A DNA stretch of 61,317 nt from Ammoniphilus oxalaticus. Its GTDB lineage: Bacteria; Bacillota; Bacilli; Aneurinibacillales; RAOX-1. The notes under the pieces were generated by a model. It was given only the letters and a program-made list of their open reading frames with translations, ran no database searches and was not told the origin of the DNA. The stretch covers positions 1-61,317 of the forward strand of contig NZ_MCHY01000010.1 in NCBI RefSeq assembly GCF_003609605.1. Direction: 5' to 3'. Positions 1 to 61,317 of the stretch are shown here, piece by piece (the first letter of the stretch is position 1; each line of letters starts with the position of its first letter). A program made the translations under genes and the position numbers.

Positions 1-1
1 G

Positions 2-140
2 GTCACAAGCGCCCTTACATTCGGGTCCTCCCCTTAATTTACGCCATCGCCTCTCTGTAAGGGCCTCACCTCCCGTTACGCAGCGAATTTTCGTCGCCCA
101 GCAGTCTGTAACGGTCAAAAGTGCCCTTACATTCGGGTCC
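2..140. repeat. 27-bp imperfect direct repeat pair at left edge
   Basis: Two copies, at 2-28 and 114-140, differ at two positions and share the core CCCTTACATTCGGGTCC. They lie in the gene-free left end of the window. A looser match to the reverse complement of the core (TGTAAGGGTCCC) occurs at the extreme right end near 61304-61315. They may belong to a dispersed intergenic repeat family. Nothing else was seen in 29-113. Confidence 0.55.
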
Positions 141-213
141 GCTCCTCATTAGCGTTCGAAACGCTTTCCGTGAATCATCGTGATGGCGCTGCGAAAAGAA
201 CGAGTAATGCGGC

Positions 214-507
214 TTACTGATTACGCCAATGTTGCATCATCATTCCGTGTCCGCGCGGATGGCTTCCCTTTATATGGTAATGTTGGTACATCTGTTCCAA
301 CTCTTCCGTCTCTAAATTCGGATGCATTTGTTTCATATGCGGGCGCATCTCATCAAACGTCCACCCATAACTACCGGGTCCAGTAGGCGATCTATACCCG
401 AAATCGGTTCCGCTTGGAGGAGTGGTTGCTGGACTGGTCGCTGCCCAAGCCCCGCCTGCCACTGCAAGTAGTCCTGTTGCCACTAACGCTAACGTCCATT
501 TCTTCAT
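214..507 (-). CDS. small exported His/Met-rich protein of unknown function
   Basis: This encodes 97 residues. The start chosen is the ATG at 507, which has AGGAG about nine bases upstream; a longer reading from 594 has no such site and would bury the signal peptide. Residues 1-22 form a clear signal peptide (MKKWTLALVATG, cleavage after AWA). The rest is a short Pro/Thr linker, an acidic helix, and a C-terminal tail rich in histidine and methionine (HPRGHGMMMQHW) that could bind metal. Small exported proteins with a similar 'MKQMHPN..' stretch occur in bacilli, but I know of no assigned function. It sits alone on the minus strand with no visible partner. Confidence 0.6.
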   Translation of the reverse strand: MKKWTLALVATGLLAVAGGAWAATSPATTPPSGTDFGYRSPTGPGSYGWTFDEMRPHMKQMHPNLETEELEQMYQHYHIKGSHPRGHGMMMQHWRNQ

Positions 508-723
508 AACCAAACAACTCCTTTCTTTTCTCCTTCCATTATCGCAGAGTATCGGCCAAAAAAGCCCGCATTCGTCCAACAATTTCATGAACAAATCGCC
601 CTGTTTGCAAAGGGAGACAGACTCGACGAAGGTTCCGATGTCATCCCTTCAAATTTAGTATTCTTAGTATCCGCTCAAAAGTTGGCGCTCTTTCACCGCC
701 ACCCAATGCCAACCTAACGCTAC

Positions 724-1233
724 CTATTTTTGTTGGCTGTAAGCCCAAAGAATCCGATAATCGGAATTTTCCTCGTCGAGCGCAACGTAGACGTCTTGTC
801 TAATTTGCAAATCCCCAAAAATACTGTGGTAGACCAGGAGCACAGGCGCTTTTTGCGTGTCGGTTAATACGGGTGACAACGGAGACATCCGCCACGACGA
901 CTCTTCAACGAGTTCGCCAATGCGCACTTCAAACGTTTCCACCCCGAAGTCTTCCAAAAAAACGCGAGCGCGCGCTTGGATATACTGTTGCTTGTTAAAT
1001 TTCTCCTTCATTAAAGGATGAAACAGTTCCCACGAGCTGCCGAAATCGCCCGCCTGTTCATATGCGTAAAACTTCTCCACAACTTCCTTTGGACCGAGCG
1101 AACTGGATAGGCTCTTTTTGGTCATGAAAAAGGGGTCAATTCGATACACAATAATCGCTAATAAACAAAAGCCGCACACAATCAGCAGCATTCTTCGCAT
1201 TTGTTGACGCCGATAATGATGGGGAATGAAGAT
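724..1233 (-). CDS. membrane-anchored protein of unknown function, probable ATC start
   Basis: About 169 residues: a short basic N-terminus, one transmembrane helix (about residues 16-34) and an outward-facing alpha/beta domain. The motif PKEVVEKFYAYEQAGDF followed by SWELFHP suggests an NTF2-like or DUF4878-like fold, but this is inference. Start choice is odd. The only canonical upstream codon, GTG at 1242, begins on the last G of the GGAGG Shine-Dalgarno (1242-1246), too close to serve. ATC at 1233-1231 is in frame exactly eight bases downstream of GGAGG. ATG at 1200 has no ribosome binding site. It lies upstream of nothing obvious and is separated from the L,D-transpeptidase gene by a terminator. 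Confidence 0.6.
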   Translation of the reverse strand: MFIPHHYRRQQMRRMLLIVCGFCLLAIIVYRIDPFFMTKKSLSSSLGPKEVVEKFYAYEQAGDFGSSWELFHPLMKEKFNKQQYIQARARVFLEDFGVETFEVRIGELVEESSWRMSPLSPVLTDTQKAPVLLVYHSIFGDLQIRQDVYVALDEENSDYRILWAYSQQK

Positions 1234-1287
1234 TGGTACCACCTCCAGGGAAAGCCTGTCTTGGTAAAAGTATATGCGCCGCGTAAG

Positions 1288-1318
1288 AAAAAAAGAGCGA
1301 GCCCTTGAGGGCTCGCTC
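1288..1318 (-). terminator. intrinsic terminator after the SH3 L,D-transpeptidase gene
   Basis: A 10-bp perfect stem (1295-1304 with 1309-1318) is followed on the minus strand by a run of T. Confidence 0.85.
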
Positions 1319-1380
1319 CATCAACATCGTTTCCACTATTCGGTTTGGCGCCTTTTCAGGTCATCCCGCCACCAATCAAT

Positions 1381-2889
1381 CTATTGAATCAAAACAGTTT
1401 GATCCACCGCGAATCCAGGTAGTTTTAGAAGAAGGGGCAACGCGGCTTCAGCCCTGCTTGTGTCAGGGGCTGTCCCTGTTACGACGAGTTTGCCGTCTTC
1501 CTCGATCACTTCCTGTAAATAGCCAGCAGGTAAGAAGATGTACAGTTCGCCGCGCCAATTGCCAGATGTCGCTTGTTTTGCAGCGATTAGCGAATTATAC
1601 CAGTTCGTCATCGCTTGATCCATTTGGTCAGCGGTGATAATCTCGAACGGAACTTGCTTGCGATCGAGTTCAGTGTCGCCGATCACGTCAGGTTCACGCA
1701 GCACTTCCGGGCTGACAGGATCAAATCCGTCGATCTCAGCGTCTGATTCGCTTGGCTGGATGTCACCGATGATCGTGTGTTCGCTAGCATGCAGCCATGC
1801 GTCGCCAACCCACGTTTTAATGCGGTACCAGTCATCGCCCGCTTTTTCAAAAGCGAGTACCCGTTGCGGGCTGACGCTTTGTCCGGTGTCGCCAAGACCA
1901 AACGGTTGCTTATATAGTTTGGCGGATTGCGTCAAGGTCAACGCTGTGTCGACTTTTTTAATCTGTGGACCGCCGACAATCGCCTGTTCCGACGTATCTA
2001 GCCATGCGTTTCCGAACCACGCTTTGATGCGGTACCAATCGCCCGCCTTTTCAAAAGCGGTTACGCGTTGCGGGCTCAGTGTTTGGCCTGTCCAGCCTTT
2101 GCCTTGTGGTTGGGCGTAGAGCCTTTTTGCATCTAAAATCGTGATGGATGTGTCCACTTTTTCAATCTTTGGTCCGCCGACAATCGCTTGCTCAGCTTTA
2201 AACCAGGCGTCTCCAAACCATGCTTTGATGCGATACCAGTCGCTGCCCGCTTTTTCAAAAGCTTGTACTTGTTGCGGGGAAATGCTCTGTCCCGTGTAGC
2301 CAAGCGCGTAAGGTCGCGTATATAACTTGGCGGGGCTAAGCAATGTAATCATCGTGTCCACTTTTTCAATAGGCGGAGACAAAAGTCCTTGCATCACCGC
2401 AATTTCTTCAAAGCCGAGCTTTGACGTCGTGATCACGACGGGGGTGTACAGTTTAACTTGGTCAAATAGCCAACGGACCTCTTGATTGTGCATCCGCACG
2501 CAACCCTCCGATACATATCGGCCGATTGAATTCGGATTGGCATTGCCGTGAATCGCGTAGGTCGTTCCCCATGTTCCCCTTGCATTCAGACCCAACCATC
2601 GGTCACCGAGCGGATTGCGGGGATCACCGCCTGGAATGTTCTTTGTGTAATACGGTCGGTTTTTAATCTTGTTGACAATTTGGAACGTTCCTTCGGGTGT
2701 AAACAACTGTTCTTTACCGGTCGCAACGGAAAACGATTTTACCAGTTTACCGTCTTCATAAAAAGCGAGTCTGTTATTCGCTTTGTTTATAATGATAAAT
2801 TGATTGCTTTTCGGTGATGTTGCTACCGCAGAACCTGTCCCACTTACAAATAGGCAAAACGCCGCCAAAATAAGCAGTAATCTCTTCAC
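1381..2889 (-). CDS. L,D-transpeptidase with three C-terminal SH3-like repeats
   Basis: This 502-residue secreted cell-wall enzyme is predicted to make or edit 3-3 peptidoglycan cross-links or attach proteins. A signal peptide covers residues 1-24. The YkuD domain follows (about 30-155) with the catalytic pattern His (IHGNANP), then Ser-x-Gly-Cys-Val-Arg (YVSEGCVRM), the cysteine being the nucleophile. Three SH3-like repeats of about 60 residues follow, each starting near KVDT and containing WYRIKAWFGDAW-like sequence; these probably bind wall polymers. The acidic C-terminal region (about 380-502) was not recognised. The start is GTG with AAGGAGG upstream. The family usually has LysM or PG-binding modules instead, so the triple SH3 array is a variant. 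Confidence 0.88.
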   Translation of the reverse strand: MKRLLLILAAFCLFVSGTGSAVATSPKSNQFIIINKANNRLAFYEDGKLVKSFSVATGKEQLFTPEGTFQIVNKIKNRPYYTKNIPGGDPRNPLGDRWLGLNARGTWGTTYAIHGNANPNSIGRYVSEGCVRMHNQEVRWLFDQVKLYTPVVITTSKLGFEEIAVMQGLLSPPIEKVDTMITLLSPAKLYTRPYALGYTGQSISPQQVQAFEKAGSDWYRIKAWFGDAWFKAEQAIVGGPKIEKVDTSITILDAKRLYAQPQGKGWTGQTLSPQRVTAFEKAGDWYRIKAWFGNAWLDTSEQAIVGGPQIKKVDTALTLTQSAKLYKQPFGLGDTGQSVSPQRVLAFEKAGDDWYRIKTWVGDAWLHASEHTIIGDIQPSESDAEIDGFDPVSPEVLREPDVIGDTELDRKQVPFEIITADQMDQAMTNWYNSLIAAKQATSGNWRGELYIFLPAGYLQEVIEEDGKLVVTGTAPDTSRAEAALPLLLKLPGFAVDQTVLIQ

Positions 2890-3434
2890 TCCCGTATCTC
2901 CTCCTTTAGCTAGCTTTAATTATAATAGAGAACGAAAAGTAGCGCGCTAACTTTCGTTCCGCAAGTGTCGACACTATTTTTACAAAAAAGAGGAAGGCGT
3001 CTAGTAGTATCTAGTAGGAATGGTTGGACTTGCCAGCAACCAAAAGCCTAAAAAAAACCCTTCCCCCGAAAGGGAAGGGTCAGCGACTCCCAACACTAAA
3101 CGCTAGTTTAGCTACTATTATTATATAGCCAATAGGTTATAAAAGCACTATAAAATTTATGTAATAGTTCATAAATATTACAAAACGCGCGTTTCAAGTC
3201 ATTTTATGGCGCTATTTCTCCCATTTGGGTTTTTATTCCAAGGTACGCAATCTCCAATTTTCAACATACAATTGATACCTCACGCCTTCCATTCGCAAGG
3301 AAAAAGGCGAAGATGCTAGCGAATTGACATTTTATGTCGATAATTGAGGAACGATTCGGCTAACAATCTACAGGCCAATCCATTAAAATGAAGATAAATG
3401 GAAAATCCGATAGAATAAGAGTGGGGGCTAGAAT
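2890..3434. other. 545-bp intergenic region with a minus-strand terminator
   Basis: This AT-rich stretch contains a perfect hairpin at 3057-3080 with a T-run on the minus strand (3050-3057). A short minus-strand reading frame around 3237-3330 ends in the sequence VRYQLYVENWRLRTLE and has no convincing start or ribosome binding site; it may be a gene remnant served by that terminator. Nothing else was recognised. Confidence 0.4.
3050..3080 (-). terminator. orphan minus-strand intrinsic terminator
   Basis: ACCCTTCCC at 3057-3065 pairs with GGGAAGGGT at 3072-3080, followed on the minus strand by a run of eight T. No complete gene lies just upstream on that strand, so its transcript is unexplained. 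Confidence 0.7.
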
Positions 3435-3581
3435 GTGAACACGTATTACTGTATCCAATGTAAAAAAGAGCACGTTACACAGGAGGATGCGCGATTGTTT
3501 AAAACAGGTTATACATTAAAGGAAGAAAACAAAATCCCATTAGGGCTATGCTACCAAAAACAACACAAACTAAACGCGTAA
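3435..3581 (+). CDS. 48-residue protein with a CxxC motif
   Basis: This short gene starts at GTG after a G-rich site (GGGGG about nine bases upstream). The product starts MNTYYCIQCKKEH and carries a third cysteine in GLCYQKQH. The CxxC...C...H arrangement resembles a half zinc ribbon. Codon use is similar to that of the neighbours, and the frame ends shortly before a strong terminator at 3682-3715. I do not recognise a family. It could be spurious, but length, start signal and terminator support a real small gene. Confidence 0.5.
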   Translation: MNTYYCIQCKKEHVTQEDARLFKTGYTLKEENKIPLGLCYQKQHKLNA

Positions 3582-3681
3582 GTTTCTACCTCTAACTCAT
3601 TTATGCAAAAAAGCGTCACTATAATTTTAAATGGTTTAAAGGGGCGCAGTCAATAGATTATCTTATCAATAGAATAAAGAG

Positions 3682-3715
3682 AAGGATCAGACGTCAAGGT
3701 CTGATCCTTTTTCCT
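3682..3715. terminator. probable bidirectional terminator
   Basis: An 11-bp perfect stem (3682-3692 with 3699-3709) is followed by a T-rich run on the plus strand and a weaker one on the minus strand. It could serve the 48-residue gene and the flippase gene that converge here. Confidence 0.8.
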
Positions 3716-3767
3716 TTACATTTCAGGACGCTGCCTGCTCGCTTATCCTCGCCATGGGCCCAGGCTA

Positions 3768-5363
3768 TTACATCCTTTGCGCCACTTTCCGAACACGAGC
3801 GGGAAGGTGCGATAGGTCTTCCTCCGTAACTCCGCCAAGTCGTAGCATCAGCCAACCGTAAACGAGAAAGCCGGGTATGGCGGTGATCAGACAAAGCAGC
3901 CCATAACGCAGCAGCGAAGGCCAGGTAACTGGCAACTGCGGTTCCACACCGAAATAACAACCGCCCGTCACGATCAGCATCGCCAGTGAAGCGAGTAGAA
4001 ATCCCGTCCACCGTTTTGACAAAATCTCCAGCGGAGCGATTTCCTTAATTGAGCGCAGGTTGAGGGCCAAAATGATAATAAACCCAAGTGAAGTCGCCGC
4101 GACAACCCCGTAGATGCCAAAGCTTGGCGTTAACGCGAAATTGGCCATTGCTTTCACCACAATTCCCGCAAAAACGTGCCACATCGGCGACGTTGTTCTC
4201 CCCATTCCTTGCAAGATAGAGGTGGAGATCGTCATCACGATTTGAAAAATACTCCCAAAACAAAGCATCGCGATAATCCACGAACCAGCCGTGTTTTTAA
4301 ATAGGAAGCCATTGACCGCAAAGGCGGCAGCCGTTAAGTAAAGGGCGATCGGGGCCCCCGTAATCAACGCGAGGCGCAGGGCCAAACTGCTCATCCGTTG
4401 CACCTCGCCAATATCTTTACGGGAATAGGCAGCGGATACGACGGGTAAAATCGCTGAACCCATTGCAATCGCCAAGATCGGCGGAATAGACGCAAACGAC
4501 TGGGCGCGTCCCGTCAAAATACCGAGCAACTCTTTCGCGTGATCATACCCAACATTGGTTTGCAATAAGGCGATCACTGTTGATGAATCGATAAAATAGA
4601 GCACAGGAATCGCGGTAGACGCGAAACTAATCGGAATCGACGTTTTCAACAATTGCTTGTAGATGAAGCTTTTTTTAAGCGTTTGCGCTTCGCCGCCCTG
4701 GACCTTCATTTGCTCGAGTCGATCCGCCTTTGTCCGTCTTACATAGAAAAGCATAATCGCAATTGCTCCGACACTGCCAGCAACGGCCCCGAACGAAGCT
4801 CCGGCAATCGCTACCTCATGTGAATATCCCGCATACAACAGCAATAACGGAAACGCGACTGCGGTTCCGACCCGCAAGATCTGTTCTGAAATTTGCGACA
4901 GACCCGTTGGGCTCATCATTTGCATCCCTTGGAAATAGCCGCGCATCATGGAGATGAGCGGAAACAATAACAACGCGGGAGCGATCGCTCGGATGGACAA
5001 CACTGCATGCGGATCGTTACTCACGTAGATCGCATAGTAAGGAGCGAGCCCATATAAGAAAATGGCTGCTACCAAGCCTGTGACTAATGCAAACCACTGC
5101 GCCGCTCGAAACGTTTGCTGCGCTTCACTATATTGTCCCAGGGCATGATATTCCGCAATTTGTCTGCTTAACGCCGTCGGAATCCCCACCGTCGCGATAA
5201 TCAACAAAATTCCATAAATATTGTAAGCAATCCCATATGTGGCCATCCCGCTATCGCCAAGAATGCGTTGCAACGGAATCCGCTGGGCAATCCCCAACAC
5301 CCGCGTTACAAGCGAAGCCATCGTTAAGATGATTGCCCCTTGAATTAAGGCATTTCTGCTCAT
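3768..5363 (-). CDS. polysaccharide/lipid II flippase family protein (SpoVB/MurJ-like)
   Basis: A 531-residue polytopic membrane protein of the MOP superfamily with about 14 predicted transmembrane helices. The N-terminus (ASLVTRVLGIAQRIPL) and the segment YGIAYNIYGILLIIATVGIP match the SpoVB/YtgP branch of bacilli, whose members flip lipid-linked wall precursors across the membrane. In B. subtilis YtgP acts as a lipid II flippase (MurJ) and SpoVB works in spore cortex synthesis; I cannot tell which role this one has. The start ATG has a weak GGAG-type site (AAGGAGTCC). It is a single-gene unit, divergent from the fic remnant. Confidence 0.88.
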   Translation of the reverse strand: MSRNALIQGAIILTMASLVTRVLGIAQRIPLQRILGDSGMATYGIAYNIYGILLIIATVGIPTALSRQIAEYHALGQYSEAQQTFRAAQWFALVTGLVAAIFLYGLAPYYAIYVSNDPHAVLSIRAIAPALLLFPLISMMRGYFQGMQMMSPTGLSQISEQILRVGTAVAFPLLLLYAGYSHEVAIAGASFGAVAGSVGAIAIMLFYVRRTKADRLEQMKVQGGEAQTLKKSFIYKQLLKTSIPISFASTAIPVLYFIDSSTVIALLQTNVGYDHAKELLGILTGRAQSFASIPPILAIAMGSAILPVVSAAYSRKDIGEVQRMSSLALRLALITGAPIALYLTAAAFAVNGFLFKNTAGSWIIAMLCFGSIFQIVMTISTSILQGMGRTTSPMWHVFAGIVVKAMANFALTPSFGIYGVVAATSLGFIIILALNLRSIKEIAPLEILSKRWTGFLLASLAMLIVTGGCYFGVEPQLPVTWPSLLRYGLLCLITAIPGFLVYGWLMLRLGGVTEEDLSHLPARVRKVAQRM

Positions 5364-5571
5364 AAGGACTCCTTTTTAAATGAATGACGCTAGGTAATAT
5401 GTACGCTATCCATTTTATCATATTTAAATCGGTTGCATTCAATAGATTGTGTAACAAATTATTATCATTACTGTAAACGAATCTTATTTTAGAACAGCCA
5501 AATCATTAACTAAAAAAAGGGGGTTTATTTCGTTAATCGGGTATAATGTGAAGAAAGAGGAGGATGGTTTG

Positions 5572-6699
5572 ATGGCAATTCAAGGATTATTACCGCTTCC
5601 GATTGGTGTTGAACTGAAAGAGGCTTTAAAAATATATCGAAAGTTAGCTAAAGTGAGCAATAAAATGAGTCGACTTGATGAAAAATTCAAGCATTCAATG
5701 GTTGGCGATGATTTAATTCGCATATTATCCTTAAATGAATCCGTGCAGTCGACAAGAATTGAAGGCACTCAGGTTACCTTTTCAGAAATAGTAGAAGAAC
5801 AAGATGATCCGCAGCCGAGGTGGGAAGTTACAGAGGTGAAGAATTATCAAAAGGCTTTGTTAGCAGGATTTGAGTATATCAAAAATGGATATCCGATCAC
5901 GACGCGGCTGATCCAAAAGCTACATCAACTATTAATGGCTGGCGCCCGCGGAACAAACCAAGCCAGCGGTGAATTTCAGAAAATCCAAAACTTCATTGGA
6001 CCTACTAACAAAATAGAGGATGCCTCCTATATTCCTATCCCCGCAAATGAAATCGATACGTACATGTAAAATTGGGAAGTATATATCAACGGTCATCCCT
6101 ATGGAAAGAGACTTCCCAAAAACCATATTAATGCCGAACAAGAGATATTGGATGAAGACGTGGATCCGATTTTGAAAACAGCGATCATCCATGCCCAATT
6201 TGAATCCATTCACCCGTTTTTAGACGGTAACGGCCGACTTGGTAGAATCGTCATCGTCCTTTATTTAATCCAAGCTAAAGTGATTGCTTCTCCTATCTTT
6301 TTTGTGAGTGAAGAGCTGGAACGGGAGCGGATGCGCTACTATGATTTATTAAATGGAACGCGTGGCAATCATCCCGATTGGGCTAGTTGGCTTACCTTTT
6401 TTCTGAAAGCATGCGAACGGATGGCGGAAAAGTTAAATACAAAGCTAGACTCAGCGGAAAAGTTAGCGATCAACGGCTTAAAAGAATGTGAGAAAGATTC
6501 CGAAAAGAAGGTTTGGATGTACACATTTCACAATCCGAACACAACTGCTTCGGCCGCAGCGAATGCGCTAAACTTATCTGCAAATACCGTGCGCGCTGCA
6601 TTGAACGCGTTAACTGCAAAAGAATTACTTTTTACGGATCGGCATACCAAGCGAAATAAGAAGTACAAAAATTACGAGTTATTGCGTATTTTGAGTTAG
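5572..6699 (+). pseudogene. Fic-family AMP-transferase gene interrupted by one in-frame stop
   Basis: Fic proteins transfer AMP or related groups to target proteins. The frame from ATG 5572 (GAGGAGG upstream) to 6699 would give about 375 residues but contains TAA at 6067-6069. The reading frame is unchanged on both sides, so one base change (for example GAA, CAA or AAA to TAA) explains it. Before the stop is a class II inhibitory motif (STRIEG, about residues 61-66). After it is the intact active site HPFLDGNGRLGR and a C-terminal winged-helix-like region (NALNLSANTVRAALNAL). No GTG/ATG with a good ribosome site restarts immediately after the stop, although an ATG at 6148 exists. Probably inactive unless the stop is read through. 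Confidence 0.85.
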
Positions 6700-6802
6700 T
6701 CAAGCCTTTAGCTTCCGATTATGATAATATAGTTCCAGTGGCAAAGTAAATCTTCTACATATGATAATCTTCTATTAATCCGTGAAAGGCGCGTGAAACG
6801 AT

Positions 6803-7141
6803 ATGAAAAATAAAGTGATTTTAGTGACGACGGATCAGTTTGGAAAAGGGGATGCGGAGCTGGGGAAAGTGGTGATGGAAAACTTTTTTACACTGCTAAA
6901 ACAGCGTGAAGAGTTGCCGCATGCCATCTTTTTCATGAACCACGGCGTAAATTTGCTGACGGAATCCTCCTTGGTTTCCGTTCATCTCAAGGAATTAGCG
7001 GAAAAGGATGTTTCCTTGTTGGCGTGTAAAACGTGCGTTGATTTTTATAAAATTGAGCAAAAGATGACGACGGGTGTCATTTCGGGGATGAGTGATTTTG
7101 TTGAGTTAGCGTCGCAATACGAAATCATCACGATTGCCTAA
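6803..7141 (+). CDS. DsrE/YedF-like sulfurtransferase-family protein
   Basis: This 112-residue cytoplasmic protein matches the DsrE fold as seen in the C-terminal half of YedF-type proteins linked to sulfur or selenium relay. Support comes from the start KVILVTTDQFGKGDAELG and the end KTCVDFYKIEQK followed by SGMSDFVELA. A conserved cysteine pair lies in LLACKTCVDF. There is no N-terminal TusA domain, so it is a stand-alone version. Its own terminator follows at once. The substrate is unknown. Confidence 0.75.
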   Translation: MKNKVILVTTDQFGKGDAELGKVVMENFFTLLKQREELPHAIFFMNHGVNLLTESSLVSVHLKELAEKDVSLLACKTCVDFYKIEQKMTTGVISGMSDFVELASQYEIITIA

Positions 7142-7157
7142 CATAAACCCCAATAGA

Positions 7158-7200
7158 AAAGCAGGTAGAACGCGTGACTGTCGTTCCGACCTGCTTCTTT
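7158..7200. terminator. bidirectional terminator between convergent genes
   Basis: AAGCAGGT near 7159 pairs with ACCTGCTT near 7189, extended by AACG/CGTT. T-rich sequence follows on both strands, between the DsrE-like gene and the convergent lipoprotein gene. Confidence 0.75.
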
Positions 7201-7220
7201 GGCGTCCAGTTAAAACCCAA

Positions 7221-7754
7221 TCATCTTAGCGGCGTTGAGCGTCCAATTTCTTGGATAACGGCTCCCATGTCTTGATCTAATGTCTTATTTTGATGGCCGC
7301 GTTCATAAAGTGTTTGCACACGTTTGCTAAGATGATCATCGGAAGTAATGTGAAGGTTGTAGCTCGGTTGGCTCACTTTTACCTTCTCATACACTTTTCG
7401 CTCGACATCCGCTTTGTTTATCGTGTTGTCTACTTCGATGCCAATCACAATATCTGTACCCATTGCAACCGCTGTCGCTCTACTCACTTCAGGCACTCTT
7501 TGCGCAGATTTCATCGCGATGCGGGCGACTCTTGCGTCACGATCTGGAACGATCTCACGATCAGCGCGCTGCCCAAAGTTAGCGTTATACATTTGGACGC
7601 CTTCCGGATCAATCGCTGTCGTGGACTGTGTTCCGTAATTATGATGATATTCATTGACATGCGCGCCGCCATCACTGCCATAGCCGCAAGCGGACAGTCC
7701 GCTGATTAACAATGCGGGCAGGATCAGCATCTTTGTAATGTTTCGCTTCTTCAT
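7221..7754 (-). CDS. YhcN/YlaJ-family spore lipoprotein
   Basis: This encodes 177 residues from ATG 7754, with GAGAGGTG six bases upstream; the ATG at 7772 overlaps the ribosome site and is unlikely. A lipoprotein signal ends in the lipobox LSAC (cysteine about residue 23). The C-terminal domain (KSAQRVPEVSRATAVAMGTDIVIGIEV) is the YhcN/YlaJ domain found in proteins of the inner spore membrane or forespore. It is a paralogue of the next gene and is transcribed in the same direction. Confidence 0.82.
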   Translation of the reverse strand: MKKRNITKMLILPALLISGLSACGYGSDGGAHVNEYHHNYGTQSTTAIDPEGVQMYNANFGQRADREIVPDRDARVARIAMKSAQRVPEVSRATAVAMGTDIVIGIEVDNTINKADVERKVYEKVKVSQPSYNLHITSDDHLSKRVQTLYERGHQNKTLDQDMGAVIQEIGRSTPLR

Positions 7755-7855
7755 AGGAACACCTCTCAGCATAAATCATTGCGTTTTTTCCTTCCTCTTA
7801 TTCATTTGTCAAAGACATGATTTATATCCCTCCCAATTTTGCTTACCGCTTCAAA

Positions 7856-7888
7856 CATAAAAAACGGGCCAGTTAACCTGACCCGTTC
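7856..7888 (-). terminator. intrinsic terminator after the Asn-rich lipoprotein gene
   Basis: AACGGGTCAG and CTGGCCCGTT pair (one wobble), followed by TTTTTT on the minus strand. Confidence 0.8.
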
Positions 7889-7911
7889 ATATGAGTGTGA
7901 ACGTTTATTTC

Positions 7912-8694
7912 TTATCTAAAAGGAGCAGTTACCGTTCGACCGATGTCACGGATGATATCTGCGACATCGTTACCTAATGCTCGCACAGGGTGTCCAGAAT
8001 TGTTGTTATTGTTGTTCGACATGTTGTTAGTCATATCGTTCATGCCGTTTGCCATGCGCGTAGAAACGTTGTGGATTCTAGAGTGAATCTTGCTGTCCGA
8101 CGTGACGTGAATGTTATAACCAGATTGGTTTGCTTTCACTTTTTGTCGCACATTTTGTTCCACTTTATTTCTGTCTGCGCCTTGCTTTACATCAATTCCG
8201 ATTACAATGTCATTACCATTTGCTATGGCCGTTGCTTTCGTTACGTTGGCGACAGAGCGCGCTTCTTTTGCAGCTGTTCGGGCTAAGCGTTGATCGTGAT
8301 TGTGATTGGTCACTCCACCCGTGGCATTACGATTAAATCCAGTCGTATTTCGGTTTACACCATCGTTTAAGTCGTTACGCATGCCATTGTTGTAACCATA
8401 GCCAAAAGGACTCATGCCGTTGTTTGTATTGTTATTGCGTGTGTCATAGGAGTGAGTGCGGCCATCAAACATATTCGTTCGAGCGCCATCGTTGTTGTAT
8501 GATCTTACTCCGTTGTAACTGTTATTGTACGCGCTGTCATTGTAGCGATTCGTATTGTCATACGTGTAAGGTCTCATCCCATCGTAGTTATTCGTGCGAG
8601 CCCCATCATTGTTATATCCACAAGCAGATAAAGCGCCAACAACTAAAGTAGGAATTAACAACATCTTTGTCAAAGGTTTTAGATTTTTTGACAT
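7912..8694 (-). CDS. YhcN/YlaJ-family lipoprotein with Asn-rich repeat insert
   Basis: This encodes 260 residues. ATG follows TTAGGAGGTG, a strong site. The lipobox is LSAC. Residues about 27-130 are Asn/Tyr/Arg-rich and partly duplicated: YNNDGARTNNYDGMRP recurs as YNNDGARTNMFDGR. The C-terminal YhcN/YlaJ domain (RSVANVTKATAIANGNDIVI) resembles its downstream paralogue; a second Asn run (NMSNNNNNNSGH) lies near the end. The low-complexity insert suggests a spacer in a spore layer. Function beyond spore association is unknown. Confidence 0.82.
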   Translation of the reverse strand: MSKNLKPLTKMLLIPTLVVGALSACGYNNDGARTNNYDGMRPYTYDNTNRYNDSAYNNSYNGVRSYNNDGARTNMFDGRTHSYDTRNNNTNNGMSPFGYGYNNGMRNDLNDGVNRNTTGFNRNATGGVTNHNHDQRLARTAAKEARSVANVTKATAIANGNDIVIGIDVKQGADRNKVEQNVRQKVKANQSGYNIHVTSDSKIHSRIHNVSTRMANGMNDMTNNMSNNNNNNSGHPVRALGNDVADIIRDIGRTVTAPFR

Positions 8695-8831
8695 GTGAAC
8701 ACCTCCTAAGCGATATTGTGTGAAAATAACGTGAAGATAGTCATGGAGACAATTGGGAATGATTCATATAGCCTAAAAGATGGGTCATACTAAAGTTGTG
8801 CTCATACTTTAAATAGGTGAAAGGTGATGGA

Positions 8832-9482
8832 ATGAGAGCGGTCATAGTCGTCTTCGTATCATGCTGGGTAGCGCTTGGACTCCCTTTTTTTACTCCCGTT
8901 TCATTTGCTGAAAAAGAGATTTACATTAACTTATGGCATCGGACGCTTCAAATTAAGGAAAACGGTCAAGTGTTACAATCACATTCCATTGGACCAGGAG
9001 CAAAAAATACGCCGACACCGATCGGGCAGTATAAAATTGTGCGTAAGTCTAAAAATTGGGGCAGCGGGTTTGGATCGCGTTGGATGGAAATCGATGTGCC
9101 GTGGGGGATTTATGGGATTCATGGCACGAATAAACCGGGTTTAATAGGCCGCTATGTCAGCCACGGTTGTGTTCGAATGAAAAACAAAGACATCGAAGAA
9201 ATTTATGAACAAATACCAATCGGAACACCAGTGATCATCGATGGACCGTTAAGCGGTCATAAAGATATTACCTATCGTATTTTGGTGCTTGGCTCACGCG
9301 GATCGCTCGTGGAAATGGTCCAAAATCGTTTGCTTGCAGGAGGCTATTATCGGGGGGTGACACATGGAAAATTTGATCGAGCCACAGAAATCGCCGTCTA
9401 TTTGTATCAAAAAGAACACGATTTGCCGCAGACAGGTCAAATTCATTACGAAGATCTGCTTCAGATGGGGATCATCGAGTAA
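8832..9482 (+). CDS. L,D-transpeptidase with peptidoglycan-binding domain
   Basis: This encodes 216 residues from ATG 8832 (AAGGTGATG upstream); the GTG at 8817 overlaps that site. After a signal peptide (about residues 1-25) comes the YkuD domain with His (YGIHGTNKPG) and the nucleophile motif YVSHGCVRM. A C-terminal PG_binding_1-like helix bundle (LVEMVQNRLLAGGYYRG...) follows. Predicted role: 3-3 cross-linking of peptidoglycan outside the membrane, or in spore wall. Compared with the SH3-bearing enzyme at 1381-2889 it has a different wall-binding module. Confidence 0.88.
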   Translation: MRAVIVVFVSCWVALGLPFFTPVSFAEKEIYINLWHRTLQIKENGQVLQSHSIGPGAKNTPTPIGQYKIVRKSKNWGSGFGSRWMEIDVPWGIYGIHGTNKPGLIGRYVSHGCVRMKNKDIEEIYEQIPIGTPVIIDGPLSGHKDITYRILVLGSRGSLVEMVQNRLLAGGYYRGVTHGKFDRATEIAVYLYQKEHDLPQTGQIHYEDLLQMGIIE

Positions 9483-9545
9483 CAAATGGATTTTGGGCAT
9501 ATTTAAATTGACGAGTAAAAAGACATATTAAGGGGGTTAGTTCAA

Positions 9546-9788
9546 TTGGAAGATGTAAAACGTAGGGAAGACGTTCGCGATAGATCTGCGATTTGGATGG
9601 CATGGCTTGGCATTCTATCGGGGGTGATCTCCTTATTTTACGCTCCATTTTTATTTGGAGGCGTTGCCCTTATATTAGGCATTATTACTGCGTTCAGTAA
9701 GGGCTACCGACTTGGCTGGTGGGCGCTTGCGCTTGGCATAGTCAGCCCTTTTCTAAACATCATCTTTCACGGCATACGTGTGTGGTAA
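9546..9788 (+). CDS. small DUF4190-like membrane protein
   Basis: This encodes 80 residues from a TTG start with AAGGGGG upstream. A short charged N-terminus is followed by two or three hydrophobic segments with the pattern AWLGILSGVISLF and FGGVALILGIITA, typical of DUF4190 proteins. It lies 63 bp after the L,D-transpeptidase gene and may be cotranscribed. Function unknown. Confidence 0.7.
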   Translation: MEDVKRREDVRDRSAIWMAWLGILSGVISLFYAPFLFGGVALILGIITAFSKGYRLGWWALALGIVSPFLNIIFHGIRVW

Positions 9789-9957
9789 TGAAGAAGCCCG
9801 CTTGCCCATATCCGCCGAGGTGGTAGACCATGTCCGTCCACGACCACCCCGCCAAACGCTCCCACGCTTTTTTTGCAGGTAAATATCACCTGATAGTTCG
9901 CCGTCTAAACTGGAGATAATAAAAGCAACATTTTTTTGACGGTGAGGAGTTGAAAGC

Positions 9958-10650
9958 TTGAGAAAAAAAGTTACGATCTTATTGACTTGGATTTTACTGT
10001 TTTGTTTCACTGTCCAGGCGACGTACGCGAGTCAGCCAAATGAAACGATATTTCGCATCGATACGAATAAAAAGCTCGTCGCGCTTACTTTCGATGATGG
10101 CCCTCATCACACATTTACACCGCTGTTGTTGGAAGCGCTCTATGAAGAGGGGGCCCAGGCGACTTTTTTTCTATTAGGAAAACAGGTCCAAGCGCATCCT
10201 CAAATTGCGGCTCGGATTCATCGCGAAGGTCATGAAATCGGGAACCACGGTTATTCGCATCGGGTCATGCGACATTTGAGTTGGAAAGAGATTCATAAGG
10301 AAATACGGCAGACGGAGCGTCTGATCGCCCATCATGTCGGAATTAAAACGCATCTTTTTCGCCCGCCGTACGGGGAGATGGTTCCGCGCATTGTTGATGT
10401 GAGTCGCTATACGGGATATCGGTTGGTGCGTTGGTCGATCGACCCGAAAGATTGGGATCAACGAAGAAATGGACAAGTGATTGCCGAACATGTCGGCGCG
10501 GTGGTCAAACCTGGTGATATCGTCCTGTTCCATGATGGGGGCGCGAACCAGGCGGAGACGATCAAAGCCGTGCGGACGATTGTGCGCAATTTGAAAAAGC
10601 GGGGCTATAAATTTGTCACGGTCTCAGAACTGTTGAAACAGAGCGGCTGA
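9958..10650 (+). CDS. polysaccharide deacetylase (PdaA/NodB-type)
   Basis: This encodes 230 residues from TTG 9958 with GTGAGGAG upstream. A signal peptide covers about residues 1-24. All five catalytic motifs of carbohydrate esterase family 4 are visible: LTFDDGPH (base and metal Asp), GNHGYSH (metal His pair), RPPYGE, DPKDWD and DIVLFHDGG. The substrate is probably N-acetylated peptidoglycan or a related spore-wall glycan. A terminator follows at once. Confidence 0.9.
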   Translation: MRKKVTILLTWILLFCFTVQATYASQPNETIFRIDTNKKLVALTFDDGPHHTFTPLLLEALYEEGAQATFFLLGKQVQAHPQIAARIHREGHEIGNHGYSHRVMRHLSWKEIHKEIRQTERLIAHHVGIKTHLFRPPYGEMVPRIVDVSRYTGYRLVRWSIDPKDWDQRRNGQVIAEHVGAVVKPGDIVLFHDGGANQAETIKAVRTIVRNLKKRGYKFVTVSELLKQSG

Positions 10651-10669
10651 CAGATGATTTGAATAAGAG

Positions 10670-10708
10670 AAAGCCCTTCCAATTTTTAGCGAATCGGAAG
10701 GGCTTTTG
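10670..10708. terminator. bidirectional terminator between convergent genes
   Basis: AAAGCCCTTCC and GGAAGGGCTTT form an 11-bp stem around an AT-rich loop; a T-run follows on both strands. It separates the deacetylase from the convergent isochorismatase-family gene. Confidence 0.85.
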
Positions 10709-10757
10709 GTATGTGAAAAGATCCATATATGAGGACATTATTAATTCATGCTGTTTT

Positions 10758-11354
10758 TTATTTTACAATTGTTGCGTTCAACGTGTTTTTAAGGTGAGTG
10801 AGAGCATAGTCGTGTCCTTGCGGATTAAAGCTGGCGACAAGGTCCTCAGCGATCACGATGTTGATCCCGCGGTTGTAGGCGTCAATCGCTGTATGCAACA
10901 CGCAAATGTTCGTGCACACACCCGCAATCAACACCGTGTCGATCCCGCGTTCACGCAGTTTAAGTTCTAAATCGGTGCCCGCAAAGGCGCTGTAACGGGT
11001 CTTGTCCATATAGTACACATTTTCTTTGTCGCGATTTTCTTGATAAATTGCTTCTAACTTTCCATACAAGTCACGACCAGAAGTGCCCTTAATATTGTGG
11101 GGAGGGAATAATTTTGTCTCCGGGTGGTATTGGTCATCCTTTAAATGGAGATCGATCCCAAATACCGTAAAAACACCATTTTCAATTGTTTTTTCTGTTA
11201 CTTCAGCCATTGCATCATGCAGCGCAATCCCTGGTTCACCGCAAGTTAAAGCGCCTTGCGCGTCCACAAAATCCACCGTATAGTCGATATTGAGGAACGC
11301 CCATTTTCGATCGCCAACTGCCTCAACAATTTTATCGTACAAACCTTTTGCCAC
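10758..11354 (-). CDS. isochorismatase-family cysteine hydrolase, possibly nicotinamidase
   Basis: A 198-residue cytoplasmic enzyme with a GTG start nine bases after GGAGG. The catalytic triad of the family is visible: Asp in AFLNIDYTVDFV, Lys in DKTRYSAFAGTDL and Cys in GVCTNICVLHTAIDA. The layout (Asp, His-containing loop DLHLKDDQYHPE, Lys, Cys) fits nicotinamidases, which turn nicotinamide into nicotinate in NAD salvage. Other family members act on different amides, so substrate is inferred. It is a single-gene unit. Confidence 0.85.
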   Translation of the reverse strand: MAKGLYDKIVEAVGDRKWAFLNIDYTVDFVDAQGALTCGEPGIALHDAMAEVTEKTIENGVFTVFGIDLHLKDDQYHPETKLFPPHNIKGTSGRDLYGKLEAIYQENRDKENVYYMDKTRYSAFAGTDLELKLRERGIDTVLIAGVCTNICVLHTAIDAYNRGINIVIAEDLVASFNPQGHDYALTHLKNTLNATIVK

Positions 11355-11660
11355 TTTCTATAACCTCCATTCTAAGATTATGAAGTCAGAAAAGTTCATT
11401 CTATCTCTATTTTATAACAATGGGTCCTAAATAACCAGTCTTATAACACAGGGAAGAGAGTCGGCAATCAATTGTTAGCTCTTTGGAATGTATATTACCG
11501 ATGAGATACAAAGGATTGATGTATTCGTTTCTGAATTGTGAGGAAAAAAGCCGATAGTTGGAGTTTATAAGGTGGAAAAGTGGAGGAACGGAAATCCCGC
11601 ATGAAAATCAGATTTAGTAATTTCGATTTTCATGCGGTTAATTCCTTTTGGTCCTAAGTT
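11355..11660. other. 306-bp intergenic region with an inverted repeat
   Basis: The region between the hydrolase gene and the SpoIID-like gene contains a 13-bp inverted repeat (about 11599-11611 with 11626-11638, CCGCATGAAAATC). It is not followed by a clear T-run on the minus strand, so it is a weak terminator at best. No gene was seen. Confidence 0.45.
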
Positions 11661-13328
11661 TTATCTTAATTGCACAAAATCATCCGCTACATACCCACTT
11701 ACTTCGCCAACTTTGACGTGGTACCAGCGGTCGTGTTTTCCAATGATCTCAATTTGTTCACCAGGCTTTATCGTTTGGGTTGGTTGCGTTTGAAAATTAG
11801 GCTGCGCGCGCAATCCAACTAAGACACTTGCCTTGATTGTTCCTTGTCGACTCAAACCTGCGCTTCGTGAAGCAAGTGAGTTCGCTTGATTCGCGGTTAC
11901 AGGAGCGGCCGCCAGTTGTGATGTTGGCTTTGGCGCTGCTGCCGTTGGTGGTTGTGTTGTCTGCGTTGTTACCGCATGATTCGCTTGCGCGATTTGTGTA
12001 GGTTGCGGCGACACAGGAAGCGCGGCTGTTAAGGCTGTCCCAGGATAATAAAAGGCCGTGATTTCATTGGCCGATTTCCCTTGTTTGGCCATGGCATTGG
12101 CGCCATATTGACTCATTCCAACCGCATGACCATACCCTTTTCCTGAGATTGTCCATGAATCGCCTTGTTGCCCAAGCGAATCAACAAACAAACTTTTAAA
12201 TACAGTTCCACCGCCTAGCATTTGTCGAAAGGCGTTCGCAGGCACATCGCTAAAATCGCGCTGCATGAACTGCGCTGAACCATCCGCTTGCTTGACGATA
12301 AAAGTCAACCCAAGTTGTCCTTTGCTAATCCGATTCCCAGCGGTTCTTTCTCCTGAGAAAGACAGGTTCGTGATCTCCACAATTTTAATCGCTTGCTGGG
12401 CGTATCCGTTTTGCTGCAACCACGTTCTTAACGTATTGCTGATTGCTGGATCCGTTTCTTGGACTTGATTCCACCATGCATCGGCCTGTTGTAAGTCCCT
12501 TCCTTCTAAAGGTAGCTGAACCTTTTTGAAAGATAGACTCCACGGATTTTGTGGATCAAAAGGGTCCGCTTTTGCGGGTAAATAAGCATTCGGATGCCAT
12601 AAGCTTCCGCTCGCTTCGATCATTCCACCGTTAGAAGAGGAATAAAGGGCGTCGATTAGGGCGCCATTGTGCATCAATACTTGCCCTTTCGTTTCATCTA
12701 CGGCTCGTGACGTCCGCTCGTTCCACTGAAAACCGTTGTACACTTGATAGTTGACGGTATCATCAATCAACTGCCCTGCTCTGCGAACCGCATAGGTCCG
12801 CGCCGCGATGGACTGGGCCTTCAACGCCTCCAGTTCCCAGGAGGCCGGCATTTCATTCGGGACAACCCCTTTTAAATAGTCTTCGATTGGTAGCGTGTTG
12901 ATCGGTCGGATAATAGAACCGTTCTCCAACGAAAACGTCATCTGCCCGAGATACGGCTTGCCATTGATTTTGATCACTTGATTTAACCCATATGTATGAG
13001 GAGTAACCGTGATCGTGGACCCGCGATAAATCGCCTGATCCCCTTGATAGAGCGCGAGCTGATTTTGATCAGCTTGAATGCGCAAAGCTTGCGCTGCGGG
13101 CAGAGCTTGTTGCGTTTCTTCTACCTGAAAACTTCCCATTACATCGACCGCCAAACTCGCTTGATTGCCAACCGTTCGGACTAACTTGACGGACATCGTT
13201 GGTTCCGCAGCCTCGCTTGAAGAAGGTGGGAACAAGATTGGACAGAGGAACACCGCGAGAAATGCAACGATTAAAAAGCGTTTTCCGATTAGGGGATAAG
13301 ATCCCCTTTTTTTAGTAGAGTAATCGAT
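11661..13328 (-). CDS. SpoIID/LytB-like protein with C-terminal SH3 domain, probable ATC start
   Basis: About 555 residues, secreted. SpoIID proteins are lytic transglycosylases acting on denuded glycan strands. Seen here: SpoIID core motifs (LPIEDYLKGVVPNEMP, ALKAQSIAARTYAVRR, SSSNGGMIEASGS, KGYGHAVGMSQYGA), a Pro/Thr/Ala linker (about 425-475), and a C-terminal SH3b domain (VGLRAQPN..WYHVKVGEVSGYVADDFV). The first canonical codon in frame is GTG 13253, which cuts into the signal peptide. The frame stays open to 13340, where GGAGG stands seven bases before ATC at 13328-13326. Starting there gives a normal signal peptide (KKRGSY..GKRFLIVAFLAVFL). The upstream frame has a stop, so no ATG, GTG or TTG is possible. 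Confidence 0.82.
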   Translation of the reverse strand: MDYSTKKRGSYPLIGKRFLIVAFLAVFLCPILFPPSSSEAAEPTMSVKLVRTVGNQASLAVDVMGSFQVEETQQALPAAQALRIQADQNQLALYQGDQAIYRGSTITVTPHTYGLNQVIKINGKPYLGQMTFSLENGSIIRPINTLPIEDYLKGVVPNEMPASWELEALKAQSIAARTYAVRRAGQLIDDTVNYQVYNGFQWNERTSRAVDETKGQVLMHNGALIDALYSSSNGGMIEASGSLWHPNAYLPAKADPFDPQNPWSLSFKKVQLPLEGRDLQQADAWWNQVQETDPAISNTLRTWLQQNGYAQQAIKIVEITNLSFSGERTAGNRISKGQLGLTFIVKQADGSAQFMQRDFSDVPANAFRQMLGGGTVFKSLFVDSLGQQGDSWTISGKGYGHAVGMSQYGANAMAKQGKSANEITAFYYPGTALTAALPVSPQPTQIAQANHAVTTQTTQPPTAAAPKPTSQLAAAPVTANQANSLASRSAGLSRQGTIKASVLVGLRAQPNFQTQPTQTIKPGEQIEIIGKHDRWYHVKVGEVSGYVADDFVQLR

Positions 13329-13539
13329 CGTAAATCCTCCTTTCTATCAAAATGAATTCTATACTCTATTATCCTACGAAATACAATGGAAATAAAGGGG
13401 TATAAGGGTGCAAAATGTAAATCATTTTGGTAGATTGCAGGTGAAAGTGTGAAATGAGTATGTTGATTTAAACGGATACCGAGAAGAGAACACACCCTTT
13501 TTCGTTGTCCCCCATTGCAAAAATATGAGCGGTTTTTGA

Positions 13540-13571
13540 AAGAAAATAGCCTCTACTTAAAAGTAGAGGCT
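13540..13571 (-). terminator. intrinsic terminator after the 710-residue SLH gene
   Basis: AGCCTCTAC at 13548-13556 pairs with GTAGAGGCT at 13563-13571, followed by a T-rich run on the minus strand. Confidence 0.8.
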
Positions 13572-13581
13572 TAATCCTTCA

Positions 13582-15714
13582 TTATTTACTGATGAATTTT
13601 GCTTTTTCGAGTAAACGAGTTAACATCGCGACTGTTTCTGCGCGTGTTGTTGGATCAACTGGATTAAAGGAACCATTGTGATCTCCCCGAACCAAGCCAA
13701 TGGAAGTGGCTAGACCAACGGATTCTTTCGCGTATTCAGCGATTGTTTGTCCATCGTTAAATTTGGCTAACGCGGAGACTGCTTGACCATGTGTAATTTC
13801 GCCGCGAAGCTTTAGGAAATCAAGCGTGTTCGCTAAAATGGTGCTTGCTTCTTGACGCGTGATTGGATTGTTGGCGCGGAACGAGCCGTCCTCATATCCA
13901 GAAATTAAGCCCGCTTTGACACCGGCATTAACTGCCCCGGCGAACCAATCTGTTGCATACGTGTCATTAAATTTCGAAGCCTTATCGTCGGTTGGTAACC
14001 CAAGCGAACGGGTGATCAACGTAACGAATTCGGCTCTTGTCACGTTATTTTGCGGTTTGAATGAACTATCTTCATATCCGCTAACGATCAACTTATCGGT
14101 TAATAATTGAATGTCATTGTGAGCCCAATGTCCGCTGATGTCACGTAGTGTAATGTCGTTTTCAACAACGGTGTATGGCGTATTTGCTGTGCGCTTAAGG
14201 ACAGCTACGTCTTTTCCGTTTGATTTAACAAACAGGGTTGGAACTGGAGCTACGCTTCCGTCAGCATTTAAAACAACTCCGACAGATTTAGCCGCGTTAG
14301 GCTTTTTATCCAAGTTAAACCCACGATCTACATATTTCTTTCCAAAGTTCTTGTATTCTACTTCACGGGATCCGTACTTCACAGTAATGGAGAAGTCAAC
14401 GATTTTAGATACCGTCTCACCTTTGCCATTATATGAATCGGATGATTTATCGTTCAGGTTGATCTCGACTTTTGCATTGCTAAGATCGGCTTCGTCAATG
14501 TTCAGAGCGTTTGCCAGGGCTTTTCTGTTCGCAAGGCTAGCAGGCAGAACGTATTCAGCGTCTTCTGTTTGAATGATGAAGTCGTTATCTTCATTGTTGT
14601 CAGCAACCGCATCGATGTCAGAGAGGTTAAGGACAATTTTTCCACTACCTGATTTACCATTGACTGAAGCGATAAATCCTTTTGCATTGTTATTTTTGTC
14701 AAGATGCTTCGTTAAATCTTCTGCGTCTAAATTGACAACTGTAACATCATTTTTAACCTCAGTCGTTACTTTTGGCGCAATGACTGTTTTAGATGTTGGG
14801 ATGATCGGCGTTAATTTAGCTGGAGCTTTAACAGATGAACCACCGCCACCGCCTCCACCAGAACCACCGCCGCCATTACCGCCGTCAGTAGGAGGTGTTG
14901 GATCCTTAGGATCTTCGGGGTCTTTAGGGTCTTCAGGAGTTTCAGGATCTTTAGGGAAAAGATAATCCTCTACCGCGCCCACTAGTTTGCTAATTGTGTC
15001 GTCATTTAGACCTCTTTCTAGGAAGTCTTTTACAGCATTTTTTCCAACTACTTTTAGGTCCTTTATTTCGAGGCATAATTCGGCTTTTAATTGATCGCTC
15101 AGATCTGAATATTTAGGGGATAACTTATCATAAGCGCTATTAATTGCCGGTTCTAATATTTTAATAATGGTCTGACTGTCTTGATTATCGATTAGTTCAA
15201 GTAAATCTTTCAGAGATAGGTTCTTTACTTCCTTTATAATCTCTGCTTTGAATTCTTCAGCGAATTCAACTACTCGGTTAACATCGACATCGATGCCTCT
15301 TTCATCAAATATTTCTTGGTGCTTTTTTAAAGCATCAGCATCTAGCGTACCATCTTCAAAAGAGATGAAAAGAGGACGGATGACTTCTTTAATCAAGTCT
15401 GCAGGCGTGAGGTCGCCTAACGTTTCACTACACTTTTGATAATCAATATCATCACCAAACCACCCTTTTACCGTGTTGCTGTTGGAGTTATGGTAAAAGT
15501 TTGTCAAATCCGTTTTTAAAGCATTTAGAGCCTCTTGCCCGGCTTTTGTTCCAAAAATTTTTGAATACAAGTCATGCGCTTCTTTAATAGATTCATTTAC
15601 TGTGTCCGAAATTGAAGAAGTTGCGTAAATCGGAGCGCCAAAGGCGCCTAAGGCTAGCGTTGTCGCTAGTGATAGACTCAATACTTTACGTCTAAACTTT
15701 CTTTCTTGACCCAT
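13582..15714 (-). CDS. large SLH-anchored surface protein
   Basis: This encodes 710 residues from ATG 15714 (GGAGG nine bases upstream). A signal peptide covers about 1-32. Helical N-terminal half, not recognised, is followed by a low-complexity linker of Asp-Pro-Lys repeats and then glycines (about 265-295), then a beta-rich middle. Three SLH domains close the C-terminus (about 530-710) with motifs such as ISGHWAHNDIQLL, NVTRAEFV and PITRQEAS. SLH domains bind pyruvylated secondary wall polymer, so it is held on the outer wall. It diverges from the smaller SLH gene at 15961; the two share the N-terminal helical plus Gly-rich plus SLH plan. Confidence 0.88.
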   Translation of the reverse strand: MGQERKFRRKVLSLSLATTLALGAFGAPIYATSSISDTVNESIKEAHDLYSKIFGTKAGQEALNALKTDLTNFYHNSNSNTVKGWFGDDIDYQKCSETLGDLTPADLIKEVIRPLFISFEDGTLDADALKKHQEIFDERGIDVDVNRVVEFAEEFKAEIIKEVKNLSLKDLLELIDNQDSQTIIKILEPAINSAYDKLSPKYSDLSDQLKAELCLEIKDLKVVGKNAVKDFLERGLNDDTISKLVGAVEDYLFPKDPETPEDPKDPEDPKDPTPPTDGGNGGGGSGGGGGGGSSVKAPAKLTPIIPTSKTVIAPKVTTEVKNDVTVVNLDAEDLTKHLDKNNNAKGFIASVNGKSGSGKIVLNLSDIDAVADNNEDNDFIIQTEDAEYVLPASLANRKALANALNIDEADLSNAKVEINLNDKSSDSYNGKGETVSKIVDFSITVKYGSREVEYKNFGKKYVDRGFNLDKKPNAAKSVGVVLNADGSVAPVPTLFVKSNGKDVAVLKRTANTPYTVVENDITLRDISGHWAHNDIQLLTDKLIVSGYEDSSFKPQNNVTRAEFVTLITRSLGLPTDDKASKFNDTYATDWFAGAVNAGVKAGLISGYEDGSFRANNPITRQEASTILANTLDFLKLRGEITHGQAVSALAKFNDGQTIAEYAKESVGLATSIGLVRGDHNGSFNPVDPTTRAETVAMLTRLLEKAKFISK

Positions 15715-15960
15715 CAATAAATACCTCCATATGTACTATTCTAAAGTGGAACTTCTAAAACAAATTATACCACAAACCTAGAATTAAGGAAGTTTTTTCA
15801 ATATAATGGGCCTTAATTGGTGATATAATTCCAGATAAATAAGCTTCTGAAATAAAAAATGTTCATAGTCTTTTAAAATTGTACAAGCATTTTTTAAAAA
15901 AAGTTATATAATAGCTTTATTGCACATAGCTGTAATTAGGCTCAATTTATGGAGGTTATG

Positions 15961-17025
15961 ATGAAAAAGAAATTTGTTTATTCTTGTTTAGCGGCAACGC
16001 TTTGCTTTTCAACAGGACTTGTCGGACAGGCTCCCGCTGTTTTTGCGGCGGATGTCTCTAAGGTAGCCGATAAGCTGATGAAAGAAAATCCTAAAATGAT
16101 TGAGGATTGGAAGGGCGCTGGGGCAACGGAAAGCGAAATAAAAAGTTTTGTTGATGATGTTGCTAAAAATGTGAAGACAGACGGGCTTACGGAGTCGAAT
16201 ATTAATGAACGGTTCTTGTCTTCATTTATGAGTGTGCGAGGTAAGCATAAAAACGCAGTTGATGCTGCCCTTGAAACTTTTTCGCTAGATGGCTTAAAGC
16301 CGATCCGGGATTCTGTTAAAGAAGAAGTATTAGGAAATACGAACAATTCAGGTGGTTCTAGCAATGGAGGTTCCTCATCCGGCGGTGGCGGTGGAACTAC
16401 TAATAAAAATGATAAAACTGACACCGACAAATCCGATGAAAAACAAGAGGAGAAAGTAGAGGAAAAACCAACTCCCGCGCCTACACCATCAACACCTGTC
16501 TTTTCTGATATTGCAGGACATTGGGCTGAAAAAGAGATCGTGAAAATGTACGAGGCGGGGATTGTGAGGGGCACGGACGGGAAAGCGAATCCGAACAACC
16601 CAATCACGCGCGCGGAATTTGCGACTCTGTTGGTAAATCTACTTGATTTGAAAGAGACGACGCAAATGAACTTTAAAGATGCGAAGTCTGACGCATGGTA
16701 CTATGAAAATCTTGCAAAAGCCTATCACGCAGGATTATTAAGAGGGTACAGCGCGGATCAAATCGGTCCAAACGATACAATCACACGCGAGCAAATGGCA
16801 TCCATGGTGTACTCTGCATTAAAAATAAAGGGAGTGCCAGTGAACACGGAAAAAGCGTTAACATTTACAGACGCGAACAAAATTGCGCCGTGGGCTGTAG
16901 AATCGGTAAAAGCGACTCATGCAGCGGGGATCATCAATGGATTCCCAGACAAAACGTTTGCGCCACAAGGACAAGCGACCCGGGCTCAAGCGATCGTCAT
17001 GATTTCTTTCTTATCAAACATGTAG
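15961..17025 (+). CDS. SLH-domain surface protein
   Basis: This encodes 354 residues from the second of two adjacent ATGs (15958, 15961), five bases after GGAGG. A signal peptide (about 1-28), a helical domain (about 30-120), a Gly/Ser-rich linker (about 125-140), an acidic-Pro linker, then three SLH domains (about 180-354; DIAGHWAEKEIVKMYEAGI, PITRAEFATLLV, TITREQMASM). It is attached to wall polymer. A TATAAT at 15907-15912 is a likely -10 element, but no clear -35 was found. It is divergent from the larger SLH protein, and both are probably surface partners. Confidence 0.88.
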   Translation: MKKKFVYSCLAATLCFSTGLVGQAPAVFAADVSKVADKLMKENPKMIEDWKGAGATESEIKSFVDDVAKNVKTDGLTESNINERFLSSFMSVRGKHKNAVDAALETFSLDGLKPIRDSVKEEVLGNTNNSGGSSNGGSSSGGGGGTTNKNDKTDTDKSDEKQEEKVEEKPTPAPTPSTPVFSDIAGHWAEKEIVKMYEAGIVRGTDGKANPNNPITRAEFATLLVNLLDLKETTQMNFKDAKSDAWYYENLAKAYHAGLLRGYSADQIGPNDTITREQMASMVYSALKIKGVPVNTEKALTFTDANKIAPWAVESVKATHAAGIINGFPDKTFAPQGQATRAQAIVMISFLSNM

Positions 17026-17041
17026 ACAATAGATCCAAACC

Positions 17042-17075
17042 CAAAAAAGCAGTTCAATTTTGAACTGCTTTTTTT
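17042..17075 (+). terminator. intrinsic terminator after the SLH gene
   Basis: AAGCAGTTCA and TGAACTGCTT form a 10-bp stem followed by TTTTTTT. Confidence 0.88.
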
Positions 17076-17106
17076 GTTGCCGATTCTGGACCGAGCGGCC
17101 CGTTCA

Positions 17107-17203
17107 CATCCACAATATTCGATAAAAAAGCGATGTGGATTCGGTCATCGCGCTAACGTCGGGTTGCGCCCCAAAACCCCATCCACAATATTCGATAAAA
17201 AAG
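17107..17203. repeat. 24-bp exact direct repeat
   Basis: Identical 24-bp copies lie at 17107-17130 and 17180-17203 (core CCACAATATTCGATAAAA) between convergent genes. The second runs into the terminator of the SIMPL gene. Origin unknown. Confidence 0.7.
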
Positions 17204-17230
17204 GAGGACGCCCCAACTATAGCGTCCTCC
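17197..17230 (-). terminator. intrinsic terminator after the SIMPL gene
   Basis: GGAGGACGC at 17203-17211 pairs with GCGTCCTCC at 17222-17230; a T-run follows on the minus strand. Confidence 0.85.
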
Positions 17231-17243
17231 CTTGATCCCAACA

Positions 17244-18008
17244 TTAAAATTCAAATGTAACTTGTACTTGTGAAGTGAGGGTCAATTGACCGTGATTAAT
17301 TGTTGTTGCTGTTGAATTTTGCATGGCGGCTTCTCCGTCAGCTGCAATTGACATTGCGTTGCGATACTGTAGCGGAGCGACAGTTCCAAATTCTTGGATG
17401 GCAACAACTTCTTTGACCTGTTTGCCTAAACCTTTGGCTAACGCGTCCGCCTTTTTTCTAGCGTGATCCACTGCTTTTTGCAGCGCGATCATTTCATATT
17501 CATCCACTTTTTCCGCGCCGAACCGCACGCTTTCAATTCGATTTGCTCCTGCTTTGGAGACGGCGTCTAACAACGATCCAATCTGATCCATCTCACGATA
17601 TGTAACTTCCAAGATGTGTTCGGAACGATACCCTTTCAGGACGTTTTGTTCATTTTCCCAGCGATAATCGGGGTGTGTGTCGTAACGGGATGTTTTCACA
17701 TCCGCTTCACCAACCCCTTGTTGCTTGATCGCCGCTTGGATTTCTTTAAATAATTCAGCGTTTTTTTGTTGAGCTTGTTGAGCGGACTGACCTTCCGTGA
17801 TGAGTCCGAACTGAACATACGCCACATCCGGAGTCATCAAAACATCCCCTTTTCCAGCGACAGTAATGGTATTTCGCGCAACTTCAGTCGCCGCGCTCAC
17901 TGGCGTAGCCTGAAAATGGGCGGCCAACCCACCAACCAAAGCCAGGGATAACGCTACACGAACAACCAATCCCTTCGATCCGTTTTGCATTGAAAATAAA
18001 TTCATCAA
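17244..18008 (-). CDS. SIMPL-domain (DUF541) exported protein
   Basis: About 254 residues. A signal peptide or anchor (about 1-38) precedes a SIMPL domain: ITVAGKGDVLMTPDVAYVQFG at its start and IALQKAVDHARKKADALAKG in the core. The family occurs widely in periplasmic or surface proteins; its biochemical role is unclear, with reports linking members to oxidative stress or to signalling. Start: ATG 18017 abuts GAGGAG and cannot be used, so TTG 18008 (nine bases) or ATG 18005 is more likely. It is a single-gene unit. Confidence 0.8.
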   Translation of the reverse strand: MMNLFSMQNGSKGLVVRVALSLALVGGLAAHFQATPVSAATEVARNTITVAGKGDVLMTPDVAYVQFGLITEGQSAQQAQQKNAELFKEIQAAIKQQGVGEADVKTSRYDTHPDYRWENEQNVLKGYRSEHILEVTYREMDQIGSLLDAVSKAGANRIESVRFGAEKVDEYEMIALQKAVDHARKKADALAKGLGKQVKEVVAIQEFGTVAPLQYRNAMSIAADGEAAMQNSTATTINHGQLTLTSQVQVTFEF

Positions 18009-18172
18009 ATCAATCATCTCCTCAATAGTCGTCTATAGAATAGAGACGCTGGATATCAATGGAAGGTTGCGCCGTTTAGCGCCGCTCCGCCCCAACAAAG
18101 TTTTCGATTGTTGCCGATTGATAGATTATGCTACTATATTAATGTTACTTTGCGGAGAGGAGGGACGAGAAG

Positions 18173-19027
18173 ATCCGCCCTATTATACGTCAGTTGCGTC
18201 CCAAACAGTGGACTAAAAATTTACTCGTTTTCGCCGCGGTTGTGTTCGCGGGGAAGTTTCTAGATATTGATTCCGTTTTTGATTCGTTGCTGGCATTCGT
18301 ATGTTTTTCGTTCATTGCCAGTACTGTTTATATTTTCAACGATTACATGGATATCGAAAAGGATCGCTTGCACCCAGAAAAAGCAAAGCGCCCACTTGCG
18401 TCCGGAGAGTTAAAAAAGTCAACGGCGGCAATCGTCGCCTTATTGCTTTTTTCCGTCTCGATGGTTGGTTCGTATGCGCTGCATCCTACCTTTTTCGTGA
18501 TTCTCTGTTTCTATTTTATCGTCAATGCGTTGTATTCGGTCTGGCTCAAACACGTTGTCATCATCGATGTGATGATCATTGCCTTGGGCTTCGTGTTGCG
18601 TGGATTTTCTGGAGCGGTCGTAATCGAAGTTGAAATGACGTCCTGGTTTATCCTGTGCACGATGTTACTCGCTCTGTTTTTAGCGCTGAGCAAAAGGCGT
18701 CACGAACTCGAATTGTTCGCGGAAGATCCCGCTCGTCAACGAAAAGTGCTCGAACATTATTCGCGCGGATTACTCGATCAGATGATTTCCATCGTCACCT
18801 CAGCGACGATTATGAGCTATTCGCTCTATACAGCGACGGTGAGCGATGATGTGCAGATGATGTGGACGATTCCGTTTGTCGTTTACGGCATTTTTCGCTA
18901 TCTTTACCTTGTGCACATGAAAGACGGCGGGGGCAGTCCTGAGCGTGTGTTGCTTGACGACAAACATATTCTCGTCACCGTTGTGTTGTATGCGTTGAGC
19001 GTGATGTTTATTAAATTATACTATTAG
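18173..19027 (+). CDS. UbiA-family decaprenyl-phosphate phosphoribosyltransferase-like protein, probable ATC start
   Basis: About 284 residues, polytopic membrane enzyme. The two Asp-rich motifs match the DPPR-synthase branch of UbiA: NDYMDIEKDRLHPEKAKRP and DVMIIALGFVLRGFSGA. That branch moves phosphoribose from PRPP to a polyprenyl phosphate. The only canonical start is TTG 18194, which has no ribosome site and would remove the conserved N-terminus. ATC 18173 is in frame nine bases after AGGAGG and yields IRPIIRQLRPKQWTKN, which fits homologues that start close to 'LLRPKQW'. It is first in a cluster with a UPF0104-type protein and a PAP2-like protein. Confidence 0.83.
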   Translation: MRPIIRQLRPKQWTKNLLVFAAVVFAGKFLDIDSVFDSLLAFVCFSFIASTVYIFNDYMDIEKDRLHPEKAKRPLASGELKKSTAAIVALLLFSVSMVGSYALHPTFFVILCFYFIVNALYSVWLKHVVIIDVMIIALGFVLRGFSGAVVIEVEMTSWFILCTMLLALFLALSKRRHELELFAEDPARQRKVLEHYSRGLLDQMISIVTSATIMSYSLYTATVSDDVQMMWTIPFVVYGIFRYLYLVHMKDGGGSPERVLLDDKHILVTVVLYALSVMFIKLYY

Positions 19028-19106
19028 TGTTGGTGTCCAAATTGGAGCTCTGGCGTGCCAAAGAGAGGCGCCTCCACTTAATTTAGCTTAAAAAAAGGAA
19101 CCGTTT

Positions 19107-20069
19107 ATGGATACAACTCGATTAAAAAAGCGTTTTGGCTATGGTCTCGCGTTTGGCTTTCTCGTCATCGTCGGTTTTTCGATTTGGGGGGATTTTCGTC
19201 AATTGCAGGACCAGCTGATTCAATTCCAATGGGGCCTGTTGCCCCTTATTTTTCTGTGTACATTGCTCGGTTACGCCTTGCGTTTTGTCAAATGGGAGCT
19301 GTACCTGCGCACATTGCAGATCCGTCTAACGATTCGCGAAAGCGCGGTCGTTTTTTTGAGCGGGTTGGCGATGACGATCACCCCTGGAAAAGCGGGTGAG
19401 TTGTTGAAAGCATCTTTTTTACAACGGTTGAAAAATACGCCGTTCGAGCGAGCCGCCCCGATTGTCGTTGCCGAGCGGGTGACGGATTTAGTGGCCATGT
19501 TGTTGCTCGCTGGCTGGGGACTCACTCGGTTTAGCGAAGGAATATGGTTGTTGGTCTTAACGAGCATCGTGTTGTTGTCGGGGATGATTATCCTTCAATT
19601 CCGTGGGTTGTGCCAACGTTTAATGGACCGATTAAGAAAAATGTTGAAAAGCAAAGGGCATTGGGTCGATCGGATCGAGCGTTTTTACGATAGCTCGTTC
19701 GTTTTATTCCGCTTTTCAACTTTTGCGCTGACTTCGTTGATCAGTGTCATCTCGTGGTTATTCGAGTGTCTCGCCTTTCACCTCATTTTCAGCGGACTTG
19801 GCCTGACACAACCGTTTGTTGACGCTGTGTACATCTTTTCCTTTTCGACGATTGCGGGGGCTGTTTCGATGTTGCCTGGCGGACTCGGGATCGCTGAAAC
19901 GAGCATGGTCCGCTTGTTGATTGGGATTGGCGTGGAAAGCGGGGAAGCGTTGGTCGCCACGTTATTCGGTCGGTTTGCGACATTGTGGTTCGGCGTGTTC
20001 CTCGGCATTGTCGTTTGGTTCGGTTGGGGTAATCGTTTGATTCAAAAAAAGGGGGAAGAGCGGCAATGA
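19107..20069 (+). CDS. UPF0104/LPG-synthase-TM (AglD-like) membrane protein
   Basis: This encodes 320 residues with about eight transmembrane helices. Motifs of the lysylphosphatidylglycerol synthase TM (flippase-like) family are present: ITPGKAGELLKA, VVAERVTDL and LPGGLGIAETSM. Some relatives act as lipid-linked sugar transferases or flippases; the soluble lysyltransferase domain of MprF is absent. ATG follows AAAAAAAGGA. It overlaps the following gene by four bases (ATGA), so translation is coupled. In this cluster it may move a polyprenyl-phosphate-linked pentose; this is inference. Confidence 0.8.
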   Translation: MDTTRLKKRFGYGLAFGFLVIVGFSIWGDFRQLQDQLIQFQWGLLPLIFLCTLLGYALRFVKWELYLRTLQIRLTIRESAVVFLSGLAMTITPGKAGELLKASFLQRLKNTPFERAAPIVVAERVTDLVAMLLLAGWGLTRFSEGIWLLVLTSIVLLSGMIILQFRGLCQRLMDRLRKMLKSKGHWVDRIERFYDSSFVLFRFSTFALTSLISVISWLFECLAFHLIFSGLGLTQPFVDAVYIFSFSTIAGAVSMLPGGLGIAETSMVRLLIGIGVESGEALVATLFGRFATLWFGVFLGIVVWFGWGNRLIQKKGEERQ

Positions 20070-20482
20070 ATGTAACGTGGATTTATGCGGTTTTGCCCCT
20101 GATCGCTTGGTTTTGTTCAGGAGTCCTGAAATTCGCAATCAACTATGCGCGGTTTGGCGCGGAAGCCCGCGAGCGGATTGGCAACGGCGGCTTCCCGAGC
20201 ACACATACGACCGTCGTTAGTTCGGCGGTGATGTTAATCGGTTTTAAGGAAGGGTTCAACACCCCTTTATTTTCGCTCGGTCTCGCCTTTTTGATGATCA
20301 CGATCATCGATGCGACAGGGGTGCGGCGCGCGGTGGGCGATCATGCCCAACATCTTAATCGACTGATTAAACCGTCTCAACAGAAAAAACTGCGAGAAAG
20401 TCAAGGACACACAAAATGGGAGGCGCTCGGCGGCTTAGCGCTTGGGGCTCTATTGGGTTACATCGGAGCGTGGATACCATGA
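20066..20482 (+). CDS. divergent PAP2-family membrane protein (YuiD-like)
   Basis: A 138-residue membrane protein of the DUF212/YuiD family, a divergent PAP2 phosphatase group. Motifs GGFPSTHTTVVSS and DATGVRRAVGDHAQHLN match the family and carry the Ser-x-His and Arg...Asp-His residues of acid phosphatases. Coupled to the upstream gene by a four-base overlap. A plausible role is to remove a phosphate from a lipid-linked phosphosugar made by the UbiA-type enzyme, as the neighbouring phosphatase does in the mycobacterial DPPR pathway. Confidence 0.85.
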   Translation: MNVTWIYAVLPLIAWFCSGVLKFAINYARFGAEARERIGNGGFPSTHTTVVSSAVMLIGFKEGFNTPLFSLGLAFLMITIIDATGVRRAVGDHAQHLNRLIKPSQQKKLRESQGHTKWEALGGLALGALLGYIGAWIP

Positions 20483-20581
20483 TCCGTTTTAAGCAGCTGT
20501 TGCAAGGCTAAGGTAAATAATTGCGCGAATCGAGAGGGAAGTAACGTATTTCGTCCTGAAATTTAGGAGGAGGTGAAGAGG

Positions 20582-21664
20582 ATCGTTAAAGATTTGTTCG
20601 TCAACGGTTCGATCATTATTTCGTTTCTCTTTTTGGGAGGACAACTTTTTAAAGGTGAAACATCGACGAAGTCGAAGATAAATGGAAAAGTGTTATTGGG
20701 GATATCGTGCGGCTTGTTGGGCGCCGTTCTCATGCTTTTTGCGATTCAAGTTAAAGAGATGATCGTCGATATGAGGGTCGTCGCCCTCGCGATTGCCACG
20801 GTTTACGGCGGTTGGATCGCATCACTTGTTGCCGCGTCGATTATGATTGTGGCCCGCTTCCTCATATTGGGCGTCAATTACATTTCTTTGATCGCGGCAG
20901 GAGGCATCCTCGGTGTATGTTTATTTGGTGTAATCGTCAGGCGTTTTAATACGTTATCCACGTTTCAAAAGTACGCTTTAGTGAATGTGTTCGGGATTTG
21001 TTACAGCTTTTTTGTGTTCTCCATCGTCGTTGATCAACGCGATGAGTTGATTGCGTTATGTATCCATTACGGTTGGATTTCTATTTTGACTGCATCGTAC
21101 AGTTATTTTGTCGCGGACTACTTATTTAAATCTTACGAGCTTTTTAAGAGGTATGAAAAAGAATCCAAGGTCGATTACTTAACTGGGTTGTATAATGTGC
21201 GCCAATTTGATGCGTTGTTCAATGACCAGCTACGGATGGTTCAAGAGCGTAAAGAGGTCCTTTCTATGTTGATGATTGATATCGATCATTTTAAAAACGT
21301 CAATGATACATACGGTCACGGCGACAGCGATTTGGTTTTGCAAAAAATGGGTGAGGTTCTAAAAGAGACAGTCCGTGGCTTTGACATCGTTGCTCGCCAT
21401 GGAGGCGAAGAATTTGCCATTTTGCTGCTGGATTGTCCACATGAACGGGCCCAAGACATAGCGGAAAGGATTCGCCTTGCCGTTGAGGAAACGGAATTTC
21501 CGATTTCGGAAGATCGCATGATACGTATAACCATCTCGATCGGACTTGCCACTTATCCTGAAACAACAACCAACACACAACAAATCATCCACCAGGCCGA
21601 TACAGCTTTATACGCTGCTAAACGATCTGGTCGCAACCGTGTATGCGCGGCCGAGGCCATGTAG
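20582..21664 (+). CDS. diguanylate cyclase with 5TM receptor domain, probable ATC start
   Basis: About 360 residues. The N-terminal part (about 1-190) has several transmembrane helices of the 5TM-5TMR_LYT type. The C-terminal GGDEF domain (about 200-355) has an intact active loop ARHGGEEF and an inhibitory I-site RGFD five residues before GG, so it should make c-di-GMP with product feedback. The GTG at 20573 begins inside the AGGAGGAGGTGA Shine-Dalgarno sequence; ATC 20582 is in frame, eight bases after AGGAGG, and gives IVKDLFVNGSI, a suitable N-terminus before the first helix. Confidence 0.85.
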   Translation: MVKDLFVNGSIIISFLFLGGQLFKGETSTKSKINGKVLLGISCGLLGAVLMLFAIQVKEMIVDMRVVALAIATVYGGWIASLVAASIMIVARFLILGVNYISLIAAGGILGVCLFGVIVRRFNTLSTFQKYALVNVFGICYSFFVFSIVVDQRDELIALCIHYGWISILTASYSYFVADYLFKSYELFKRYEKESKVDYLTGLYNVRQFDALFNDQLRMVQERKEVLSMLMIDIDHFKNVNDTYGHGDSDLVLQKMGEVLKETVRGFDIVARHGGEEFAILLLDCPHERAQDIAERIRLAVEETEFPISEDRMIRITISIGLATYPETTTNTQQIIHQADTALYAAKRSGRNRVCAAEAM

Positions 21665-21798
21665 GTGTAGGGGATTCATGAGGTGTGACCAACCACTCAT
21701 TTGCTAGACTACGAAACTCCCATTTCACCCGTTTATCCTTTTAAATCTCCTTAAATTTTAGTAGTCTTGAATAAAATTTACATACAGTGGAGGTTTTT

Positions 21799-22482
21799 AT
21801 GAAAAGATTTGTGAGTGGTGTGATTCTTGGAACGTTTTTGACGAGTGGAGCTGCTTTTGCCGCGGTGAAGGGGGACATCAGTAGTATGAAAATATTACTT
21901 AGTGGACAAGAGAAGATGACTTCTTATGGCGGCCCCGTCGTGATCGATGGTCGTACCTATCTTCCGCTTCGTGATGTAAGTGGCTGGTTCAACAGGCCTG
22001 TTTATTGGAATGAGCAAACGCGGACGGTATCGATCGATCAACCGCTGGTGACGCTCATCGATTCAAATGGTAAAGAAATCGGAGCGATATTGCTGAAGCA
22101 AGAGGCGGGCGGTGTGAACCTAACTCTTGAAGCGGTTGGATTGACGCCTGGTAAACATGGTTTCCACATCCATGCCTCATCCTTTACTGGGACTGATTTT
22201 TCGGAGGCGGGTGGACACTTTAATCCAGACGGCGCGAAACACGGATATAATCATCGAGATCATGAAGGGGATGCCCATCTTGGTGATCTTGGTAACATCG
22301 AGGTCGCGGTGGATGGCTCGGTAAAAACGGAAATTTTCGTCCCTCGAGCGACATTGGAAAAAGGACATCCCAATTCGATCCTTGGCAAATCGTTTATTAT
22401 CCATGCGGAAGAAGATGATCTAACGACAGACCCAGCTGGAAACGCAGGGGACCGTGTCGCTGGCGGGAATATCCCGGAATAA
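21799..22482 (+). CDS. exported Cu/Zn superoxide dismutase-like protein with N-terminal stalk domain
   Basis: This encodes 227 residues from ATG 21799 (GGAGG upstream). A signal peptide (about 1-22) is followed by half of a copper-amine-oxidase-N-like stalk domain (VVIDGRTYLPLRDVSGWF, about 45-80) and a SodC domain (about 85-227). Metal ligands are visible: HGFHIH, GGHFNP, KHG, DAHLGDLGN and FIIHAEEDD. The usual disulfide cysteines are missing; the C-terminal cysteine position reads DRVAGGNI. In B. subtilis the homologue YojM lost copper ligands, but here they are retained, so activity is possible. A terminator follows. Confidence 0.85.
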   Translation: MKRFVSGVILGTFLTSGAAFAAVKGDISSMKILLSGQEKMTSYGGPVVIDGRTYLPLRDVSGWFNRPVYWNEQTRTVSIDQPLVTLIDSNGKEIGAILLKQEAGGVNLTLEAVGLTPGKHGFHIHASSFTGTDFSEAGGHFNPDGAKHGYNHRDHEGDAHLGDLGNIEVAVDGSVKTEIFVPRATLEKGHPNSILGKSFIIHAEEDDLTTDPAGNAGDRVAGGNIPE

Positions 22483-22496
22483 GGAATAAGCGCATT

Positions 22497-22521
22497 GAAA
22501 CCACCGAAAGGTGGTTTTTTG
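22497..22521 (+). terminator. intrinsic terminator after the SodC gene
   Basis: AAACCACC and GGTGGTTT pair around GAAA, followed by TTTT. The same stem recurs inverted at 22915-22935. Confidence 0.88.
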
Positions 22522-22724
22522 TTGCGGGAGGGCACCGAGCGTACTTAGAGAAACAGTGCCAAATCTTTAATAATCTTTTTAAATTGGCTTAGCTTACCCG
22601 TGAGGCATTTTACTGATATTGAAGCTCTGGACACTTTTTTGAAATTAATCGAAACGAAACGAATGACATTTCAAGAGTTTGAACAAAACGAACTAATAGG
22701 GGTAGGGATTTCGCCCGGAGATGG

Positions 22725-22845
22725 ACCCGCGTATCCATGCGAAAGTCGCCCACATCCCGCGAAAGTTGCCTATATCACAAAAATCCCGCCTATATCGTGA
22801 AAAAGTCGCTCATAAGCGCGGAAAGGTCTCCCATATCCCAAGGGA
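22725..22845. repeat. six degenerate tandem 20-bp repeats
   Basis: Consecutive units of 20 or 21 bp begin at 22725, 22745, 22765, 22785, 22805 and 22826. A typical unit is CCCGCCTATATCGTGAAAAA. The reverse complement of the same unit (ATATAGGCGA..) makes up the array at 48125-48262. Units are contiguous with no spacers, so this is not a CRISPR array. Confidence 0.7.
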
Positions 22846-22910
22846 GATCGCACTGGAACCCAAACCAGATCCTCCACGAGGTCATCCTTCGCAACAATTG
22901 AAAGAAATAA

Positions 22911-22936
22911 GGAAAAAACCACCTTTCGGTGGTTTT
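22911..22936 (-). terminator. intrinsic terminator after the glycosyltransferase gene
   Basis: AAACCACC pairs with GGTGGTTT (22915-22935) around TTTC; TTTTTT follows on the minus strand. Confidence 0.8.
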
Positions 22937-23009
22937 GGATTGAATGAACGCGGCGCGTTCCGAGCGCTTGAGTGGACTCGCCCATAACGCGCCGATCACC
23001 ACCATGCGC

Positions 23010-24530
23010 CTATTCCGCGCCAGCAGAGCCAGCGCCTTGTCCATCTCTATCGCCGCCTCCGCTGTCATCTCGCGCCGCCCGCCACAGCAAGCTAATCGCG
23101 ATCGCGGTGTAAAGCGCGAACACAGGGTGGCAGGGGAACGAGTAGCGGGCGTTTCCTTCGAAGATCACCGTAACGACGGTGATCACGCAGGCGGGCAAGC
23201 TGAATGCGATGAGTAGTAAACGCGGTTCCCAAGCCGCAAGCCCGAGCCCTTCCGCGTTCTCCTCTTTGCGCCGCCAATACCGTCGCGCCGTCGACACCAG
23301 CCCTGTCACCATCGGAATCACCCCGATGAAAAAAGCGGAAGCGACCATCGCATGGGAGACGACAGACCAGCGTTGAATGGTTTCGCGAGTATGTTCAGAC
23401 ACGACGTCGTGTTGCCCTTCGACCGCCCATTTCCAATCCCAATTTCGATAGAAGTTTTCATAGAATCGATAGAGTGTCAATTGCATGAAGCGGCCTGGAT
23501 TGTCCTGAATCCAGCCCCACGCTATTTTTTTCATTGCGGCATCCGTTTCCACCTCAAAACGCGGGTCCGTTTCAGGATAATAAGAGTTTGCCATCGGACT
23601 GCCTGGGATTGAATACGGATCCATCCACATTCCGGTCGCGTCGTCGTTGTTATTGATGTAGAGCACATATCCGCTATTTGTCGTTAACGGCACGAATGCG
23701 TTAAATACAAAATAATTGCGGATTGACCATGGCGCGATCACGGCGATCGACACAGCAGCGACGAGTGCCGTGCGTGCGATTCCTTTCCACACTCCGCCGC
23801 GCGCTTCTTTTAATTTAGCAAAAGAAGGAGCGACGAAGCGTCCGATTTCCGCGAGGAACAAGATGACTCCGAACACAGGGGAGAGGGGCTTGACCAAACT
23901 CATCACCCCAAGAATCACCCCGGCGGGTATTAACCATAGCCACTCGCGCCCTTCGCGTTGGGCAAACATGCCGCGTTTTGCTTCGTTTCCTGAGCTATCG
24001 CCTGATCGCCGTCGGCTTCGTCGACTGCGTTTTCGTTCTTGCTCATCATCGGCTGATTTCACTGCATTGGCTTTTGGCCAAGACAACACATAGCAAGCAA
24101 AGAAAGCTAGTAATAAGAAATTAAATAAGTGCTCGCTGCCTAACACATTGACATAAAACATTTCTTTCGGTAAATACAAGTAAACCAATGTCGCCAGTAA
24201 CGCGACTTTTTCCGATACCATGCGCTTCGCCAGAAATAAAAATAAAAATGCGGCTCCAAGACTAAGCAGCCAGTTTAATATTTTTGCAAGTAATAAACTT
24301 GGACCGAAGATGGCGAAGAACACCGCTAAAAAGCCAGGGTAACCGACCCCTTGGAAAGCTGTTTTCCGATCGAACATCACATATCCATTGCCTTCCGACA
24401 GGCTAATCGCCGCTTGGTAGTAGCGGACAAAATCGGAGACAGGCTCCGTATCAATGTTGAACACGAGCCAGCCGCGAATCATAAAATTTAAAGCCAGCAA
24501 CGCCCAAAATCCAAATCGAATAAACCTCAT
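23010..24530 (-). CDS. GT39/ArnT-like membrane glycosyltransferase
   Basis: About 506 residues from ATG 24530 (AAAGGTGATGAG upstream). It has roughly 10 to 12 predicted membrane helices. The first extracytoplasmic loop carries Asp in EPVSDFVRYYQAAISL, followed by GYVMF and GYPGFLAVFF, as in protein/lipid glycosyltransferases that use polyprenyl-phosphate sugars. A basic loop (ERKRSRRSRRRSG, about 165-180) is probably cytoplasmic. Donor and acceptor are unknown; the polyprenyl-phosphate pentose cluster nearby is a possible donor source, by inference. Confidence 0.78.
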   Translation of the reverse strand: MRFIRFGFWALLALNFMIRGWLVFNIDTEPVSDFVRYYQAAISLSEGNGYVMFDRKTAFQGVGYPGFLAVFFAIFGPSLLLAKILNWLLSLGAAFLFLFLAKRMVSEKVALLATLVYLYLPKEMFYVNVLGSEHLFNFLLLAFFACYVLSWPKANAVKSADDEQERKRSRRSRRRSGDSSGNEAKRGMFAQREGREWLWLIPAGVILGVMSLVKPLSPVFGVILFLAEIGRFVAPSFAKLKEARGGVWKGIARTALVAAVSIAVIAPWSIRNYFVFNAFVPLTTNSGYVLYINNNDDATGMWMDPYSIPGSPMANSYYPETDPRFEVETDAAMKKIAWGWIQDNPGRFMQLTLYRFYENFYRNWDWKWAVEGQHDVVSEHTRETIQRWSVVSHAMVASAFFIGVIPMVTGLVSTARRYWRRKEENAEGLGLAAWEPRLLLIAFSLPACVITVVTVIFEGNARYSFPCHPVFALYTAIAISLLWRAARDDSGGGDRDGQGAGSAGAE

Positions 24531-24806
24531 CTCATCACCTTTTCTCTTTTTAGCTGTCGGCGTCGGGCGGTCTATGTATAAGGGGATTATTTTCCCAATC
24601 AAATCGTGTTTCTTCTATATAATAGACAAAACGAAAAATGTGACCGATTGCATCCGTTTCGACAAGCGCATTCATTGTTTCAAGATTGATCGTATGCAAT
24701 CTATGGAAATATGTCAATTTAATCTGTTTAATCCGTCTGATTTTTTGGAAACAAGTTGCATTCTATGGTAAGATAAATGAAAAATATGGAAAGGGCTTGG
24801 GGACCG

Positions 24807-25016
24807 ATGGCAGAGAAAGTGAAAATGAATGTCCAACAAGATGAAGTATTGAACGAATCAAAAGTAAACAGCAAACAAGTTAAATTTATTTTGAAAAATG
24901 GCGTACATATGGATGGCATCGTAGAGGCGTTTGATCGTTATGTCGTCGTCATTCGTCAAGAAGGGGACAAGCAGGCGATGATTTATAAATCTGCTTTTTC
25001 CACGATCATCTCATAG
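24807..25016 (+). CDS. Hfq-like RNA-binding protein
   Basis: About 69 residues from ATG 24807; ATGs at 24777 and 24786 are also open, and the start is uncertain. It aligns with the Sm fold of Hfq: QDEVLNESKVNSKQVKFIL, then NGVHMDGIVEAFDRYVVVI (Sm1) and MIYKSAFSTI (Sm2). The usual Sm2 motif is YKHAIST; here His is replaced by Ser, and the Phe in Sm1 'FDNFTVLL' is Tyr. These are positions used in RNA contact at the proximal face, so specificity may differ. Single-gene unit followed by a terminator. Confidence 0.75.
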   Translation: MAEKVKMNVQQDEVLNESKVNSKQVKFILKNGVHMDGIVEAFDRYVVVIRQEGDKQAMIYKSAFSTIIS

Positions 25017-25030
25017 TGAAGTGAACGAAA

Positions 25031-25082
25031 GCGGGGTTGATGGGCGACTAATGAACGCAAAATCAACCTTTTTGCTTTTTTG
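25031..25082 (+). terminator. probable intrinsic terminator after the Hfq-like gene
   Basis: GGGTTGAT and ATCAACC form the stem across a long loop, followed by TTTTTGCTTTTTT. Confidence 0.65.
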
Positions 25083-25140
25083 CTCCGTTTTTAGTGTACA
25101 TATGATAAAATAGTAAGCAAAAAAAGGTGGAAACAAACAC

Positions 25141-25638
25141 GTGAAAAAGGAAAAGTTGATCGAACTCCTTTGTTTGCTCGAACAAGACGGACGTCAAACG
25201 AATGAGCGCCTAGCGACATTACTTAATGTGACGGTCGAAGAAGTTGTCGAGGCGATTGCCTATTTAGAAAAAGAACAGATCATCCTCCGTTATCCTGCCT
25301 TAATTAATTGGGACAAAATTCAAGGTGATGAACAAGTGACGGCGATGATCGAAGTGAAAGTGACGCCGCAGCGTGATCGGGGTTTTGATGAGATTGCGGA
25401 ACGCATCTATCGCTTCCCTGAAGTGAACGCGCTTTACTTGATGTCCGGATCTTATGATCTGTCGGTCATTATCGAGGGAAAAAGCATGCGCGAGGTGGCC
25501 TTGTTTGTCGCTCAGAAGCTCTCCACATTAGATCCGGTCATTTCAACCGCGACTCATTTCATTTTAAAAACGTACAAGCATGATGGAGTTATTTATGAAA
25601 AAGGCGACGATGACCGCAGGATGGTCGTGAGCCCATGA
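25141..25638 (+). CDS. alaR: Lrp/AsnC-family regulator, AlaR-like
   Basis: This encodes 165 residues from GTG 25141 (AAAAAAGGTGG upstream). N-terminal winged helix-turn-helix (LLEQDGRQTNERLATLLNVT) and C-terminal RAM ligand domain (VNALYLMSGSYDLSVIIEGK). The last codons overlap the ATG of the aminotransferase gene by four bases. In B. subtilis the same order exists as yugG-yugH (alaR-alaT), where AlaR activates alanine transaminase expression. Gene assignment rests on this order and on family, so the specific ligand is inferred. Confidence 0.82.
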   Translation: MKKEKLIELLCLLEQDGRQTNERLATLLNVTVEEVVEAIAYLEKEQIILRYPALINWDKIQGDEQVTAMIEVKVTPQRDRGFDEIAERIYRFPEVNALYLMSGSYDLSVIIEGKSMREVALFVAQKLSTLDPVISTATHFILKTYKHDGVIYEKGDDDRRMVVSP

Positions 25639-26795
25639 ACCCGCGCTTATCACAAACCATTCAATCGATCCCCCCTTCCGGCATTCGAAAATATTTCGAA
25701 TTGGCGAGCACGATGGAAGATGTCATTTCACTGGGGGTTGGTGAACCTGATTTCGTGACTCCGTGGTCGATTCGCGAAGCGAGCATTTCCATGTTAGAGA
25801 GGGGACACACATCTTACACGTCGAATAGCGGACTTCCTGAATTGCGTTTTGAAATTGCTCATTATTTAGCGAATGCGTTCAATCTTTCGTACAGTGATCA
25901 AAACCAAGTGTTGGTGACGGTCGGGGCGAGCGAGGCGATTGACCTGGCATTGCGGGCGATTCTCGATCCAGGCGATGAAGTGCTGATCGTCGAACCGTGT
26001 TATGTATCGTATGAACCCGTCGTCAAACTAGCGGGCGGCGTCCCTGTTGGGGTCCCAACCGATGCGCAGACTGATTTTAAATTGACCGCAGCTCATATTG
26101 AGGCGAAGGTGACGCCGAAAACGAAAGCGATCATTTTTTGTTATCCGAACAATCCAACGGGGGCGACGATGACGAAAGAAGATTGGGAACCGATCGTCAG
26201 CCTCATCGAAAAACATAACTTGTTAGCGCTATCCGATGAAATCTATGCGGAGTTAAGCTACGATATACCTCACACGAGCCTTGCGGAAATGCCTGGCATG
26301 AAAGAGCGGACAATTCTTATCTCGGGTTTTTCAAAAGCGTTCGCGATGACGGGCTGGCGGATCGGCTTCGTTGCTGGACCCGAAGATATCGTGGAAGCGA
26401 TGACCAAAATTCATCAATACACGATGCTGTGCGCCCCTGTGATGGGTCAGTGGGCGGCGGTTGAAGCGTTGCGTAATGGAATGAAGCACAAAGATGAAAT
26501 GGTGACCAGCTATCGGCAACGCCGCAATTTCATTACAGAAGCGTTTAATGAGATTGGACTGGACTGCCTTTTGCCAGAAGGGGCCTTCTACGCATTCCCA
26601 TCGATCCGTTCAACAGGACTCACATCCGACCAATTCGCCGAACAACTGATTACTGACGCGCATGTCGCTGTTGTGCCAGGGCATGTGTTCGGGGAAGGCG
26701 GCGAGGGACATATTCGTTGTTCCTATGCCACATCCTTGCAAAACATTGAAAAAGCGGTCGAGCGGATTGGGGAGTTTTTAAAGCAGAACAAATAA
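25635..26795 (+). CDS. alaT: class I/II aminotransferase, AlaT-like
   Basis: This encodes 386 residues, PLP-dependent, cytoplasmic. Seen: VTVGASEAIDLALRAIL (cofactor phosphate site), CYPNNPTGATM, LSDEIYAELSYD (Asp contacting the pyridine nitrogen) and SGFSKAFAMTGWRIG with the Schiff-base lysine. Translationally coupled to the Lrp-type gene. By analogy with B. subtilis yugH it would interconvert pyruvate and alanine; aspartate or aromatic activity cannot be ruled out from sequence. Confidence 0.88.
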   Translation: MNPRLSQTIQSIPPSGIRKYFELASTMEDVISLGVGEPDFVTPWSIREASISMLERGHTSYTSNSGLPELRFEIAHYLANAFNLSYSDQNQVLVTVGASEAIDLALRAILDPGDEVLIVEPCYVSYEPVVKLAGGVPVGVPTDAQTDFKLTAAHIEAKVTPKTKAIIFCYPNNPTGATMTKEDWEPIVSLIEKHNLLALSDEIYAELSYDIPHTSLAEMPGMKERTILISGFSKAFAMTGWRIGFVAGPEDIVEAMTKIHQYTMLCAPVMGQWAAVEALRNGMKHKDEMVTSYRQRRNFITEAFNEIGLDCLLPEGAFYAFPSIRSTGLTSDQFAEQLITDAHVAVVPGHVFGEGGEGHIRCSYATSLQNIEKAVERIGEFLKQNK

Positions 26796-26800
26796 GACGA

Positions 26801-26836
26801 AAGAGGGAAACCCGACAGGTTTCCTTCTTTTTTTTG
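26801..26836 (+). terminator. intrinsic terminator after the aminotransferase gene
   Basis: GGAAACC and GGTTTCC with flanking A/T pairs form the stem, followed by TTCTTTTTTTT. Confidence 0.85.
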
Positions 26837-26900
26837 GCAAGGTATGGTATAACTAAAACAGTGCTTCATGCATATATAAAAAGGTGGAGTAACAGCTGAT

Positions 26901-27632
26901 ATGAAACGAGTAACCATCTTGGGAGTTTCTTTTTCCAAATTAAATATGGAAGAGACGCTGAACAAGCTAACCAACGTTGTTGCCAGCGACTCGAACAAGC
27001 CTTACCACGTCATCACCGCCAATCCAGAAATTGTCGTTGGAGCGGATCAAGATCCGGATCTCAAGCAAATTACCGATCAAGCGGATCTAATCACGCCGGA
27101 CGGGATTGGGATTGTCATCGCCTCCAGATGGCAAGGCGATCCTGTCGCGGAACGGGTGGCGGGCTACGATTTATTGCTCAACTTATTAGAGCGGGGCAAC
27201 GAGCTCGGCTGGTCCTTCTTTTTCTTAGGGACGAGCGAAGAGGCGAATCAAGAGGCAACAGCGATCATTCATGAGCGCTATCCAAACTTGATCATCGCAG
27301 GACGTCATCACGGTTTCTTTAAAGACAAAGAAGCGGAATTGATTGAACAGATCAACGAAGCGCGTCCCGATGTTTTGGTTGTCGCGCTAGGGGCGCCAAG
27401 GCAAGAACAGTGGATTTTTAAACAAAAAGAAAACTTACATACAAAAATCGCAATCGGCGTCGGCGGCAGCCTTGATGTCATCGCGGGTAAAGTGAAGCGA
27501 GCGCCGATCTTCTGGCAAAAGTTAAATCTAGAATGGTTTTACCGACTCGTCATGCAACCAACGCGGTGGAAAAGACAGCTTGCCTTGCCTAAATTTGCGA
27601 TAAAAGCCTATTTCGAAGCAAAAAGGAAATGA
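26901..27632 (+). CDS. tagA: WecG/TagA-family N-acetylmannosaminyltransferase
   Basis: A 243-residue GT26 enzyme predicted to add ManNAc (or a related sugar) to the lipid-linked GlcNAc made by TagO, on the inner face of the membrane. Family motifs: ITANPEIVVGADQDP, TPDGIGIVIASRW, GAPRQEQWI and GVGGSLDVIAGKVKRAP. ATG follows AGGTGGAG. tagO is next (about 80 bp), and a putative S-layer locus follows, so the product may go into wall polymer that anchors SLH proteins. Confidence 0.88.
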   Translation: MKRVTILGVSFSKLNMEETLNKLTNVVASDSNKPYHVITANPEIVVGADQDPDLKQITDQADLITPDGIGIVIASRWQGDPVAERVAGYDLLLNLLERGNELGWSFFFLGTSEEANQEATAIIHERYPNLIIAGRHHGFFKDKEAELIEQINEARPDVLVVALGAPRQEQWIFKQKENLHTKIAIGVGGSLDVIAGKVKRAPIFWQKLNLEWFYRLVMQPTRWKRQLALPKFAIKAYFEAKRK

Positions 27633-27711
27633 AACACGTTTGACGGGGAAAAGGGAACTTACTACAATGATTGAGGAAGTATTGACCAGACAGACTGGAG
27701 AGGATTTATGA

Positions 27712-28797
27712 ATGGCAGTTTATGTCATGTATCTTGCTATTGCTATGGCTCTAACATTAGTCGCAACTCCATTAGTCAAAAAGCTAGCCGTCCGTTGGGG
27801 CGCTGTAGATAAACCGGATCATCGAAAAGTACATACGCGGATCATGCCGCGCTTAGGTGGACTAGCTATCTATATTAGTTTTGCCATCTGTTTTTTCTTG
27901 TTCGTGCCAAAAACAAAAGAAGCGCTTAGTATTTTTATTGGAGGAACGATCATTGTTATCACGGGAGCAATCGATGATCGTTACCAAATCTCGCCGAAAG
28001 CAAAGTTGCTCGGTCAAATTATTGCTGCGACGATCGTGATGGTTGGTGGGTTGCGCGTCGAGTTGTTCAACCTACCGTTTGATGGTCAAATTAATTTTAG
28101 CTGGCTGCTCAGTATTCCGATCACGATGTTGTGGGTAGTCGGGGTGACCAATGCAGTCAACCTAATTGACGGATTAGATGGTTTGGCGGCAGGCGTATCG
28201 GGGATTGCCTTGCTGGCGATGTCCGTGATGGCCTTCATGATGGCGAACACACTGGCGATTTTGTTCGGTGTGATCCTGCTTGGGGCCGTGATCGGATTTC
28301 TATTTTTCAATTTTCACCCCGCCAAAATATTTATGGGGGATACCGGGTCGCTATTTCTAGGTTTTAATCTGGCGGCGCTATCCGTGTTAGGATTCAAGCA
28401 AGTTGCTTTAATGGCGTTCATCGTGCCAATCTTGATTCTTGGCGTACCGCTATCTGACACCTTTTATGCGATCGTGCGCAGATGGCTACATAAAGAACCG
28501 ATCTTTCAACCGGACAAAAACCATTTGCATCACTGTCTGCTTTCAATGGGTTATTCCCACCGAAAAACAGTGATCGTTATTTATTCGATCAGCGCTGTGT
28601 TCGCATTGTCGGCCGTACTGTTGTCTCAGTCGAAGCAGTGGGCAGCTGTCATTTTTATTGGCGTCTTGCTTATCTTATTGGAGATGGGTTCCGAGGCAGT
28701 CGGCTTAATGGGAAAAAAGACGGGACCGCTATTAAGGTTTGTACGACTGTTCCGAGTGCGTGAAGAACGCCTAGAGAACACGCGATCAGGAAAATAG
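27712..28797 (+). CDS. tagO: TagO/WecA undecaprenyl-phosphate GlcNAc-1-phosphate transferase
   Basis: This 361-residue polytopic membrane enzyme starts teichoic acid or secondary wall polymer synthesis by transferring GlcNAc-1-P to undecaprenyl phosphate. Conserved motifs of the MraY/WecA family are present: GAIDDRY, NAVNLIDGLDGLAAG, FMGDTGSLFLGF and DKNHLHHCLLSMG. GAGGA stands upstream of the ATG. A strong terminator follows, so the tagA-tagO pair is closed. Confidence 0.92.
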   Translation: MAVYVMYLAIAMALTLVATPLVKKLAVRWGAVDKPDHRKVHTRIMPRLGGLAIYISFAICFFLFVPKTKEALSIFIGGTIIVITGAIDDRYQISPKAKLLGQIIAATIVMVGGLRVELFNLPFDGQINFSWLLSIPITMLWVVGVTNAVNLIDGLDGLAAGVSGIALLAMSVMAFMMANTLAILFGVILLGAVIGFLFFNFHPAKIFMGDTGSLFLGFNLAALSVLGFKQVALMAFIVPILILGVPLSDTFYAIVRRWLHKEPIFQPDKNHLHHCLLSMGYSHRKTVIVIYSISAVFALSAVLLSQSKQWAAVIFIGVLLILLEMGSEAVGLMGKKTGPLLRFVRLFRVREERLENTRSGK

Positions 28798-28804
28798 ACA
28801 AGTA

Positions 28805-28865
28805 TAAAAAGAGGCTGTTTCAACGGAATGCAACACATTCTGTGGAAACAGCCTCTTTCTTTATA
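28805..28865 (+). terminator. strong intrinsic terminator after tagO
   Basis: AAAGAGGCTGTTTC and its complement GGAAACAGCCTCTTT form a long stem (outer arms near 28808-28822 and 28841-28860), followed by CTTTATA. Confidence 0.85.
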
Positions 28866-29298
28866 GGGATGCTTGAGGTGGAATTATCCAAGGGTGGAAA
28901 TTACCAGCCAGGTGGGGAAGAAACTGGGCGTTGGCTTTCTTTGCGGCGGATAGTATACTAACAATTGTGCGAAGGAGAGATGACCCGCTCCGATGATATA
29001 CATAAGAACGGCGAATGTATGGAGCTGCGAATAGTCTCTATAAAAAGTTTTTTTAAAACCTCCGCAACCTTTTAGAAACCCGCGCGTTTAACTATATGAG
29101 TATAACTTAATAGGGCCATTTGCCGAAGCGGTAAAAAAACCCTTTGCAAAATTTTACTGTTGAGTATATACTATTAAACGTGTGAGCTTTTCACACTCTA
29201 CTATTCTACATATTGTAATAGCGAGTGGGGAAGCAACAAATAGAGATAAATAAAATAACTCTCAACCTAAACATAAACGAGGAGGAGAAACAAAGGTT
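28866..29298 (+). promoter_or_regulatory. S-layer gene upstream region with sigma-A-type promoter
   Basis: TTGCAA (29144-29149) and TATACT (29167-29172) are 17 bp apart, a near-consensus sigma-A promoter. It leaves a 5' leader of about 120 bases before the strong AGGAGGAG site at 29281-29288. Long stable leaders are common for S-layer genes. The part 28866-29140 shows nothing else that I recognise. Confidence 0.65.
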
Positions 29299-31809
29299 AT
29301 GAAACTTAACAAAAAAGCTTTTAGCGTAATGACAACAGCAGCTATGGTTGCATCCGTTGCAGCTCCATTTGCAGCTACAACTGCGGATGCGGCAGCAGGA
29401 TCAATACAGGCAACATCTGTTCCAACAGTATCTGATGGAGAGCAAGAAGTAGGTACTGTCCGTGTAATTGTACCGGCTGGTACTCGTATTTCAAAAGGTG
29501 ACAGTGTTATTATTAAAGCGCCTTACGACCTGATTGGAAAGTTTGGCGGGAAGAACAACATTAACGTACCAGAGAGATTTTCTGGTGACGCTAACGCGTT
29601 TTACAATGACAACTCCGATAGTAACTTAAGTGATGAGGCTAAAGAGGCTCAAGAGAAGGCTGATGCAGCTCAAGAGAAGGCTGACGATGCAAAAGAAGCA
29701 GCTAAAACTGCTAAAGAAGCTTACGATACTGCTAAAGAAGCTTACGATGAAATTGCAGCTGACGAAGATGCCGATGAAGCTGACGTAGAAGCTGCAAGAT
29801 CTAAAATGGCTTTAGCGTTAGTTGAGTCGAACGAAAAGCAAGAAGCAGCTGACAAAGCTCAAAAAGAAGCTGATAAAGCTCAAGAAGCAGCTGACGAAGC
29901 TAAAGGAATTGTAGCTGGTGATCAAATTCTTGTTTCTGCTAGTCAAACAGGAGCAGATAGAATTACTGTAACTTACAATGGTCCAACAACTAACCTTACA
30001 GAAGATGGTGTGTTCTTCGTAAACTTCGGTTCGTTAGATGTTGATAAAGGTGACAGTGGCCCTGCTGAAGCTACATTCGAAGCTTCTTCCAGCAGTTCAT
30101 TCCCTACAGGGAAAGTTACCGTTGCTAACGTTGCTTCCAAAGGTGAAGTTCAAGTATCCTTCAGCAGCTTAGACAACAGCAACAACCGTTTTGACCCGAC
30201 TATCAACCTAGCTGAAACAGTACCAGGTTCATTTGCTAGAGATGGCGAAATTAAAATCAAATTACCAAGCGGTTACAAATGGGCTAATGCTACATCTAGT
30301 GATCGCACTTCCGAGTATGGATTAACTGTACGTGACGTAGTAGTTACTTACGGTGACAAATCTGTGCTAGATGGATTAACTTTAGATACAAATAAAGGTG
30401 AAGACGAATTAATCATCAAATTTGATTCCAAGTCTAAAACCTCTCAAGCAACAAAGATTGAAATTAAACCTGATTTCGTAGTAGACAATGATAGCAAAGT
30501 TAAAGACGGTGATATCATTGCAAGAGTTTCAGGTAAAACAAAAACAGATATTTCTTCCGCTAAAATTGGATCATACGGTGAATATGGAAGTAAATTGTCT
30601 GTAGAAGATGCAACTGAAATTGTTTCTGGTAAAATCGAACAAGAAATTGGTACGATTGTTATTAAAGAAACAATTAATGAGAGCTTAGTTGAAAACCGTA
30701 CAGTAACACTAACGCTACCTGAGAGTGCTCGTTGGAATGAATCTACTCTTGGAGACTTCGATTCCAATAAGTCTGTTGATCTAGTGTTTGTTGGTTTAAC
30801 CGGTACTGACAAGCGCACAGCTAAGTTTGAAGTTCGTAACGTAGGTGATAAAGATCCTGCGAAATTAGAACTTGAGAATGTTGAGGTTGCAGTTGATCCT
30901 TCTTTTGAAGGAGATCTAGAAGTTGAAGTGGCTGGTAGTGCGGGTGTTGAAGGTAAGGTGATTGTAGCTGAAGTTGTTCAAGCTGTATCGGTTACAACTG
31001 ATGTTGTTCCTAACGTAAGTATCGGTCTAACAAATCAAGAAGGAGCTTCCTTTACACTGACTGAAAAAGCTGCTGAAGCTTTAGAAGATGATGGACGTGT
31101 TGAACTTCTATTACCTGAAGGTGCTAAGTTTAACGGAACGCCTAAGGTTACTGTTGGAAGTGGAGATATTTCCATTAGTGATGTAAAATTAAGCGATAAT
31201 GATAGAGCTCTTATCTTTACAATTGACTCTGACAGCACAGAAGCTAGCGAAATTAAAGTTTCTGATGTGAAAATCCAACTTGACCGTACGTTACCTGAAG
31301 GTGATGTAAAGGTTAAAGTTCAAGGCTCTGCGGTGGTTGAAACTGCAGCAATCGCAAACCAAAACTGGAACAAATACACAACTGAATTCACAATTGCTAA
31401 AGTTGCGACTGCAGCACCTGGAATTAATAAGGGTTCAACTGTGTTCACAATTGGTAGCACAACTTACACTGTAAGTGGTGTTGATAAAACTGCAGACGTT
31501 GCTCCATTCATCGAAAACGGACGTACGTACCTACCTGTTCGTTTCGTAGCTGAAGCAATCGGAGTTACAGAAGAGAACATCATCTGGAACGACGCAGCTC
31601 GCACAGTAACAATCATTAAAGGTGACCGCGTAGCTCAATTAACAATCGGTAGCAACATCTTAACCCTAAATGGCGTTGCTGTTCCTATGGACGTAAATGC
31701 TGTTATTAAAGATGGTCGTACTGTTCTTCCACTTAGCTTTGTAGGGCAAGCTCTTGGAGCGGACATTATCTGGAACGACGCTGACCGCACAGTTACAGTT
31801 AACCAATAA
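29299..31809 (+). CDS. putative S-layer protein with coiled-coil insert and C-terminal stalk domains
   Basis: This encodes 836 residues. A signal peptide (1-31) ends in ADAAA. The N-terminal beta-rich domain is interrupted by an Ala/Glu/Lys heptad insert (about 110-203; EAAKTAKEAYDTAKEAYDE). Beta-rich modules fill the middle. Two copper-amine-oxidase-N-like stalk repeats end the protein (about 710-836; NGRTYLPVRFVAEAIG, WNDAARTVTI, DGRTVLPLSFVGQALG). Codons are strongly biased toward GCT, GAA and GTT, unlike neighbours, which suggests very high expression. It has no SLH domain. A shorter paralogue without the coiled coil lies at 33492-34784. Promoter, long leader, composition and context support an S-layer or major surface role, by inference. 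Confidence 0.75.
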   Translation: MKLNKKAFSVMTTAAMVASVAAPFAATTADAAAGSIQATSVPTVSDGEQEVGTVRVIVPAGTRISKGDSVIIKAPYDLIGKFGGKNNINVPERFSGDANAFYNDNSDSNLSDEAKEAQEKADAAQEKADDAKEAAKTAKEAYDTAKEAYDEIAADEDADEADVEAARSKMALALVESNEKQEAADKAQKEADKAQEAADEAKGIVAGDQILVSASQTGADRITVTYNGPTTNLTEDGVFFVNFGSLDVDKGDSGPAEATFEASSSSSFPTGKVTVANVASKGEVQVSFSSLDNSNNRFDPTINLAETVPGSFARDGEIKIKLPSGYKWANATSSDRTSEYGLTVRDVVVTYGDKSVLDGLTLDTNKGEDELIIKFDSKSKTSQATKIEIKPDFVVDNDSKVKDGDIIARVSGKTKTDISSAKIGSYGEYGSKLSVEDATEIVSGKIEQEIGTIVIKETINESLVENRTVTLTLPESARWNESTLGDFDSNKSVDLVFVGLTGTDKRTAKFEVRNVGDKDPAKLELENVEVAVDPSFEGDLEVEVAGSAGVEGKVIVAEVVQAVSVTTDVVPNVSIGLTNQEGASFTLTEKAAEALEDDGRVELLLPEGAKFNGTPKVTVGSGDISISDVKLSDNDRALIFTIDSDSTEASEIKVSDVKIQLDRTLPEGDVKVKVQGSAVVETAAIANQNWNKYTTEFTIAKVATAAPGINKGSTVFTIGSTTYTVSGVDKTADVAPFIENGRTYLPVRFVAEAIGVTEENIIWNDAARTVTIIKGDRVAQLTIGSNILTLNGVAVPMDVNAVIKDGRTVLPLSFVGQALGADIIWNDADRTVTVNQ

Positions 31810-31828
31810 TTATATTAATATGCATTTT

Positions 31829-31862
31829 AAAAAAGGGTTCTCCGAGAGGAGGCCCTTTTTTA
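31829..31862 (+). terminator. intrinsic terminator after the S-layer-like gene
   Basis: AAGGGTTCTCC pairs with GGAGGCCCTT (wobbles) around GAGA, followed by TTTTTT. Confidence 0.8.
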
Positions 31863-31894
31863 CTCAAAACTAGTCATGCGGAGTTGAAACTACG

Positions 31895-33406
31895 ATGAAA
31901 AAAAGATTTAGCTATCTCTTATCTCTATCACTTCTAGCTTCATCGCTATTATCGGTAAATGCGGCTCAGGCAACAGGCGTTCAAGTGCAGATTAATGGTC
32001 AAGTTCAACAATTTGATCAACCCGCAATCATTTATAATGATTTTACGATGGTTCCCTTACGTGGCATCTTTGAGGCCCTTGGAGCTGATGTGAAATGGGA
32101 TGATAGCGCGCGGAGGATTACAGCGACAAAAGATACGACAGAAGTAAGATTAGACCTTGGATCTAAAACAGGATTTGTCAACAGTAAGCCAGTTCCATTA
32201 GATGTCGAAGCTCGGATTGTGGAAGGAAGAACGATGGTTCCTCTTCGTTTTATTAGTGAAGCGTTCGGATCTGAGGTAAAGTGGGACAATAAAACAAAGA
32301 CTGTTTTGATTACAACAAATCAGCCTGCATTACAACAGGTCGACAAAGACAAAGACGAATCTACAAGTAGTGATCAAGGGGAAGCAACTGTTGGGGAAGG
32401 TCTAACATATGAGCAAGCCATCAAACTCGCGTTTGAACACAGCAAAGATTTAAAATCAGCTAAAATCGATATTGAAAAAGCGGATAAGTCGTTAGAAGGG
32501 GCGAGCGATGCGATTGATTTCATTCCTGCTGCGGGTGGAAACCAAGCGGCATCAAGCGCTTTCACCGGTTGGAACAAAGCTCAGACTGCCTACTTTATGG
32601 CGAAGAAACAATATGAGATCAAAGAAGAAACACTAGAATTCGATGTAAAATCGGCATACAATGAAATATTAGTGAGACAAGAAGCAAAGAAAGTAGCTCA
32701 AGTAAGTCTGGAAAATGCGCAGTTGAAAAAGCAAGTGATCGATGTAAAAAAGGATAATGGGATGGCGAGTTCTTTTGAGGCAACGCAAGCTAACTTTGCC
32801 CTAGAAGAGGCAAAAGCAAATTTGGATGCAGCGACAAAAGGGTTAGCTGACACATACGCTAAATTTAATAGATTGATCGGCAAAAATGCGAATGAACAAG
32901 TTGTGTTAGCATCGAAGCCAAACTTTGAAAAGTTGGGGAATGTTGATCTTGATACGACTGTTTCTCAGGTTGTAACAGGCAGCTCAGCAGTTTGGTTAGC
33001 GGAGCAGAACGTTCATTTAGCAACACTAGATGTGAAGTACTTTACATTTTCAGGTACGACGAACGATAAAATTGCTTATGAGCAAACTCAGTTAGAAAAA
33101 GATCAGGCTCAAGTTTCCGCTGCAAGCACGAAAGAACAGATTGAATCCGCGGTACGCTCGATTTACTACAACATTCATCAGCTTGAGCAACAACATGATG
33201 CTCTTAAATCGAACTTGGAAAAAGCGCAGGAAGCGTTAAAATTAGTTCAAGTTCGTTATGATGCTGGAATGGCAACAGCGGAAGATATGTTTGAAGCCAA
33301 ACTAGCAACGGAACAGCTACAACAACAAATGCTCGGTCTAGTGACCCAACATGATACGCTGAAGCTGGCGTTAAAGAAACCATGGGTAGCGGGAACAAGT
33401 AGATAA
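31895..33406 (+). CDS. stalk-domain protein fused to a TolC-like coiled-coil domain
   Basis: This encodes 503 residues. A signal peptide (1-26), two copper-amine-oxidase-N-like units (about 30-147; MVPLRGIFEALGADVKWDD, TMVPLRFISEAFGSEVKW), an acidic linker, then a helical region (about 165-495) with outer-membrane-efflux (TolC) family hallmarks: LTYEQAIKLAFEHSKDLKSA at its start and VRYDAGMATAEDMFEAKLA near its end. TolC itself forms a channel in an outer membrane, which this organism should lack. The protein may be a surface filament or link to an export pump. It lies between two S-layer-like paralogues. Confidence 0.78.
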   Translation: MKKRFSYLLSLSLLASSLLSVNAAQATGVQVQINGQVQQFDQPAIIYNDFTMVPLRGIFEALGADVKWDDSARRITATKDTTEVRLDLGSKTGFVNSKPVPLDVEARIVEGRTMVPLRFISEAFGSEVKWDNKTKTVLITTNQPALQQVDKDKDESTSSDQGEATVGEGLTYEQAIKLAFEHSKDLKSAKIDIEKADKSLEGASDAIDFIPAAGGNQAASSAFTGWNKAQTAYFMAKKQYEIKEETLEFDVKSAYNEILVRQEAKKVAQVSLENAQLKKQVIDVKKDNGMASSFEATQANFALEEAKANLDAATKGLADTYAKFNRLIGKNANEQVVLASKPNFEKLGNVDLDTTVSQVVTGSSAVWLAEQNVHLATLDVKYFTFSGTTNDKIAYEQTQLEKDQAQVSAASTKEQIESAVRSIYYNIHQLEQQHDALKSNLEKAQEALKLVQVRYDAGMATAEDMFEAKLATEQLQQQMLGLVTQHDTLKLALKKPWVAGTSR

Positions 33407-33412
33407 TGCTCT

Positions 33413-33448
33413 TAAAAGAATCGCAATCTGTTATGCGATTCTTTTTTA
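33413..33448 (+). terminator. intrinsic terminator after the stalk-TolC gene
   Basis: AAAAGAATCGCA and TGCGATTCTTTT form a 12-bp stem, followed by TT and an AT-rich stretch. Confidence 0.85.
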
Positions 33449-33491
33449 CATGCTTTTCTATTATAATGGAATAGAAGGAGATGATTAAAAA

Positions 33492-34784
33492 ATGAAGAAA
33501 TTGCTCACTGCATCCATCTTATCTGTTGGTTTGCTCTTCTCATCTATCGTAACTGTTGATGCTTCAGGCACGATTTCCTCCACACAAAATCCAACCGTTG
33601 CTGATGGATTTCAACAATTAGGGAATATTCAAGTTGTCGTCGATGCCGGCAGTTTGAAACAAGGGGATGCGCTTGTCGTCCGCTTGCCAGACTTCGTTTC
33701 GTTAACCTTTGAAAATGGGATCCATCCCCACTTTGGCGGGATGCAAAATCGTTTGGTCGCTCCGCTTACCTTTAACGGGCAGCCGAACTGGAATGGAAAA
33801 AAGGCTCCCTTTTCAATCAGTCAACCCGATCAACGGCGCTTGGTGATTACATCTTTACTGGATCAAAAAGTTGATCAAGATTTTGTGTTCTATTTACAAT
33901 TTGGTTCCGTACATATTGACCGTAGATCGTATGGGGCGGTCAATGTAAATTTTGAACCCTCGCCTGGTAGTGGCTTTCCAGCTGGAACCGCGTCAATCGG
34001 GAAAGTTTACGGTGAAGAGACGACATTTGAGCTGAGTGCTAGCGGGTTTAAACAAAATGGTGATGAGATGAAATTTAAGCTGCATATTGAAGAAGACGAT
34101 GCTGTTGCTCTAACGAGAAATAAAGAATTGCGTGTTCGTTTACCGCAAGGATTCGCATGGGATGGACTAAACAAAGAACTAATGATTGAAGGTCAAGCAG
34201 GGGATCTGCGAGTGAAAAAGAACTTCAGTCAAGAGATTAGCATTGAGCGCCTTAATGCGACATTAAATGTACCGGGTAAATGGGAAATCCCGCTTCAATT
34301 CATAGCCGTTGATCCGTCAAAAACAAAGCAAGGTGAGATCAACATCGATCTTCAGTGGGATAAACTACATCAAATCACGATCGGTTCCTATGAAAAAATG
34401 ATAAAGAAGGAATACGTGACGTTTAAAGTAGGCAGTACAACTTACCTTAACAATAAAAACGAAAAACGGATGGACGTAGCGCCTTACATTAAAAATGACC
34501 GAACGTATCTACCAATCCGCTATGTCGCTGAATCTGTCGGCGTACGTGACCGCCATATCGTCTGGAATGACGTCGCGCGAACTGTCACCTTCTCAGCGGG
34601 GAAATCGGCGCAACTACGAGTCGGAAGTAATATCATGGTCGTTGATGGCGAAGAAATCGTCATGGATACTGTGACCGAAATCAAAGATGACCGTGTCATG
34701 CTGCCAATCCGCTACATTAGCGAAGCCTTTGGTAAGAAGATTGACTGGGATGACAAGGAACGCACGGTGACGATTGAGAAGTAG
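33492..34784 (+). CDS. short S-layer-like paralogue with stalk domains
   Basis: This encodes 430 residues after AGAAGGAG. A signal peptide (1-25), an N-terminal beta-rich domain that follows that of the 836-residue protein (PTVADGFQQLGNIQVVVDAG against PTVSDGEQEVGTVRVIVPAG; FVFYLQFGSVHID against VFFVNFGSLDVD), one further beta module, and two C-terminal stalk repeats (about 305-430; NDRTYLPIRYVAESVG, RVMLPIRYISEAFG). It lacks the coiled-coil insert, one or two middle modules and the codon bias of the larger protein. Probably a lower-level surface partner. Confidence 0.78.
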   Translation: MKKLLTASILSVGLLFSSIVTVDASGTISSTQNPTVADGFQQLGNIQVVVDAGSLKQGDALVVRLPDFVSLTFENGIHPHFGGMQNRLVAPLTFNGQPNWNGKKAPFSISQPDQRRLVITSLLDQKVDQDFVFYLQFGSVHIDRRSYGAVNVNFEPSPGSGFPAGTASIGKVYGEETTFELSASGFKQNGDEMKFKLHIEEDDAVALTRNKELRVRLPQGFAWDGLNKELMIEGQAGDLRVKKNFSQEISIERLNATLNVPGKWEIPLQFIAVDPSKTKQGEINIDLQWDKLHQITIGSYEKMIKKEYVTFKVGSTTYLNNKNEKRMDVAPYIKNDRTYLPIRYVAESVGVRDRHIVWNDVARTVTFSAGKSAQLRVGSNIMVVDGEEIVMDTVTEIKDDRVMLPIRYISEAFGKKIDWDDKERTVTIEK

Positions 34785-34807
34785 TTTAATGATAATAAAA
34801 GATATAT

Positions 34808-34837
34808 GTAGCGTCCGTAGTTAATTACGGACGCTAC
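34808..34837. repeat. perfect 12-bp hairpin after the S-layer paralogue
   Basis: GTAGCGTCCGTA at 34808-34819 pairs with TACGGACGCTAC at 34826-34837 around a six-base loop. No T-run follows on either strand, so it may be a rho-type or processed 3' end, or an operator. Confidence 0.6.
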
Positions 34838-35114
34838 AGAGCGTGTGATCAATTTGCGAATAGGGATGCTTTATAATCAAATAAGTTTCGCGCGGATAAG
34901 CGTATCTGCCATCACACTGGACTTCGCATAAAAGAGTCAAATCTATATAAATGAAAAAGGTAATCTGTCCGTGATGGAAGAAAGCCTACTCTCCACTTGT
35001 TTTCGCTCATAAGCTAACAGGCGCTGCCGAGAATCCAATCAAATTTTTAAAATTTCCTCAAAAATTCATCTTAAGATACTGCATGCTATATTGTTAGCAA
35101 TAAAATTCTTGGGG

Positions 35115-35143
35115 ATGACAGCTAAGTTTTTATAGGCTATAGT
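35115..35143 (+). promoter_or_regulatory. candidate promoter for the B12 operon
   Basis: ATGACA (35115-35120) and TATAGT (35138-35143) are separated by 17 bp, a good sigma-A match. Transcription would begin about 100 bases before the riboswitch. Confidence 0.5.
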
Positions 35144-35248
35144 AAATAAGGAATTGACTTTCGACAAGTCTAGCTCTTTGCGAAAGAATACATAGTCAAC
35201 AGATAACCATTTATAGGGTTATCGTTGAGTCTACAATTGAAAAATGTT

Positions 35249-35431
35249 GATGACATAGGTTCCGAGTAGATGCTTGCTAGTTTATGATTCTACTTGGTTA
35301 ATAGGGAAGCAGGTGAAAGTCCTGCGCGGTCCCGCCACTGTAAAAGAAGAGTCCTTGCAGAGATACCACTGGGCAACTGGGAAGGTTGTAAGGATAATGA
35401 CGCTTGAGCCAGAAGACCTGCCTATCGTTCA
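35249..35431 (+). promoter_or_regulatory. cobalamin (B12) riboswitch
   Basis: The conserved cobalamin aptamer core is present in order: ATAGGTTCC near the 5' end, AATAGGGAAGCAGGTGAAA, CCTGCGCGGTCCC, the B12 box GCCACTGTAA (35336-35345), and AGAAGACCTGCCTAT near the 3' end. P1 pairs around 35254-35259 with 35420-35424. Binding of adenosylcobalamin or related cobalamin is expected to switch off the downstream gene through the terminator at 35503-35541. Confidence 0.93.
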
Positions 35432-35502
35432 TACACCATGAGACTCTACGGACGATGGAGGGGTGATGTAACAGGTGAAGCGAATGCCTTATTTCATACT
35501 GT

Positions 35503-35541
35503 AAATACCTCTTAACTTGGAGTTAAGGGGTATTTTTTGTG
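35503..35541 (+). terminator. riboswitch-controlled intrinsic terminator
   Basis: ATACCTCTTAACT and AGTTAAGGGGTAT form a 13-bp stem around a three-base loop, followed by TTTTTT. It lies between the aptamer and the start codon, so it is the expected expression platform. Confidence 0.88.
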
Positions 35542-35590
35542 CGTAAAGGAGTATTTTTGAACAACAATGAATATCAGTGGAGGCATATGA

Positions 35591-38500
35591 ATGTCGAATA
35601 GATTAAGTCCGACCCGTCGTTTAGGGTCAATTTTATTAAGTTTTGTACTTATTTTTCAATTGTTTGGCAGTTCTCTCGGTTATGCGGCGAATCAACATGA
35701 GGCTGCGGATTTAAGAAACTCTCGCGCGCTGGATGGAACAAGCGAGTTGGAAGATGATTCAGAGGCTAATGGACAAATAGAATCAATAGAATTAGTAGAG
35801 GCGGAAGAAGGAACAGAACTAGCTGATTCGAAGGATTCTTTGGAAGCGGACGATGCGCCTAAAGAAAGCGTTGAACAAGCCGTTGAACAAAATGATGATA
35901 AGAAATCATCTGAAGAATCATCTATGGATGAGCCAGAAGATGGAAAGGTTGTCGAAGAAAATGTGGAATTTACCAAGGAAGAATTTGAACTAGACGAAGC
36001 GCTACCAATCGTCTCTGCCAAAGAACAACTGGATAAAAATCTCGCTTTTCTTGTCGAAACGGTGGATAATCCAACGTTTGGCATGATTGAGGGAGAGTGG
36101 ACGATTCTGTCCTTAGCGCGAGCGAATTACACTGTGCCGCATGGATATTATGAACTCTACTACGAGAACGTGGAAAGAGAAGTTTCGATCGAGTTTGAGA
36201 AAGAACGAAATCAAGGGAAGCTGGATCGGAATAAAGGAACAGAACATTCTCGCTTGATTTTAGGCCTAACCGCAATCGGAAAAGGCTTTGACGATGTGGC
36301 AGGATATGACATAAGAGAGGCATTAGCCGATTTTGATTTTGTGACGAGACAAGGCATCAATGGTCCGATTTTCGCTTTGATCGCGCTGGATACAAAAGGG
36401 TTCGACGTCCCCGTTCAAGAAGGAATCGACAATCCGTTAACGAGGGACAAAGCGATTGATTATATTTTAGAACGTGAAATTGACGGCGGCGGGTGGGCTC
36501 TAGCTGGAAATATATCTGACCCTGATATTACTGGGATGGCGATTCAAGGATTGACGCCCTACTACGATACGCGTTCGGATGTAAAAGAAGCAGTCGATCG
36601 AGCGGTTGCTTGGTTGTCCGAAGCTCAGAAGGAAGACGGAAAATACGCAAGCTGGGGCGTGGTTAATAGCGAAAGCATCGCGCAAGTGATTGTTGCCTTG
36701 ACAGCGCTCGGGATTGACCCGCATACCGATGAGCGATTCATTAAAAATGGAACATCAGCAGTTGACGCATTGCTTACCTTTGCAATTCCAACGGGAGGAT
36801 TCGCTCATAACGTAGACGGCAGTGTCGACGGAATGGCGACAGAACAAGGAACTTACGCGCTGGTTGCTTATGACCGTTTTGTAAACGGGCAAAATCGACT
36901 GTACGATATGACGGACGTTGTTTCTCGTGAAGAACCAGCAGAAGACGATGGGAGTGGGGGTGACGAACAGCGTTTTTCAGTTAAAGAGCAACTTGATAAT
37001 ACGCTAGCCTATCTAGTTGAAACTGTAGACAACCCGGCAATTGGCACGATAGGCGGCGAGTGGACGATTCTCTCATTGGCTCGAGCAAACTATCTTGTGC
37101 CAGATGGTTATTATGATCGGTATTACCGAAACGCAGAAAATGAAGTTGCTAAAAAGTTCGAAGAAAATGAAGGAAAACTTGATGTACACAAAGGGACGGA
37201 GCACTCTCGCTTAATTTTAGGATTGACCGCCATTGGCAAAGACGTTGGTGATGTAGCGGGATACGACATTAAAGAAGCTTTGGCTGATTTTAACTATGTC
37301 AAATGGCAAGGGATTAATGGCCCAATCTTTTTCCTTATTGCGTTCGATACAAAAGGTTATGCCGTCCCAGCTAAGGCCGAGGTAGCGAATCAGACGACGA
37401 GGGAAAAGGCGATCAATTTTATTTTAGAAGAAGAGATTGACGGTGGTGGATGGGCTTTATGGGGGACTACTCCAGATGTTGACATTACAGGGATGGCGAT
37501 TCAAGCATTAACACCGTATTACGAATCTGACCCTAAAGTAAAAGCAGCCATCGATCGGGCGATTGATTGGTTATCTGACATCCAAGAGGCAGATGGAACC
37601 TATACTAGTTGGGGATCGCCAAATATTGAGAGTATTGCGCAGGTCATTGTAGCCTTAACAGGACTAAATATTGACCCGCATACGGATAAGCGATTTGTTA
37701 AGAACGGAACATCAGCGTTAGAGGCTTTACTTGCCTTTACAGCTTCAGAAGGTGGGTTCAAACATATATCGACTGGGAAAGTAGATCCCATGTCCACTGA
37801 TCAAGGAACCTACGCGTTAGTCGCTTATGACCGATTTGTAAACGGCGAAACTCGACTGTACGATATGACGGATGTTGTTTCCACGGAGGAACCGACAGAA
37901 GAGCCTGAAGAAAAGGATCCGAGTGAGTCATCGCTTACAGTCTCTGGTTTAACAGATGGCGAAAAAGTAACATCAAAAGAAATCACATTTACCATTAACG
38001 GCCAAAATGTGAAAGACCTGCTTGTCAAATTAAATGGGGAAACAATCACGGGAACGGACGGTACGTACCGCGCGACGCTAACGGACGGTAAAAATACGAT
38101 CACTATCGAAATAACCGATGCAGCGGGTAACAAGCGAGATGAGACGTACACCCTATTTTATGAGCGTACGAGTGGTTCACCGGGCAACACAAGTGACTCT
38201 TCTAAGAAAGGTTCAATCACACTATCCATCGACAAGCTCACGATAAATCGCGGCTATGTTTTACCAGCTACAACAGTTGAATTTAGCGCAGGCGAAAGCG
38301 TGTGGGATGTGCTGCGACGTGAAATGGATGAACGCGGTATATCTTACTCATCTTCGTTTTCAGGAAAATACAACAGCATTTACGTTGAATCGATCGCTGG
38401 CGACGGCGAATTTGATCATGGCAGCGGCAGCGGTTGGATGTACAATGTTAACGGTAAGTATCCTGATTATGGAGCGAGTAGACATACATTAAAAGACGGT

Positions 38501-40792
38501 GACGTTGTTCAATGGCGTTACACGACAAATCTAGGCCAAGACCTTGGACAGGACATGAGCCGCTGGGAAGACCAGCCTGTTCCAGGTGGTGGTGTTCCAG
38601 TCGCAAGGAAGCCAGGAGATAAAAATCCTGTCTTGCAAATTCCTGAGGATGTAAAAGAAGACCATACGGTCAAAATCTCTAAAGATTTGCTTGATACGGA
38701 AAATATTACGATCAAGCTTCCAAAGGGAGCGACAGCAAAACAATTTATCAATTTAGCGGATGTAAAGGATCGCATTCCAAAGGTGACGATTGAGGCTGAA
38801 GATAAAAGCTTTGTAATCGAGAAAGATACGAAGTTAATGTCGGGGAACGCGCTTTTGGAATTGTTTACTTCCCTAAGTAAGGATGAAAAAGTAGACGATA
38901 TCATTACAAAACAACATCCGGATCAGAGCATTAAAATCGAAGATGCTTTTTCGATGGGGAATGCTGAGGGGACAGTTATATTTGATAACCCTGTTACACT
39001 TACTTTGAAAGGGAAGGGTAAGCAAAATCATCAAGTCGGTTTCATTGAACAAGATGCGTTTACGCCGATTGAAATCTATGAATCGGACAAAGAAGGGCAA
39101 CGCGCCACAAAGGGTGAAAAACTACAAACGTATGCCTATGTGGATGGCGATGACCTCATTATTAAAACAAATCACTTTACGACGTTTGTTTTATATACAG
39201 AACAAAAGCTAGAGTCGGAAGTTAAATCGAGCGCAACAGCAGTTGAATTAAATCTCGCGAACATCTATAAAGACGCGGATCTCATTGCCAATTGGGCTTA
39301 TCCGTCGATTCAGGAAGCGACGCAAAGAGGTTTAGTAGGTGGCTACAATGGCAACATTCAACCAAAACACAATGTGACGCGGGCTGAGTTCGCGACGATG
39401 TTTGTTGGCGCGCTTGGCTTAGACAGCCCGACGGACAAGACGATTTCCTTCACGGACGTAAAAGAAGGCGATTGGTTCTATCCAGCGGTCAATGCCGCAT
39501 ATAAAGAAGGGATTGTATCCGGTTATGACGGCAAGTTCCATCCGAATAAGACGATTAGTCGTGAAGAGATGGCTTCGATGTTGCAACGAGGCTTGCGTTT
39601 AGCGGCGCAAGGCGATCCGATTTCCTTTGCGGATGAACAACGCATCGCTGACTGGGCGAAAGCAGCGACACAAGCGGTCGCCTCGACTGACATTATGGTT
39701 GGTTATGATGGCGCCTTCCATCCGAAAGATCAGGCGACGAGAGAGATGGCTGTTGTTGTCGCTTTGAAGGCGTACCATTATAATAGAGAGGGAGCGTTGC
39801 CTGTCGTTCAGCCAACGGTTGTTAAACCGACAGTTGAAGACAAGGAGCAACTTGTCCACAAGGACGTTCAACAACAGATCGCTCAAACAGCGGCTCATAT
39901 TCAGCAGACCAATCCATCTCCGATTGTCGCGACGATTGGCGGAGAGTGGTCCGTGTTTGGGGTCGCTCGTTCGGGAGAACCTGTTTCGAAACAATTCTAT
40001 GAGAACTACTATGCCAATTTAGAAAAAACGTTAACTGAAAAATCAGGCGTGCTGCACCGTGTGAAATATACGGAGTACGATCGCGTGATCTTGGCGTTAG
40101 CCGCGCTCGGTAAAGACATTACGAATGTGGCGGGCTATGACTTACGCGAACCGCTCGCTGATTTTGAGACGTTGACGATTCAAGGCATTAACGGTCCGAT
40201 TTTCGCCTTAATCGCATTAGATAGTCAAAACTATGAGATTCCAATCGTCGAAGGCGTGGCAACGCAAACGACGCGAGAGCGATTGATCGAATTTATTTTA
40301 AATCGAGAAATTGCGGGCGGCGGTTGGGCATTGGGCGAAAATCCAGTTCAAGCCGATCCTGATATTACAGGGATGGCGATTCAAGGCTTAACGCCTTACT
40401 ACGAGACGAATCCAGACGTTCGCGCGGCCGTTGATCGCGGCATTGCGTGGCTGTCCAAAGTCCAAAAGGCGGACGGCGGATTTGCGAGTTGGGGTTCAGT
40501 CAACTCAGAAAGTACAGCCCAAGTGATTGTCGCATTAGCTGGCCTGGGCATCGATCCGCATACGGATTCAAGGTTTGTCAAGAACGGCCAGTCGGTTGTT
40601 GATTCGCTGTTAAGTTTTGCGGTGTCTGGCGGTGGTTTTTATCACGTGAAGCCAGGCGGCGTAAGCAATGGCGGAGCGGAACCAGGCGTTGTCGATCCAA
40701 TGGCGACGGACCAATCTTTATACGCGCTCGTTGCGTATCAACGATTCGTGAACAAAGACAATCGTCTTTATGACTTAACCGATGTAAAATAA
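35591..40792 (+). CDS. SLH-anchored intrinsic-factor-like protein: three alpha/alpha toroids plus DUF4430
   Basis: A 1733-residue surface protein. In order: signal peptide (1-32), acidic linker (34-135), toroid 1 (about 137-447), toroid 2 (about 465-765), Ig-like module (about 780-860), DUF4430 (about 873-985; SGWMYNVNGKYPDYGASR), beta-rich region (about 1015-1205), three SLH repeats (about 1223-1400; NVTRAEFATM, TISREEMASM) and toroid 3 (about 1415-1733). Each toroid repeats the same landmarks: GEWTILSLARANY, EHSRLILGLTAIGK, QGINGPIF, GGGWAL, DITGMAIQ and IAQVIVAL. A toroid plus a DUF4430-type beta domain is the architecture of intrinsic factor and transcobalamin. The upstream B12 riboswitch and downstream ECF transporter argue for cobalamin capture at the cell surface. 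Ligand binding is inferred. Confidence 0.9.
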   Translation: MSNRLSPTRRLGSILLSFVLIFQLFGSSLGYAANQHEAADLRNSRALDGTSELEDDSEANGQIESIELVEAEEGTELADSKDSLEADDAPKESVEQAVEQNDDKKSSEESSMDEPEDGKVVEENVEFTKEEFELDEALPIVSAKEQLDKNLAFLVETVDNPTFGMIEGEWTILSLARANYTVPHGYYELYYENVEREVSIEFEKERNQGKLDRNKGTEHSRLILGLTAIGKGFDDVAGYDIREALADFDFVTRQGINGPIFALIALDTKGFDVPVQEGIDNPLTRDKAIDYILEREIDGGGWALAGNISDPDITGMAIQGLTPYYDTRSDVKEAVDRAVAWLSEAQKEDGKYASWGVVNSESIAQVIVALTALGIDPHTDERFIKNGTSAVDALLTFAIPTGGFAHNVDGSVDGMATEQGTYALVAYDRFVNGQNRLYDMTDVVSREEPAEDDGSGGDEQRFSVKEQLDNTLAYLVETVDNPAIGTIGGEWTILSLARANYLVPDGYYDRYYRNAENEVAKKFEENEGKLDVHKGTEHSRLILGLTAIGKDVGDVAGYDIKEALADFNYVKWQGINGPIFFLIAFDTKGYAVPAKAEVANQTTREKAINFILEEEIDGGGWALWGTTPDVDITGMAIQALTPYYESDPKVKAAIDRAIDWLSDIQEADGTYTSWGSPNIESIAQVIVALTGLNIDPHTDKRFVKNGTSALEALLAFTASEGGFKHISTGKVDPMSTDQGTYALVAYDRFVNGETRLYDMTDVVSTEEPTEEPEEKDPSESSLTVSGLTDGEKVTSKEITFTINGQNVKDLLVKLNGETITGTDGTYRATLTDGKNTITIEITDAAGNKRDETYTLFYERTSGSPGNTSDSSKKGSITLSIDKLTINRGYVLPATTVEFSAGESVWDVLRREMDERGISYSSSFSGKYNSIYVESIAGDGEFDHGSGSGWMYNVNGKYPDYGASRHTLKDGDVVQWRYTTNLGQDLGQDMSRWEDQPVPGGGVPVARKPGDKNPVLQIPEDVKEDHTVKISKDLLDTENITIKLPKGATAKQFINLADVKDRIPKVTIEAEDKSFVIEKDTKLMSGNALLELFTSLSKDEKVDDIITKQHPDQSIKIEDAFSMGNAEGTVIFDNPVTLTLKGKGKQNHQVGFIEQDAFTPIEIYESDKEGQRATKGEKLQTYAYVDGDDLIIKTNHFTTFVLYTEQKLESEVKSSATAVELNLANIYKDADLIANWAYPSIQEATQRGLVGGYNGNIQPKHNVTRAEFATMFVGALGLDSPTDKTISFTDVKEGDWFYPAVNAAYKEGIVSGYDGKFHPNKTISREEMASMLQRGLRLAAQGDPISFADEQRIADWAKAATQAVASTDIMVGYDGAFHPKDQATREMAVVVALKAYHYNREGALPVVQPTVVKPTVEDKEQLVHKDVQQQIAQTAAHIQQTNPSPIVATIGGEWSVFGVARSGEPVSKQFYENYYANLEKTLTEKSGVLHRVKYTEYDRVILALAALGKDITNVAGYDLREPLADFETLTIQGINGPIFALIALDSQNYEIPIVEGVATQTTRERLIEFILNREIAGGGWALGENPVQADPDITGMAIQGLTPYYETNPDVRAAVDRGIAWLSKVQKADGGFASWGSVNSESTAQVIVALAGLGIDPHTDSRFVKNGQSVVDSLLSFAVSGGGFYHVKPGGVSNGGAEPGVVDPMATDQSLYALVAYQRFVNKDNRLYDLTDVK

Positions 40793-40860
40793 AATACGTT
40801 TGTTGCAAAAGGAGGGTGGAAGAAATTTCACCCTTCTTTAAAATTAACGGAGGTGAAACG

Positions 40861-41814
40861 ATGAGAAACAAAAAGGTCATTTTTGGAGCGGTGATCGCCG
40901 TCCTGCTAATCTTAGCCTTTTTTATTGGAGGCGACCGCGATGTGACTCCCTTGCAATCGGAGGAGGCAAGCACAACCACGCGCCTTTCTGACAGCGGCGC
41001 TGATAATAACAAGGAAAAAGAAGAATCGGATTTCGAAGAGGAGACGGAAAAATCAGATTCAGCTGCGCAAACATCCGACGAAAAAGAAGTAAAACCAGCT
41101 GAAGAGGGTGAAGCGAAACAAGCAGCTGAGCAAGATTCCGTTGCGCAAGAAGGGAAGCAAACGCAAACAGCAGAACGCGCTCCACCGGAGCAAGCGACGC
41201 CAGCGAGTCCACCCGCGGCTCCCGTTGAGAAAAAGGTAGATCACGCGCCCGCCCAACAAAAAGCGGAAAAGGCAAAAATCATCGCTCAAGATCAGGCAAA
41301 CAAGGATAAAAAGGATAAGTACCTCACGGACCCTGTTCCCGCAGGAAAGCCAAAGCCTGTTGAACCGCAAGATGTCATCGTCGATAAAAAGAAACCATTG
41401 ACCGCGACGCTGTCCGTAACGAGTAAGACGATTTTAAACAATATGCATCTCTTCAATAAAAACAAGCTGGAGGTGCTGCCCGCAGACGGTGTCATTTACG
41501 CGCCGCGGAAGGTGACTTTTTATGAAGGAGAGTCTGTTTTTGATGTGCTGTTAAGAGAGATGCGCAGCAATAAAATTCATATGGAGTTTACGATGACGCC
41601 CGTCTACAATAGCCATTATATCGAAGGGATTAATAATATTTATGAGTTTGATTGCGGCGAACTGAGCGGTTGGATGTATAAAGTGAATGGCTGGTTCCCG
41701 AATTACGGGGCGAGTCGCTACTATTTGAAAGATGGCGACGTAATTGACTGGGTGTATACGTGTGACTTAGGTAGGGACATTGGCGGCGCAGCGGGGGTTA
41801 TAGGGGGACAATAA
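40861..41814 (+). CDS. membrane-anchored DUF4430 protein, probable B12 relay
   Basis: This encodes 317 residues from ATG 40861 with GGAGGTGA upstream. One N-terminal membrane helix (about 5-23) acts as an anchor. A long Glu/Ala/Lys/Pro-rich spacer (about 25-175) follows, able to cross much of the wall. A C-terminal DUF4430 domain (about 178-317) has FYEGESVFDVLLREM, LSGWMYKVNGWFPNYGASRY and VYTCDLGRDIGG. Two cysteines (FDCGELSG, YTCDLGR) could form a disulfide. It ends three bases before the EcfT gene. Its place suggests handover from surface protein to the transporter. Confidence 0.85.
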   Translation: MRNKKVIFGAVIAVLLILAFFIGGDRDVTPLQSEEASTTTRLSDSGADNNKEKEESDFEEETEKSDSAAQTSDEKEVKPAEEGEAKQAAEQDSVAQEGKQTQTAERAPPEQATPASPPAAPVEKKVDHAPAQQKAEKAKIIAQDQANKDKKDKYLTDPVPAGKPKPVEPQDVIVDKKKPLTATLSVTSKTILNNMHLFNKNKLEVLPADGVIYAPRKVTFYEGESVFDVLLREMRSNKIHMEFTMTPVYNSHYIEGINNIYEFDCGELSGWMYKVNGWFPNYGASRYYLKDGDVIDWVYTCDLGRDIGGAAGVIGGQ

Positions 41815-41816
41815 GC

Positions 41817-42710
41817 ATGACAAACGATCCTTTTGCTCGACTTCATCCAAGCATTATTTTTTTCTACTTTGTGTCCGTTATTTTATTTAGCATGTTTTTC
41901 ATGCACCCTATTTTTCAAGCGATTGCTTTTATTAGCAGTTTTACGTATTCGATTATGTTGAAAGGCAAAAAAGGGGTGACATTCAATCTCCTTTATTTAA
42001 TGCCGATGTTACTCGTTATGGCTATTTTAAACCCCGCGTTCAATCATCAGGGGGTCACGATTCTATTTTATTTAAAAAGCGGCAACCCGATTACGTTGGA
42101 ATCGATCTTGTACGGGGTGGCGGCGGCATTTATGTTTATCACTGTTATTTTATGGTTCTCCTGTTATAACGCGGTTATGACATCGGATAAATTTATTTAT
42201 TTGTTCGGCAAAATTATTCCAAAATTATCGTTGGTTTTTTCGATGACGTTGCGGTTTGTGCCGATGTATACCGAACAGCTGAAGGAAATCGCCCGCGCTC
42301 AAGAGGCGCTAGGCAGGGGCGTGGCGCAGGGAAATGTGATCCAGCGGGCAAAAAACGGGATGAACATTTTATCGATGATGACGACATGGGCCTTGGAAAA
42401 TGCGGTCGAAACAGCAGACTCGATGAATTCAAGGGGCTATGGTCTGCCCGGCAGAACGAGTTTTTCCATCTTCCGTTTTGATCAAAGGGACAAACTTATG
42501 CTGCTCGCCCTGATCGGATTGGATGCAACCATTTTCATCGGCGCGGCAATGGGAGAGAATACGATTCGATTTTATCCTTCGATAACGTTAGCGGATCTGA
42601 CGTTGTTCAGTCTGGCCATCTATCTAGCCTATTTTATTTTTTGCGTCATACCGATACTTCTACATCTACAGGAGGCTATGAAATGGAAGCGTATCGAATC
42701 GAGCATGTAA
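41817..42710 (+). CDS. ECF transporter transmembrane component EcfT
   Basis: A 297-residue polytopic membrane protein of the CbiQ/EcfT family. It links the S component to the two ATPases. The cytoplasmic coupling-helix signatures are visible: ARAQEALGRGV and ADSMNSRGYGLPGRT. ATG follows GGGGGACA. It overlaps the ATPase gene by 28 bases, so translation is coupled. Most bacilli share one EcfT among many S components; this one is dedicated to a B12-riboswitch operon. Confidence 0.88.
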   Translation: MTNDPFARLHPSIIFFYFVSVILFSMFFMHPIFQAIAFISSFTYSIMLKGKKGVTFNLLYLMPMLLVMAILNPAFNHQGVTILFYLKSGNPITLESILYGVAAAFMFITVILWFSCYNAVMTSDKFIYLFGKIIPKLSLVFSMTLRFVPMYTEQLKEIARAQEALGRGVAQGNVIQRAKNGMNILSMMTTWALENAVETADSMNSRGYGLPGRTSFSIFRFDQRDKLMLLALIGLDATIFIGAAMGENTIRFYPSITLADLTLFSLAIYLAYFIFCVIPILLHLQEAMKWKRIESSM

Positions 42711-44359
42711 ATTTTACGTATCCCGAAGCGGACGAGCAGGCGCTAAAAGACGTTACGCTGATCATTGAGAGCGGCGAATTTGTGACCGTGTGCGGGCGGT
42801 CTGGATCTGGAAAAAGCACGTTGTTACGGCATTTGAAGCCAGTCCATACGCCGCATGGGAAGCGAACAGGAGATATTTTTTTCTTTCAGGAGCCATTGGA
42901 GAAGCTGGACCCGCGTAGACAAGTGTCGGAAATCGGGTTTGTGTTTCAAAACCCGGACAATCAATTAGTGACTGAAAAGGTTTGGCATGAGCTCGCGTTT
43001 GGTTTGGAAAGTTTAGGATACGATCAACAGGCGATCCGACTTCGCGTCGCGGAAATGGCGAGTTACTTCGGAATACATACGTGGTTTCATCAGAAGGTGA
43101 CAGACTTGTCGGGCGGTCAAAAGCAGATTCTAAATTTGGCGTCGATTATGGCGATGCAACCTGCTGCGCTCGTGTTGGATGAACCGACCTCTCAACTGGA
43201 TCCGATTGCGGCCGCTAACTTTTTAGACACGTTAAAAAAGATCAATCGCGAGCTTGGGGTCACGATTATTTTATCGGAGCACCGTTTGGAGGAAGTCGCG
43301 CCCATTTCCGATCGACTGTTTGTGATGGATGAGGGACGGCTGATCGCTGATGGGACGCCAAGAGAAGTGGGCGTGCGATTAAATCAGATCAACCACCCGA
43401 TGTTTTGGGCGATGCCGACCGCGCTGCGTCTAGCAAAAGGCGTGGAAGACGCAGCGGATTGTCCACTAACGATCAATGAAGGACGACGCTGGATCGATCA
43501 CTACATGAAGGATAAACAACATCATTACACGGCGCCTGCCGGGCAAGAGGGTGACGCGCTTGAATCGAACAAGCCTGTTATCGAGTTGAAGGAAGTATGG
43601 TTCCGCTATGAGAAGAAGTCAACGGATATCATCAAAGATTTATCGCTGACGATCCGACAAGGGGAGTTTTGTTGCATCGTCGGGGGCAACGGCGTCGGTA
43701 AATCAACCGCGCTATCGGTGATCAGTGGGTTGAATACGCCGTATCGGGGACGCGTCTTCTTACATGGCAAAGAAGCGCGTAAGATTCCAGTCAAGGAGCG
43801 GTTTACGAATAACTTAGGGATTCTCCCGCAAGACCCGAAGAGCTTATTTTTGAAGAAGACGGTAGAACTCGACTTAAGGGAGATGATTGCCGAAAGCCGC
43901 ATGAGTGAAGAAGAGCGGGAGCGAAGGATTAGGGACGCGTTGGCGTTGGCCGAATTAGAAGATAAGCGTTCGATGCATCCGTATGATTTAAGCGGAGGCG
44001 AGCAACAGCGGGCGGCGCTTGCAAAAGTGTTATTATTGGAGCCACAGATATTGTTGCTGGATGAACCGACAAAAGGACTGGACGCCTTTTATAAAGAGAA
44101 ATTCGCTGAGATGCTGCTTAAGCTAAAGCAGCAAGGGGTGACGATTGTGATGGTTTCGCATGATATTGAGTTTTGCGCCAAATTTGCGGATACATGCGCC
44201 CTGTTTTTTGATGGAAGTATCGTCACGAAAAATGAGACGAGAATGTTTTTTGCGGGGAACAGTTTTTATACGACCGCGGCTAACCGCATCGCCCGGCATA
44301 TTTGCCAAGAAGTCGTTACGACCGAGGATGTGATTGAACTATGTCGGACAAGCAGCTAA
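42683..44359 (+). CDS. fused EcfA-EcfA' ATPase of ECF transporter
   Basis: This encodes 558 residues from ATG 42683, with AGGAGG upstream. Two complete ABC ATPase domains lie in tandem. Domain 1: Walker A GRSGSGKST, signature LSGGQKQ, Walker B LVLDEPTSQLD, H-loop ILSEHRL. Domain 2: Walker A GGNGVGKST, signature LSGGEQQR, Walker B LLLDEPTKGLD, H-loop MVSHDIE. Usual group II systems have EcfA and EcfA' as separate genes; the fusion is typical of dedicated systems. It overlaps EcfT upstream (28 bases) and the S component downstream (19 bases). Confidence 0.92.
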   Translation: MEAYRIEHVNFTYPEADEQALKDVTLIIESGEFVTVCGRSGSGKSTLLRHLKPVHTPHGKRTGDIFFFQEPLEKLDPRRQVSEIGFVFQNPDNQLVTEKVWHELAFGLESLGYDQQAIRLRVAEMASYFGIHTWFHQKVTDLSGGQKQILNLASIMAMQPAALVLDEPTSQLDPIAAANFLDTLKKINRELGVTIILSEHRLEEVAPISDRLFVMDEGRLIADGTPREVGVRLNQINHPMFWAMPTALRLAKGVEDAADCPLTINEGRRWIDHYMKDKQHHYTAPAGQEGDALESNKPVIELKEVWFRYEKKSTDIIKDLSLTIRQGEFCCIVGGNGVGKSTALSVISGLNTPYRGRVFLHGKEARKIPVKERFTNNLGILPQDPKSLFLKKTVELDLREMIAESRMSEEERERRIRDALALAELEDKRSMHPYDLSGGEQQRAALAKVLLLEPQILLLDEPTKGLDAFYKEKFAEMLLKLKQQGVTIVMVSHDIEFCAKFADTCALFFDGSIVTKNETRMFFAGNSFYTTAANRIARHICQEVVTTEDVIELCRTSS

Positions 44360-45075
44360 CGGGCGGGAATCGAACAAAACGAACGGCTTTGTCCGCCTTT
44401 TTTATTTTGTTCGTTATTCCGCTCACGATTTTTGTAGGAATCTTTTTTTTAAATGATCGAAAGTACTACTTTATTAGTTTGTTGATCATCACATACACTT
44501 TGATTCCATTCGCGATGGTGTTTGAAAAGAGGGAGCCGCAAGCACGCGAATTGATTATTATCGCGGTTCTCGCTTCGATTGGCGTTGCGGGGAGGGCTGC
44601 ATTTTTCATGTTGCCGCAGTTTAAACCGGTTGTCGCGATTGTGATCATTACGGGGATTAGTTTAGGAGCGGAAGCGGGGTTTTTGGTCGGGGCGACGGTC
44701 GGCTTCGTTTCTAACTTCTTTTTCGGGCAAGGGCCTTGGACCCCGTGGCAAATGTTTTGCTTTGGAATTATTGGCTTTTTGGCGGGTATTTTATTTCAAA
44801 AAGGCTGGCTCAAAAAAACGAAGCTTTCTTTGTGCATTTACGGCGGACTAGCGACCTTTTTCATTTATGGGGGATTGATCAATCTTGGCAGTCTGCTCAT
44901 GTTTACCGCTGAGTTTTCCTGGAAGGCTTTGCTTGCCGCGTATATTTCAGGCTTTGGGTTTGATCTTGTGCATACGATCGCGACTGTCTTTTTCTTATAC
45001 GTCATCTCGCAGCCTTTTATTGAAAAGATCGATCGGATGAAGGTGAAATATGGTTTGTTGGATGGAAGGGAGTGA
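44341..45075 (+). CDS. ECF transporter S component, probably for cobalamin
   Basis: A 244-residue integral membrane protein with about six to seven helices. N-terminal KRTALSAFFILFVIPLT is followed by a conserved-looking loop with FKPVVAIVIITGISLGAEAGFLVGA and the glycine/aromatic FFFGQGPWTPWQMFCFGIIGF, as seen in S components of several vitamins. I do not match it to a named B12 S component (CbrT, BtuM); the substrate is inferred from the riboswitch and from the toroid/DUF4430 proteins. The start overlaps the ATPase gene. A terminator ends the operon. Confidence 0.82.
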   Translation: MSDKQLTGGNRTKRTALSAFFILFVIPLTIFVGIFFLNDRKYYFISLLIITYTLIPFAMVFEKREPQARELIIIAVLASIGVAGRAAFFMLPQFKPVVAIVIITGISLGAEAGFLVGATVGFVSNFFFGQGPWTPWQMFCFGIIGFLAGILFQKGWLKKTKLSLCIYGGLATFFIYGGLINLGSLLMFTAEFSWKALLAAYISGFGFDLVHTIATVFFLYVISQPFIEKIDRMKVKYGLLDGRE

Positions 45076-45078
45076 GCA

Positions 45079-45120
45079 ACAAAAAGTAAGACTTCCGTTA
45101 ACGGAAGTCTTACTTTTTAC
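45079..45120. terminator. bidirectional terminator closing the ECF operon
   Basis: AAAAAGTAAGACTTCCG and its exact complement form a 17-bp stem around TTAA. Runs of A and T flank it on both sides, so it serves both the ECF operon and the convergent 109-residue gene. Confidence 0.9.
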
Positions 45121-45130
45121 GCGTGTAACA

Positions 45131-45460
45131 CTAATGTTTAAACTCGCTGCCTTCTTCTTTCATGAATTGCTCATAAATTTTGCGCATTTCTTCTTCTTCG
45201 GCAGGGGCTAATTTTTCTTTTTCGTTTTCTTTGACCGCTTTTTCCAAATCCTGCTGGATCGCTTCCTCATCCGCTGCGGTGAGCTTTCCATTTTTGCGGA
45301 GCGCGGCGTAATAGGTTTGTCCCGCCTCGAGCGTTAATTCTTTTAAATATTCATGCTCGGGCATTCTGCCGTAATTCGATAAAAACTTACGATACACTTC
45401 TTTTTTATTTTCGAGTTGTTCCTCTTTATCTGGTCCAAATAATGATTTTAAAAATGACAT
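45131..45460 (-). CDS. small charged cytoplasmic protein of unknown function
   Basis: 109 residues, mostly helical, Glu/Lys-rich. N-terminus MSFLKSLFGPDKEEQ could be amphipathic; the rest includes YGRMPEHEYLKELTLEAGQTYY and a highly charged C-terminus. AGGCGGTGATT precedes ATG. No signal peptide or known motif was recognised. It is convergent with the ECF operon and divergent from the S41 protease gene. Confidence 0.7.
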   Translation of the reverse strand: MSFLKSLFGPDKEEQLENKKEVYRKFLSNYGRMPEHEYLKELTLEAGQTYYAALRKNGKLTAADEEAIQQDLEKAVKENEKEKLAPAEEEEMRKIYEQFMKEEGSEFKH

Positions 45461-45628
45461 GCAATCACCGCCTTGATTTATTTCACCTAATGTTCATCAT
45501 AAATGATCTATGCTTAAATATCCAACGTTATAGTTCGATCTACTCAAATTACCAAATCTAGCTCGAAAGCCCACCAGACCTTGCCTAAAATTTGGTAAAC
45601 TAGATATATAGACTAAGGGAGGTACACG

Positions 45629-46762
45629 ATGTTAAAATGGTTTTGCAATCTTTTTACAATTACCATACTTACCGTTTCTTTATACGCTCAACCTGTCGCT
45701 GCTGAGGAAATCAGTTTAGATGAACTGAGAATGTTAGAAGTTTTCGATTTGCTTAAAACTCATCACATAAGCGAGCCGAATGATCAGAACCTGTCTTATG
45801 CAGCTGTTCAAGGGATGGTCGCCTCCCTCCAAGATCCCTATACAGCGTATTTTTCGGACGAAGAGCTCGATTATTATTTGGATAGCATTGAGGGGCAGTT
45901 CTCGGGTGTCGGGATCGTTGTTGGCGATGAGCAGGGGATATTCACTATTTATGAAGTGTATCCGGGTTCTCCAGCGGAAGTCGCCGGTATTCGGGCGGGT
46001 GATCAGTTACGGGCTGTAGATGGACTTTCCGTGAGCGGGCAAGCGTTTGAAACAGTGATGTCGCAAGTGAGCGGGCTTGAGGGTACGAGCGTTTCGCTCA
46101 CGCTTTCGCGCGATGGGCAGTCTTATACTGTTCAGTTGGAACGGGCGATGATGCAGTTGCCGCAAGTGTACGCGGAATTACTGCCCGAGGAAATTGGGTA
46201 CATTTACCTATCCACATTTACTGAATATTCGTTCGAACAATATAAGCAAGCGCTCAGTTCACTCAAAAAACAAGGGGCGCAGGCGATCATTTTGGATTTA
46301 CGGGATAATCCCGGCGGTTTGTTAGATGCGGCGAACCAAGTTGCGTCCTCCTTTATTCAAAAAGGGGCGTTGACGATTGTTAAAAATAGCGAGGGAAAAG
46401 AATACCCGATCCCGATTTTACAGTCGGTCGAGAAAGAAACGTTGCCGTTAGCGGTGCTGGTGAATGAATATTCGGCGAGCGCGTCTGAAATTGTTGCGGC
46501 GGCGTTGCAAGATTATAAGCGGGCGACGATAATTGGCTCAGGTCCGACCTTTGGCAAAGGGACGATCCAGGAGTTGGTTCCGTTATATTTCGGCGGTTAT
46601 TTAAAGATGACCGTTGAAGAATATTTTTCCCCCTTACATAAGCCGATGAATCATGTTGGCGTCACGCCTGATTTGCTCGTCCAAGATGAGCATCAACAAC
46701 TTCAGGCAGCAATCGATCACTTACAGCGGGTGATAAACCAAAAGTCCGTGATGATTGACTAG
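45629..46762 (+). CDS. S41-family carboxy-terminal processing protease with PDZ domain
   Basis: This encodes 377 residues after GGGAGGT. A signal peptide (about 1-25), a PDZ domain (about 85-175; GIVVGDEQGIFTIYEVYPGS), and an S41 core (about 180-340) with DLRDNPGG, the catalytic Ser in NEYSASASEIVAAAL and Lys in FGKGTIQE. Such CtpA/CtpB-like enzymes cut exported proteins and, in bacilli, can act in sporulation signalling or wall remodelling. It has the usual length and domain order. No close neighbour suggests a substrate. Confidence 0.88.
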   Translation: MLKWFCNLFTITILTVSLYAQPVAAEEISLDELRMLEVFDLLKTHHISEPNDQNLSYAAVQGMVASLQDPYTAYFSDEELDYYLDSIEGQFSGVGIVVGDEQGIFTIYEVYPGSPAEVAGIRAGDQLRAVDGLSVSGQAFETVMSQVSGLEGTSVSLTLSRDGQSYTVQLERAMMQLPQVYAELLPEEIGYIYLSTFTEYSFEQYKQALSSLKKQGAQAIILDLRDNPGGLLDAANQVASSFIQKGALTIVKNSEGKEYPIPILQSVEKETLPLAVLVNEYSASASEIVAAALQDYKRATIIGSGPTFGKGTIQELVPLYFGGYLKMTVEEYFSPLHKPMNHVGVTPDLLVQDEHQQLQAAIDHLQRVINQKSVMID

Positions 46763-46881
46763 GTGGGTCTATCTTACCGTTTGCGCCTTGCGCGCATGAA
46801 TGTGGGTGGGTCGATTATATATTGAAAAGGGAAGCGTTTTATTAATTAAATCTTATTTTTATATAAAAGGAGAAGGATAAC

Positions 46882-47394
46882 ATGCGTAAACGTAAACTTT
46901 TAGCGGTATTGACGACAATGGCCTTAGCGACTGCAGCTGTACCCGCTTTTGCGGAAACGCCAGATTCAGAGGTGACCGAAGAGGCCGTGGAGACGACAGA
47001 AGCAGAGACTGCCGATGATGAGGTGGCTGAAGATACGGAAGCTGTGGAAGCGGTAGACACGACAGAATCAGAGGTTGCGGAAGAGGACGCTGAGAGCGCA
47101 GAGGCGGAAGTAGCGCCAGCCCCACAACCAACGATTCCGCCAGTTAGCGAAAAGGTAAGAGTTGGTTACATTCTTAACGATAAAGAAGAAGCTACTACAC
47201 ACACTTACACCTATTATGTCGTATCCCATTCACCGCAAGGGAAATCGTATTGGGCAACAAGCATAGACGGATCAAAGAGTCTTTGGTTCCATGCGCACGA
47301 AAACAAAGGCGAATATCTTAATGTGAACGACAATTTCAAAGCAACCTTTGATAAGCAAGGTAGATTGCTATCCATCGAAAAAGTTAATTTATAA
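46882..47394 (+). CDS. exported acidic protein of unknown function
   Basis: 170 residues after AAAGGAGAAGG. A signal peptide (1-24) ends in AFA. An acidic Glu/Thr/Val/Ala-rich low-complexity region (about 25-80) is followed by a Pro linker and a small domain (about 88-170) with VGYILNDKEEATTHTYTYY and SIDGSKSLWFHAHENKG. No known family was recognised. It has its own terminator and its own gap upstream, so it is a single-gene unit. Confidence 0.72.
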   Translation: MRKRKLLAVLTTMALATAAVPAFAETPDSEVTEEAVETTEAETADDEVAEDTEAVEAVDTTESEVAEEDAESAEAEVAPAPQPTIPPVSEKVRVGYILNDKEEATTHTYTYYVVSHSPQGKSYWATSIDGSKSLWFHAHENKGEYLNVNDNFKATFDKQGRLLSIEKVNL

Positions 47395-47405
47395 GAGTTA
47401 AGCAG

Positions 47406-47438
47406 AGAGGTCGACCATCCCGTGGTCGGCCTTTTTGT
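47406..47438 (+). terminator. intrinsic terminator after the acidic exported protein gene
   Basis: AGGTCGACCA and TGGTCGGCCT pair with a wobble around TCCCG, followed by TTTTT. Confidence 0.82.
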
Positions 47439-47485
47439 CGTTTGGAGAGTGGCGGGCGCTAAGTTTGGGGTGAGGGGACGCCCCG

Positions 47486-47559
47486 TCATGAGCGCGCGAA
47501 GCGCTGCTTGGGATATGGGCGAGTCGAGATATTCACTGTGATATAGGCGGGAACTTGGG
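47486..47559. repeat. partial copies of the 20-bp repeat
   Basis: Two or three degenerate units (ATATGGGCGAGTCGAGATAT.., ATATAGGCGGGAAC..) lie just after the acidic-protein terminator, same orientation as the array at 48125-48262. Confidence 0.5.
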
Positions 47560-47560
47560 C

Positions 47561-47782
47561 CTAAGTGTCATCTGGAGATGCAGTTAAAATGTAATGGTGG
47601 TTTTGAAAATCAATTTTGAACGATAGAGGATAGGGATTTAAGGTGAAATGGTTTGATGTTCGGAATTGCGATGGATCCGCTTGGAGTCGGGTTAGTATGA
47701 CATCAACTTGATTTTTCCGATCAGCGCTTAATCGAGCATAGTACTTTGCGGCATTTTTTGAAAAGATAATTTTATAGATCAT
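47561..47782 (-). CDS. RelE/ParE-like toxin, short
   Basis: 73 residues. The sequence MIYKIIFSKNAAKYYARLS and the C-terminal NPYPLSFKIDFQNHHYIL resemble RelE/ParE-fold toxins, but the usual length is about 85-95 residues and the typical C-terminal 'R.dvYr' catalytic strand is not clear. The start overlaps the upstream small gene by 11 bases, as in toxin-antitoxin pairs. It could be a degenerate toxin. Confidence 0.6.
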   Translation of the reverse strand: MIYKIIFSKNAAKYYARLSADRKNQVDVILTRLQADPSQFRTSNHFTLNPYPLSFKIDFQNHHYILTASPDDT

Positions 47783-48014
47783 CTTTTAAGTCCCGCCAGT
47801 CTATGCATTCTTGTTGCTTGTACTCGCGCATTGCTTTTTCCGCTAAAAACTTTTCTTCTTTCGACATGGGGGTGTCGTCACACTCAACGAACATCCCATC
47901 GATCAAGGTAAGGCTGCCATTGATAAGTTTACGGAGCAATTTATAAGCTGATTGATTATGTCGTTCTTCTAGTGAATCAATTAATTTATACAGATCTTCC
48001 TTACGAATACTCAT
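47772..48014 (-). CDS. probable antitoxin paired with the RelE-like protein
   Basis: 80 residues. AGAGAGGTGATGACG precedes the start. The N-terminal part (KEDLYKLIDSLEERHNQSAYKLLRKLI) is an amphipathic helix pattern seen in small bacillary antitoxins without an AbrB or MazE fold; the C-terminal half is acidic and Lys-rich. It precedes and overlaps the toxin gene, the usual antitoxin-first order. Confidence 0.58.
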   Translation of the reverse strand: MSIRKEDLYKLIDSLEERHNQSAYKLLRKLINGSLTLIDGMFVECDDTPMSKEEKFLAEKAMREYKQQECIDWRDLKDDL

Positions 48015-48124
48015 TCGTCATCACCTCTCTAATGATTTGCTTTTATTGTAACGCATATTAGGATTGCATGTTAAAGATAGTTGGGTGTTCTATTTTGAAA
48101 AATTACAAAAAAGCTGTTAGTCGG

Positions 48125-48262
48125 CATGGGCGGATCGTCTTATCAGGATATAGGCGATAATTTTAAAATATGAGCGAGGATATTTAAATATAGGCGACAA
48201 TTTCAGGATATAAGCGACTATCGTGGCGATATGGGCGAGTCTGCTGATATCTCGGCGGGATT
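48125..48262. repeat. degenerate tandem 20-bp repeats, second array
   Basis: Units begin at about 48125, 48148, 48168, 48188, 48208, 48229 and 48247; typical unit ATATAGGCGACAATTTCAGG. They are the reverse complement of the units at 22725-22845. Contiguous, variable and spacer-free. Confidence 0.7.
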
Positions 48263-48280
48263 TGGCCTTTCTAAAGAGGA

Positions 48281-48312
48281 AAAAAGAGTTGCCCCAAAGG
48301 GACAACTCTTCT
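48281..48312 (-). terminator. intrinsic terminator after the 941-residue gene
   Basis: AGAGTTGTCCC pairs with GGGGCAACTCT, followed by TTTTTT on the minus strand. Confidence 0.85.
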
Positions 48313-48323
48313 ACATATCGATG

Positions 48324-51149
48324 TTATTCGGTTAAATGGTCCACAAGTTTCATGGCTACGACAGCCGCCATTTCTCGTGTGACAAAATCGTTTGGTTGGA
48401 AGTACCCGTCATAACCAACCATGAATTTATTCGCGTAAACGGCAGTGATCGACGCTTTCGCGTAATCTTTCGCCTGTGTTAGATCCTTAATTTGTCCGTC
48501 TGCTGTTGCTGTTTCAAGATGTAATGCGTTGTTTAACATCACAGCTAAGTCTTGACGTGTGATCGACGCGTTCGGAGCAAAGCTGTCTGTCGAAACGCCT
48601 TGGACCCAGCCTTTTGAATAAGCGCCTGTGACATAGCCGTCATACCAAGAACCGCTAACAACGTCCGCAAAAGTAGAATTGCCTGCTTCAGCTGGCGTTT
48701 CGTCTAATACATGGTGTAACAAAGTCACGAATTGCGCCCTCGTTAAGCGGTTTTTCGGTTCAAACATTGGGATATCCGCGTTTGTGCCAGACATGATTTT
48801 TAAATCATGCGCTCGGTAAACGGCGTCTTTTGCCCAGTCCGCGATTTGCGCGTCATCCACGTAGTTCGTACGCGCTTCTTCGATAGTCGGTTGTGACACC
48901 GCCGGTCCAGCCAATTGATAGATTGAACCTTTGCCTTGCGTGTACAAATCGTAAGCGACAAGGGCTGCCAATGCTTGTTCGGTTGCCATTGGATTCGTTC
49001 CGTTTCCTTTTATGTGAGCAAACCCGCCGTCGGCTTGTTGATAGCTGAGTAGCGCGGAAAGCAGGTCGCCGTCCGCTTTTACAAAACGGGCGTCTAGCGA
49101 ATTCACGCCAAGCGCGCTAAGTCCTTGAATCACTTGGGCGATGCTCTCGCTCGATGTTTCTCCAAATTCTTCATACCCGCCATTTTTTAGTTGGGTAGCG
49201 GATAAATACTCAATCGCTTTCTCGATCGCCTTGCTTACGTTTGGTTGTTCCTGTTGGTATGGAGCGAGCGCGGACAAAGCCATTGCTGTAATGTCTATGC
49301 TGCTGTCGCTATTAGCTCCCAATGGCCAACCGCCATCTTTGTTTTGACGGTCAAGCAGCCAGTCAATTAGCTTCGTTCTGTCCCACTTGGCGTTGCTAGG
49401 TACATCATAGTTTTTACTATCTAAGGCGATTAAAGCAAAAATCGCTCCGTTTGTGCCTTGCGCTGTTAGATTTTCATGATTGTAGATCTTTTCAATTAAG
49501 TTATACCCTGCGATCGCCTTTGGATCGGCTCCTGCGGCGCTCACGCCAAGTACCATCCGCTCTAAGTCGGTTACTTTACGGAAGCTACCTTGGTTATCTG
49601 TTAGCGTCTTTTCAACGGTTGGCAGATACGAAGCTGGGATGTTCGCGCCTGCGCGGTAAAGAGCGAATGCTTCCCAGTCGGAAATAGCTTGTCGTTTTGA
49701 GATATGATCGACTGTTTTGTTTATGTTCGCAGAGACATCTCGTTTCGTTAAAGATAATTTATTGCGATCGATTACCGCAAATTGAGTGAAGTGATCGACT
49801 AGCCCGGTGACGACACCTGTACTCGCATCAATGACAGCTGGAATCGGAATCCACTCGTTTGTTGTTTCGTCTAACCAGACCAAAGCGAGTTGACTTAAAT
49901 CAGCCACCTCTAATGGCGCTTGAATCGAAATGAAAACTGGTTCTTTAAACTTCAATCCTTTTGGACCAAACGTGTAAATTGCTGAAACAACCTCAGGTCG
50001 ACTTGGTATTTGCTTTTGTACACTGATCGTTGTTTGAGTGGCCAATGCATCAGCGGGAATGATTAAGCTGACCTCGTTTTCCTTATCGGCAATCGTCTTG
50101 GCTTGGCCGGGTTGAACGGTTTCCGAAAGTTGAATCTTATTCTTTTGCAGCGTTTCCTTGAGTTGCTTTATTTTTTCTGCTGTCATCTTGGTGTCTTTTT
50201 TAATAACGTTAATGACAGGTTCTGTCGTATCTTTTAAAGGCGTTTTGTTATTGGCTGGGAGCTTAATATCTTTTAAAGCATCCTCTTGATCCTTGGATAA
50301 TGTACCACCACCCGTTGTTGGCGCTCCTCCTTTAATGGCCTCCTTAACGCCTAGATCATTCCCGCCATCTTTCGTATATTTCCATTCGACTCGATCACCG
50401 GGATTTAACGTAACAGCCCCAGCGCTTTCGGATGGGGAAATATTATTTACAAAAAACAACCAACCGCTTAAAGGTCCATGATCAAACTCGCGCAGGCCAG
50501 CGATACCATTGACGTACACTGTACTACCTGAACCGCTTGCTTGGACGGAAGCGCCTAATGCGCGAATCAGCACGGAATAAGGCGTGTCGTTTGTTTTGAA
50601 ATCAACTTGTTGACTAGAAAAGATGGTCCCCGAAACCCCATGAACACTTAGTGTGACGGATTGCTTCGCAGGTGTTCCACCACCATCTGGGGTTGTTCCA
50701 GGGTTAGGAGGATTGGTGGTAGGAGGCGTACCCTCGTTATTTTCATTACCTGGATCGGGATCGACGGGCTTAACACCACCATTATCATCTTCTTGCTTTT
50801 GATCGTCAGGGGAGGGGACGGCAGTGAACTCTTTCGTTGCAATTGTCGTTCCTCGTCCTATTTGAACTTTGTAATCTCCTTCCTTGGCGGAGGAGGGCAA
50901 TTTAAAGCTTAAGCTGTATTTCCCGTTAGCGGGTTTAATTTGATCAATATAAAGGAGTGTTCCGTTTGGTTGATAAATTTTAACGATTAATTCAGATAGA
51001 GATGTATTCCCATTCAATTGTACGGTCTGTCCTAGGTTCGTTTGAGCGATTTCATTAATTGTAATCTTCTCTGCCCCAAGCGCATGGATCGGGAACAAAC
51101 TAACTAGAAGTGTTAAAGTGAGTAAAATTCGTAAAAATCTACTTTTCAT
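48324..51149 (-). CDS. SLH-anchored intrinsic-factor-like protein (DUF4430 then toroid)
   Basis: 941 residues. A signal peptide (1-25), an Ig-like module (about 28-115), a Pro/Gly linker, DUF4430 (about 163-272; HGPLSGWLFFVNNISPS), a beta-rich module (about 290-465; FGPKGLKFKEPVFISIQAP), an alpha/alpha toroid (about 470-735; TAQGTNGAIFALIALD, KDGGWPLG, DITAMALSALAPY, SIAQVIQGLSALG) and three SLH repeats (about 755-941; NRLTRAQFVTLL, SITRQDLAVML). Domain order is reversed relative to intrinsic factor. It lies 59 bp after a terminator that ends the next protein's gene, so readthrough from the B12 riboswitch promoter is possible. Cobalamin binding is inferred. Confidence 0.88.
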   Translation of the reverse strand: MKSRFLRILLTLTLLVSLFPIHALGAEKITINEIAQTNLGQTVQLNGNTSLSELIVKIYQPNGTLLYIDQIKPANGKYSLSFKLPSSAKEGDYKVQIGRGTTIATKEFTAVPSPDDQKQEDDNGGVKPVDPDPGNENNEGTPPTTNPPNPGTTPDGGGTPAKQSVTLSVHGVSGTIFSSQQVDFKTNDTPYSVLIRALGASVQASGSGSTVYVNGIAGLREFDHGPLSGWLFFVNNISPSESAGAVTLNPGDRVEWKYTKDGGNDLGVKEAIKGGAPTTGGGTLSKDQEDALKDIKLPANNKTPLKDTTEPVINVIKKDTKMTAEKIKQLKETLQKNKIQLSETVQPGQAKTIADKENEVSLIIPADALATQTTISVQKQIPSRPEVVSAIYTFGPKGLKFKEPVFISIQAPLEVADLSQLALVWLDETTNEWIPIPAVIDASTGVVTGLVDHFTQFAVIDRNKLSLTKRDVSANINKTVDHISKRQAISDWEAFALYRAGANIPASYLPTVEKTLTDNQGSFRKVTDLERMVLGVSAAGADPKAIAGYNLIEKIYNHENLTAQGTNGAIFALIALDSKNYDVPSNAKWDRTKLIDWLLDRQNKDGGWPLGANSDSSIDITAMALSALAPYQQEQPNVSKAIEKAIEYLSATQLKNGGYEEFGETSSESIAQVIQGLSALGVNSLDARFVKADGDLLSALLSYQQADGGFAHIKGNGTNPMATEQALAALVAYDLYTQGKGSIYQLAGPAVSQPTIEEARTNYVDDAQIADWAKDAVYRAHDLKIMSGTNADIPMFEPKNRLTRAQFVTLLHHVLDETPAEAGNSTFADVVSGSWYDGYVTGAYSKGWVQGVSTDSFAPNASITRQDLAVMLNNALHLETATADGQIKDLTQAKDYAKASITAVYANKFMVGYDGYFQPNDFVTREMAAVVAMKLVDHLTE

Positions 51150-51175
51150 TTCAAACCTCTCTTTCCTTAAGAAAC

Positions 51176-51205
51176 TAAACCCGACTGGTAGGTCGGGTTT
51201 AACTT
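51176..51205 (-). terminator. intrinsic terminator between the two minus-strand B12-type genes
   Basis: AAACCCGAC and GTCGGGTTT pair around a six-base loop, followed on the minus strand by AGTTTCTT. The weak T-run may allow partial readthrough into the 941-residue gene. Confidence 0.7.
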
Positions 51206-51208
51206 TTG

Positions 51209-52921
51209 TTACTGTCTTAGTTCAATTGGAAAAGCAAGCGTCTTTCCAATGTTCATGGGATTAGTTAATTGATCAAGTAAAAGCACTTTGACTCTATAAT
51301 CATCATCTTCAGATACGTTGAAAAAGGCCGACACTTCTTTTTCAGCTTCTATCGATTCTTTTAGGGATACCATACTAATTGGTTCTTCATCTTTGAATAG
51401 TTGAAAAACAATATATACAGGATCATTATCTTTATCATCGACTTGAGAGATTTTTGTAGTTATATATATTCCGCTTTCCCACTGAATCGATGCCGAATTA
51501 ATCTCATAAGGTTTTAGAGCAGGAGGAATGTCTCCCGCATAGTGAATTTCACTATAGAGAGTTGACTCTCCCTTATCATAAAAAAGATTTAAAGCAGCTA
51601 ACGCCTGCAATGCTTGTGGTGTTGCAAAGAGGTCTTCTTTACCGCCTTGTTTGCTGCTGAAAGCGCCGTTATCTAGTTGAAAACTTAATAGATCAGTAAC
51701 AGGGTTGTTTCCATTCTTTTTTGTAAATTCAATCCCTTGTGGATCCTCGCCTGCAGCTGTTAAAGCCTGAATGACTTGCGCGGAAGATTGGCTGTTATGT
51801 CCAGTAAACATGTCGATATACCCGCCATTGTCAGCTTGCATTTCTTTCAAGACTTGAATACCTTGGTTAATTGCTTCTTCAACTTCAGGTCGATTTTTGT
51901 GTGGGGCTAAAGCATAAATTCCCATTGCTGTCATATCTACAGTCGGTTCGTCCCCAAAAAAGGTCCAACCACCTTTAGCCAGCTTCCCCTTAACAATTTG
52001 CTCAATTAGTATCTCGCGTGTCAGCTGCGTATCAGCGGTCTCTTCCGCTTTCGCGGTATCTAAAGCAATGAGAGCAAAGAAGCTAATGTTAATTGAAGGG
52101 TTCGAATAATTTTGCAATTCTTTGACTAGGTTATTTCCGCCAAAAGATGTCGGATCGTAACCTAATGATTGAATAGCTAAAATAGATTTTGGAATTTGCC
52201 CCTTGTTCGCTATTAAATTTCTATCTAGTAGAACTTCCGCGTAAGAATGATCATTGGTGGTGTAAGGACCGCGATTAATATCTTCACCTAAGGAGTTTAG
52301 CGCCAGTACTACATCATCATTTCCTGGTACCCCTTTTTCGCGGTAATAGTTAATTATTTTATTTGTAGCTTTTTCTATTTCTTGCGTCAGTACATTGGTA
52401 TCTTCTATCTCCGCGTTGTCTTTGGGTTCATCGACTTCCTCTTCGTCTTGGTCCCAAGTCCCCCATTCCGTATAATACACAACGATCTCATCATCGTCTT
52501 GCACTGGGAATTGAGCCATTCCAAGGTCATAAACTCTTTCATCTAAGGTTTCATTTCGATAAACGCTATACAGCCATCCACCAGTTTCGTTCGAGATAAT
52601 CTCGTTAATGGCCTCAATGTAGGGGGTGTCATACGAATGATTCACTTCGTAGGTTATATCCTCTTCATCTAAAACTTCGATCAACGCATCGTAGGCTGTA
52701 GTTTCCCGACCTTCGATATTCTCTAACGTAATCGGTCTTTCTAGGATCACGTCATCTTTGGCTTCAACACGAATTGAGACGGTTGTTGTATTCTCGGTCG
52801 TTACCTGCGCATCAACTTCTACCCCATCCGCCTTAACCAAGCCAGCTGGCGTGATCAGCGAAAAGATCATCGCAAACATGACCAACCACGAGAGCCATAT
52901 ATGTTTCACTTTGTAATTCAT
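51209..52921 (-). CDS. secreted intrinsic-factor-like protein (DUF4430 plus toroid)
   Basis: 570 residues from ATG 52921 (GAGGAGGAAAG upstream); the longer frame to 52990 would cross the terminator. A signal peptide (1-32), DUF4430 (about 45-165; TTAYDALIEVLDEEDI, TGGWLYSVYRNE), an alpha/alpha toroid (about 190-480; SINISFFALIALD, KGGWTFFG, DMTAMGIYALAP, QSSAQVIQALTAAG, NGAFSSKQGG) and a C-terminal beta domain (about 490-570). It has no SLH or transmembrane anchor, so it may be released or held by partners. It is directly behind a cobalamin riboswitch. With 570 residues it is close in plan to animal transcobalamin but with domains in reverse order. Confidence 0.87.
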   Translation of the reverse strand: MNYKVKHIWLSWLVMFAMIFSLITPAGLVKADGVEVDAQVTTENTTTVSIRVEAKDDVILERPITLENIEGRETTAYDALIEVLDEEDITYEVNHSYDTPYIEAINEIISNETGGWLYSVYRNETLDERVYDLGMAQFPVQDDDEIVVYYTEWGTWDQDEEEVDEPKDNAEIEDTNVLTQEIEKATNKIINYYREKGVPGNDDVVLALNSLGEDINRGPYTTNDHSYAEVLLDRNLIANKGQIPKSILAIQSLGYDPTSFGGNNLVKELQNYSNPSINISFFALIALDTAKAEETADTQLTREILIEQIVKGKLAKGGWTFFGDEPTVDMTAMGIYALAPHKNRPEVEEAINQGIQVLKEMQADNGGYIDMFTGHNSQSSAQVIQALTAAGEDPQGIEFTKKNGNNPVTDLLSFQLDNGAFSSKQGGKEDLFATPQALQALAALNLFYDKGESTLYSEIHYAGDIPPALKPYEINSASIQWESGIYITTKISQVDDKDNDPVYIVFQLFKDEEPISMVSLKESIEAEKEVSAFFNVSEDDDYRVKVLLLDQLTNPMNIGKTLAFPIELRQ

Positions 52922-52950
52922 TTCTTTCCTCCTCATTTTTTGAATTAAAA

Positions 52951-52981
52951 AGACGCCCCTACAAAAAAAGAGGACGTCTCG
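52951..52981 (-). terminator. expression-platform terminator of the second B12 riboswitch
   Basis: On the minus strand AGACGTCC pairs with GGGCGTCT (one wobble), followed by TTTTT. It lies between the aptamer and the start codon at 52921. Confidence 0.75.
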
Positions 52982-53052
52982 ATTGATCATATTACAAAAT
53001 GACGCGTGTTTAGATCGCTTTCAACAGCCACTCCCTATAACCCGTAGGTGAT

Positions 53053-53240
53053 GTGTCTATCTTTATCTAGCGGCAGGTCTCCTGACTTAGCGTCAACTCG
53101 CTTGTTTCTCCTTCCCAACCTTAATATGATCAGTGGACTTTTTGAAATAGCGATCAGCTTCACAGTGGCGGGGACCGTGTCGGAATTGTAACCGACTTCC
53201 CTTTTAAAACACGAATAAATAATGTTACCGATAGAAAAAT
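53053..53240 (-). promoter_or_regulatory. cobalamin (B12) riboswitch, minus strand
   Basis: Read on the minus strand: TCTATCGGTAAC at the 5' side, AAAAGGGAAGTCGGTTACAA, CCGACACGGTCCCC, the B12 box GCCACTGTGA (plus-strand 53161-53170), then AAGTCAGGAGACCTGCC near the 3' end. P1 forms between TCTATC and GATAGA. It precedes the 570-residue protein gene and should repress it when cobalamin is plentiful. Confidence 0.93.
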
Positions 53241-53260
53241 ATATGTAATTGTCTACGGTG

Positions 53261-53290
53261 ATCATAACCTAGGGTGTTATTTTCTGTCAA
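53261..53290 (-). promoter_or_regulatory. promoter for the second B12 riboswitch
   Basis: On the minus strand TTGACA (53290-53285) and TATGAT (53266-53261) are 18 bp apart, close to the sigma-A consensus, just upstream of the aptamer. Confidence 0.7.
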
Positions 53291-53331
53291 TATCCGATCG
53301 TTTACGACAAAGGAGCAACTGTCGGAAAAGA

Positions 53332-53360
53332 TTGACAAGCTTTCTGGCATCCGCTATTCT
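53332..53360 (+). promoter_or_regulatory. metK promoter
   Basis: TTGACA (53332-53337) and TATTCT (53355-53360) are separated by 17 bp, directly before the SAM riboswitch. Confidence 0.75.
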
Positions 53361-53375
53361 TAGTCAGAACGGATA

Positions 53376-53528
53376 CTCTTATTCCGAGAAGGCATGAGGG
53401 ACTGGCCCGATGACGCCCGGCAACCTACGAACTGAATTCATATTTTTCCATAAATAGGGAAGGATAGAATGAGGCCGTGTAAGGTGCTAACCAGCAGGAT
53501 GAGTTTTATTTGTCCTGGAAAATAAGAG
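53376..53528 (+). promoter_or_regulatory. SAM riboswitch (S-box) upstream of metK
   Basis: S-box core elements are present: CTCTTATTCCGAGA (P1 5' arm), GAGGGACTGGCCCGATGA, CCCGGCAACC, AAGGTGCTAACC and the P1 3' arm GGAAAATAAGAG. SAM binding should favour the terminator at 53558-53592 and lower metK expression. Confidence 0.95.
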
Positions 53529-53557
53529 GTAAAAAGGATTTGAACGCGATAACCTTT

Positions 53558-53592
53558 TTCCTCACGGGGGAAAAGGTTTTTCTTTTTTATCG
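53558..53592 (+). terminator. S-box-controlled terminator
   Basis: AACCTTTTTCC pairs with GGAAAAGGTT around the TCACGGG loop, followed by TTTTCTTTTTT. Confidence 0.88.
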
Positions 53593-53659
53593 CCTCTTGA
53601 TTATTCGGAAAGTAACCCGTATCTATATAGCTATTTTTTGAAGGAGGTACGTGAAGTAT

Positions 53660-54868
53660 ATGGCTTTACAAAAAGGACGTCATCTTTTCACATCTGAATC
53701 TGTAACGGAAGGACATCCCGATAAGATTTGCGACCAAATTTCGGACTCGATCTTGGATGCGATCTTGGAGCAGGATCCTAATGCGCGGGTTGCCTGTGAA
53801 ACGGTTGTTTCAACGGGGTTAGTGTTAGTCTCTGGGGAAATTACGACAACCTCTTATGTCGATATTCCAAAAGTGGTTCGCGAAACGATTCGCGAGATTG
53901 GTTATACGCGCGCAAAATATGGCTTTGACGCGGAGACATGCGCGGTGCTTACGTCGATCGATGAACAATCCGTTGATATTGCGCAAGGGGTCGATCAGGC
54001 GTTAGAAGCGCGTGAAGGCCAAATGACCGACGAGGAGATTGAAGCGATTGGAGCAGGGGACCAAGGGTTAATGTTCGGTTTTGCTACGAATGAAACTCCG
54101 GAATTGATGCCTTTACCGATTTCCTTGGCTCACCAATTGGCTCGTCGTTTGACGGAAGTTCGGAAAAATGGAACGCTTACTTATTTGCGTCCCGACGGTA
54201 AAACGCAAGTAACAGTTGAATATGATGGGGACAAGCCTGTTCGCGTTGATACGATTGTCATTTCTACGCAACACGATCCTGAGACAACACTGGAGCAGAT
54301 TAAGGCGGATCTACATGAGCATGTGATTGGGCCAATTGTTCCCGCGCAATATTTGGATGAGGCGACGAAATACTTTATTAATCCAACAGGACGTTTTGTA
54401 ATTGGTGGACCGCAAGGCGACGCGGGTTTAACCGGACGTAAAATTATCGTGGACACGTATGGTGGTTACGCTCGTCATGGCGGCGGCGCTTTTTCTGGAA
54501 AGGATCCGACGAAAGTGGACCGTTCCGCGGCGTATGCGGCGCGTTATGTGGCTAAAAACATTGTTGCCGCCGAGTTAGCCGAAAAGTGTGAAGTGCAACT
54601 CGCCTATGCGATTGGGGTTGCCCAACCGGTCTCGATTAGCGTCGACACGTATGGCACCGCTCGGATTTCAGAGGAAACGATTGTGGAATTAATTCGTAAG
54701 CACTTTGACCTGCGTCCAGCGGGTATTATTAAAGAGTTGGACCTGCGTCGTCCATTTTATCGCGCGACCGCGGCTTATGGTCACTTTGGACGGACCGATC
54801 TAAACGTGCCTTGGGAGCGAACGGATAAAGCGACATTATTAAAAGATGAAGCGAAAGCATTCGTGTAG
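53660..54868 (+). CDS. metK: S-adenosylmethionine synthetase
   Basis: This 402-residue cytoplasmic enzyme makes SAM from methionine and ATP. Conserved motifs: [51 protein letters not shown] and [10 protein letters not shown]. Length is normal. ATG 53660 is 12 bases after GGAGG, slightly long; GTG 53651 is only three bases after it, so ATG is preferred and fits homologues beginning a few residues before [14 protein letters not shown]. Controlled by the S-box upstream. Confidence 0.97.
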
Positions 54869-54898
54869 GCTGCGATTTAAACGACAACTTTATTTTTT

Positions 54899-54942
54899 GA
54901 AAAGGGCAGATGAACGTATTCGTCTGCCTTTTTGCTTTTTTC
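54899..54942 (+). terminator. intrinsic terminator after metK
   Basis: GGGCAGATGAA and TTCGTCTGCCT pair with wobbles, followed by TTTTTGCTTTTTT. Confidence 0.85.
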
Positions 54943-55302
54943 AAGGCATGGAAGTAAATTTACTATGTACACTAGTAATAGAAGGTTAAACAGGTTAAGT
55001 TTTTGTGTGAGAATGTTTGCTTGAGGAAAGGCCCCCATAAATAGAAAGTCCCTTCCGAAGCATGTGGATGTAGGAGAGTCGATGCAGCTTGGGATAATCA
55101 CTTTGGGCTAACTTTCCTTTTTATGGTTAGAAAAGTTAGCATTTGTTGATATTTGAGAAGCGAGTCGGTATGATTTTAACTATACTAAATAAAGATCTAG
55201 TACCTTTCTGAAGTAGTTTGGATGAATCATTTCATAACAAACAAATGAAAAAATAGTCGCGTCGTTGAGGGCGTGATGGGATAAAAGGAAGTGAGCGTAA
55301 CT
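54943..55302. other. gene-free region upstream of degS
   Basis: Apart from the degS promoter and the inverted repeat GCTAACTTT..AAAGTTAGC (about 55107-55141), nothing was recognised. The inverted repeat lies just upstream of the -35 element and could be an operator. Confidence 0.45.
55146..55174 (+). promoter_or_regulatory. degS-degU promoter
   Basis: TTGATA (55146-55151) and TATGAT (55169-55174) are 17 bp apart, close to the sigma-A consensus. Leader of about 120 bases to the start codon. Confidence 0.7.
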
Positions 55303-56460
55303 TTGCCATTAAATATTGATCTCACTCACTTGGATGATGTTTTAAAGAAGACGATTTCAACAGTGGAAGGCAGTAAGGGTCAAATTTTTGATATTGCCGA
55401 ACAAGCGCGTCAGGAAAGTTTGTCGGCGACGCAAGAACTTGAACGAATACAACGTGATATCACGGACTTGTTAGAGTCCAACGATAGACTGGAAGAACAG
55501 TTCCAAGCGAGTCGGAGGCAGTTGGCTAATGTGAGTAGAGGTTTTGAACGGTATGAAGAAGCCGACGTTAAACAGGTGTACGATATTGCCAGTCAGCTGC
55601 AAGTAGAGTTATCGATCGCCAGGGAAAAAGAGTCTCACTTACGAACACGGCGCGATTCCTTGGAGCGACGATTGCGGAATCTGGAAGGCACCATTGAAAA
55701 AGCGGATAATATTATGGCCCAAATGCAGTTTGTGTTAACTTTTCTTTCGGGTGAGTTGGAAAATATTAACATAGCCTTTGAGTCGGCCGAAGAACGACGG
55801 ATGTTCCCGATGCAGATTATCCAGGCGCAAGAAGATGAGCGTAAACGGGTCGCTCGCGATATTCACGATGGTCCAGCTCAATCGATGGCTAACGTCGTCG
55901 TTCGCAGCGAATTTGCGGAGCGTATTTTAGCTCAAGGTCGGATTGAAGAGGCCCAACAAGAATTGAAAGATTTGAAAGAAACGGTGCGCAATACGCTAGG
56001 TGAAGTGCGTAAAATCATCTTTGATTTGCGTCCGATGGCGCTTGATGATCTTGGCTTGATCCCGACGCTTCGAAAATACGTCGACGACTTTGGTCAGCGG
56101 CACCACATCGGTGTAGAATTAATAACGGGCGGAGAAGAACAGCGCTTGCCTTCCACGGTGGAAGTTGTCACGTTTCGCATGATCCAAGAGGCAATGAACA
56201 ATGCGGCCAAGCATGCTAAAGCAGATCATGTCCTCGTTCGATTGACGTTTTCTCCCAATTGTGTAAATGGAGAAGTGCGAGACGATGGAATCGGCTTTGA
56301 ATATAAAAAAAAGACAGGCCAGCCGTCGTTTGGTATTATGGGAATGAAGGAAAGAATGAAACTGCTACGTGGCGAGGTAGAAATAGAGTCTTCGCCAGGA
56401 GAGGGAACGAGTGTAACTTTTACCATTCCGTTGCAGGCGGAAGTAGGCATAGTAAGTTGA
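55303..56460 (+). CDS. degS: two-component sensor kinase DegS
   Basis: 385 residues; cytoplasmic HPK7-type histidine kinase that controls DegU. Long coiled-coil N-terminal region (about 15-165), HisKA_3 box with the phosphorylated His in RDIHDGPAQSMANV, then the ATPase domain (IQEAMNNAAKHAKA, DDGIGFE, GIMGMKERM). TTG 55303 gives MPLNIDLTHLDD; the GTG at 55291 lies within the AAGGAAGTGA Shine-Dalgarno. Pairs with degU 21 bp downstream. In bacilli this pair controls exoenzymes, competence and biofilm genes. Confidence 0.93.
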   Translation: MPLNIDLTHLDDVLKKTISTVEGSKGQIFDIAEQARQESLSATQELERIQRDITDLLESNDRLEEQFQASRRQLANVSRGFERYEEADVKQVYDIASQLQVELSIAREKESHLRTRRDSLERRLRNLEGTIEKADNIMAQMQFVLTFLSGELENINIAFESAEERRMFPMQIIQAQEDERKRVARDIHDGPAQSMANVVVRSEFAERILAQGRIEEAQQELKDLKETVRNTLGEVRKIIFDLRPMALDDLGLIPTLRKYVDDFGQRHHIGVELITGGEEQRLPSTVEVVTFRMIQEAMNNAAKHAKADHVLVRLTFSPNCVNGEVRDDGIGFEYKKKTGQPSFGIMGMKERMKLLRGEVEIESSPGEGTSVTFTIPLQAEVGIVS

Positions 56461-56481
56461 AAAAATAAGGGGGGATAACGA

Positions 56482-57183
56482 ATGGAAAGCACAATTTCAA
56501 TTGTCATTGTCGATGATCATCAACTTTTTCGCGAAGGCATCAAACGCATTTTAGAAATGGAACCCACTTTTGAAGTTATCGGAATCGGGTCCAATGGCGA
56601 GGAAGCGTGTCAACTAGCGGAAACGTTAAAGCCGGATGTGTTTTTAATGGACATTAACATGCCTATTATGAATGGCGTCGAAGCGACTGAGCGCATTAAA
56701 GCGATTGCGCCAGACAGTAAAGTGATCATTCTATCGATACACGATGATGCAAACTACGTTCATGAAGTTATTGCGTCAGGAGCTTCTGGTTATTTGTTAA
56801 AAGAGATGGAATCAGACGCGTTAATCGAGGCAATTCAAGTTGTCGCGGGTGGAGCGGCGTATATTCATCCAAAGGTGACGGGAAAGCTGATTACCGAATA
56901 CCGACGCTTAAGCACGTTGCAAGAAGGGTCTGAAGTAGCTCATGTGGAGGTTGGGAGCGATGAGACGGGAGACAGCCCGTTCACTGCCTTAACCCCGCGG
57001 GAAAGAGAAGTATTGCAGCTGATGGCGGAAGGTCGCAGCAACAAAGCGATTGGCGATTCCTTATACATTAGTGAAAAGACCGTTAAAAATCACGTTTCAA
57101 GCATTTTGCAAAAGCTCGTTGTGCAAGACCGCACACAAGCAGTTGTTATTTCCATCAAAAATGGCTGGGTAAAAATCAGCTAA
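56482..57183 (+). CDS. degU: response regulator DegU
   Basis: 233 residues: receiver domain with phosphoacceptor Asp in [10 protein letters not shown], acidic pair IVDDHQLF and Lys in GYLLKEME, then a LuxR-type helix-turn-helix ([33 protein letters not shown]). AAGGGGGG precedes ATG. Directly follows degS. Its competence role fits the comF genes downstream. Confidence 0.95.
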
Positions 57184-57239
57184 CATTCACCCTCGGCTCC
57201 GTTGCGGAATATCCTAATAGCAAAAAGGGAGGGGTATCC

Positions 57240-57671
57240 GTGATCGCGACGCTAATCCTTTGGTTATTTGCTGTCTACGGGGTATTCACCATCCTTTTTC
57301 AATGGATGATGCGTTACAATCCGTACGCTCGGGGCCGTGAAGCATGGAAAGTCCACCTGCTCGTGCATAATTCTGAAATTTGTTTGGAAGGAGCGATTCG
57401 CTCGCTCGTTCACCTTTCGCGTCTAAAAGGACAGCCGTTACAGCTCGTCGTTTGCGACTATGGATCAACGGATCAAACAGAACGGATCTTGCGAACATTT
57501 CAAAAAGAAAACCCTTACTTATTCGATCAGATAGAAGTAGTAACAAAAGGAAGCTATTGTCTCATTTCCATGGATGAAACAGAAAAAAGGGATTTCTGGA
57601 TGACAATCGATCTGCGAAGTAATGATGTACCTTCTGGCGGCGGAGGTGGAGCCACTCTTCAGACAACTTAA
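57240..57671 (+). CDS. membrane-anchored GT-A-like protein of unknown function
   Basis: 143 residues after GGGAGGGG, GTG start. One N-terminal membrane helix (about 3-25) is followed by a small alpha/beta part resembling the first half of a family 2 glycosyltransferase: HLLVHNSEICLEGAIRSLVHL and VVCDYGSTDQTERILR. The catalytic second half is missing, and it ends in a Gly-rich tail (SGGGGGATLQTT). It probably is not an active transferase. It lies between degU and comFA, where a short protein of this type may occur in relatives; function unknown. Confidence 0.65.
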   Translation: MIATLILWLFAVYGVFTILFQWMMRYNPYARGREAWKVHLLVHNSEICLEGAIRSLVHLSRLKGQPLQLVVCDYGSTDQTERILRTFQKENPYLFDQIEVVTKGSYCLISMDETEKRDFWMTIDLRSNDVPSGGGGGATLQTT

Positions 57672-57683
57672 AATATGAATTCG

Positions 57684-57713
57684 TATGCATCCAATTTGGG
57701 TGTATTTTTTTTG
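57684..57713 (+). terminator. intrinsic terminator before comFA
   Basis: ATGCATCC and GGGTGTAT pair with two wobbles, followed by TTTTTTTT. Confidence 0.7.
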
Positions 57714-57950
57714 TCCTTTTAGGCTGAAAGGGACTTTTTCATTTATCGGCAAAAATGATACCTTCAAAGGGAATTTAATTAAAACTCCATTAATACGAAT
57801 GGCGAGAGGCGCGGATTTTTTGAAGCGGCATTGGAAAGTAACGTTCGGGTAAGGGCGTTGTTACGAACAATGTTTTAACGTTGTGGTGTGGGTGAGGAAA
57901 ATCTGAATGTAAATTTCGCCAAAGCAAAGTGGGGTAGGGAGGGAATCATA

Positions 57951-59582
57951 TTGTCTTTCTTTGGTTTTATTAGCTATGAGGCTAACGGAACGCGTTACCT
58001 AACTTCTGATTTATCATTTGATCTCGTTTATTGGGCATTTCGCGGGATTGAAACGATTGAGCAAGTCGGGGGTCCCGCCTCGCTTGCCTCAATTGTGGGA
58101 GGGGCTGCCGATTTGATCGAATTGCAGGGGCGTGTCGATCAGGAACAAGGTCAACGTCGGATACATTCGGTTACACTTCACTATGATCGTTATCAAACGG
58201 CAATCCTGCTTGCGGCGCGGATTCCGAAAGGTCGCGTTTTGTTGGCGGAGGAATTACGCCAAATTATTCGTCATCCGCAATGGCTGGACGGAATTCAGTA
58301 TTTGTATTTGCAAGGGAAAGCAAATCTGTCGCCAGGTATTGATTTGGTAAGCGGACGATGTCAACGATGCGGACAAGGTGACATCGTTCCGACCGCATGC
58401 GCGACGTGCGGCGGACCGTGCGCTTACTGTCGATGTTGCTTACAAATGGGGCGCAGCAAAGTTTGCGCGCCGTTGTATTATATTGCTGCGGAGGAAGAAA
58501 GGGTTCAGTTCTCTGCTAGTGATCGCCAAGAGCTAGTCCGCGAGCGCCAAGCTAGGCTGCAATGGAGCGGAACATTGACCGCAGCGCAACAAGCCGCCTC
58601 GGAACAGGCGATCGATTTGATCAAAGGCGTTGGCCAACAGCTTTTAGTTTGGGCGGTTTGCGGCGCGGGAAAAACAGAGGTTGTGTTCGGGCCGATAGAA
58701 GCGGCCGCGCGACAAGGGCAAAAAATATTACTCGTTACCCCGCGCAAAGATGTTGTGCTCGAATTGACGCCGCGCCTAAAGCAAGCTTTTCCCAATTTGT
58801 CGATCAGCTCAGTCCACGGCGCCAGCAAGGAGAAATGGGTGGATGCGGAACTAACCTTATCGACGACCCACCAAGCGCTTCGCTTTTACAAAAAGTTTGA
58901 TCTGGTCATCCTTGATGAGGTCGACGCCTTTCCGTATCACCAAGATCCGATGCTTTATTTTGCGGTTGAAAGGGCCAAAAAACCGACGGGTAATCTCATC
59001 TACCTTAGCGCCACGCCGCCCGACTATCTCCGCTCCATTCCTCAAGTACGTATTCCCGCTCGTTATCATCGGAAGCCACTGGCTGTACCCCACTTCTATT
59101 TTTACAAAATGCGCGGAGAGCGAGTCCCGCCCATTTTTAAGCAACTACTTGACTATTTGATCATGGAAGAGCGACAAGCGTTCGTGTTTGTCCCATATAT
59201 TGAGCTCGTAGGAAAGCTAGTTAATCAACTGATTAATTTAAAAAAGGAACTGAATATTGCGGGCACCCATTCTCGTGATCCGTTGCGAGCCGAAAAAGTC
59301 ACCGCTTTTCGTAAAGGGGAAATTCGCGTGTTAGTCACAACGACAATTATGGAGCGAGGTGTGACCGTGCCCCGAACAGACGTCATCGTTTTTCAGGCGG
59401 ATGCCCCAATTTTTGATGAGGCTTCGCTCGTGCAAATTAGCGGTCGGACCGGTCGTTCCTTCGATGATCCGATCGGCCGTGTTGTATTTATCGCTAGGGA
59501 AAAAACGCGCGAGATGGTCAAAGCCCGTAAACATATTAAAAAGATGAACAAGCTCGCTCGAAAAAGGGGGTTGCTAGATTGA
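57951..59582 (+). CDS. comFA: late competence DNA translocase ComFA
   Basis: About 543 residues; ATP-driven DNA translocase-like protein for transformation uptake. Four-cysteine zinc fingers (CQRCG, CATCGGPCAYCRCC, about 125-160), then superfamily 2 helicase motifs: CGAGKTE (I), LDEVDAFPY (II), LSATPP (III), TTTIMERGVTVP (V) and QISGRTGRS (VI). The start was set at TTG 57951, eight bases after GGAGG; the open frame extends to GTG 57888, but that region has no good ribosome site. It overlaps comFC by four bases. Confidence 0.9.
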   Translation: MSFFGFISYEANGTRYLTSDLSFDLVYWAFRGIETIEQVGGPASLASIVGGAADLIELQGRVDQEQGQRRIHSVTLHYDRYQTAILLAARIPKGRVLLAEELRQIIRHPQWLDGIQYLYLQGKANLSPGIDLVSGRCQRCGQGDIVPTACATCGGPCAYCRCCLQMGRSKVCAPLYYIAAEEERVQFSASDRQELVRERQARLQWSGTLTAAQQAASEQAIDLIKGVGQQLLVWAVCGAGKTEVVFGPIEAAARQGQKILLVTPRKDVVLELTPRLKQAFPNLSISSVHGASKEKWVDAELTLSTTHQALRFYKKFDLVILDEVDAFPYHQDPMLYFAVERAKKPTGNLIYLSATPPDYLRSIPQVRIPARYHRKPLAVPHFYFYKMRGERVPPIFKQLLDYLIMEERQAFVFVPYIELVGKLVNQLINLKKELNIAGTHSRDPLRAEKVTAFRKGEIRVLVTTTIMERGVTVPRTDVIVFQADAPIFDEASLVQISGRTGRSFDDPIGRVVFIAREKTREMVKARKHIKKMNKLARKRGLLD

Positions 59583-60274
59583 AAAATTTGCTCGAGTTAT
59601 TATTCCCGACCCCACCAAGTTGCGTTTTATGTGAGCGAAAAGCGGTTCAGCGCGGTTTTTGTAAATTATGTTGGGAGAGCTTGGAGTTGATCGATGATCA
59701 GCAAAGATGTGAACGCTGCGGACGAGCCTGGTCTGAAAAAGGGACTTGCAGTGATTGTCGTCGCCGATCGGATACGTATTTCGTTTGTAACCGCAGCGCT
59801 GTCCAGTACAATGACAAAATGAAAGAGATGATCAGCCTGTATAAATTCCGCGGACTTGAATTACTCGCTGCCAGTCTGGCCCTATTCCTTGAACAAGCCT
59901 ACCGAACGCATTACACCGAGCTCCATTTTGATGCGATTACCTTCGTGCCCCTCCATGAAAAAAGGCTCCAAGAAAGGGGATTTAATCAGGCGGAACAACT
60001 CGCTCGTATCTTAGGGAAGCGAGTCAATATCCCCGTTTATAGCCTACTAACTCGTATCCGCTACACCGAAAAGCAGAGCAAAAAAGGCCGCCAAGCAAGA
60101 CTGGAGGTATTGGGTGAGTCATTCGCGGCGCTCCCGATTCCACCGTCGTCGCCATCGATCAAGCGCGTCCTTCTTGTCGATGACATCTACACAACCGGCT
60201 CCACCCTGAATCAATGCGCCAAAATTCTCGCCGATCAGGGCCTCCTCGTTTATACGCTAACAATTGCAAGATAG
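59579..60274 (+). CDS. comFC: competence protein ComFC, phosphoribosyltransferase fold
   Basis: 231 residues from TTG 59579, overlapping the end of comFA (translational coupling). Zinc ribbon-like cysteines (CVLCERKA, CKLCWES, CERCGRAW, CSDCRRR) at the N-terminus and a PRPP-binding loop VLLVDDIYTTGST at the C-terminus, plus RLQERGFNQAEQLARILG. ComFC acts with ComFA during import of single-stranded DNA; its enzymatic role is not settled. Confidence 0.92.
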   Translation: MKNLLELLFPTPPSCVLCERKAVQRGFCKLCWESLELIDDQQRCERCGRAWSEKGTCSDCRRRSDTYFVCNRSAVQYNDKMKEMISLYKFRGLELLAASLALFLEQAYRTHYTELHFDAITFVPLHEKRLQERGFNQAEQLARILGKRVNIPVYSLLTRIRYTEKQSKKGRQARLEVLGESFAALPIPPSSPSIKRVLLVDDIYTTGSTLNQCAKILADQGLLVYTLTIAR

Positions 60275-60593
60275 GGCGCTTTGGGGGATGGCGGAGTCGG
60301 TGAGGTGGGGGGGCGTGAGTGTCTGAGGGGCGAGAAGCCCCCTGTTGGTTGGATCGGGAGGCGATGTGAGGGGAAATTTGGGGGGAATTGGGGGGAAGCG
60401 TGGGGCGGGACAAGCTGCTTTTTTTAGAGAGCTGTGGGAGTTAGATGGCTAAGGTTATTTAGTCGGCGGCAACACTTTTTCAGAGATTCGAACGTGCTTG
60501 GGGAATCAGGGGGATCGTGGTTAGAAAGGTGGCCGTCCGCAACTTGGATTTAGCCCGCAAACTTTTGAAAATAGAAAGAAAGAGGTGAGGAAC
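60275..60593. other. 319-bp G-rich intergenic region
   Basis: Strongly G-biased on the plus strand. Contains a hairpin GAGGGGC..GCCCCCT near 60325-60345 and a G-quadruplex-type motif at 60370-60405. No gene was seen; minus-strand open frames here follow from the base bias. Confidence 0.5.
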
Positions 60594-61262
60594 ATCGGAT
60601 TTGAAAAAGAATACGTAGCCTTTATTCAAAGTCATATGCGTGTGAGGAAGGGGGAACGATTGCGACGATTGACGGAAGGATCACTTTTTGCTGAAAAGTT
60701 GTTCCTAGAAAAAGTATGGTGGCCGCTGTTTCACCAATTTAACTTTTTGCATCCCGAGTATGAAGTTCAGGATTATAAAGATGGCTATCGATATCTAGAT
60801 TTTGCCTATTTGCGACCCATGATCAAATTGTGTTTTGAAATCGATGGGTATGGCCCCCATATGCGCCAACTGAGCCGCTGGCAATTTATTGATCAACTAG
60901 AAAGGCAGAATCATCTCGTGTTGGATGGTTGGACCGTCATTCGATTTTCGTATGATCAAGTAAAAGACCATCCCCGCCGCTGCCAGCAAATCACGGAACA
61001 GATCATTGCCAGATTAACGGGCCACGGACTGGGTTCGCTAGAACTATCTATCGCGGAAAAAGAAATCGTGAGCTATGCGTTGCAAACAGGGAAACCCTTC
61101 TCGCCACGGGAAATTTGTCAGCTGTTAGATTTGAGCCCTAAGCCTGTAAGACGGATACTATCGGGGTTAGTTGAACAAAGAATGATTGAACCTGCGTTCA
61201 CAGGGAGGGAGCGGATCCATGGATATAGATTAGTGAGGGAAACGAGGAATCCATTTCTTTAA
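60594..61262 (+). CDS. DUF559-like nuclease-fold protein with C-terminal helix-turn-helix, probable ATC start
   Basis: About 222 residues. The middle (about 45-130) has the pattern of DUF559/Vsr-type PD-(D/E)xK proteins: YRYLDFAYL, LCFEIDGYGPHM, RQNHLVLDGWTVIRFSYDQV. C-terminal part (about 150-220) resembles a winged helix (SPREICQLLDLSPKPVRRIL). A DNA-repair or processing role is possible. GTG 60585 begins inside the GAGGTGA Shine-Dalgarno; ATC 60594 is in frame eight bases after GAGG and gives IGFEKEYVAFIQ. No family partner nearby; only comF genes precede it. Confidence 0.72.
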   Translation: MGFEKEYVAFIQSHMRVRKGERLRRLTEGSLFAEKLFLEKVWWPLFHQFNFLHPEYEVQDYKDGYRYLDFAYLRPMIKLCFEIDGYGPHMRQLSRWQFIDQLERQNHLVLDGWTVIRFSYDQVKDHPRRCQQITEQIIARLTGHGLGSLELSIAEKEIVSYALQTGKPFSPREICQLLDLSPKPVRRILSGLVEQRMIEPAFTGRERIHGYRLVRETRNPFL

Positions 61263-61317
61263 TAGATTGAAGGGAATCATGTGTCTGCGCGGTCCAGTCC
61301 TCGTGTAAGGGTCCCAT

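Follow-up and report, generated by a model that had tools for sequence, protein, structure and literature searches.

A cobalamin riboswitch-linked locus of Ammoniphilus oxalaticus combines exported toroid-DUF4430 proteins with a CbrT-type ECF transporter

Introduction

There are few descriptions of how Gram-positive bacteria collect vitamin B12 on the outer side of the membrane. The central idea pursued here is not new and has been in print since Burroughs et al. (2007): in that paper (PMC1796856), Gram-positive toroid-SLBB proteins encoded in CbiO/CbiQ operons are predicted to be B12 scavengers, and such bacterial proteins are proposed as ancestors of the animal carriers. In transcobalamin, the domains come together only with cobalamin (PMC5599065). 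At the membrane, according to the ECF-CbrT paper (PMC5997447), CbrT is the S component of a proven B12 transporter; the Lactobacillus delbrueckii protein carries cobinamide too, and its ECF-CbrT complex is functional both in E. coli and in purified form.

We analysed a window of 61,317 nucleotides from the monoderm Ammoniphilus oxalaticus. An earlier note, made from this sequence, had proposed that it encodes intrinsic-factor-like proteins which deliver B12 to an ECF transporter.

Results

Organization of the locus

The span that the earlier note had given for the locus (35249-53290) was correct within a few bases. Both B12 riboswitches that it had named were recovered above the gathering score, and each precedes one of two units of genes (Table 1). 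The genes between both units (S41 peptidase, P0007) were inspected for a link to B12, and none was seen.

Table 1. Features of the locus in window coordinates
Feature	Position	Strand	Basis
Cobalamin riboswitch 1 (RF00174)	35242..35439	+	101.8 bits, gathering score 31.5
P0001, 1733-aa exported protein: toroid 1, toroid 2, Ig-like, DUF4430, three SLH, toroid 3 (C-terminal)	35591..40792	+	translation, Pfam, toroid alignment
P0001 toroid 1	35996..36931	+	toroid alignment
P0001 toroid 2	36962..37894	+	toroid alignment
P0001 DUF4430, EFDHG-SGWMYNVNG type	38186..38560	+	Pfam 8.7e-18, alignment
P0001 three SLH repeats (approximate limits)	39248..39790	+	PF00395, three stretches, 1.5e-32
P0001 toroid 3, C-terminal	39833..40789	+	toroid alignment
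P0002, membrane-tethered DUF4430 protein: hydrophobic helix, ~150-residue spacer, DUF4430	40816..41814	+	translation, Pfam, hydropathy
P0003, EcfT (CbiQ-like) subunit	41817..42710	+	PF02361 8.3e-08
P0004, fused EcfA-EcfA' ATPases	42683..44359	+	two ABC_tran stretches (Pfam), NCBIfam ECF ATPase
P0005, CbrT-type S component	44341..45075	+	closest solved relative 6FNP_A, E 1.5e-13
Terminator-like stem, 14 pairs + T-rich tail, directly 3' of P0008	48282..48312	-	consensus scan
P0008, 941-aa exported protein: DUF4430, toroid, three SLH	48324..51149	-	translation, Pfam
P0009, 593-aa secreted protein: DUF4430, toroid, C-terminal beta region without family match	51209..52990	-	translation, Pfam, model
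Cobalamin riboswitch 2 (RF00174), leader of P0009-P0008 unit	53055..53247	-	116.2 bits, gathering score 31.5
Sigma-70-like promoter match (11/12) for P0009-P0008 unit	53261..53290	-	consensus scan

P0003-P0005 form the overlapping operon of EcfT, fused EcfA-A' and S component that had been described from the sequence; Pfam and NCBIfam matches place in it one EcfT, two ATPase domains of EcfA type and one S component. The longest frame of P0004 begins at 42641 with TTG; an ATG at 42683 sits behind AGGAGG and is the probable start, with which P0004 overlaps the EcfT gene by 28 bases. P0005 in turn overlaps P0004 by 19 bases. The sole Pfam match of P0005 was to the riboflavin S-component model (27.5 bits, cut-off 26.7) and its sole NCBIfam match to the folate S-component model (18.4 bits, cut-off 60). 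Among solved structures, the match to CbrT was followed only at E 1.9 by 4HZU_S, and P0005 is homologous to CbrT across residues 64-238.

Exported proteins and the tether

Pfam and toroid alignment confirmed three exported proteins with a toroid and DUF4430 in one chain, P0001 and P0008 with SLH repeats and P0009 secreted; the folds were modelled for P0009 and for a P0001 orthologue. The Pfam scan gave no SLH match and no recognized anchor in P0009. Its DUF4430 scored 21.5 bits in the window scan, under the Pfam cut-off of 23.8, and 24.7 bits in the whole-genome scan, so that the assignment appears marginal by sequence, with support from the modelled fold. The whole genome yielded four DUF4430 matches (P0001, P0002, P0008 and P0009), and hydropathy indicated an N-terminal hydrophobic segment in all four proteins. 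In the Pfam copy used, DUF4430 is still named a domain of unknown function.

The membrane-anchored DUF4430 protein with a long spacer, also claimed previously, is P0002. Its single hydrophobic helix (residues 21-39) is followed by about 150 residues rich in Ala, Glu, Lys, Asp and Pro and then by DUF4430. P0002 thus has a DUF4430 and no toroid; the C-terminal toroid of P0001 has no adjoining DUF4430, and this is the more conserved toroid position in relatives. When seven operon segments were compared in 37 relatives, these being the loci, mostly from Paenibacillus, where all seven could be excised, the P0002-type DUF4430 was the most conserved in a ranking that sets single domains against whole subunits, which points to the tethered DUF4430 as a dedicated CbrT partner. 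In P0002-type tethers, the second of two cysteines is conserved in 56 of 59 and both are conserved in 45 of 59; we consider them candidates for a cobalt ligand or a disulfide. Correlations among distance matrices of the operon parts (0.43-0.80) are expected from shared ancestry and were discarded as evidence of contact.

Conservation across genomes

A cobalamin-type riboswitch lies upstream of 63 of 70 related loci, which are the best of 212 stretches by toroid similarity and hence are unsuited to gauging toroid-free DUF4430. Sixty of them have the riboswitch within 1 kb upstream, and three more have one of the AdoCbl type. Of the 15 sequences on which the riboswitch model (R1) was trained, 11 belong to 7 loci that are themselves among the 70; with these 7 left out, the riboswitch was present in 53 of 63 (56 including the AdoCbl type). 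cmscan was run on 15 of the 70 loci. No match was obtained in seven (L044, L049, L067, L070, L074, L075 and L080), of which cmscan covered the five other than L067 and L075; in L067, L070 and L075, no more than about 110 bases separate the start of the available sequence from the cluster's first gene. In 58 of the 70 loci, EcfT and EcfA-A' come after a tethered DUF4430.

The pairing of DUF4430 with CbrT is near-obligatory. CbrT was found in 103 and DUF4430 in 104 of 299 Bacilli-class genomes, both in 103 and neither in 195, one genome having DUF4430 without CbrT; these genomes, like those of the phylum sample below, are mutually related, so that the Fisher values for these counts do not stem from independent trials. 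By genus, CbrT was present in 37, DUF4430 in 38 and the toroid in 24 of 117. Among the DUF4430 matches listed, which cover 102 of the 103 genomes (G156 lies outside them), the two genes start within 5 kb of each other in 98 of 103; the exceptions are G122 (5.2 kb), G091 (577 kb), and G137 and G216, where they are on separate contigs. Toroids of this family (E<=1e-12) occurred in 44 of the 299 genomes, all 44 within the 103 that have CbrT, and the other 59 with CbrT and DUF4430 gave no toroid match. In one locus (L091), a DUF4430 protein of 132 aa adjoins CbrT, and in one genome a single frame joins CbrT, toroid and SLH. In 199 genomes of the phylum, CbrT (E<=1e-8) was found in 59, DUF4430 in 62 and both in 57; at this threshold CbrT occurred without DUF4430 in G375 and G449, and DUF4430 without CbrT in G312, G417, G465, G470 and G488. 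At E<=1e-3, 10 phylum genomes had CbrT only.

Comparison of folds with animal B12 carriers

The proposed relationship of both domains to intrinsic factor and transcobalamin is supported by ranks in a DUF4430 profile search of the PDB and in Foldseek searches with models. A DUF4430 profile of 47 sequences, compared with 177,635 PDB sequences, put transcobalamin-1 (haptocorrin) at rank 1 with E 0.085 and transcobalamin-2 at rank 3 with E 0.53; these E-values are singly weak, and it is the ranks that appear telling. Models of P0009 and of the P0001 orthologue (a segment from locus L057) both retrieved transcobalamin first among solved structures. For P0009 (pLDDT 82.8), this match (E 2.0e-5) was nearly equalled by rank 2, protein farnesyltransferase (E 2.1e-5). 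For the orthologue, B12 carriers filled every rank from 1 to 15, with E between 2e-11 and 2e-8, and rank 16 followed at E 4e-5.

The likeness to the transcobalamin structure held for the two folds but not for their closed arrangement, from which the orthologue model departs by about 22 Å. Whole-chain rmsd to holo B12 carriers was 21.7-23.6 Å for the ligand-free L057 segment and 15.5-19 Å for the ligand-free P0009 model, in which the domain order is reversed. The orthologue, with its toroid-then-DUF4430 order, had been expected to mirror holo transcobalamin, and its model did not. Because assembly of transcobalamin needs cobalamin, a ligand-free model need not show the closed arrangement.

Searches with P0009 alone against PDB sequences returned nothing up to E 1. 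A profile of the four window DUF4430 domains gave only weak matches to unrelated toxins (E at least 0.26), which we read as chance or a shared beta-grasp; it took the profile of 47 sequences to retrieve B12 carriers. Toroid profiles retrieved cyclases, prenyltransferases and complement-type proteins from the PDB, and no B12 carriers; the animal Cobalamin_bind model (PF01122) at E<=0.01 matched 1 of 44 toroids, at 18.0 bits and below its cut-off of 25. VIA-align with the toroid alone gave Z of about 21-22 for terpene cyclases such as squalene-hopene cyclase and about 18 for B12 carriers.

B12 metabolism in the rest of the genome

The earlier note had envisaged uptake without BtuB or BtuF. BtuB is an outer-membrane protein and is not expected in a monoderm, but the statement on BtuF was wrong: a BtuFCD-like operon under its own cobalamin riboswitch lies beside cob genes on contig C13, the window being on contig C10. 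Nine PF01497 proteins are encoded in the genome, none of them on C10. The BtuF and BtuC matches on C13 are under the NCBIfam cut-offs and the ATPase passes only the heme-transporter model; the operon is called BtuFCD-like mainly because of the B12 riboswitch and the adjoining cob genes. As for synthesis, CbiC (PF02570), the sole marker tested, was not found in this 99.93% complete genome (7 of 14 control genomes were positive), whereas some late cob genes are present, namely those for cob(I)yrinic acid adenosyltransferase, cobyrinic acid a,c-diamide synthase and a piece of cobyric acid synthase. The genome also has MetH, methylmalonyl-CoA mutase and a riboswitch-led metE. Given the BtuFCD-like route, the system in the window would be a second, surface-extended one.

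Discussion

The riboswitches, the CbrT-type S component and the co-occurrence support B12 as the ligand, and B12 uptake by the locus is strongly supported. Its parts, their fold class, the riboswitches and the relationship to CbrT were established by computation. The locus very probably serves a monoderm to scavenge B12 under repression by cobalamin, with capture proteins that feed a tether and a tether that feeds ECF-CbrT. When B12 is scarce, both riboswitches would permit expression of the two units, a sign of response that we infer. The first unit would supply the S-layer-anchored capture protein P0001, the tethered P0002 and the complete transporter P0003-P0005, and the second unit another S-layer-anchored capture protein (P0008) and a secreted one (P0009). 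DUF4430, which corresponds to the transcobalamin beta domain, would capture B12, and the alpha/alpha toroid would shut over it and raise the affinity, as in intrinsic factor and transcobalamin; by this analogy, B12 may be bound between the two domains. The tethered DUF4430 would span the wall, accept B12 from the outer proteins and pass it to CbrT, and entry would be powered by the ATP that EcfA-A' hydrolyses; the direction and order of this hand-off (S-layer first, then tether, then S component) are those that we infer. A tentative extension, which we hold to be rather doubtful, is an intrinsic factor split in trans: B12 would close the C-terminal toroid of P0001 onto the tethered DUF4430, linking S-layer and membrane, and the tethered domain would then dock on CbrT as the partner dedicated to delivery. 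DUF4430 and CbrT would in that case form the older core, to which toroids were added later for affinity.

The same parts could serve mainly another cobamide or an incomplete corrinoid such as cobinamide, completed by the products of the cob genes. The adenosyltransferase, a,c-diamide synthase and cobyric acid synthase piece encoded at the BtuFCD-like operon fit such a cargo, as does the uptake of cobinamide by L. delbrueckii CbrT (PMC5997447), and the presence of two routes suggests a division of substrates. We nevertheless regard it as unlikely, since those cob genes adjoin BtuFCD rather than the operon in the window, where nothing points to corrinoid remodelling. It is less probable still that the outer proteins chiefly deny B12 to competitors, as a secreted sink and an S-layer store, instead of feeding the transporter: P0009 has no recognized anchor and the P0008-P0009 riboswitch unit has no transporter, but P0001 shares one operon with the transporter, and tethered DUF4430 and EcfT keep together in most of the related loci.

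Both sequence profiles and VIA-align Z of the toroid alone favour squalene-hopene and other terpene cyclases, and the toroid proteins might then be extracellular enzymes, terpene-cyclase-like or glycoside-active, leaving B12 to DUF4430 and CbrT. This is very improbable, because toroids in the class sample are confined to CbrT genomes, the window toroids are on the same chains as DUF4430, and the first fifteen structures retrieved by the two-domain orthologue model are B12 carriers. In addition, the last Asp of a cyclase DVDD stretch, which we take to belong to the catalytic motif, is aligned to Ile of the toroid profile. The prominent SLH and Ig-like domains of P0001 and P0008 would suit a structural S-layer role of the extracellular proteins, tied to B12 by nothing more than shared regulation. 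This reading is scarcely credible when DUF4430 accompanies CbrT in all 103 class genomes that have CbrT, including 59 in which no toroid was matched (L091 is an example).

If the scavenging reading is true, DUF4430 could receive a name as the partner that handles B12 outside the cell for ECF-CbrT in much of Bacillota. P0009, the P0002 domain and segments of P0001 are compact and expressible, and the two riboswitches could serve as reporters. The nesting of the co-occurrence, the coupling to riboswitches and the first rank of the tethered DUF4430 in operon conservation are new here.

Among known systems, BtuFCD captures B12 outside and imports it at the expense of ATP, as proposed for the locus, and both systems are under cobalamin riboswitches in this genome, which carries the two; their protein families differ. 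ECF-CbrT of L. delbrueckii (PDB 6FNP) shares a homologous S component, EcfT and two EcfA domains. Here, in contrast, a stretch with two hydrophobic segments extends P0005 at its N terminus, EcfA and EcfA' are fused, and the operon is a dedicated one that includes extracellular DUF4430 proteins. The term DUF4430 does not occur in the searched text of the ECF-CbrT paper (PMC5997447), and a DUF4430 scan of the E. coli control genome was negative; ECF-CbrT thus apparently works without a DUF4430 protein, so that the extracellular parts are not strictly needed.

The animal carriers transcobalamin, intrinsic factor and haptocorrin (PDB 2BB5, 4ZRP, 2PMV, 4KKI) share both domain folds. The P0009 beta domain aligned with that of human transcobalamin with CNCbl (5NP4) over 112 columns with rmsd 2.9 (TM 0.78 by target length) and with 5NO0 at TM 0.76, and the toroid aligned with intrinsic factor over 239 residues with rmsd 3.4 (Z 18.1); about 10-20% of residues are identical in the structural alignments. 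Unlike the animal proteins, P0009 and P0008 have the reversed domain order, and the bacterial proteins are anchored, multi-copy and, as ligand-free models, without the closed holo arrangement. Animal carriers are receptor-bound and endocytosed, whereas the bacterial ones would supply an ABC-type importer. A further match of the L057 model, over about 104 columns at TM 0.70 by target length, is RUMGNA_00854 of Ruminococcus gnavus (PDB 3U7Z), presumably, by its title alone, a "putative metal binding protein"; its size (96-97 residues) fits the DUF4430 part, and the chain has no toroid.

The clade of Burroughs et al. (2007; PMC1796856) is also among the closest known systems: secreted proteins with SLBB (DUF4430) and an alpha/alpha toroid in either order, a second SLBB paralogue and CbiO- and CbiQ-like genes in the operon, and hosts mostly short of B12 synthesis, for which scavenging and transfer to animals were proposed. 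Our locus likewise has exported DUF4430 of transcobalamin type, CbiO/CbiQ-like genes and a second SLBB paralogue; a host without B12 biosynthesis is indicated by the missing CbiC, the one marker covered, some late cob genes being present. The words riboswitch and S-layer are absent from the searched text of that paper, and relative to it the present analysis adds riboswitch control, the identity of CbrT, SLH anchoring, three toroids in one chain, the conservation of the tether, co-occurrence at genome scale and a fold comparison with predicted models.

Organization of the two cobalamin units

The window is one entire contig (C10, 61,317 bases) of a 3.32-Mb, 13-contig genome that is 99.93% complete, and both of its cobalamin riboswitches score far over the Rfam cut-off. 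Riboswitch 1 heads a tight string encoding the putative S-layer capture protein P0001 (1733 aa), the tethered DUF4430 protein P0002 (332 aa), EcfT, a fused EcfA-A' and an S component; in that order, the first two junctions are gaps (23 and 2 bases) and the next two are overlaps (28 and 19 bases). Riboswitch 2 heads the genes for P0009 (593 aa) and P0008 (941 aa), which lie 59 bases apart on the minus strand, with a promoter match (11/12) upstream and a strong terminator-like stem downstream. Neither riboswitch leader showed a terminator-like stem on the transcribed strand.

P0001 contains three alpha/alpha toroids (residues 136-447, 458-768 and 1415-1733) together with an Ig-like domain, DUF4430 and three SLH repeats. 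P0008 combines DUF4430 with a single toroid and three SLH repeats. P0009 likewise has DUF4430 and a single toroid, followed by a C-terminal beta region with no family match. P0002 is composed of a single hydrophobic helix, a spacer of ~150 residues and DUF4430, a domain not found in the genome beyond these four proteins. The riboswitches, domains and ECF parts listed in the earlier note were all recovered, and its observation of the locus was accurate.

A SAM riboswitch and the gene immediately 3' of it, S-adenosylmethionine synthetase-like as read from its translation, stand back to back with the second unit. Between the units, a 170-aa protein with an N-terminal hydrophobic stretch and then an acidic Glu/Thr/Ala-rich stretch had no match in Pfam or NCBIfam.

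Coordinates of features in the window, in related loci and elsewhere in the host genome
Feature	Sequence	Coordinates	Strand	Score
Cobalamin riboswitch 1	window	35242-35439	+	
Tethered DUF4430 (P0002)	window	41377-41805	+	
170-aa protein	window	46882-47394	+	
Cobalamin riboswitch 2	window	53055-53247	-	
SAM riboswitch	window	53376-53528	+	54.6 bits
S-adenosylmethionine synthetase-like gene	window	53651-54868	+	
Cobalamin riboswitch at metE	L009 (C6)	7330-7523		131.5 bits
metE	L009 (C6)	7678-9975		
Cobyric acid synthase gene	L010 (C13)	8338-9171		
ZMP/ZTP riboswitch	L021	5326-5405		
Cobalamin riboswitches	L034	1799-1978, 2782-2969, 5152-5326		
Modelled orthologous segment	L057	6281-7450		
CbrT-toroid-SLH frame	L086	4613-6826	-	

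Co-occurrence of DUF4430, CbrT and toroids

The S component has one clear solved relative (6FNP, E 1.5e-13; next match E 1.9), CbrT of Lactobacillus delbrueckii, which transports cobalamin and cobinamide (PMC5997447). Among 299 genomes sampled from the class, CbrT was detected in 103 and DUF4430 in 104; both were present in 103 and neither in 195, no genome had CbrT without DUF4430, and one alone (G112, E 4.1e-4) had DUF4430 but no CbrT. The two starts lie <5 kb apart in at least 98 of the 103. In a phylum sample of 199 genomes, CbrT (E≤1e-8) was found in 59, DUF4430 in 62 and both in 57. At E≤1e-12, 44 of the 299 class genomes have toroids of the window family, and all 44 belong to the 103 that have CbrT and DUF4430. 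The distribution is therefore nested: DUF4430 and CbrT form its core, to which fewer than half of the genomes with that core add a toroid. Where no toroid was matched, minimal pairs occur, for example CbrT beside a 132-aa DUF4430 protein in locus L091. EcfA-A' and CbrT share a single frame of 794-1024 aa in loci L081, L082, L083, L084 and L085.

A search seeded with the window toroids gave 70 related loci (the best of 212 stretches) from Paenibacillus, Cohnella, Clostridium, Terrisporobacter, Romboutsia and others. In 58 of these 70 EcfT comes after a tethered DUF4430 gene, and in 60 the 1 kb upstream of a toroid or DUF4430 gene holds a cobalamin riboswitch, an AdoCbl riboswitch variant occupying the same place in 3 more; by chance, ~2.5% of random 1-kb stretches hold a match (67 hits in 1.36 Mb, two strands). 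In a single genome, CbrT is continued within one 737-aa frame (L086) by a hydrophobic segment, a toroid and SLH repeats; because the segment resembles a signal peptide, the toroid may be cut free. The Clostridium tagluense cluster (L034) has three cobalamin riboswitches in ~3.5 kb upstream, and Paenibacillus sp. 1_12 has a ZMP/ZTP riboswitch near its B12 locus.

Conservation was ranked by mean pairwise identity over the 37 loci in which all seven segments were comparable. The tethered DUF4430 was highest (0.787), followed by CbrT (0.744), EcfA-A' (0.684), the last toroid (0.675), EcfT (0.664), the S-layer DUF4430 (0.578) and the first toroid (0.472); the tethered domain is thus less variable than the transporter itself. 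In our reading it would contact both B12 and CbrT. Its anchor differs among relatives: some clostridia have a lipobox-like Cys in place of the hydrophobic helix. Spacer length is also highly variable (mostly 118-253 residues); because both vary, the kept feature seems to be reach through the wall and not spacer sequence. The tethered DUF4430s of P0002 and its relatives have cysteines in the motifs EFDCG and YTCDLG (the second is present in 56 of 59 sequences, the pair in 45 of 59), and the first position is His in 39 of 72 DUF4430s of toroid-bearing chains.

Predicted structures

The earlier note proposed comparing predicted toroid-DUF4430 structures with human transcobalamin. With the P0009 model (60 sequences, pLDDT 82.8, pTM 0.71), cobalamin-bound transcobalamin was the first Foldseek hit (E 2.0e-5), with protein farnesyltransferase, also an alpha/alpha toroid, right behind (E 2.1e-5). 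Transcobalamin chains made up 9 of the top 13 hits, intrinsic factor was within the top 50, and the model matched the beta domain of CNCbl-bound human transcobalamin (5NP4) with TM 0.78 and rmsd 2.9 over 112 columns. The orthologous L057 segment, which has the transcobalamin domain order, gave a model with pLDDT 93.4 and pTM 0.90, whose hits 1-15 consisted entirely of transcobalamin, haptocorrin or intrinsic factor chains (E 2e-11 to 2e-8; next 4e-5). Over the whole chain, however, it superposed on the B12 carriers with rmsd 21.7-23.6 Å and TM ~0.45. In the predicted structure each of the two folds matches, whereas their mutual placement differs. Because transcobalamin domains come together only in the presence of cobalamin, and the beta domain has also been solved by itself with cobalamin (PMC5599065; PMC11107200), a ligand-free model is neither a fair refutation of a closed interface nor support for one. 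The toroid alone scored Z ~21-22 to terpene cyclases such as squalene-hopene cyclase, versus ~18 to B12 carriers.

B12 genes elsewhere in the host genome

The host genome has four cobalamin riboswitches; the two outside the window head metE and a BtuFCD-like operon. Besides genes of BtuF, BtuC and BtuD type, this operon encodes a further BtuF-like protein, cob(I)yrinic acid adenosyltransferase, cobyrinic acid a,c-diamide synthase and an N-terminal half of cobyric acid synthase. The BtuF and BtuC matches fall under the NCBIfam cut-offs and the ATPase passes a heme-transporter model only, which leaves the riboswitch and the cob genes as the basis for linking the operon to B12; with this reservation, the phrase "without BtuF" in the earlier note is incorrect for the organism. 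No CbiC was detected in the 99.93% complete genome, and four of its proteins, MetH (methionine synthase) and methylmalonyl-CoA mutase among them, have B12-binding domains; the host is a B12 user that probably lacks de novo synthesis. The riboswitch at metE (B12-independent methionine synthase) has the genome's top score, and the cobyric acid synthase gene, whose match covers just positions 2-233 of a 480-position model, looks truncated.

Discussion

The B12 function of the locus is well supported, although the underlying idea is not new. That the locus as a whole serves B12 uptake is very likely, and we hold with slightly less assurance, but still good confidence, that it captures B12 or a close corrinoid and imports it through the ECF transporter. 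DUF4430 and the toroid would probably bind B12 jointly. A relay running in the order S-layer, tether, CbrT has about an even chance of being correct, and closure in trans between the third P0001 toroid and the tethered DUF4430 is a doubtful proposal. These gradings are judgements, not computed odds.

Burroughs and colleagues defined the SLBB superfamily in 2007, described bacterial toroid-SLBB fusions in both domain orders, paralogous second SLBB proteins and SLBB operons with CbiO/CbiQ-like genes in hosts usually without B12 synthesis, and suggested that the proteins scavenge B12 and had passed laterally to animals (PMC1796856). The words "riboswitch" and "S-layer" are absent from that text, and CbrT was predicted later, in 2009 (cited in PMC5997447). 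We found no experimental test of these bacterial toroid-DUF4430 proteins among the open-licence papers searched. Added here are the nested co-occurrence, the riboswitch coupling, the identity of CbrT, the conservation ranking, and the fold comparison with B12 carriers, its shortfall stated. The window is a member of the kind that Burroughs and colleagues predicted (PMC1796856).
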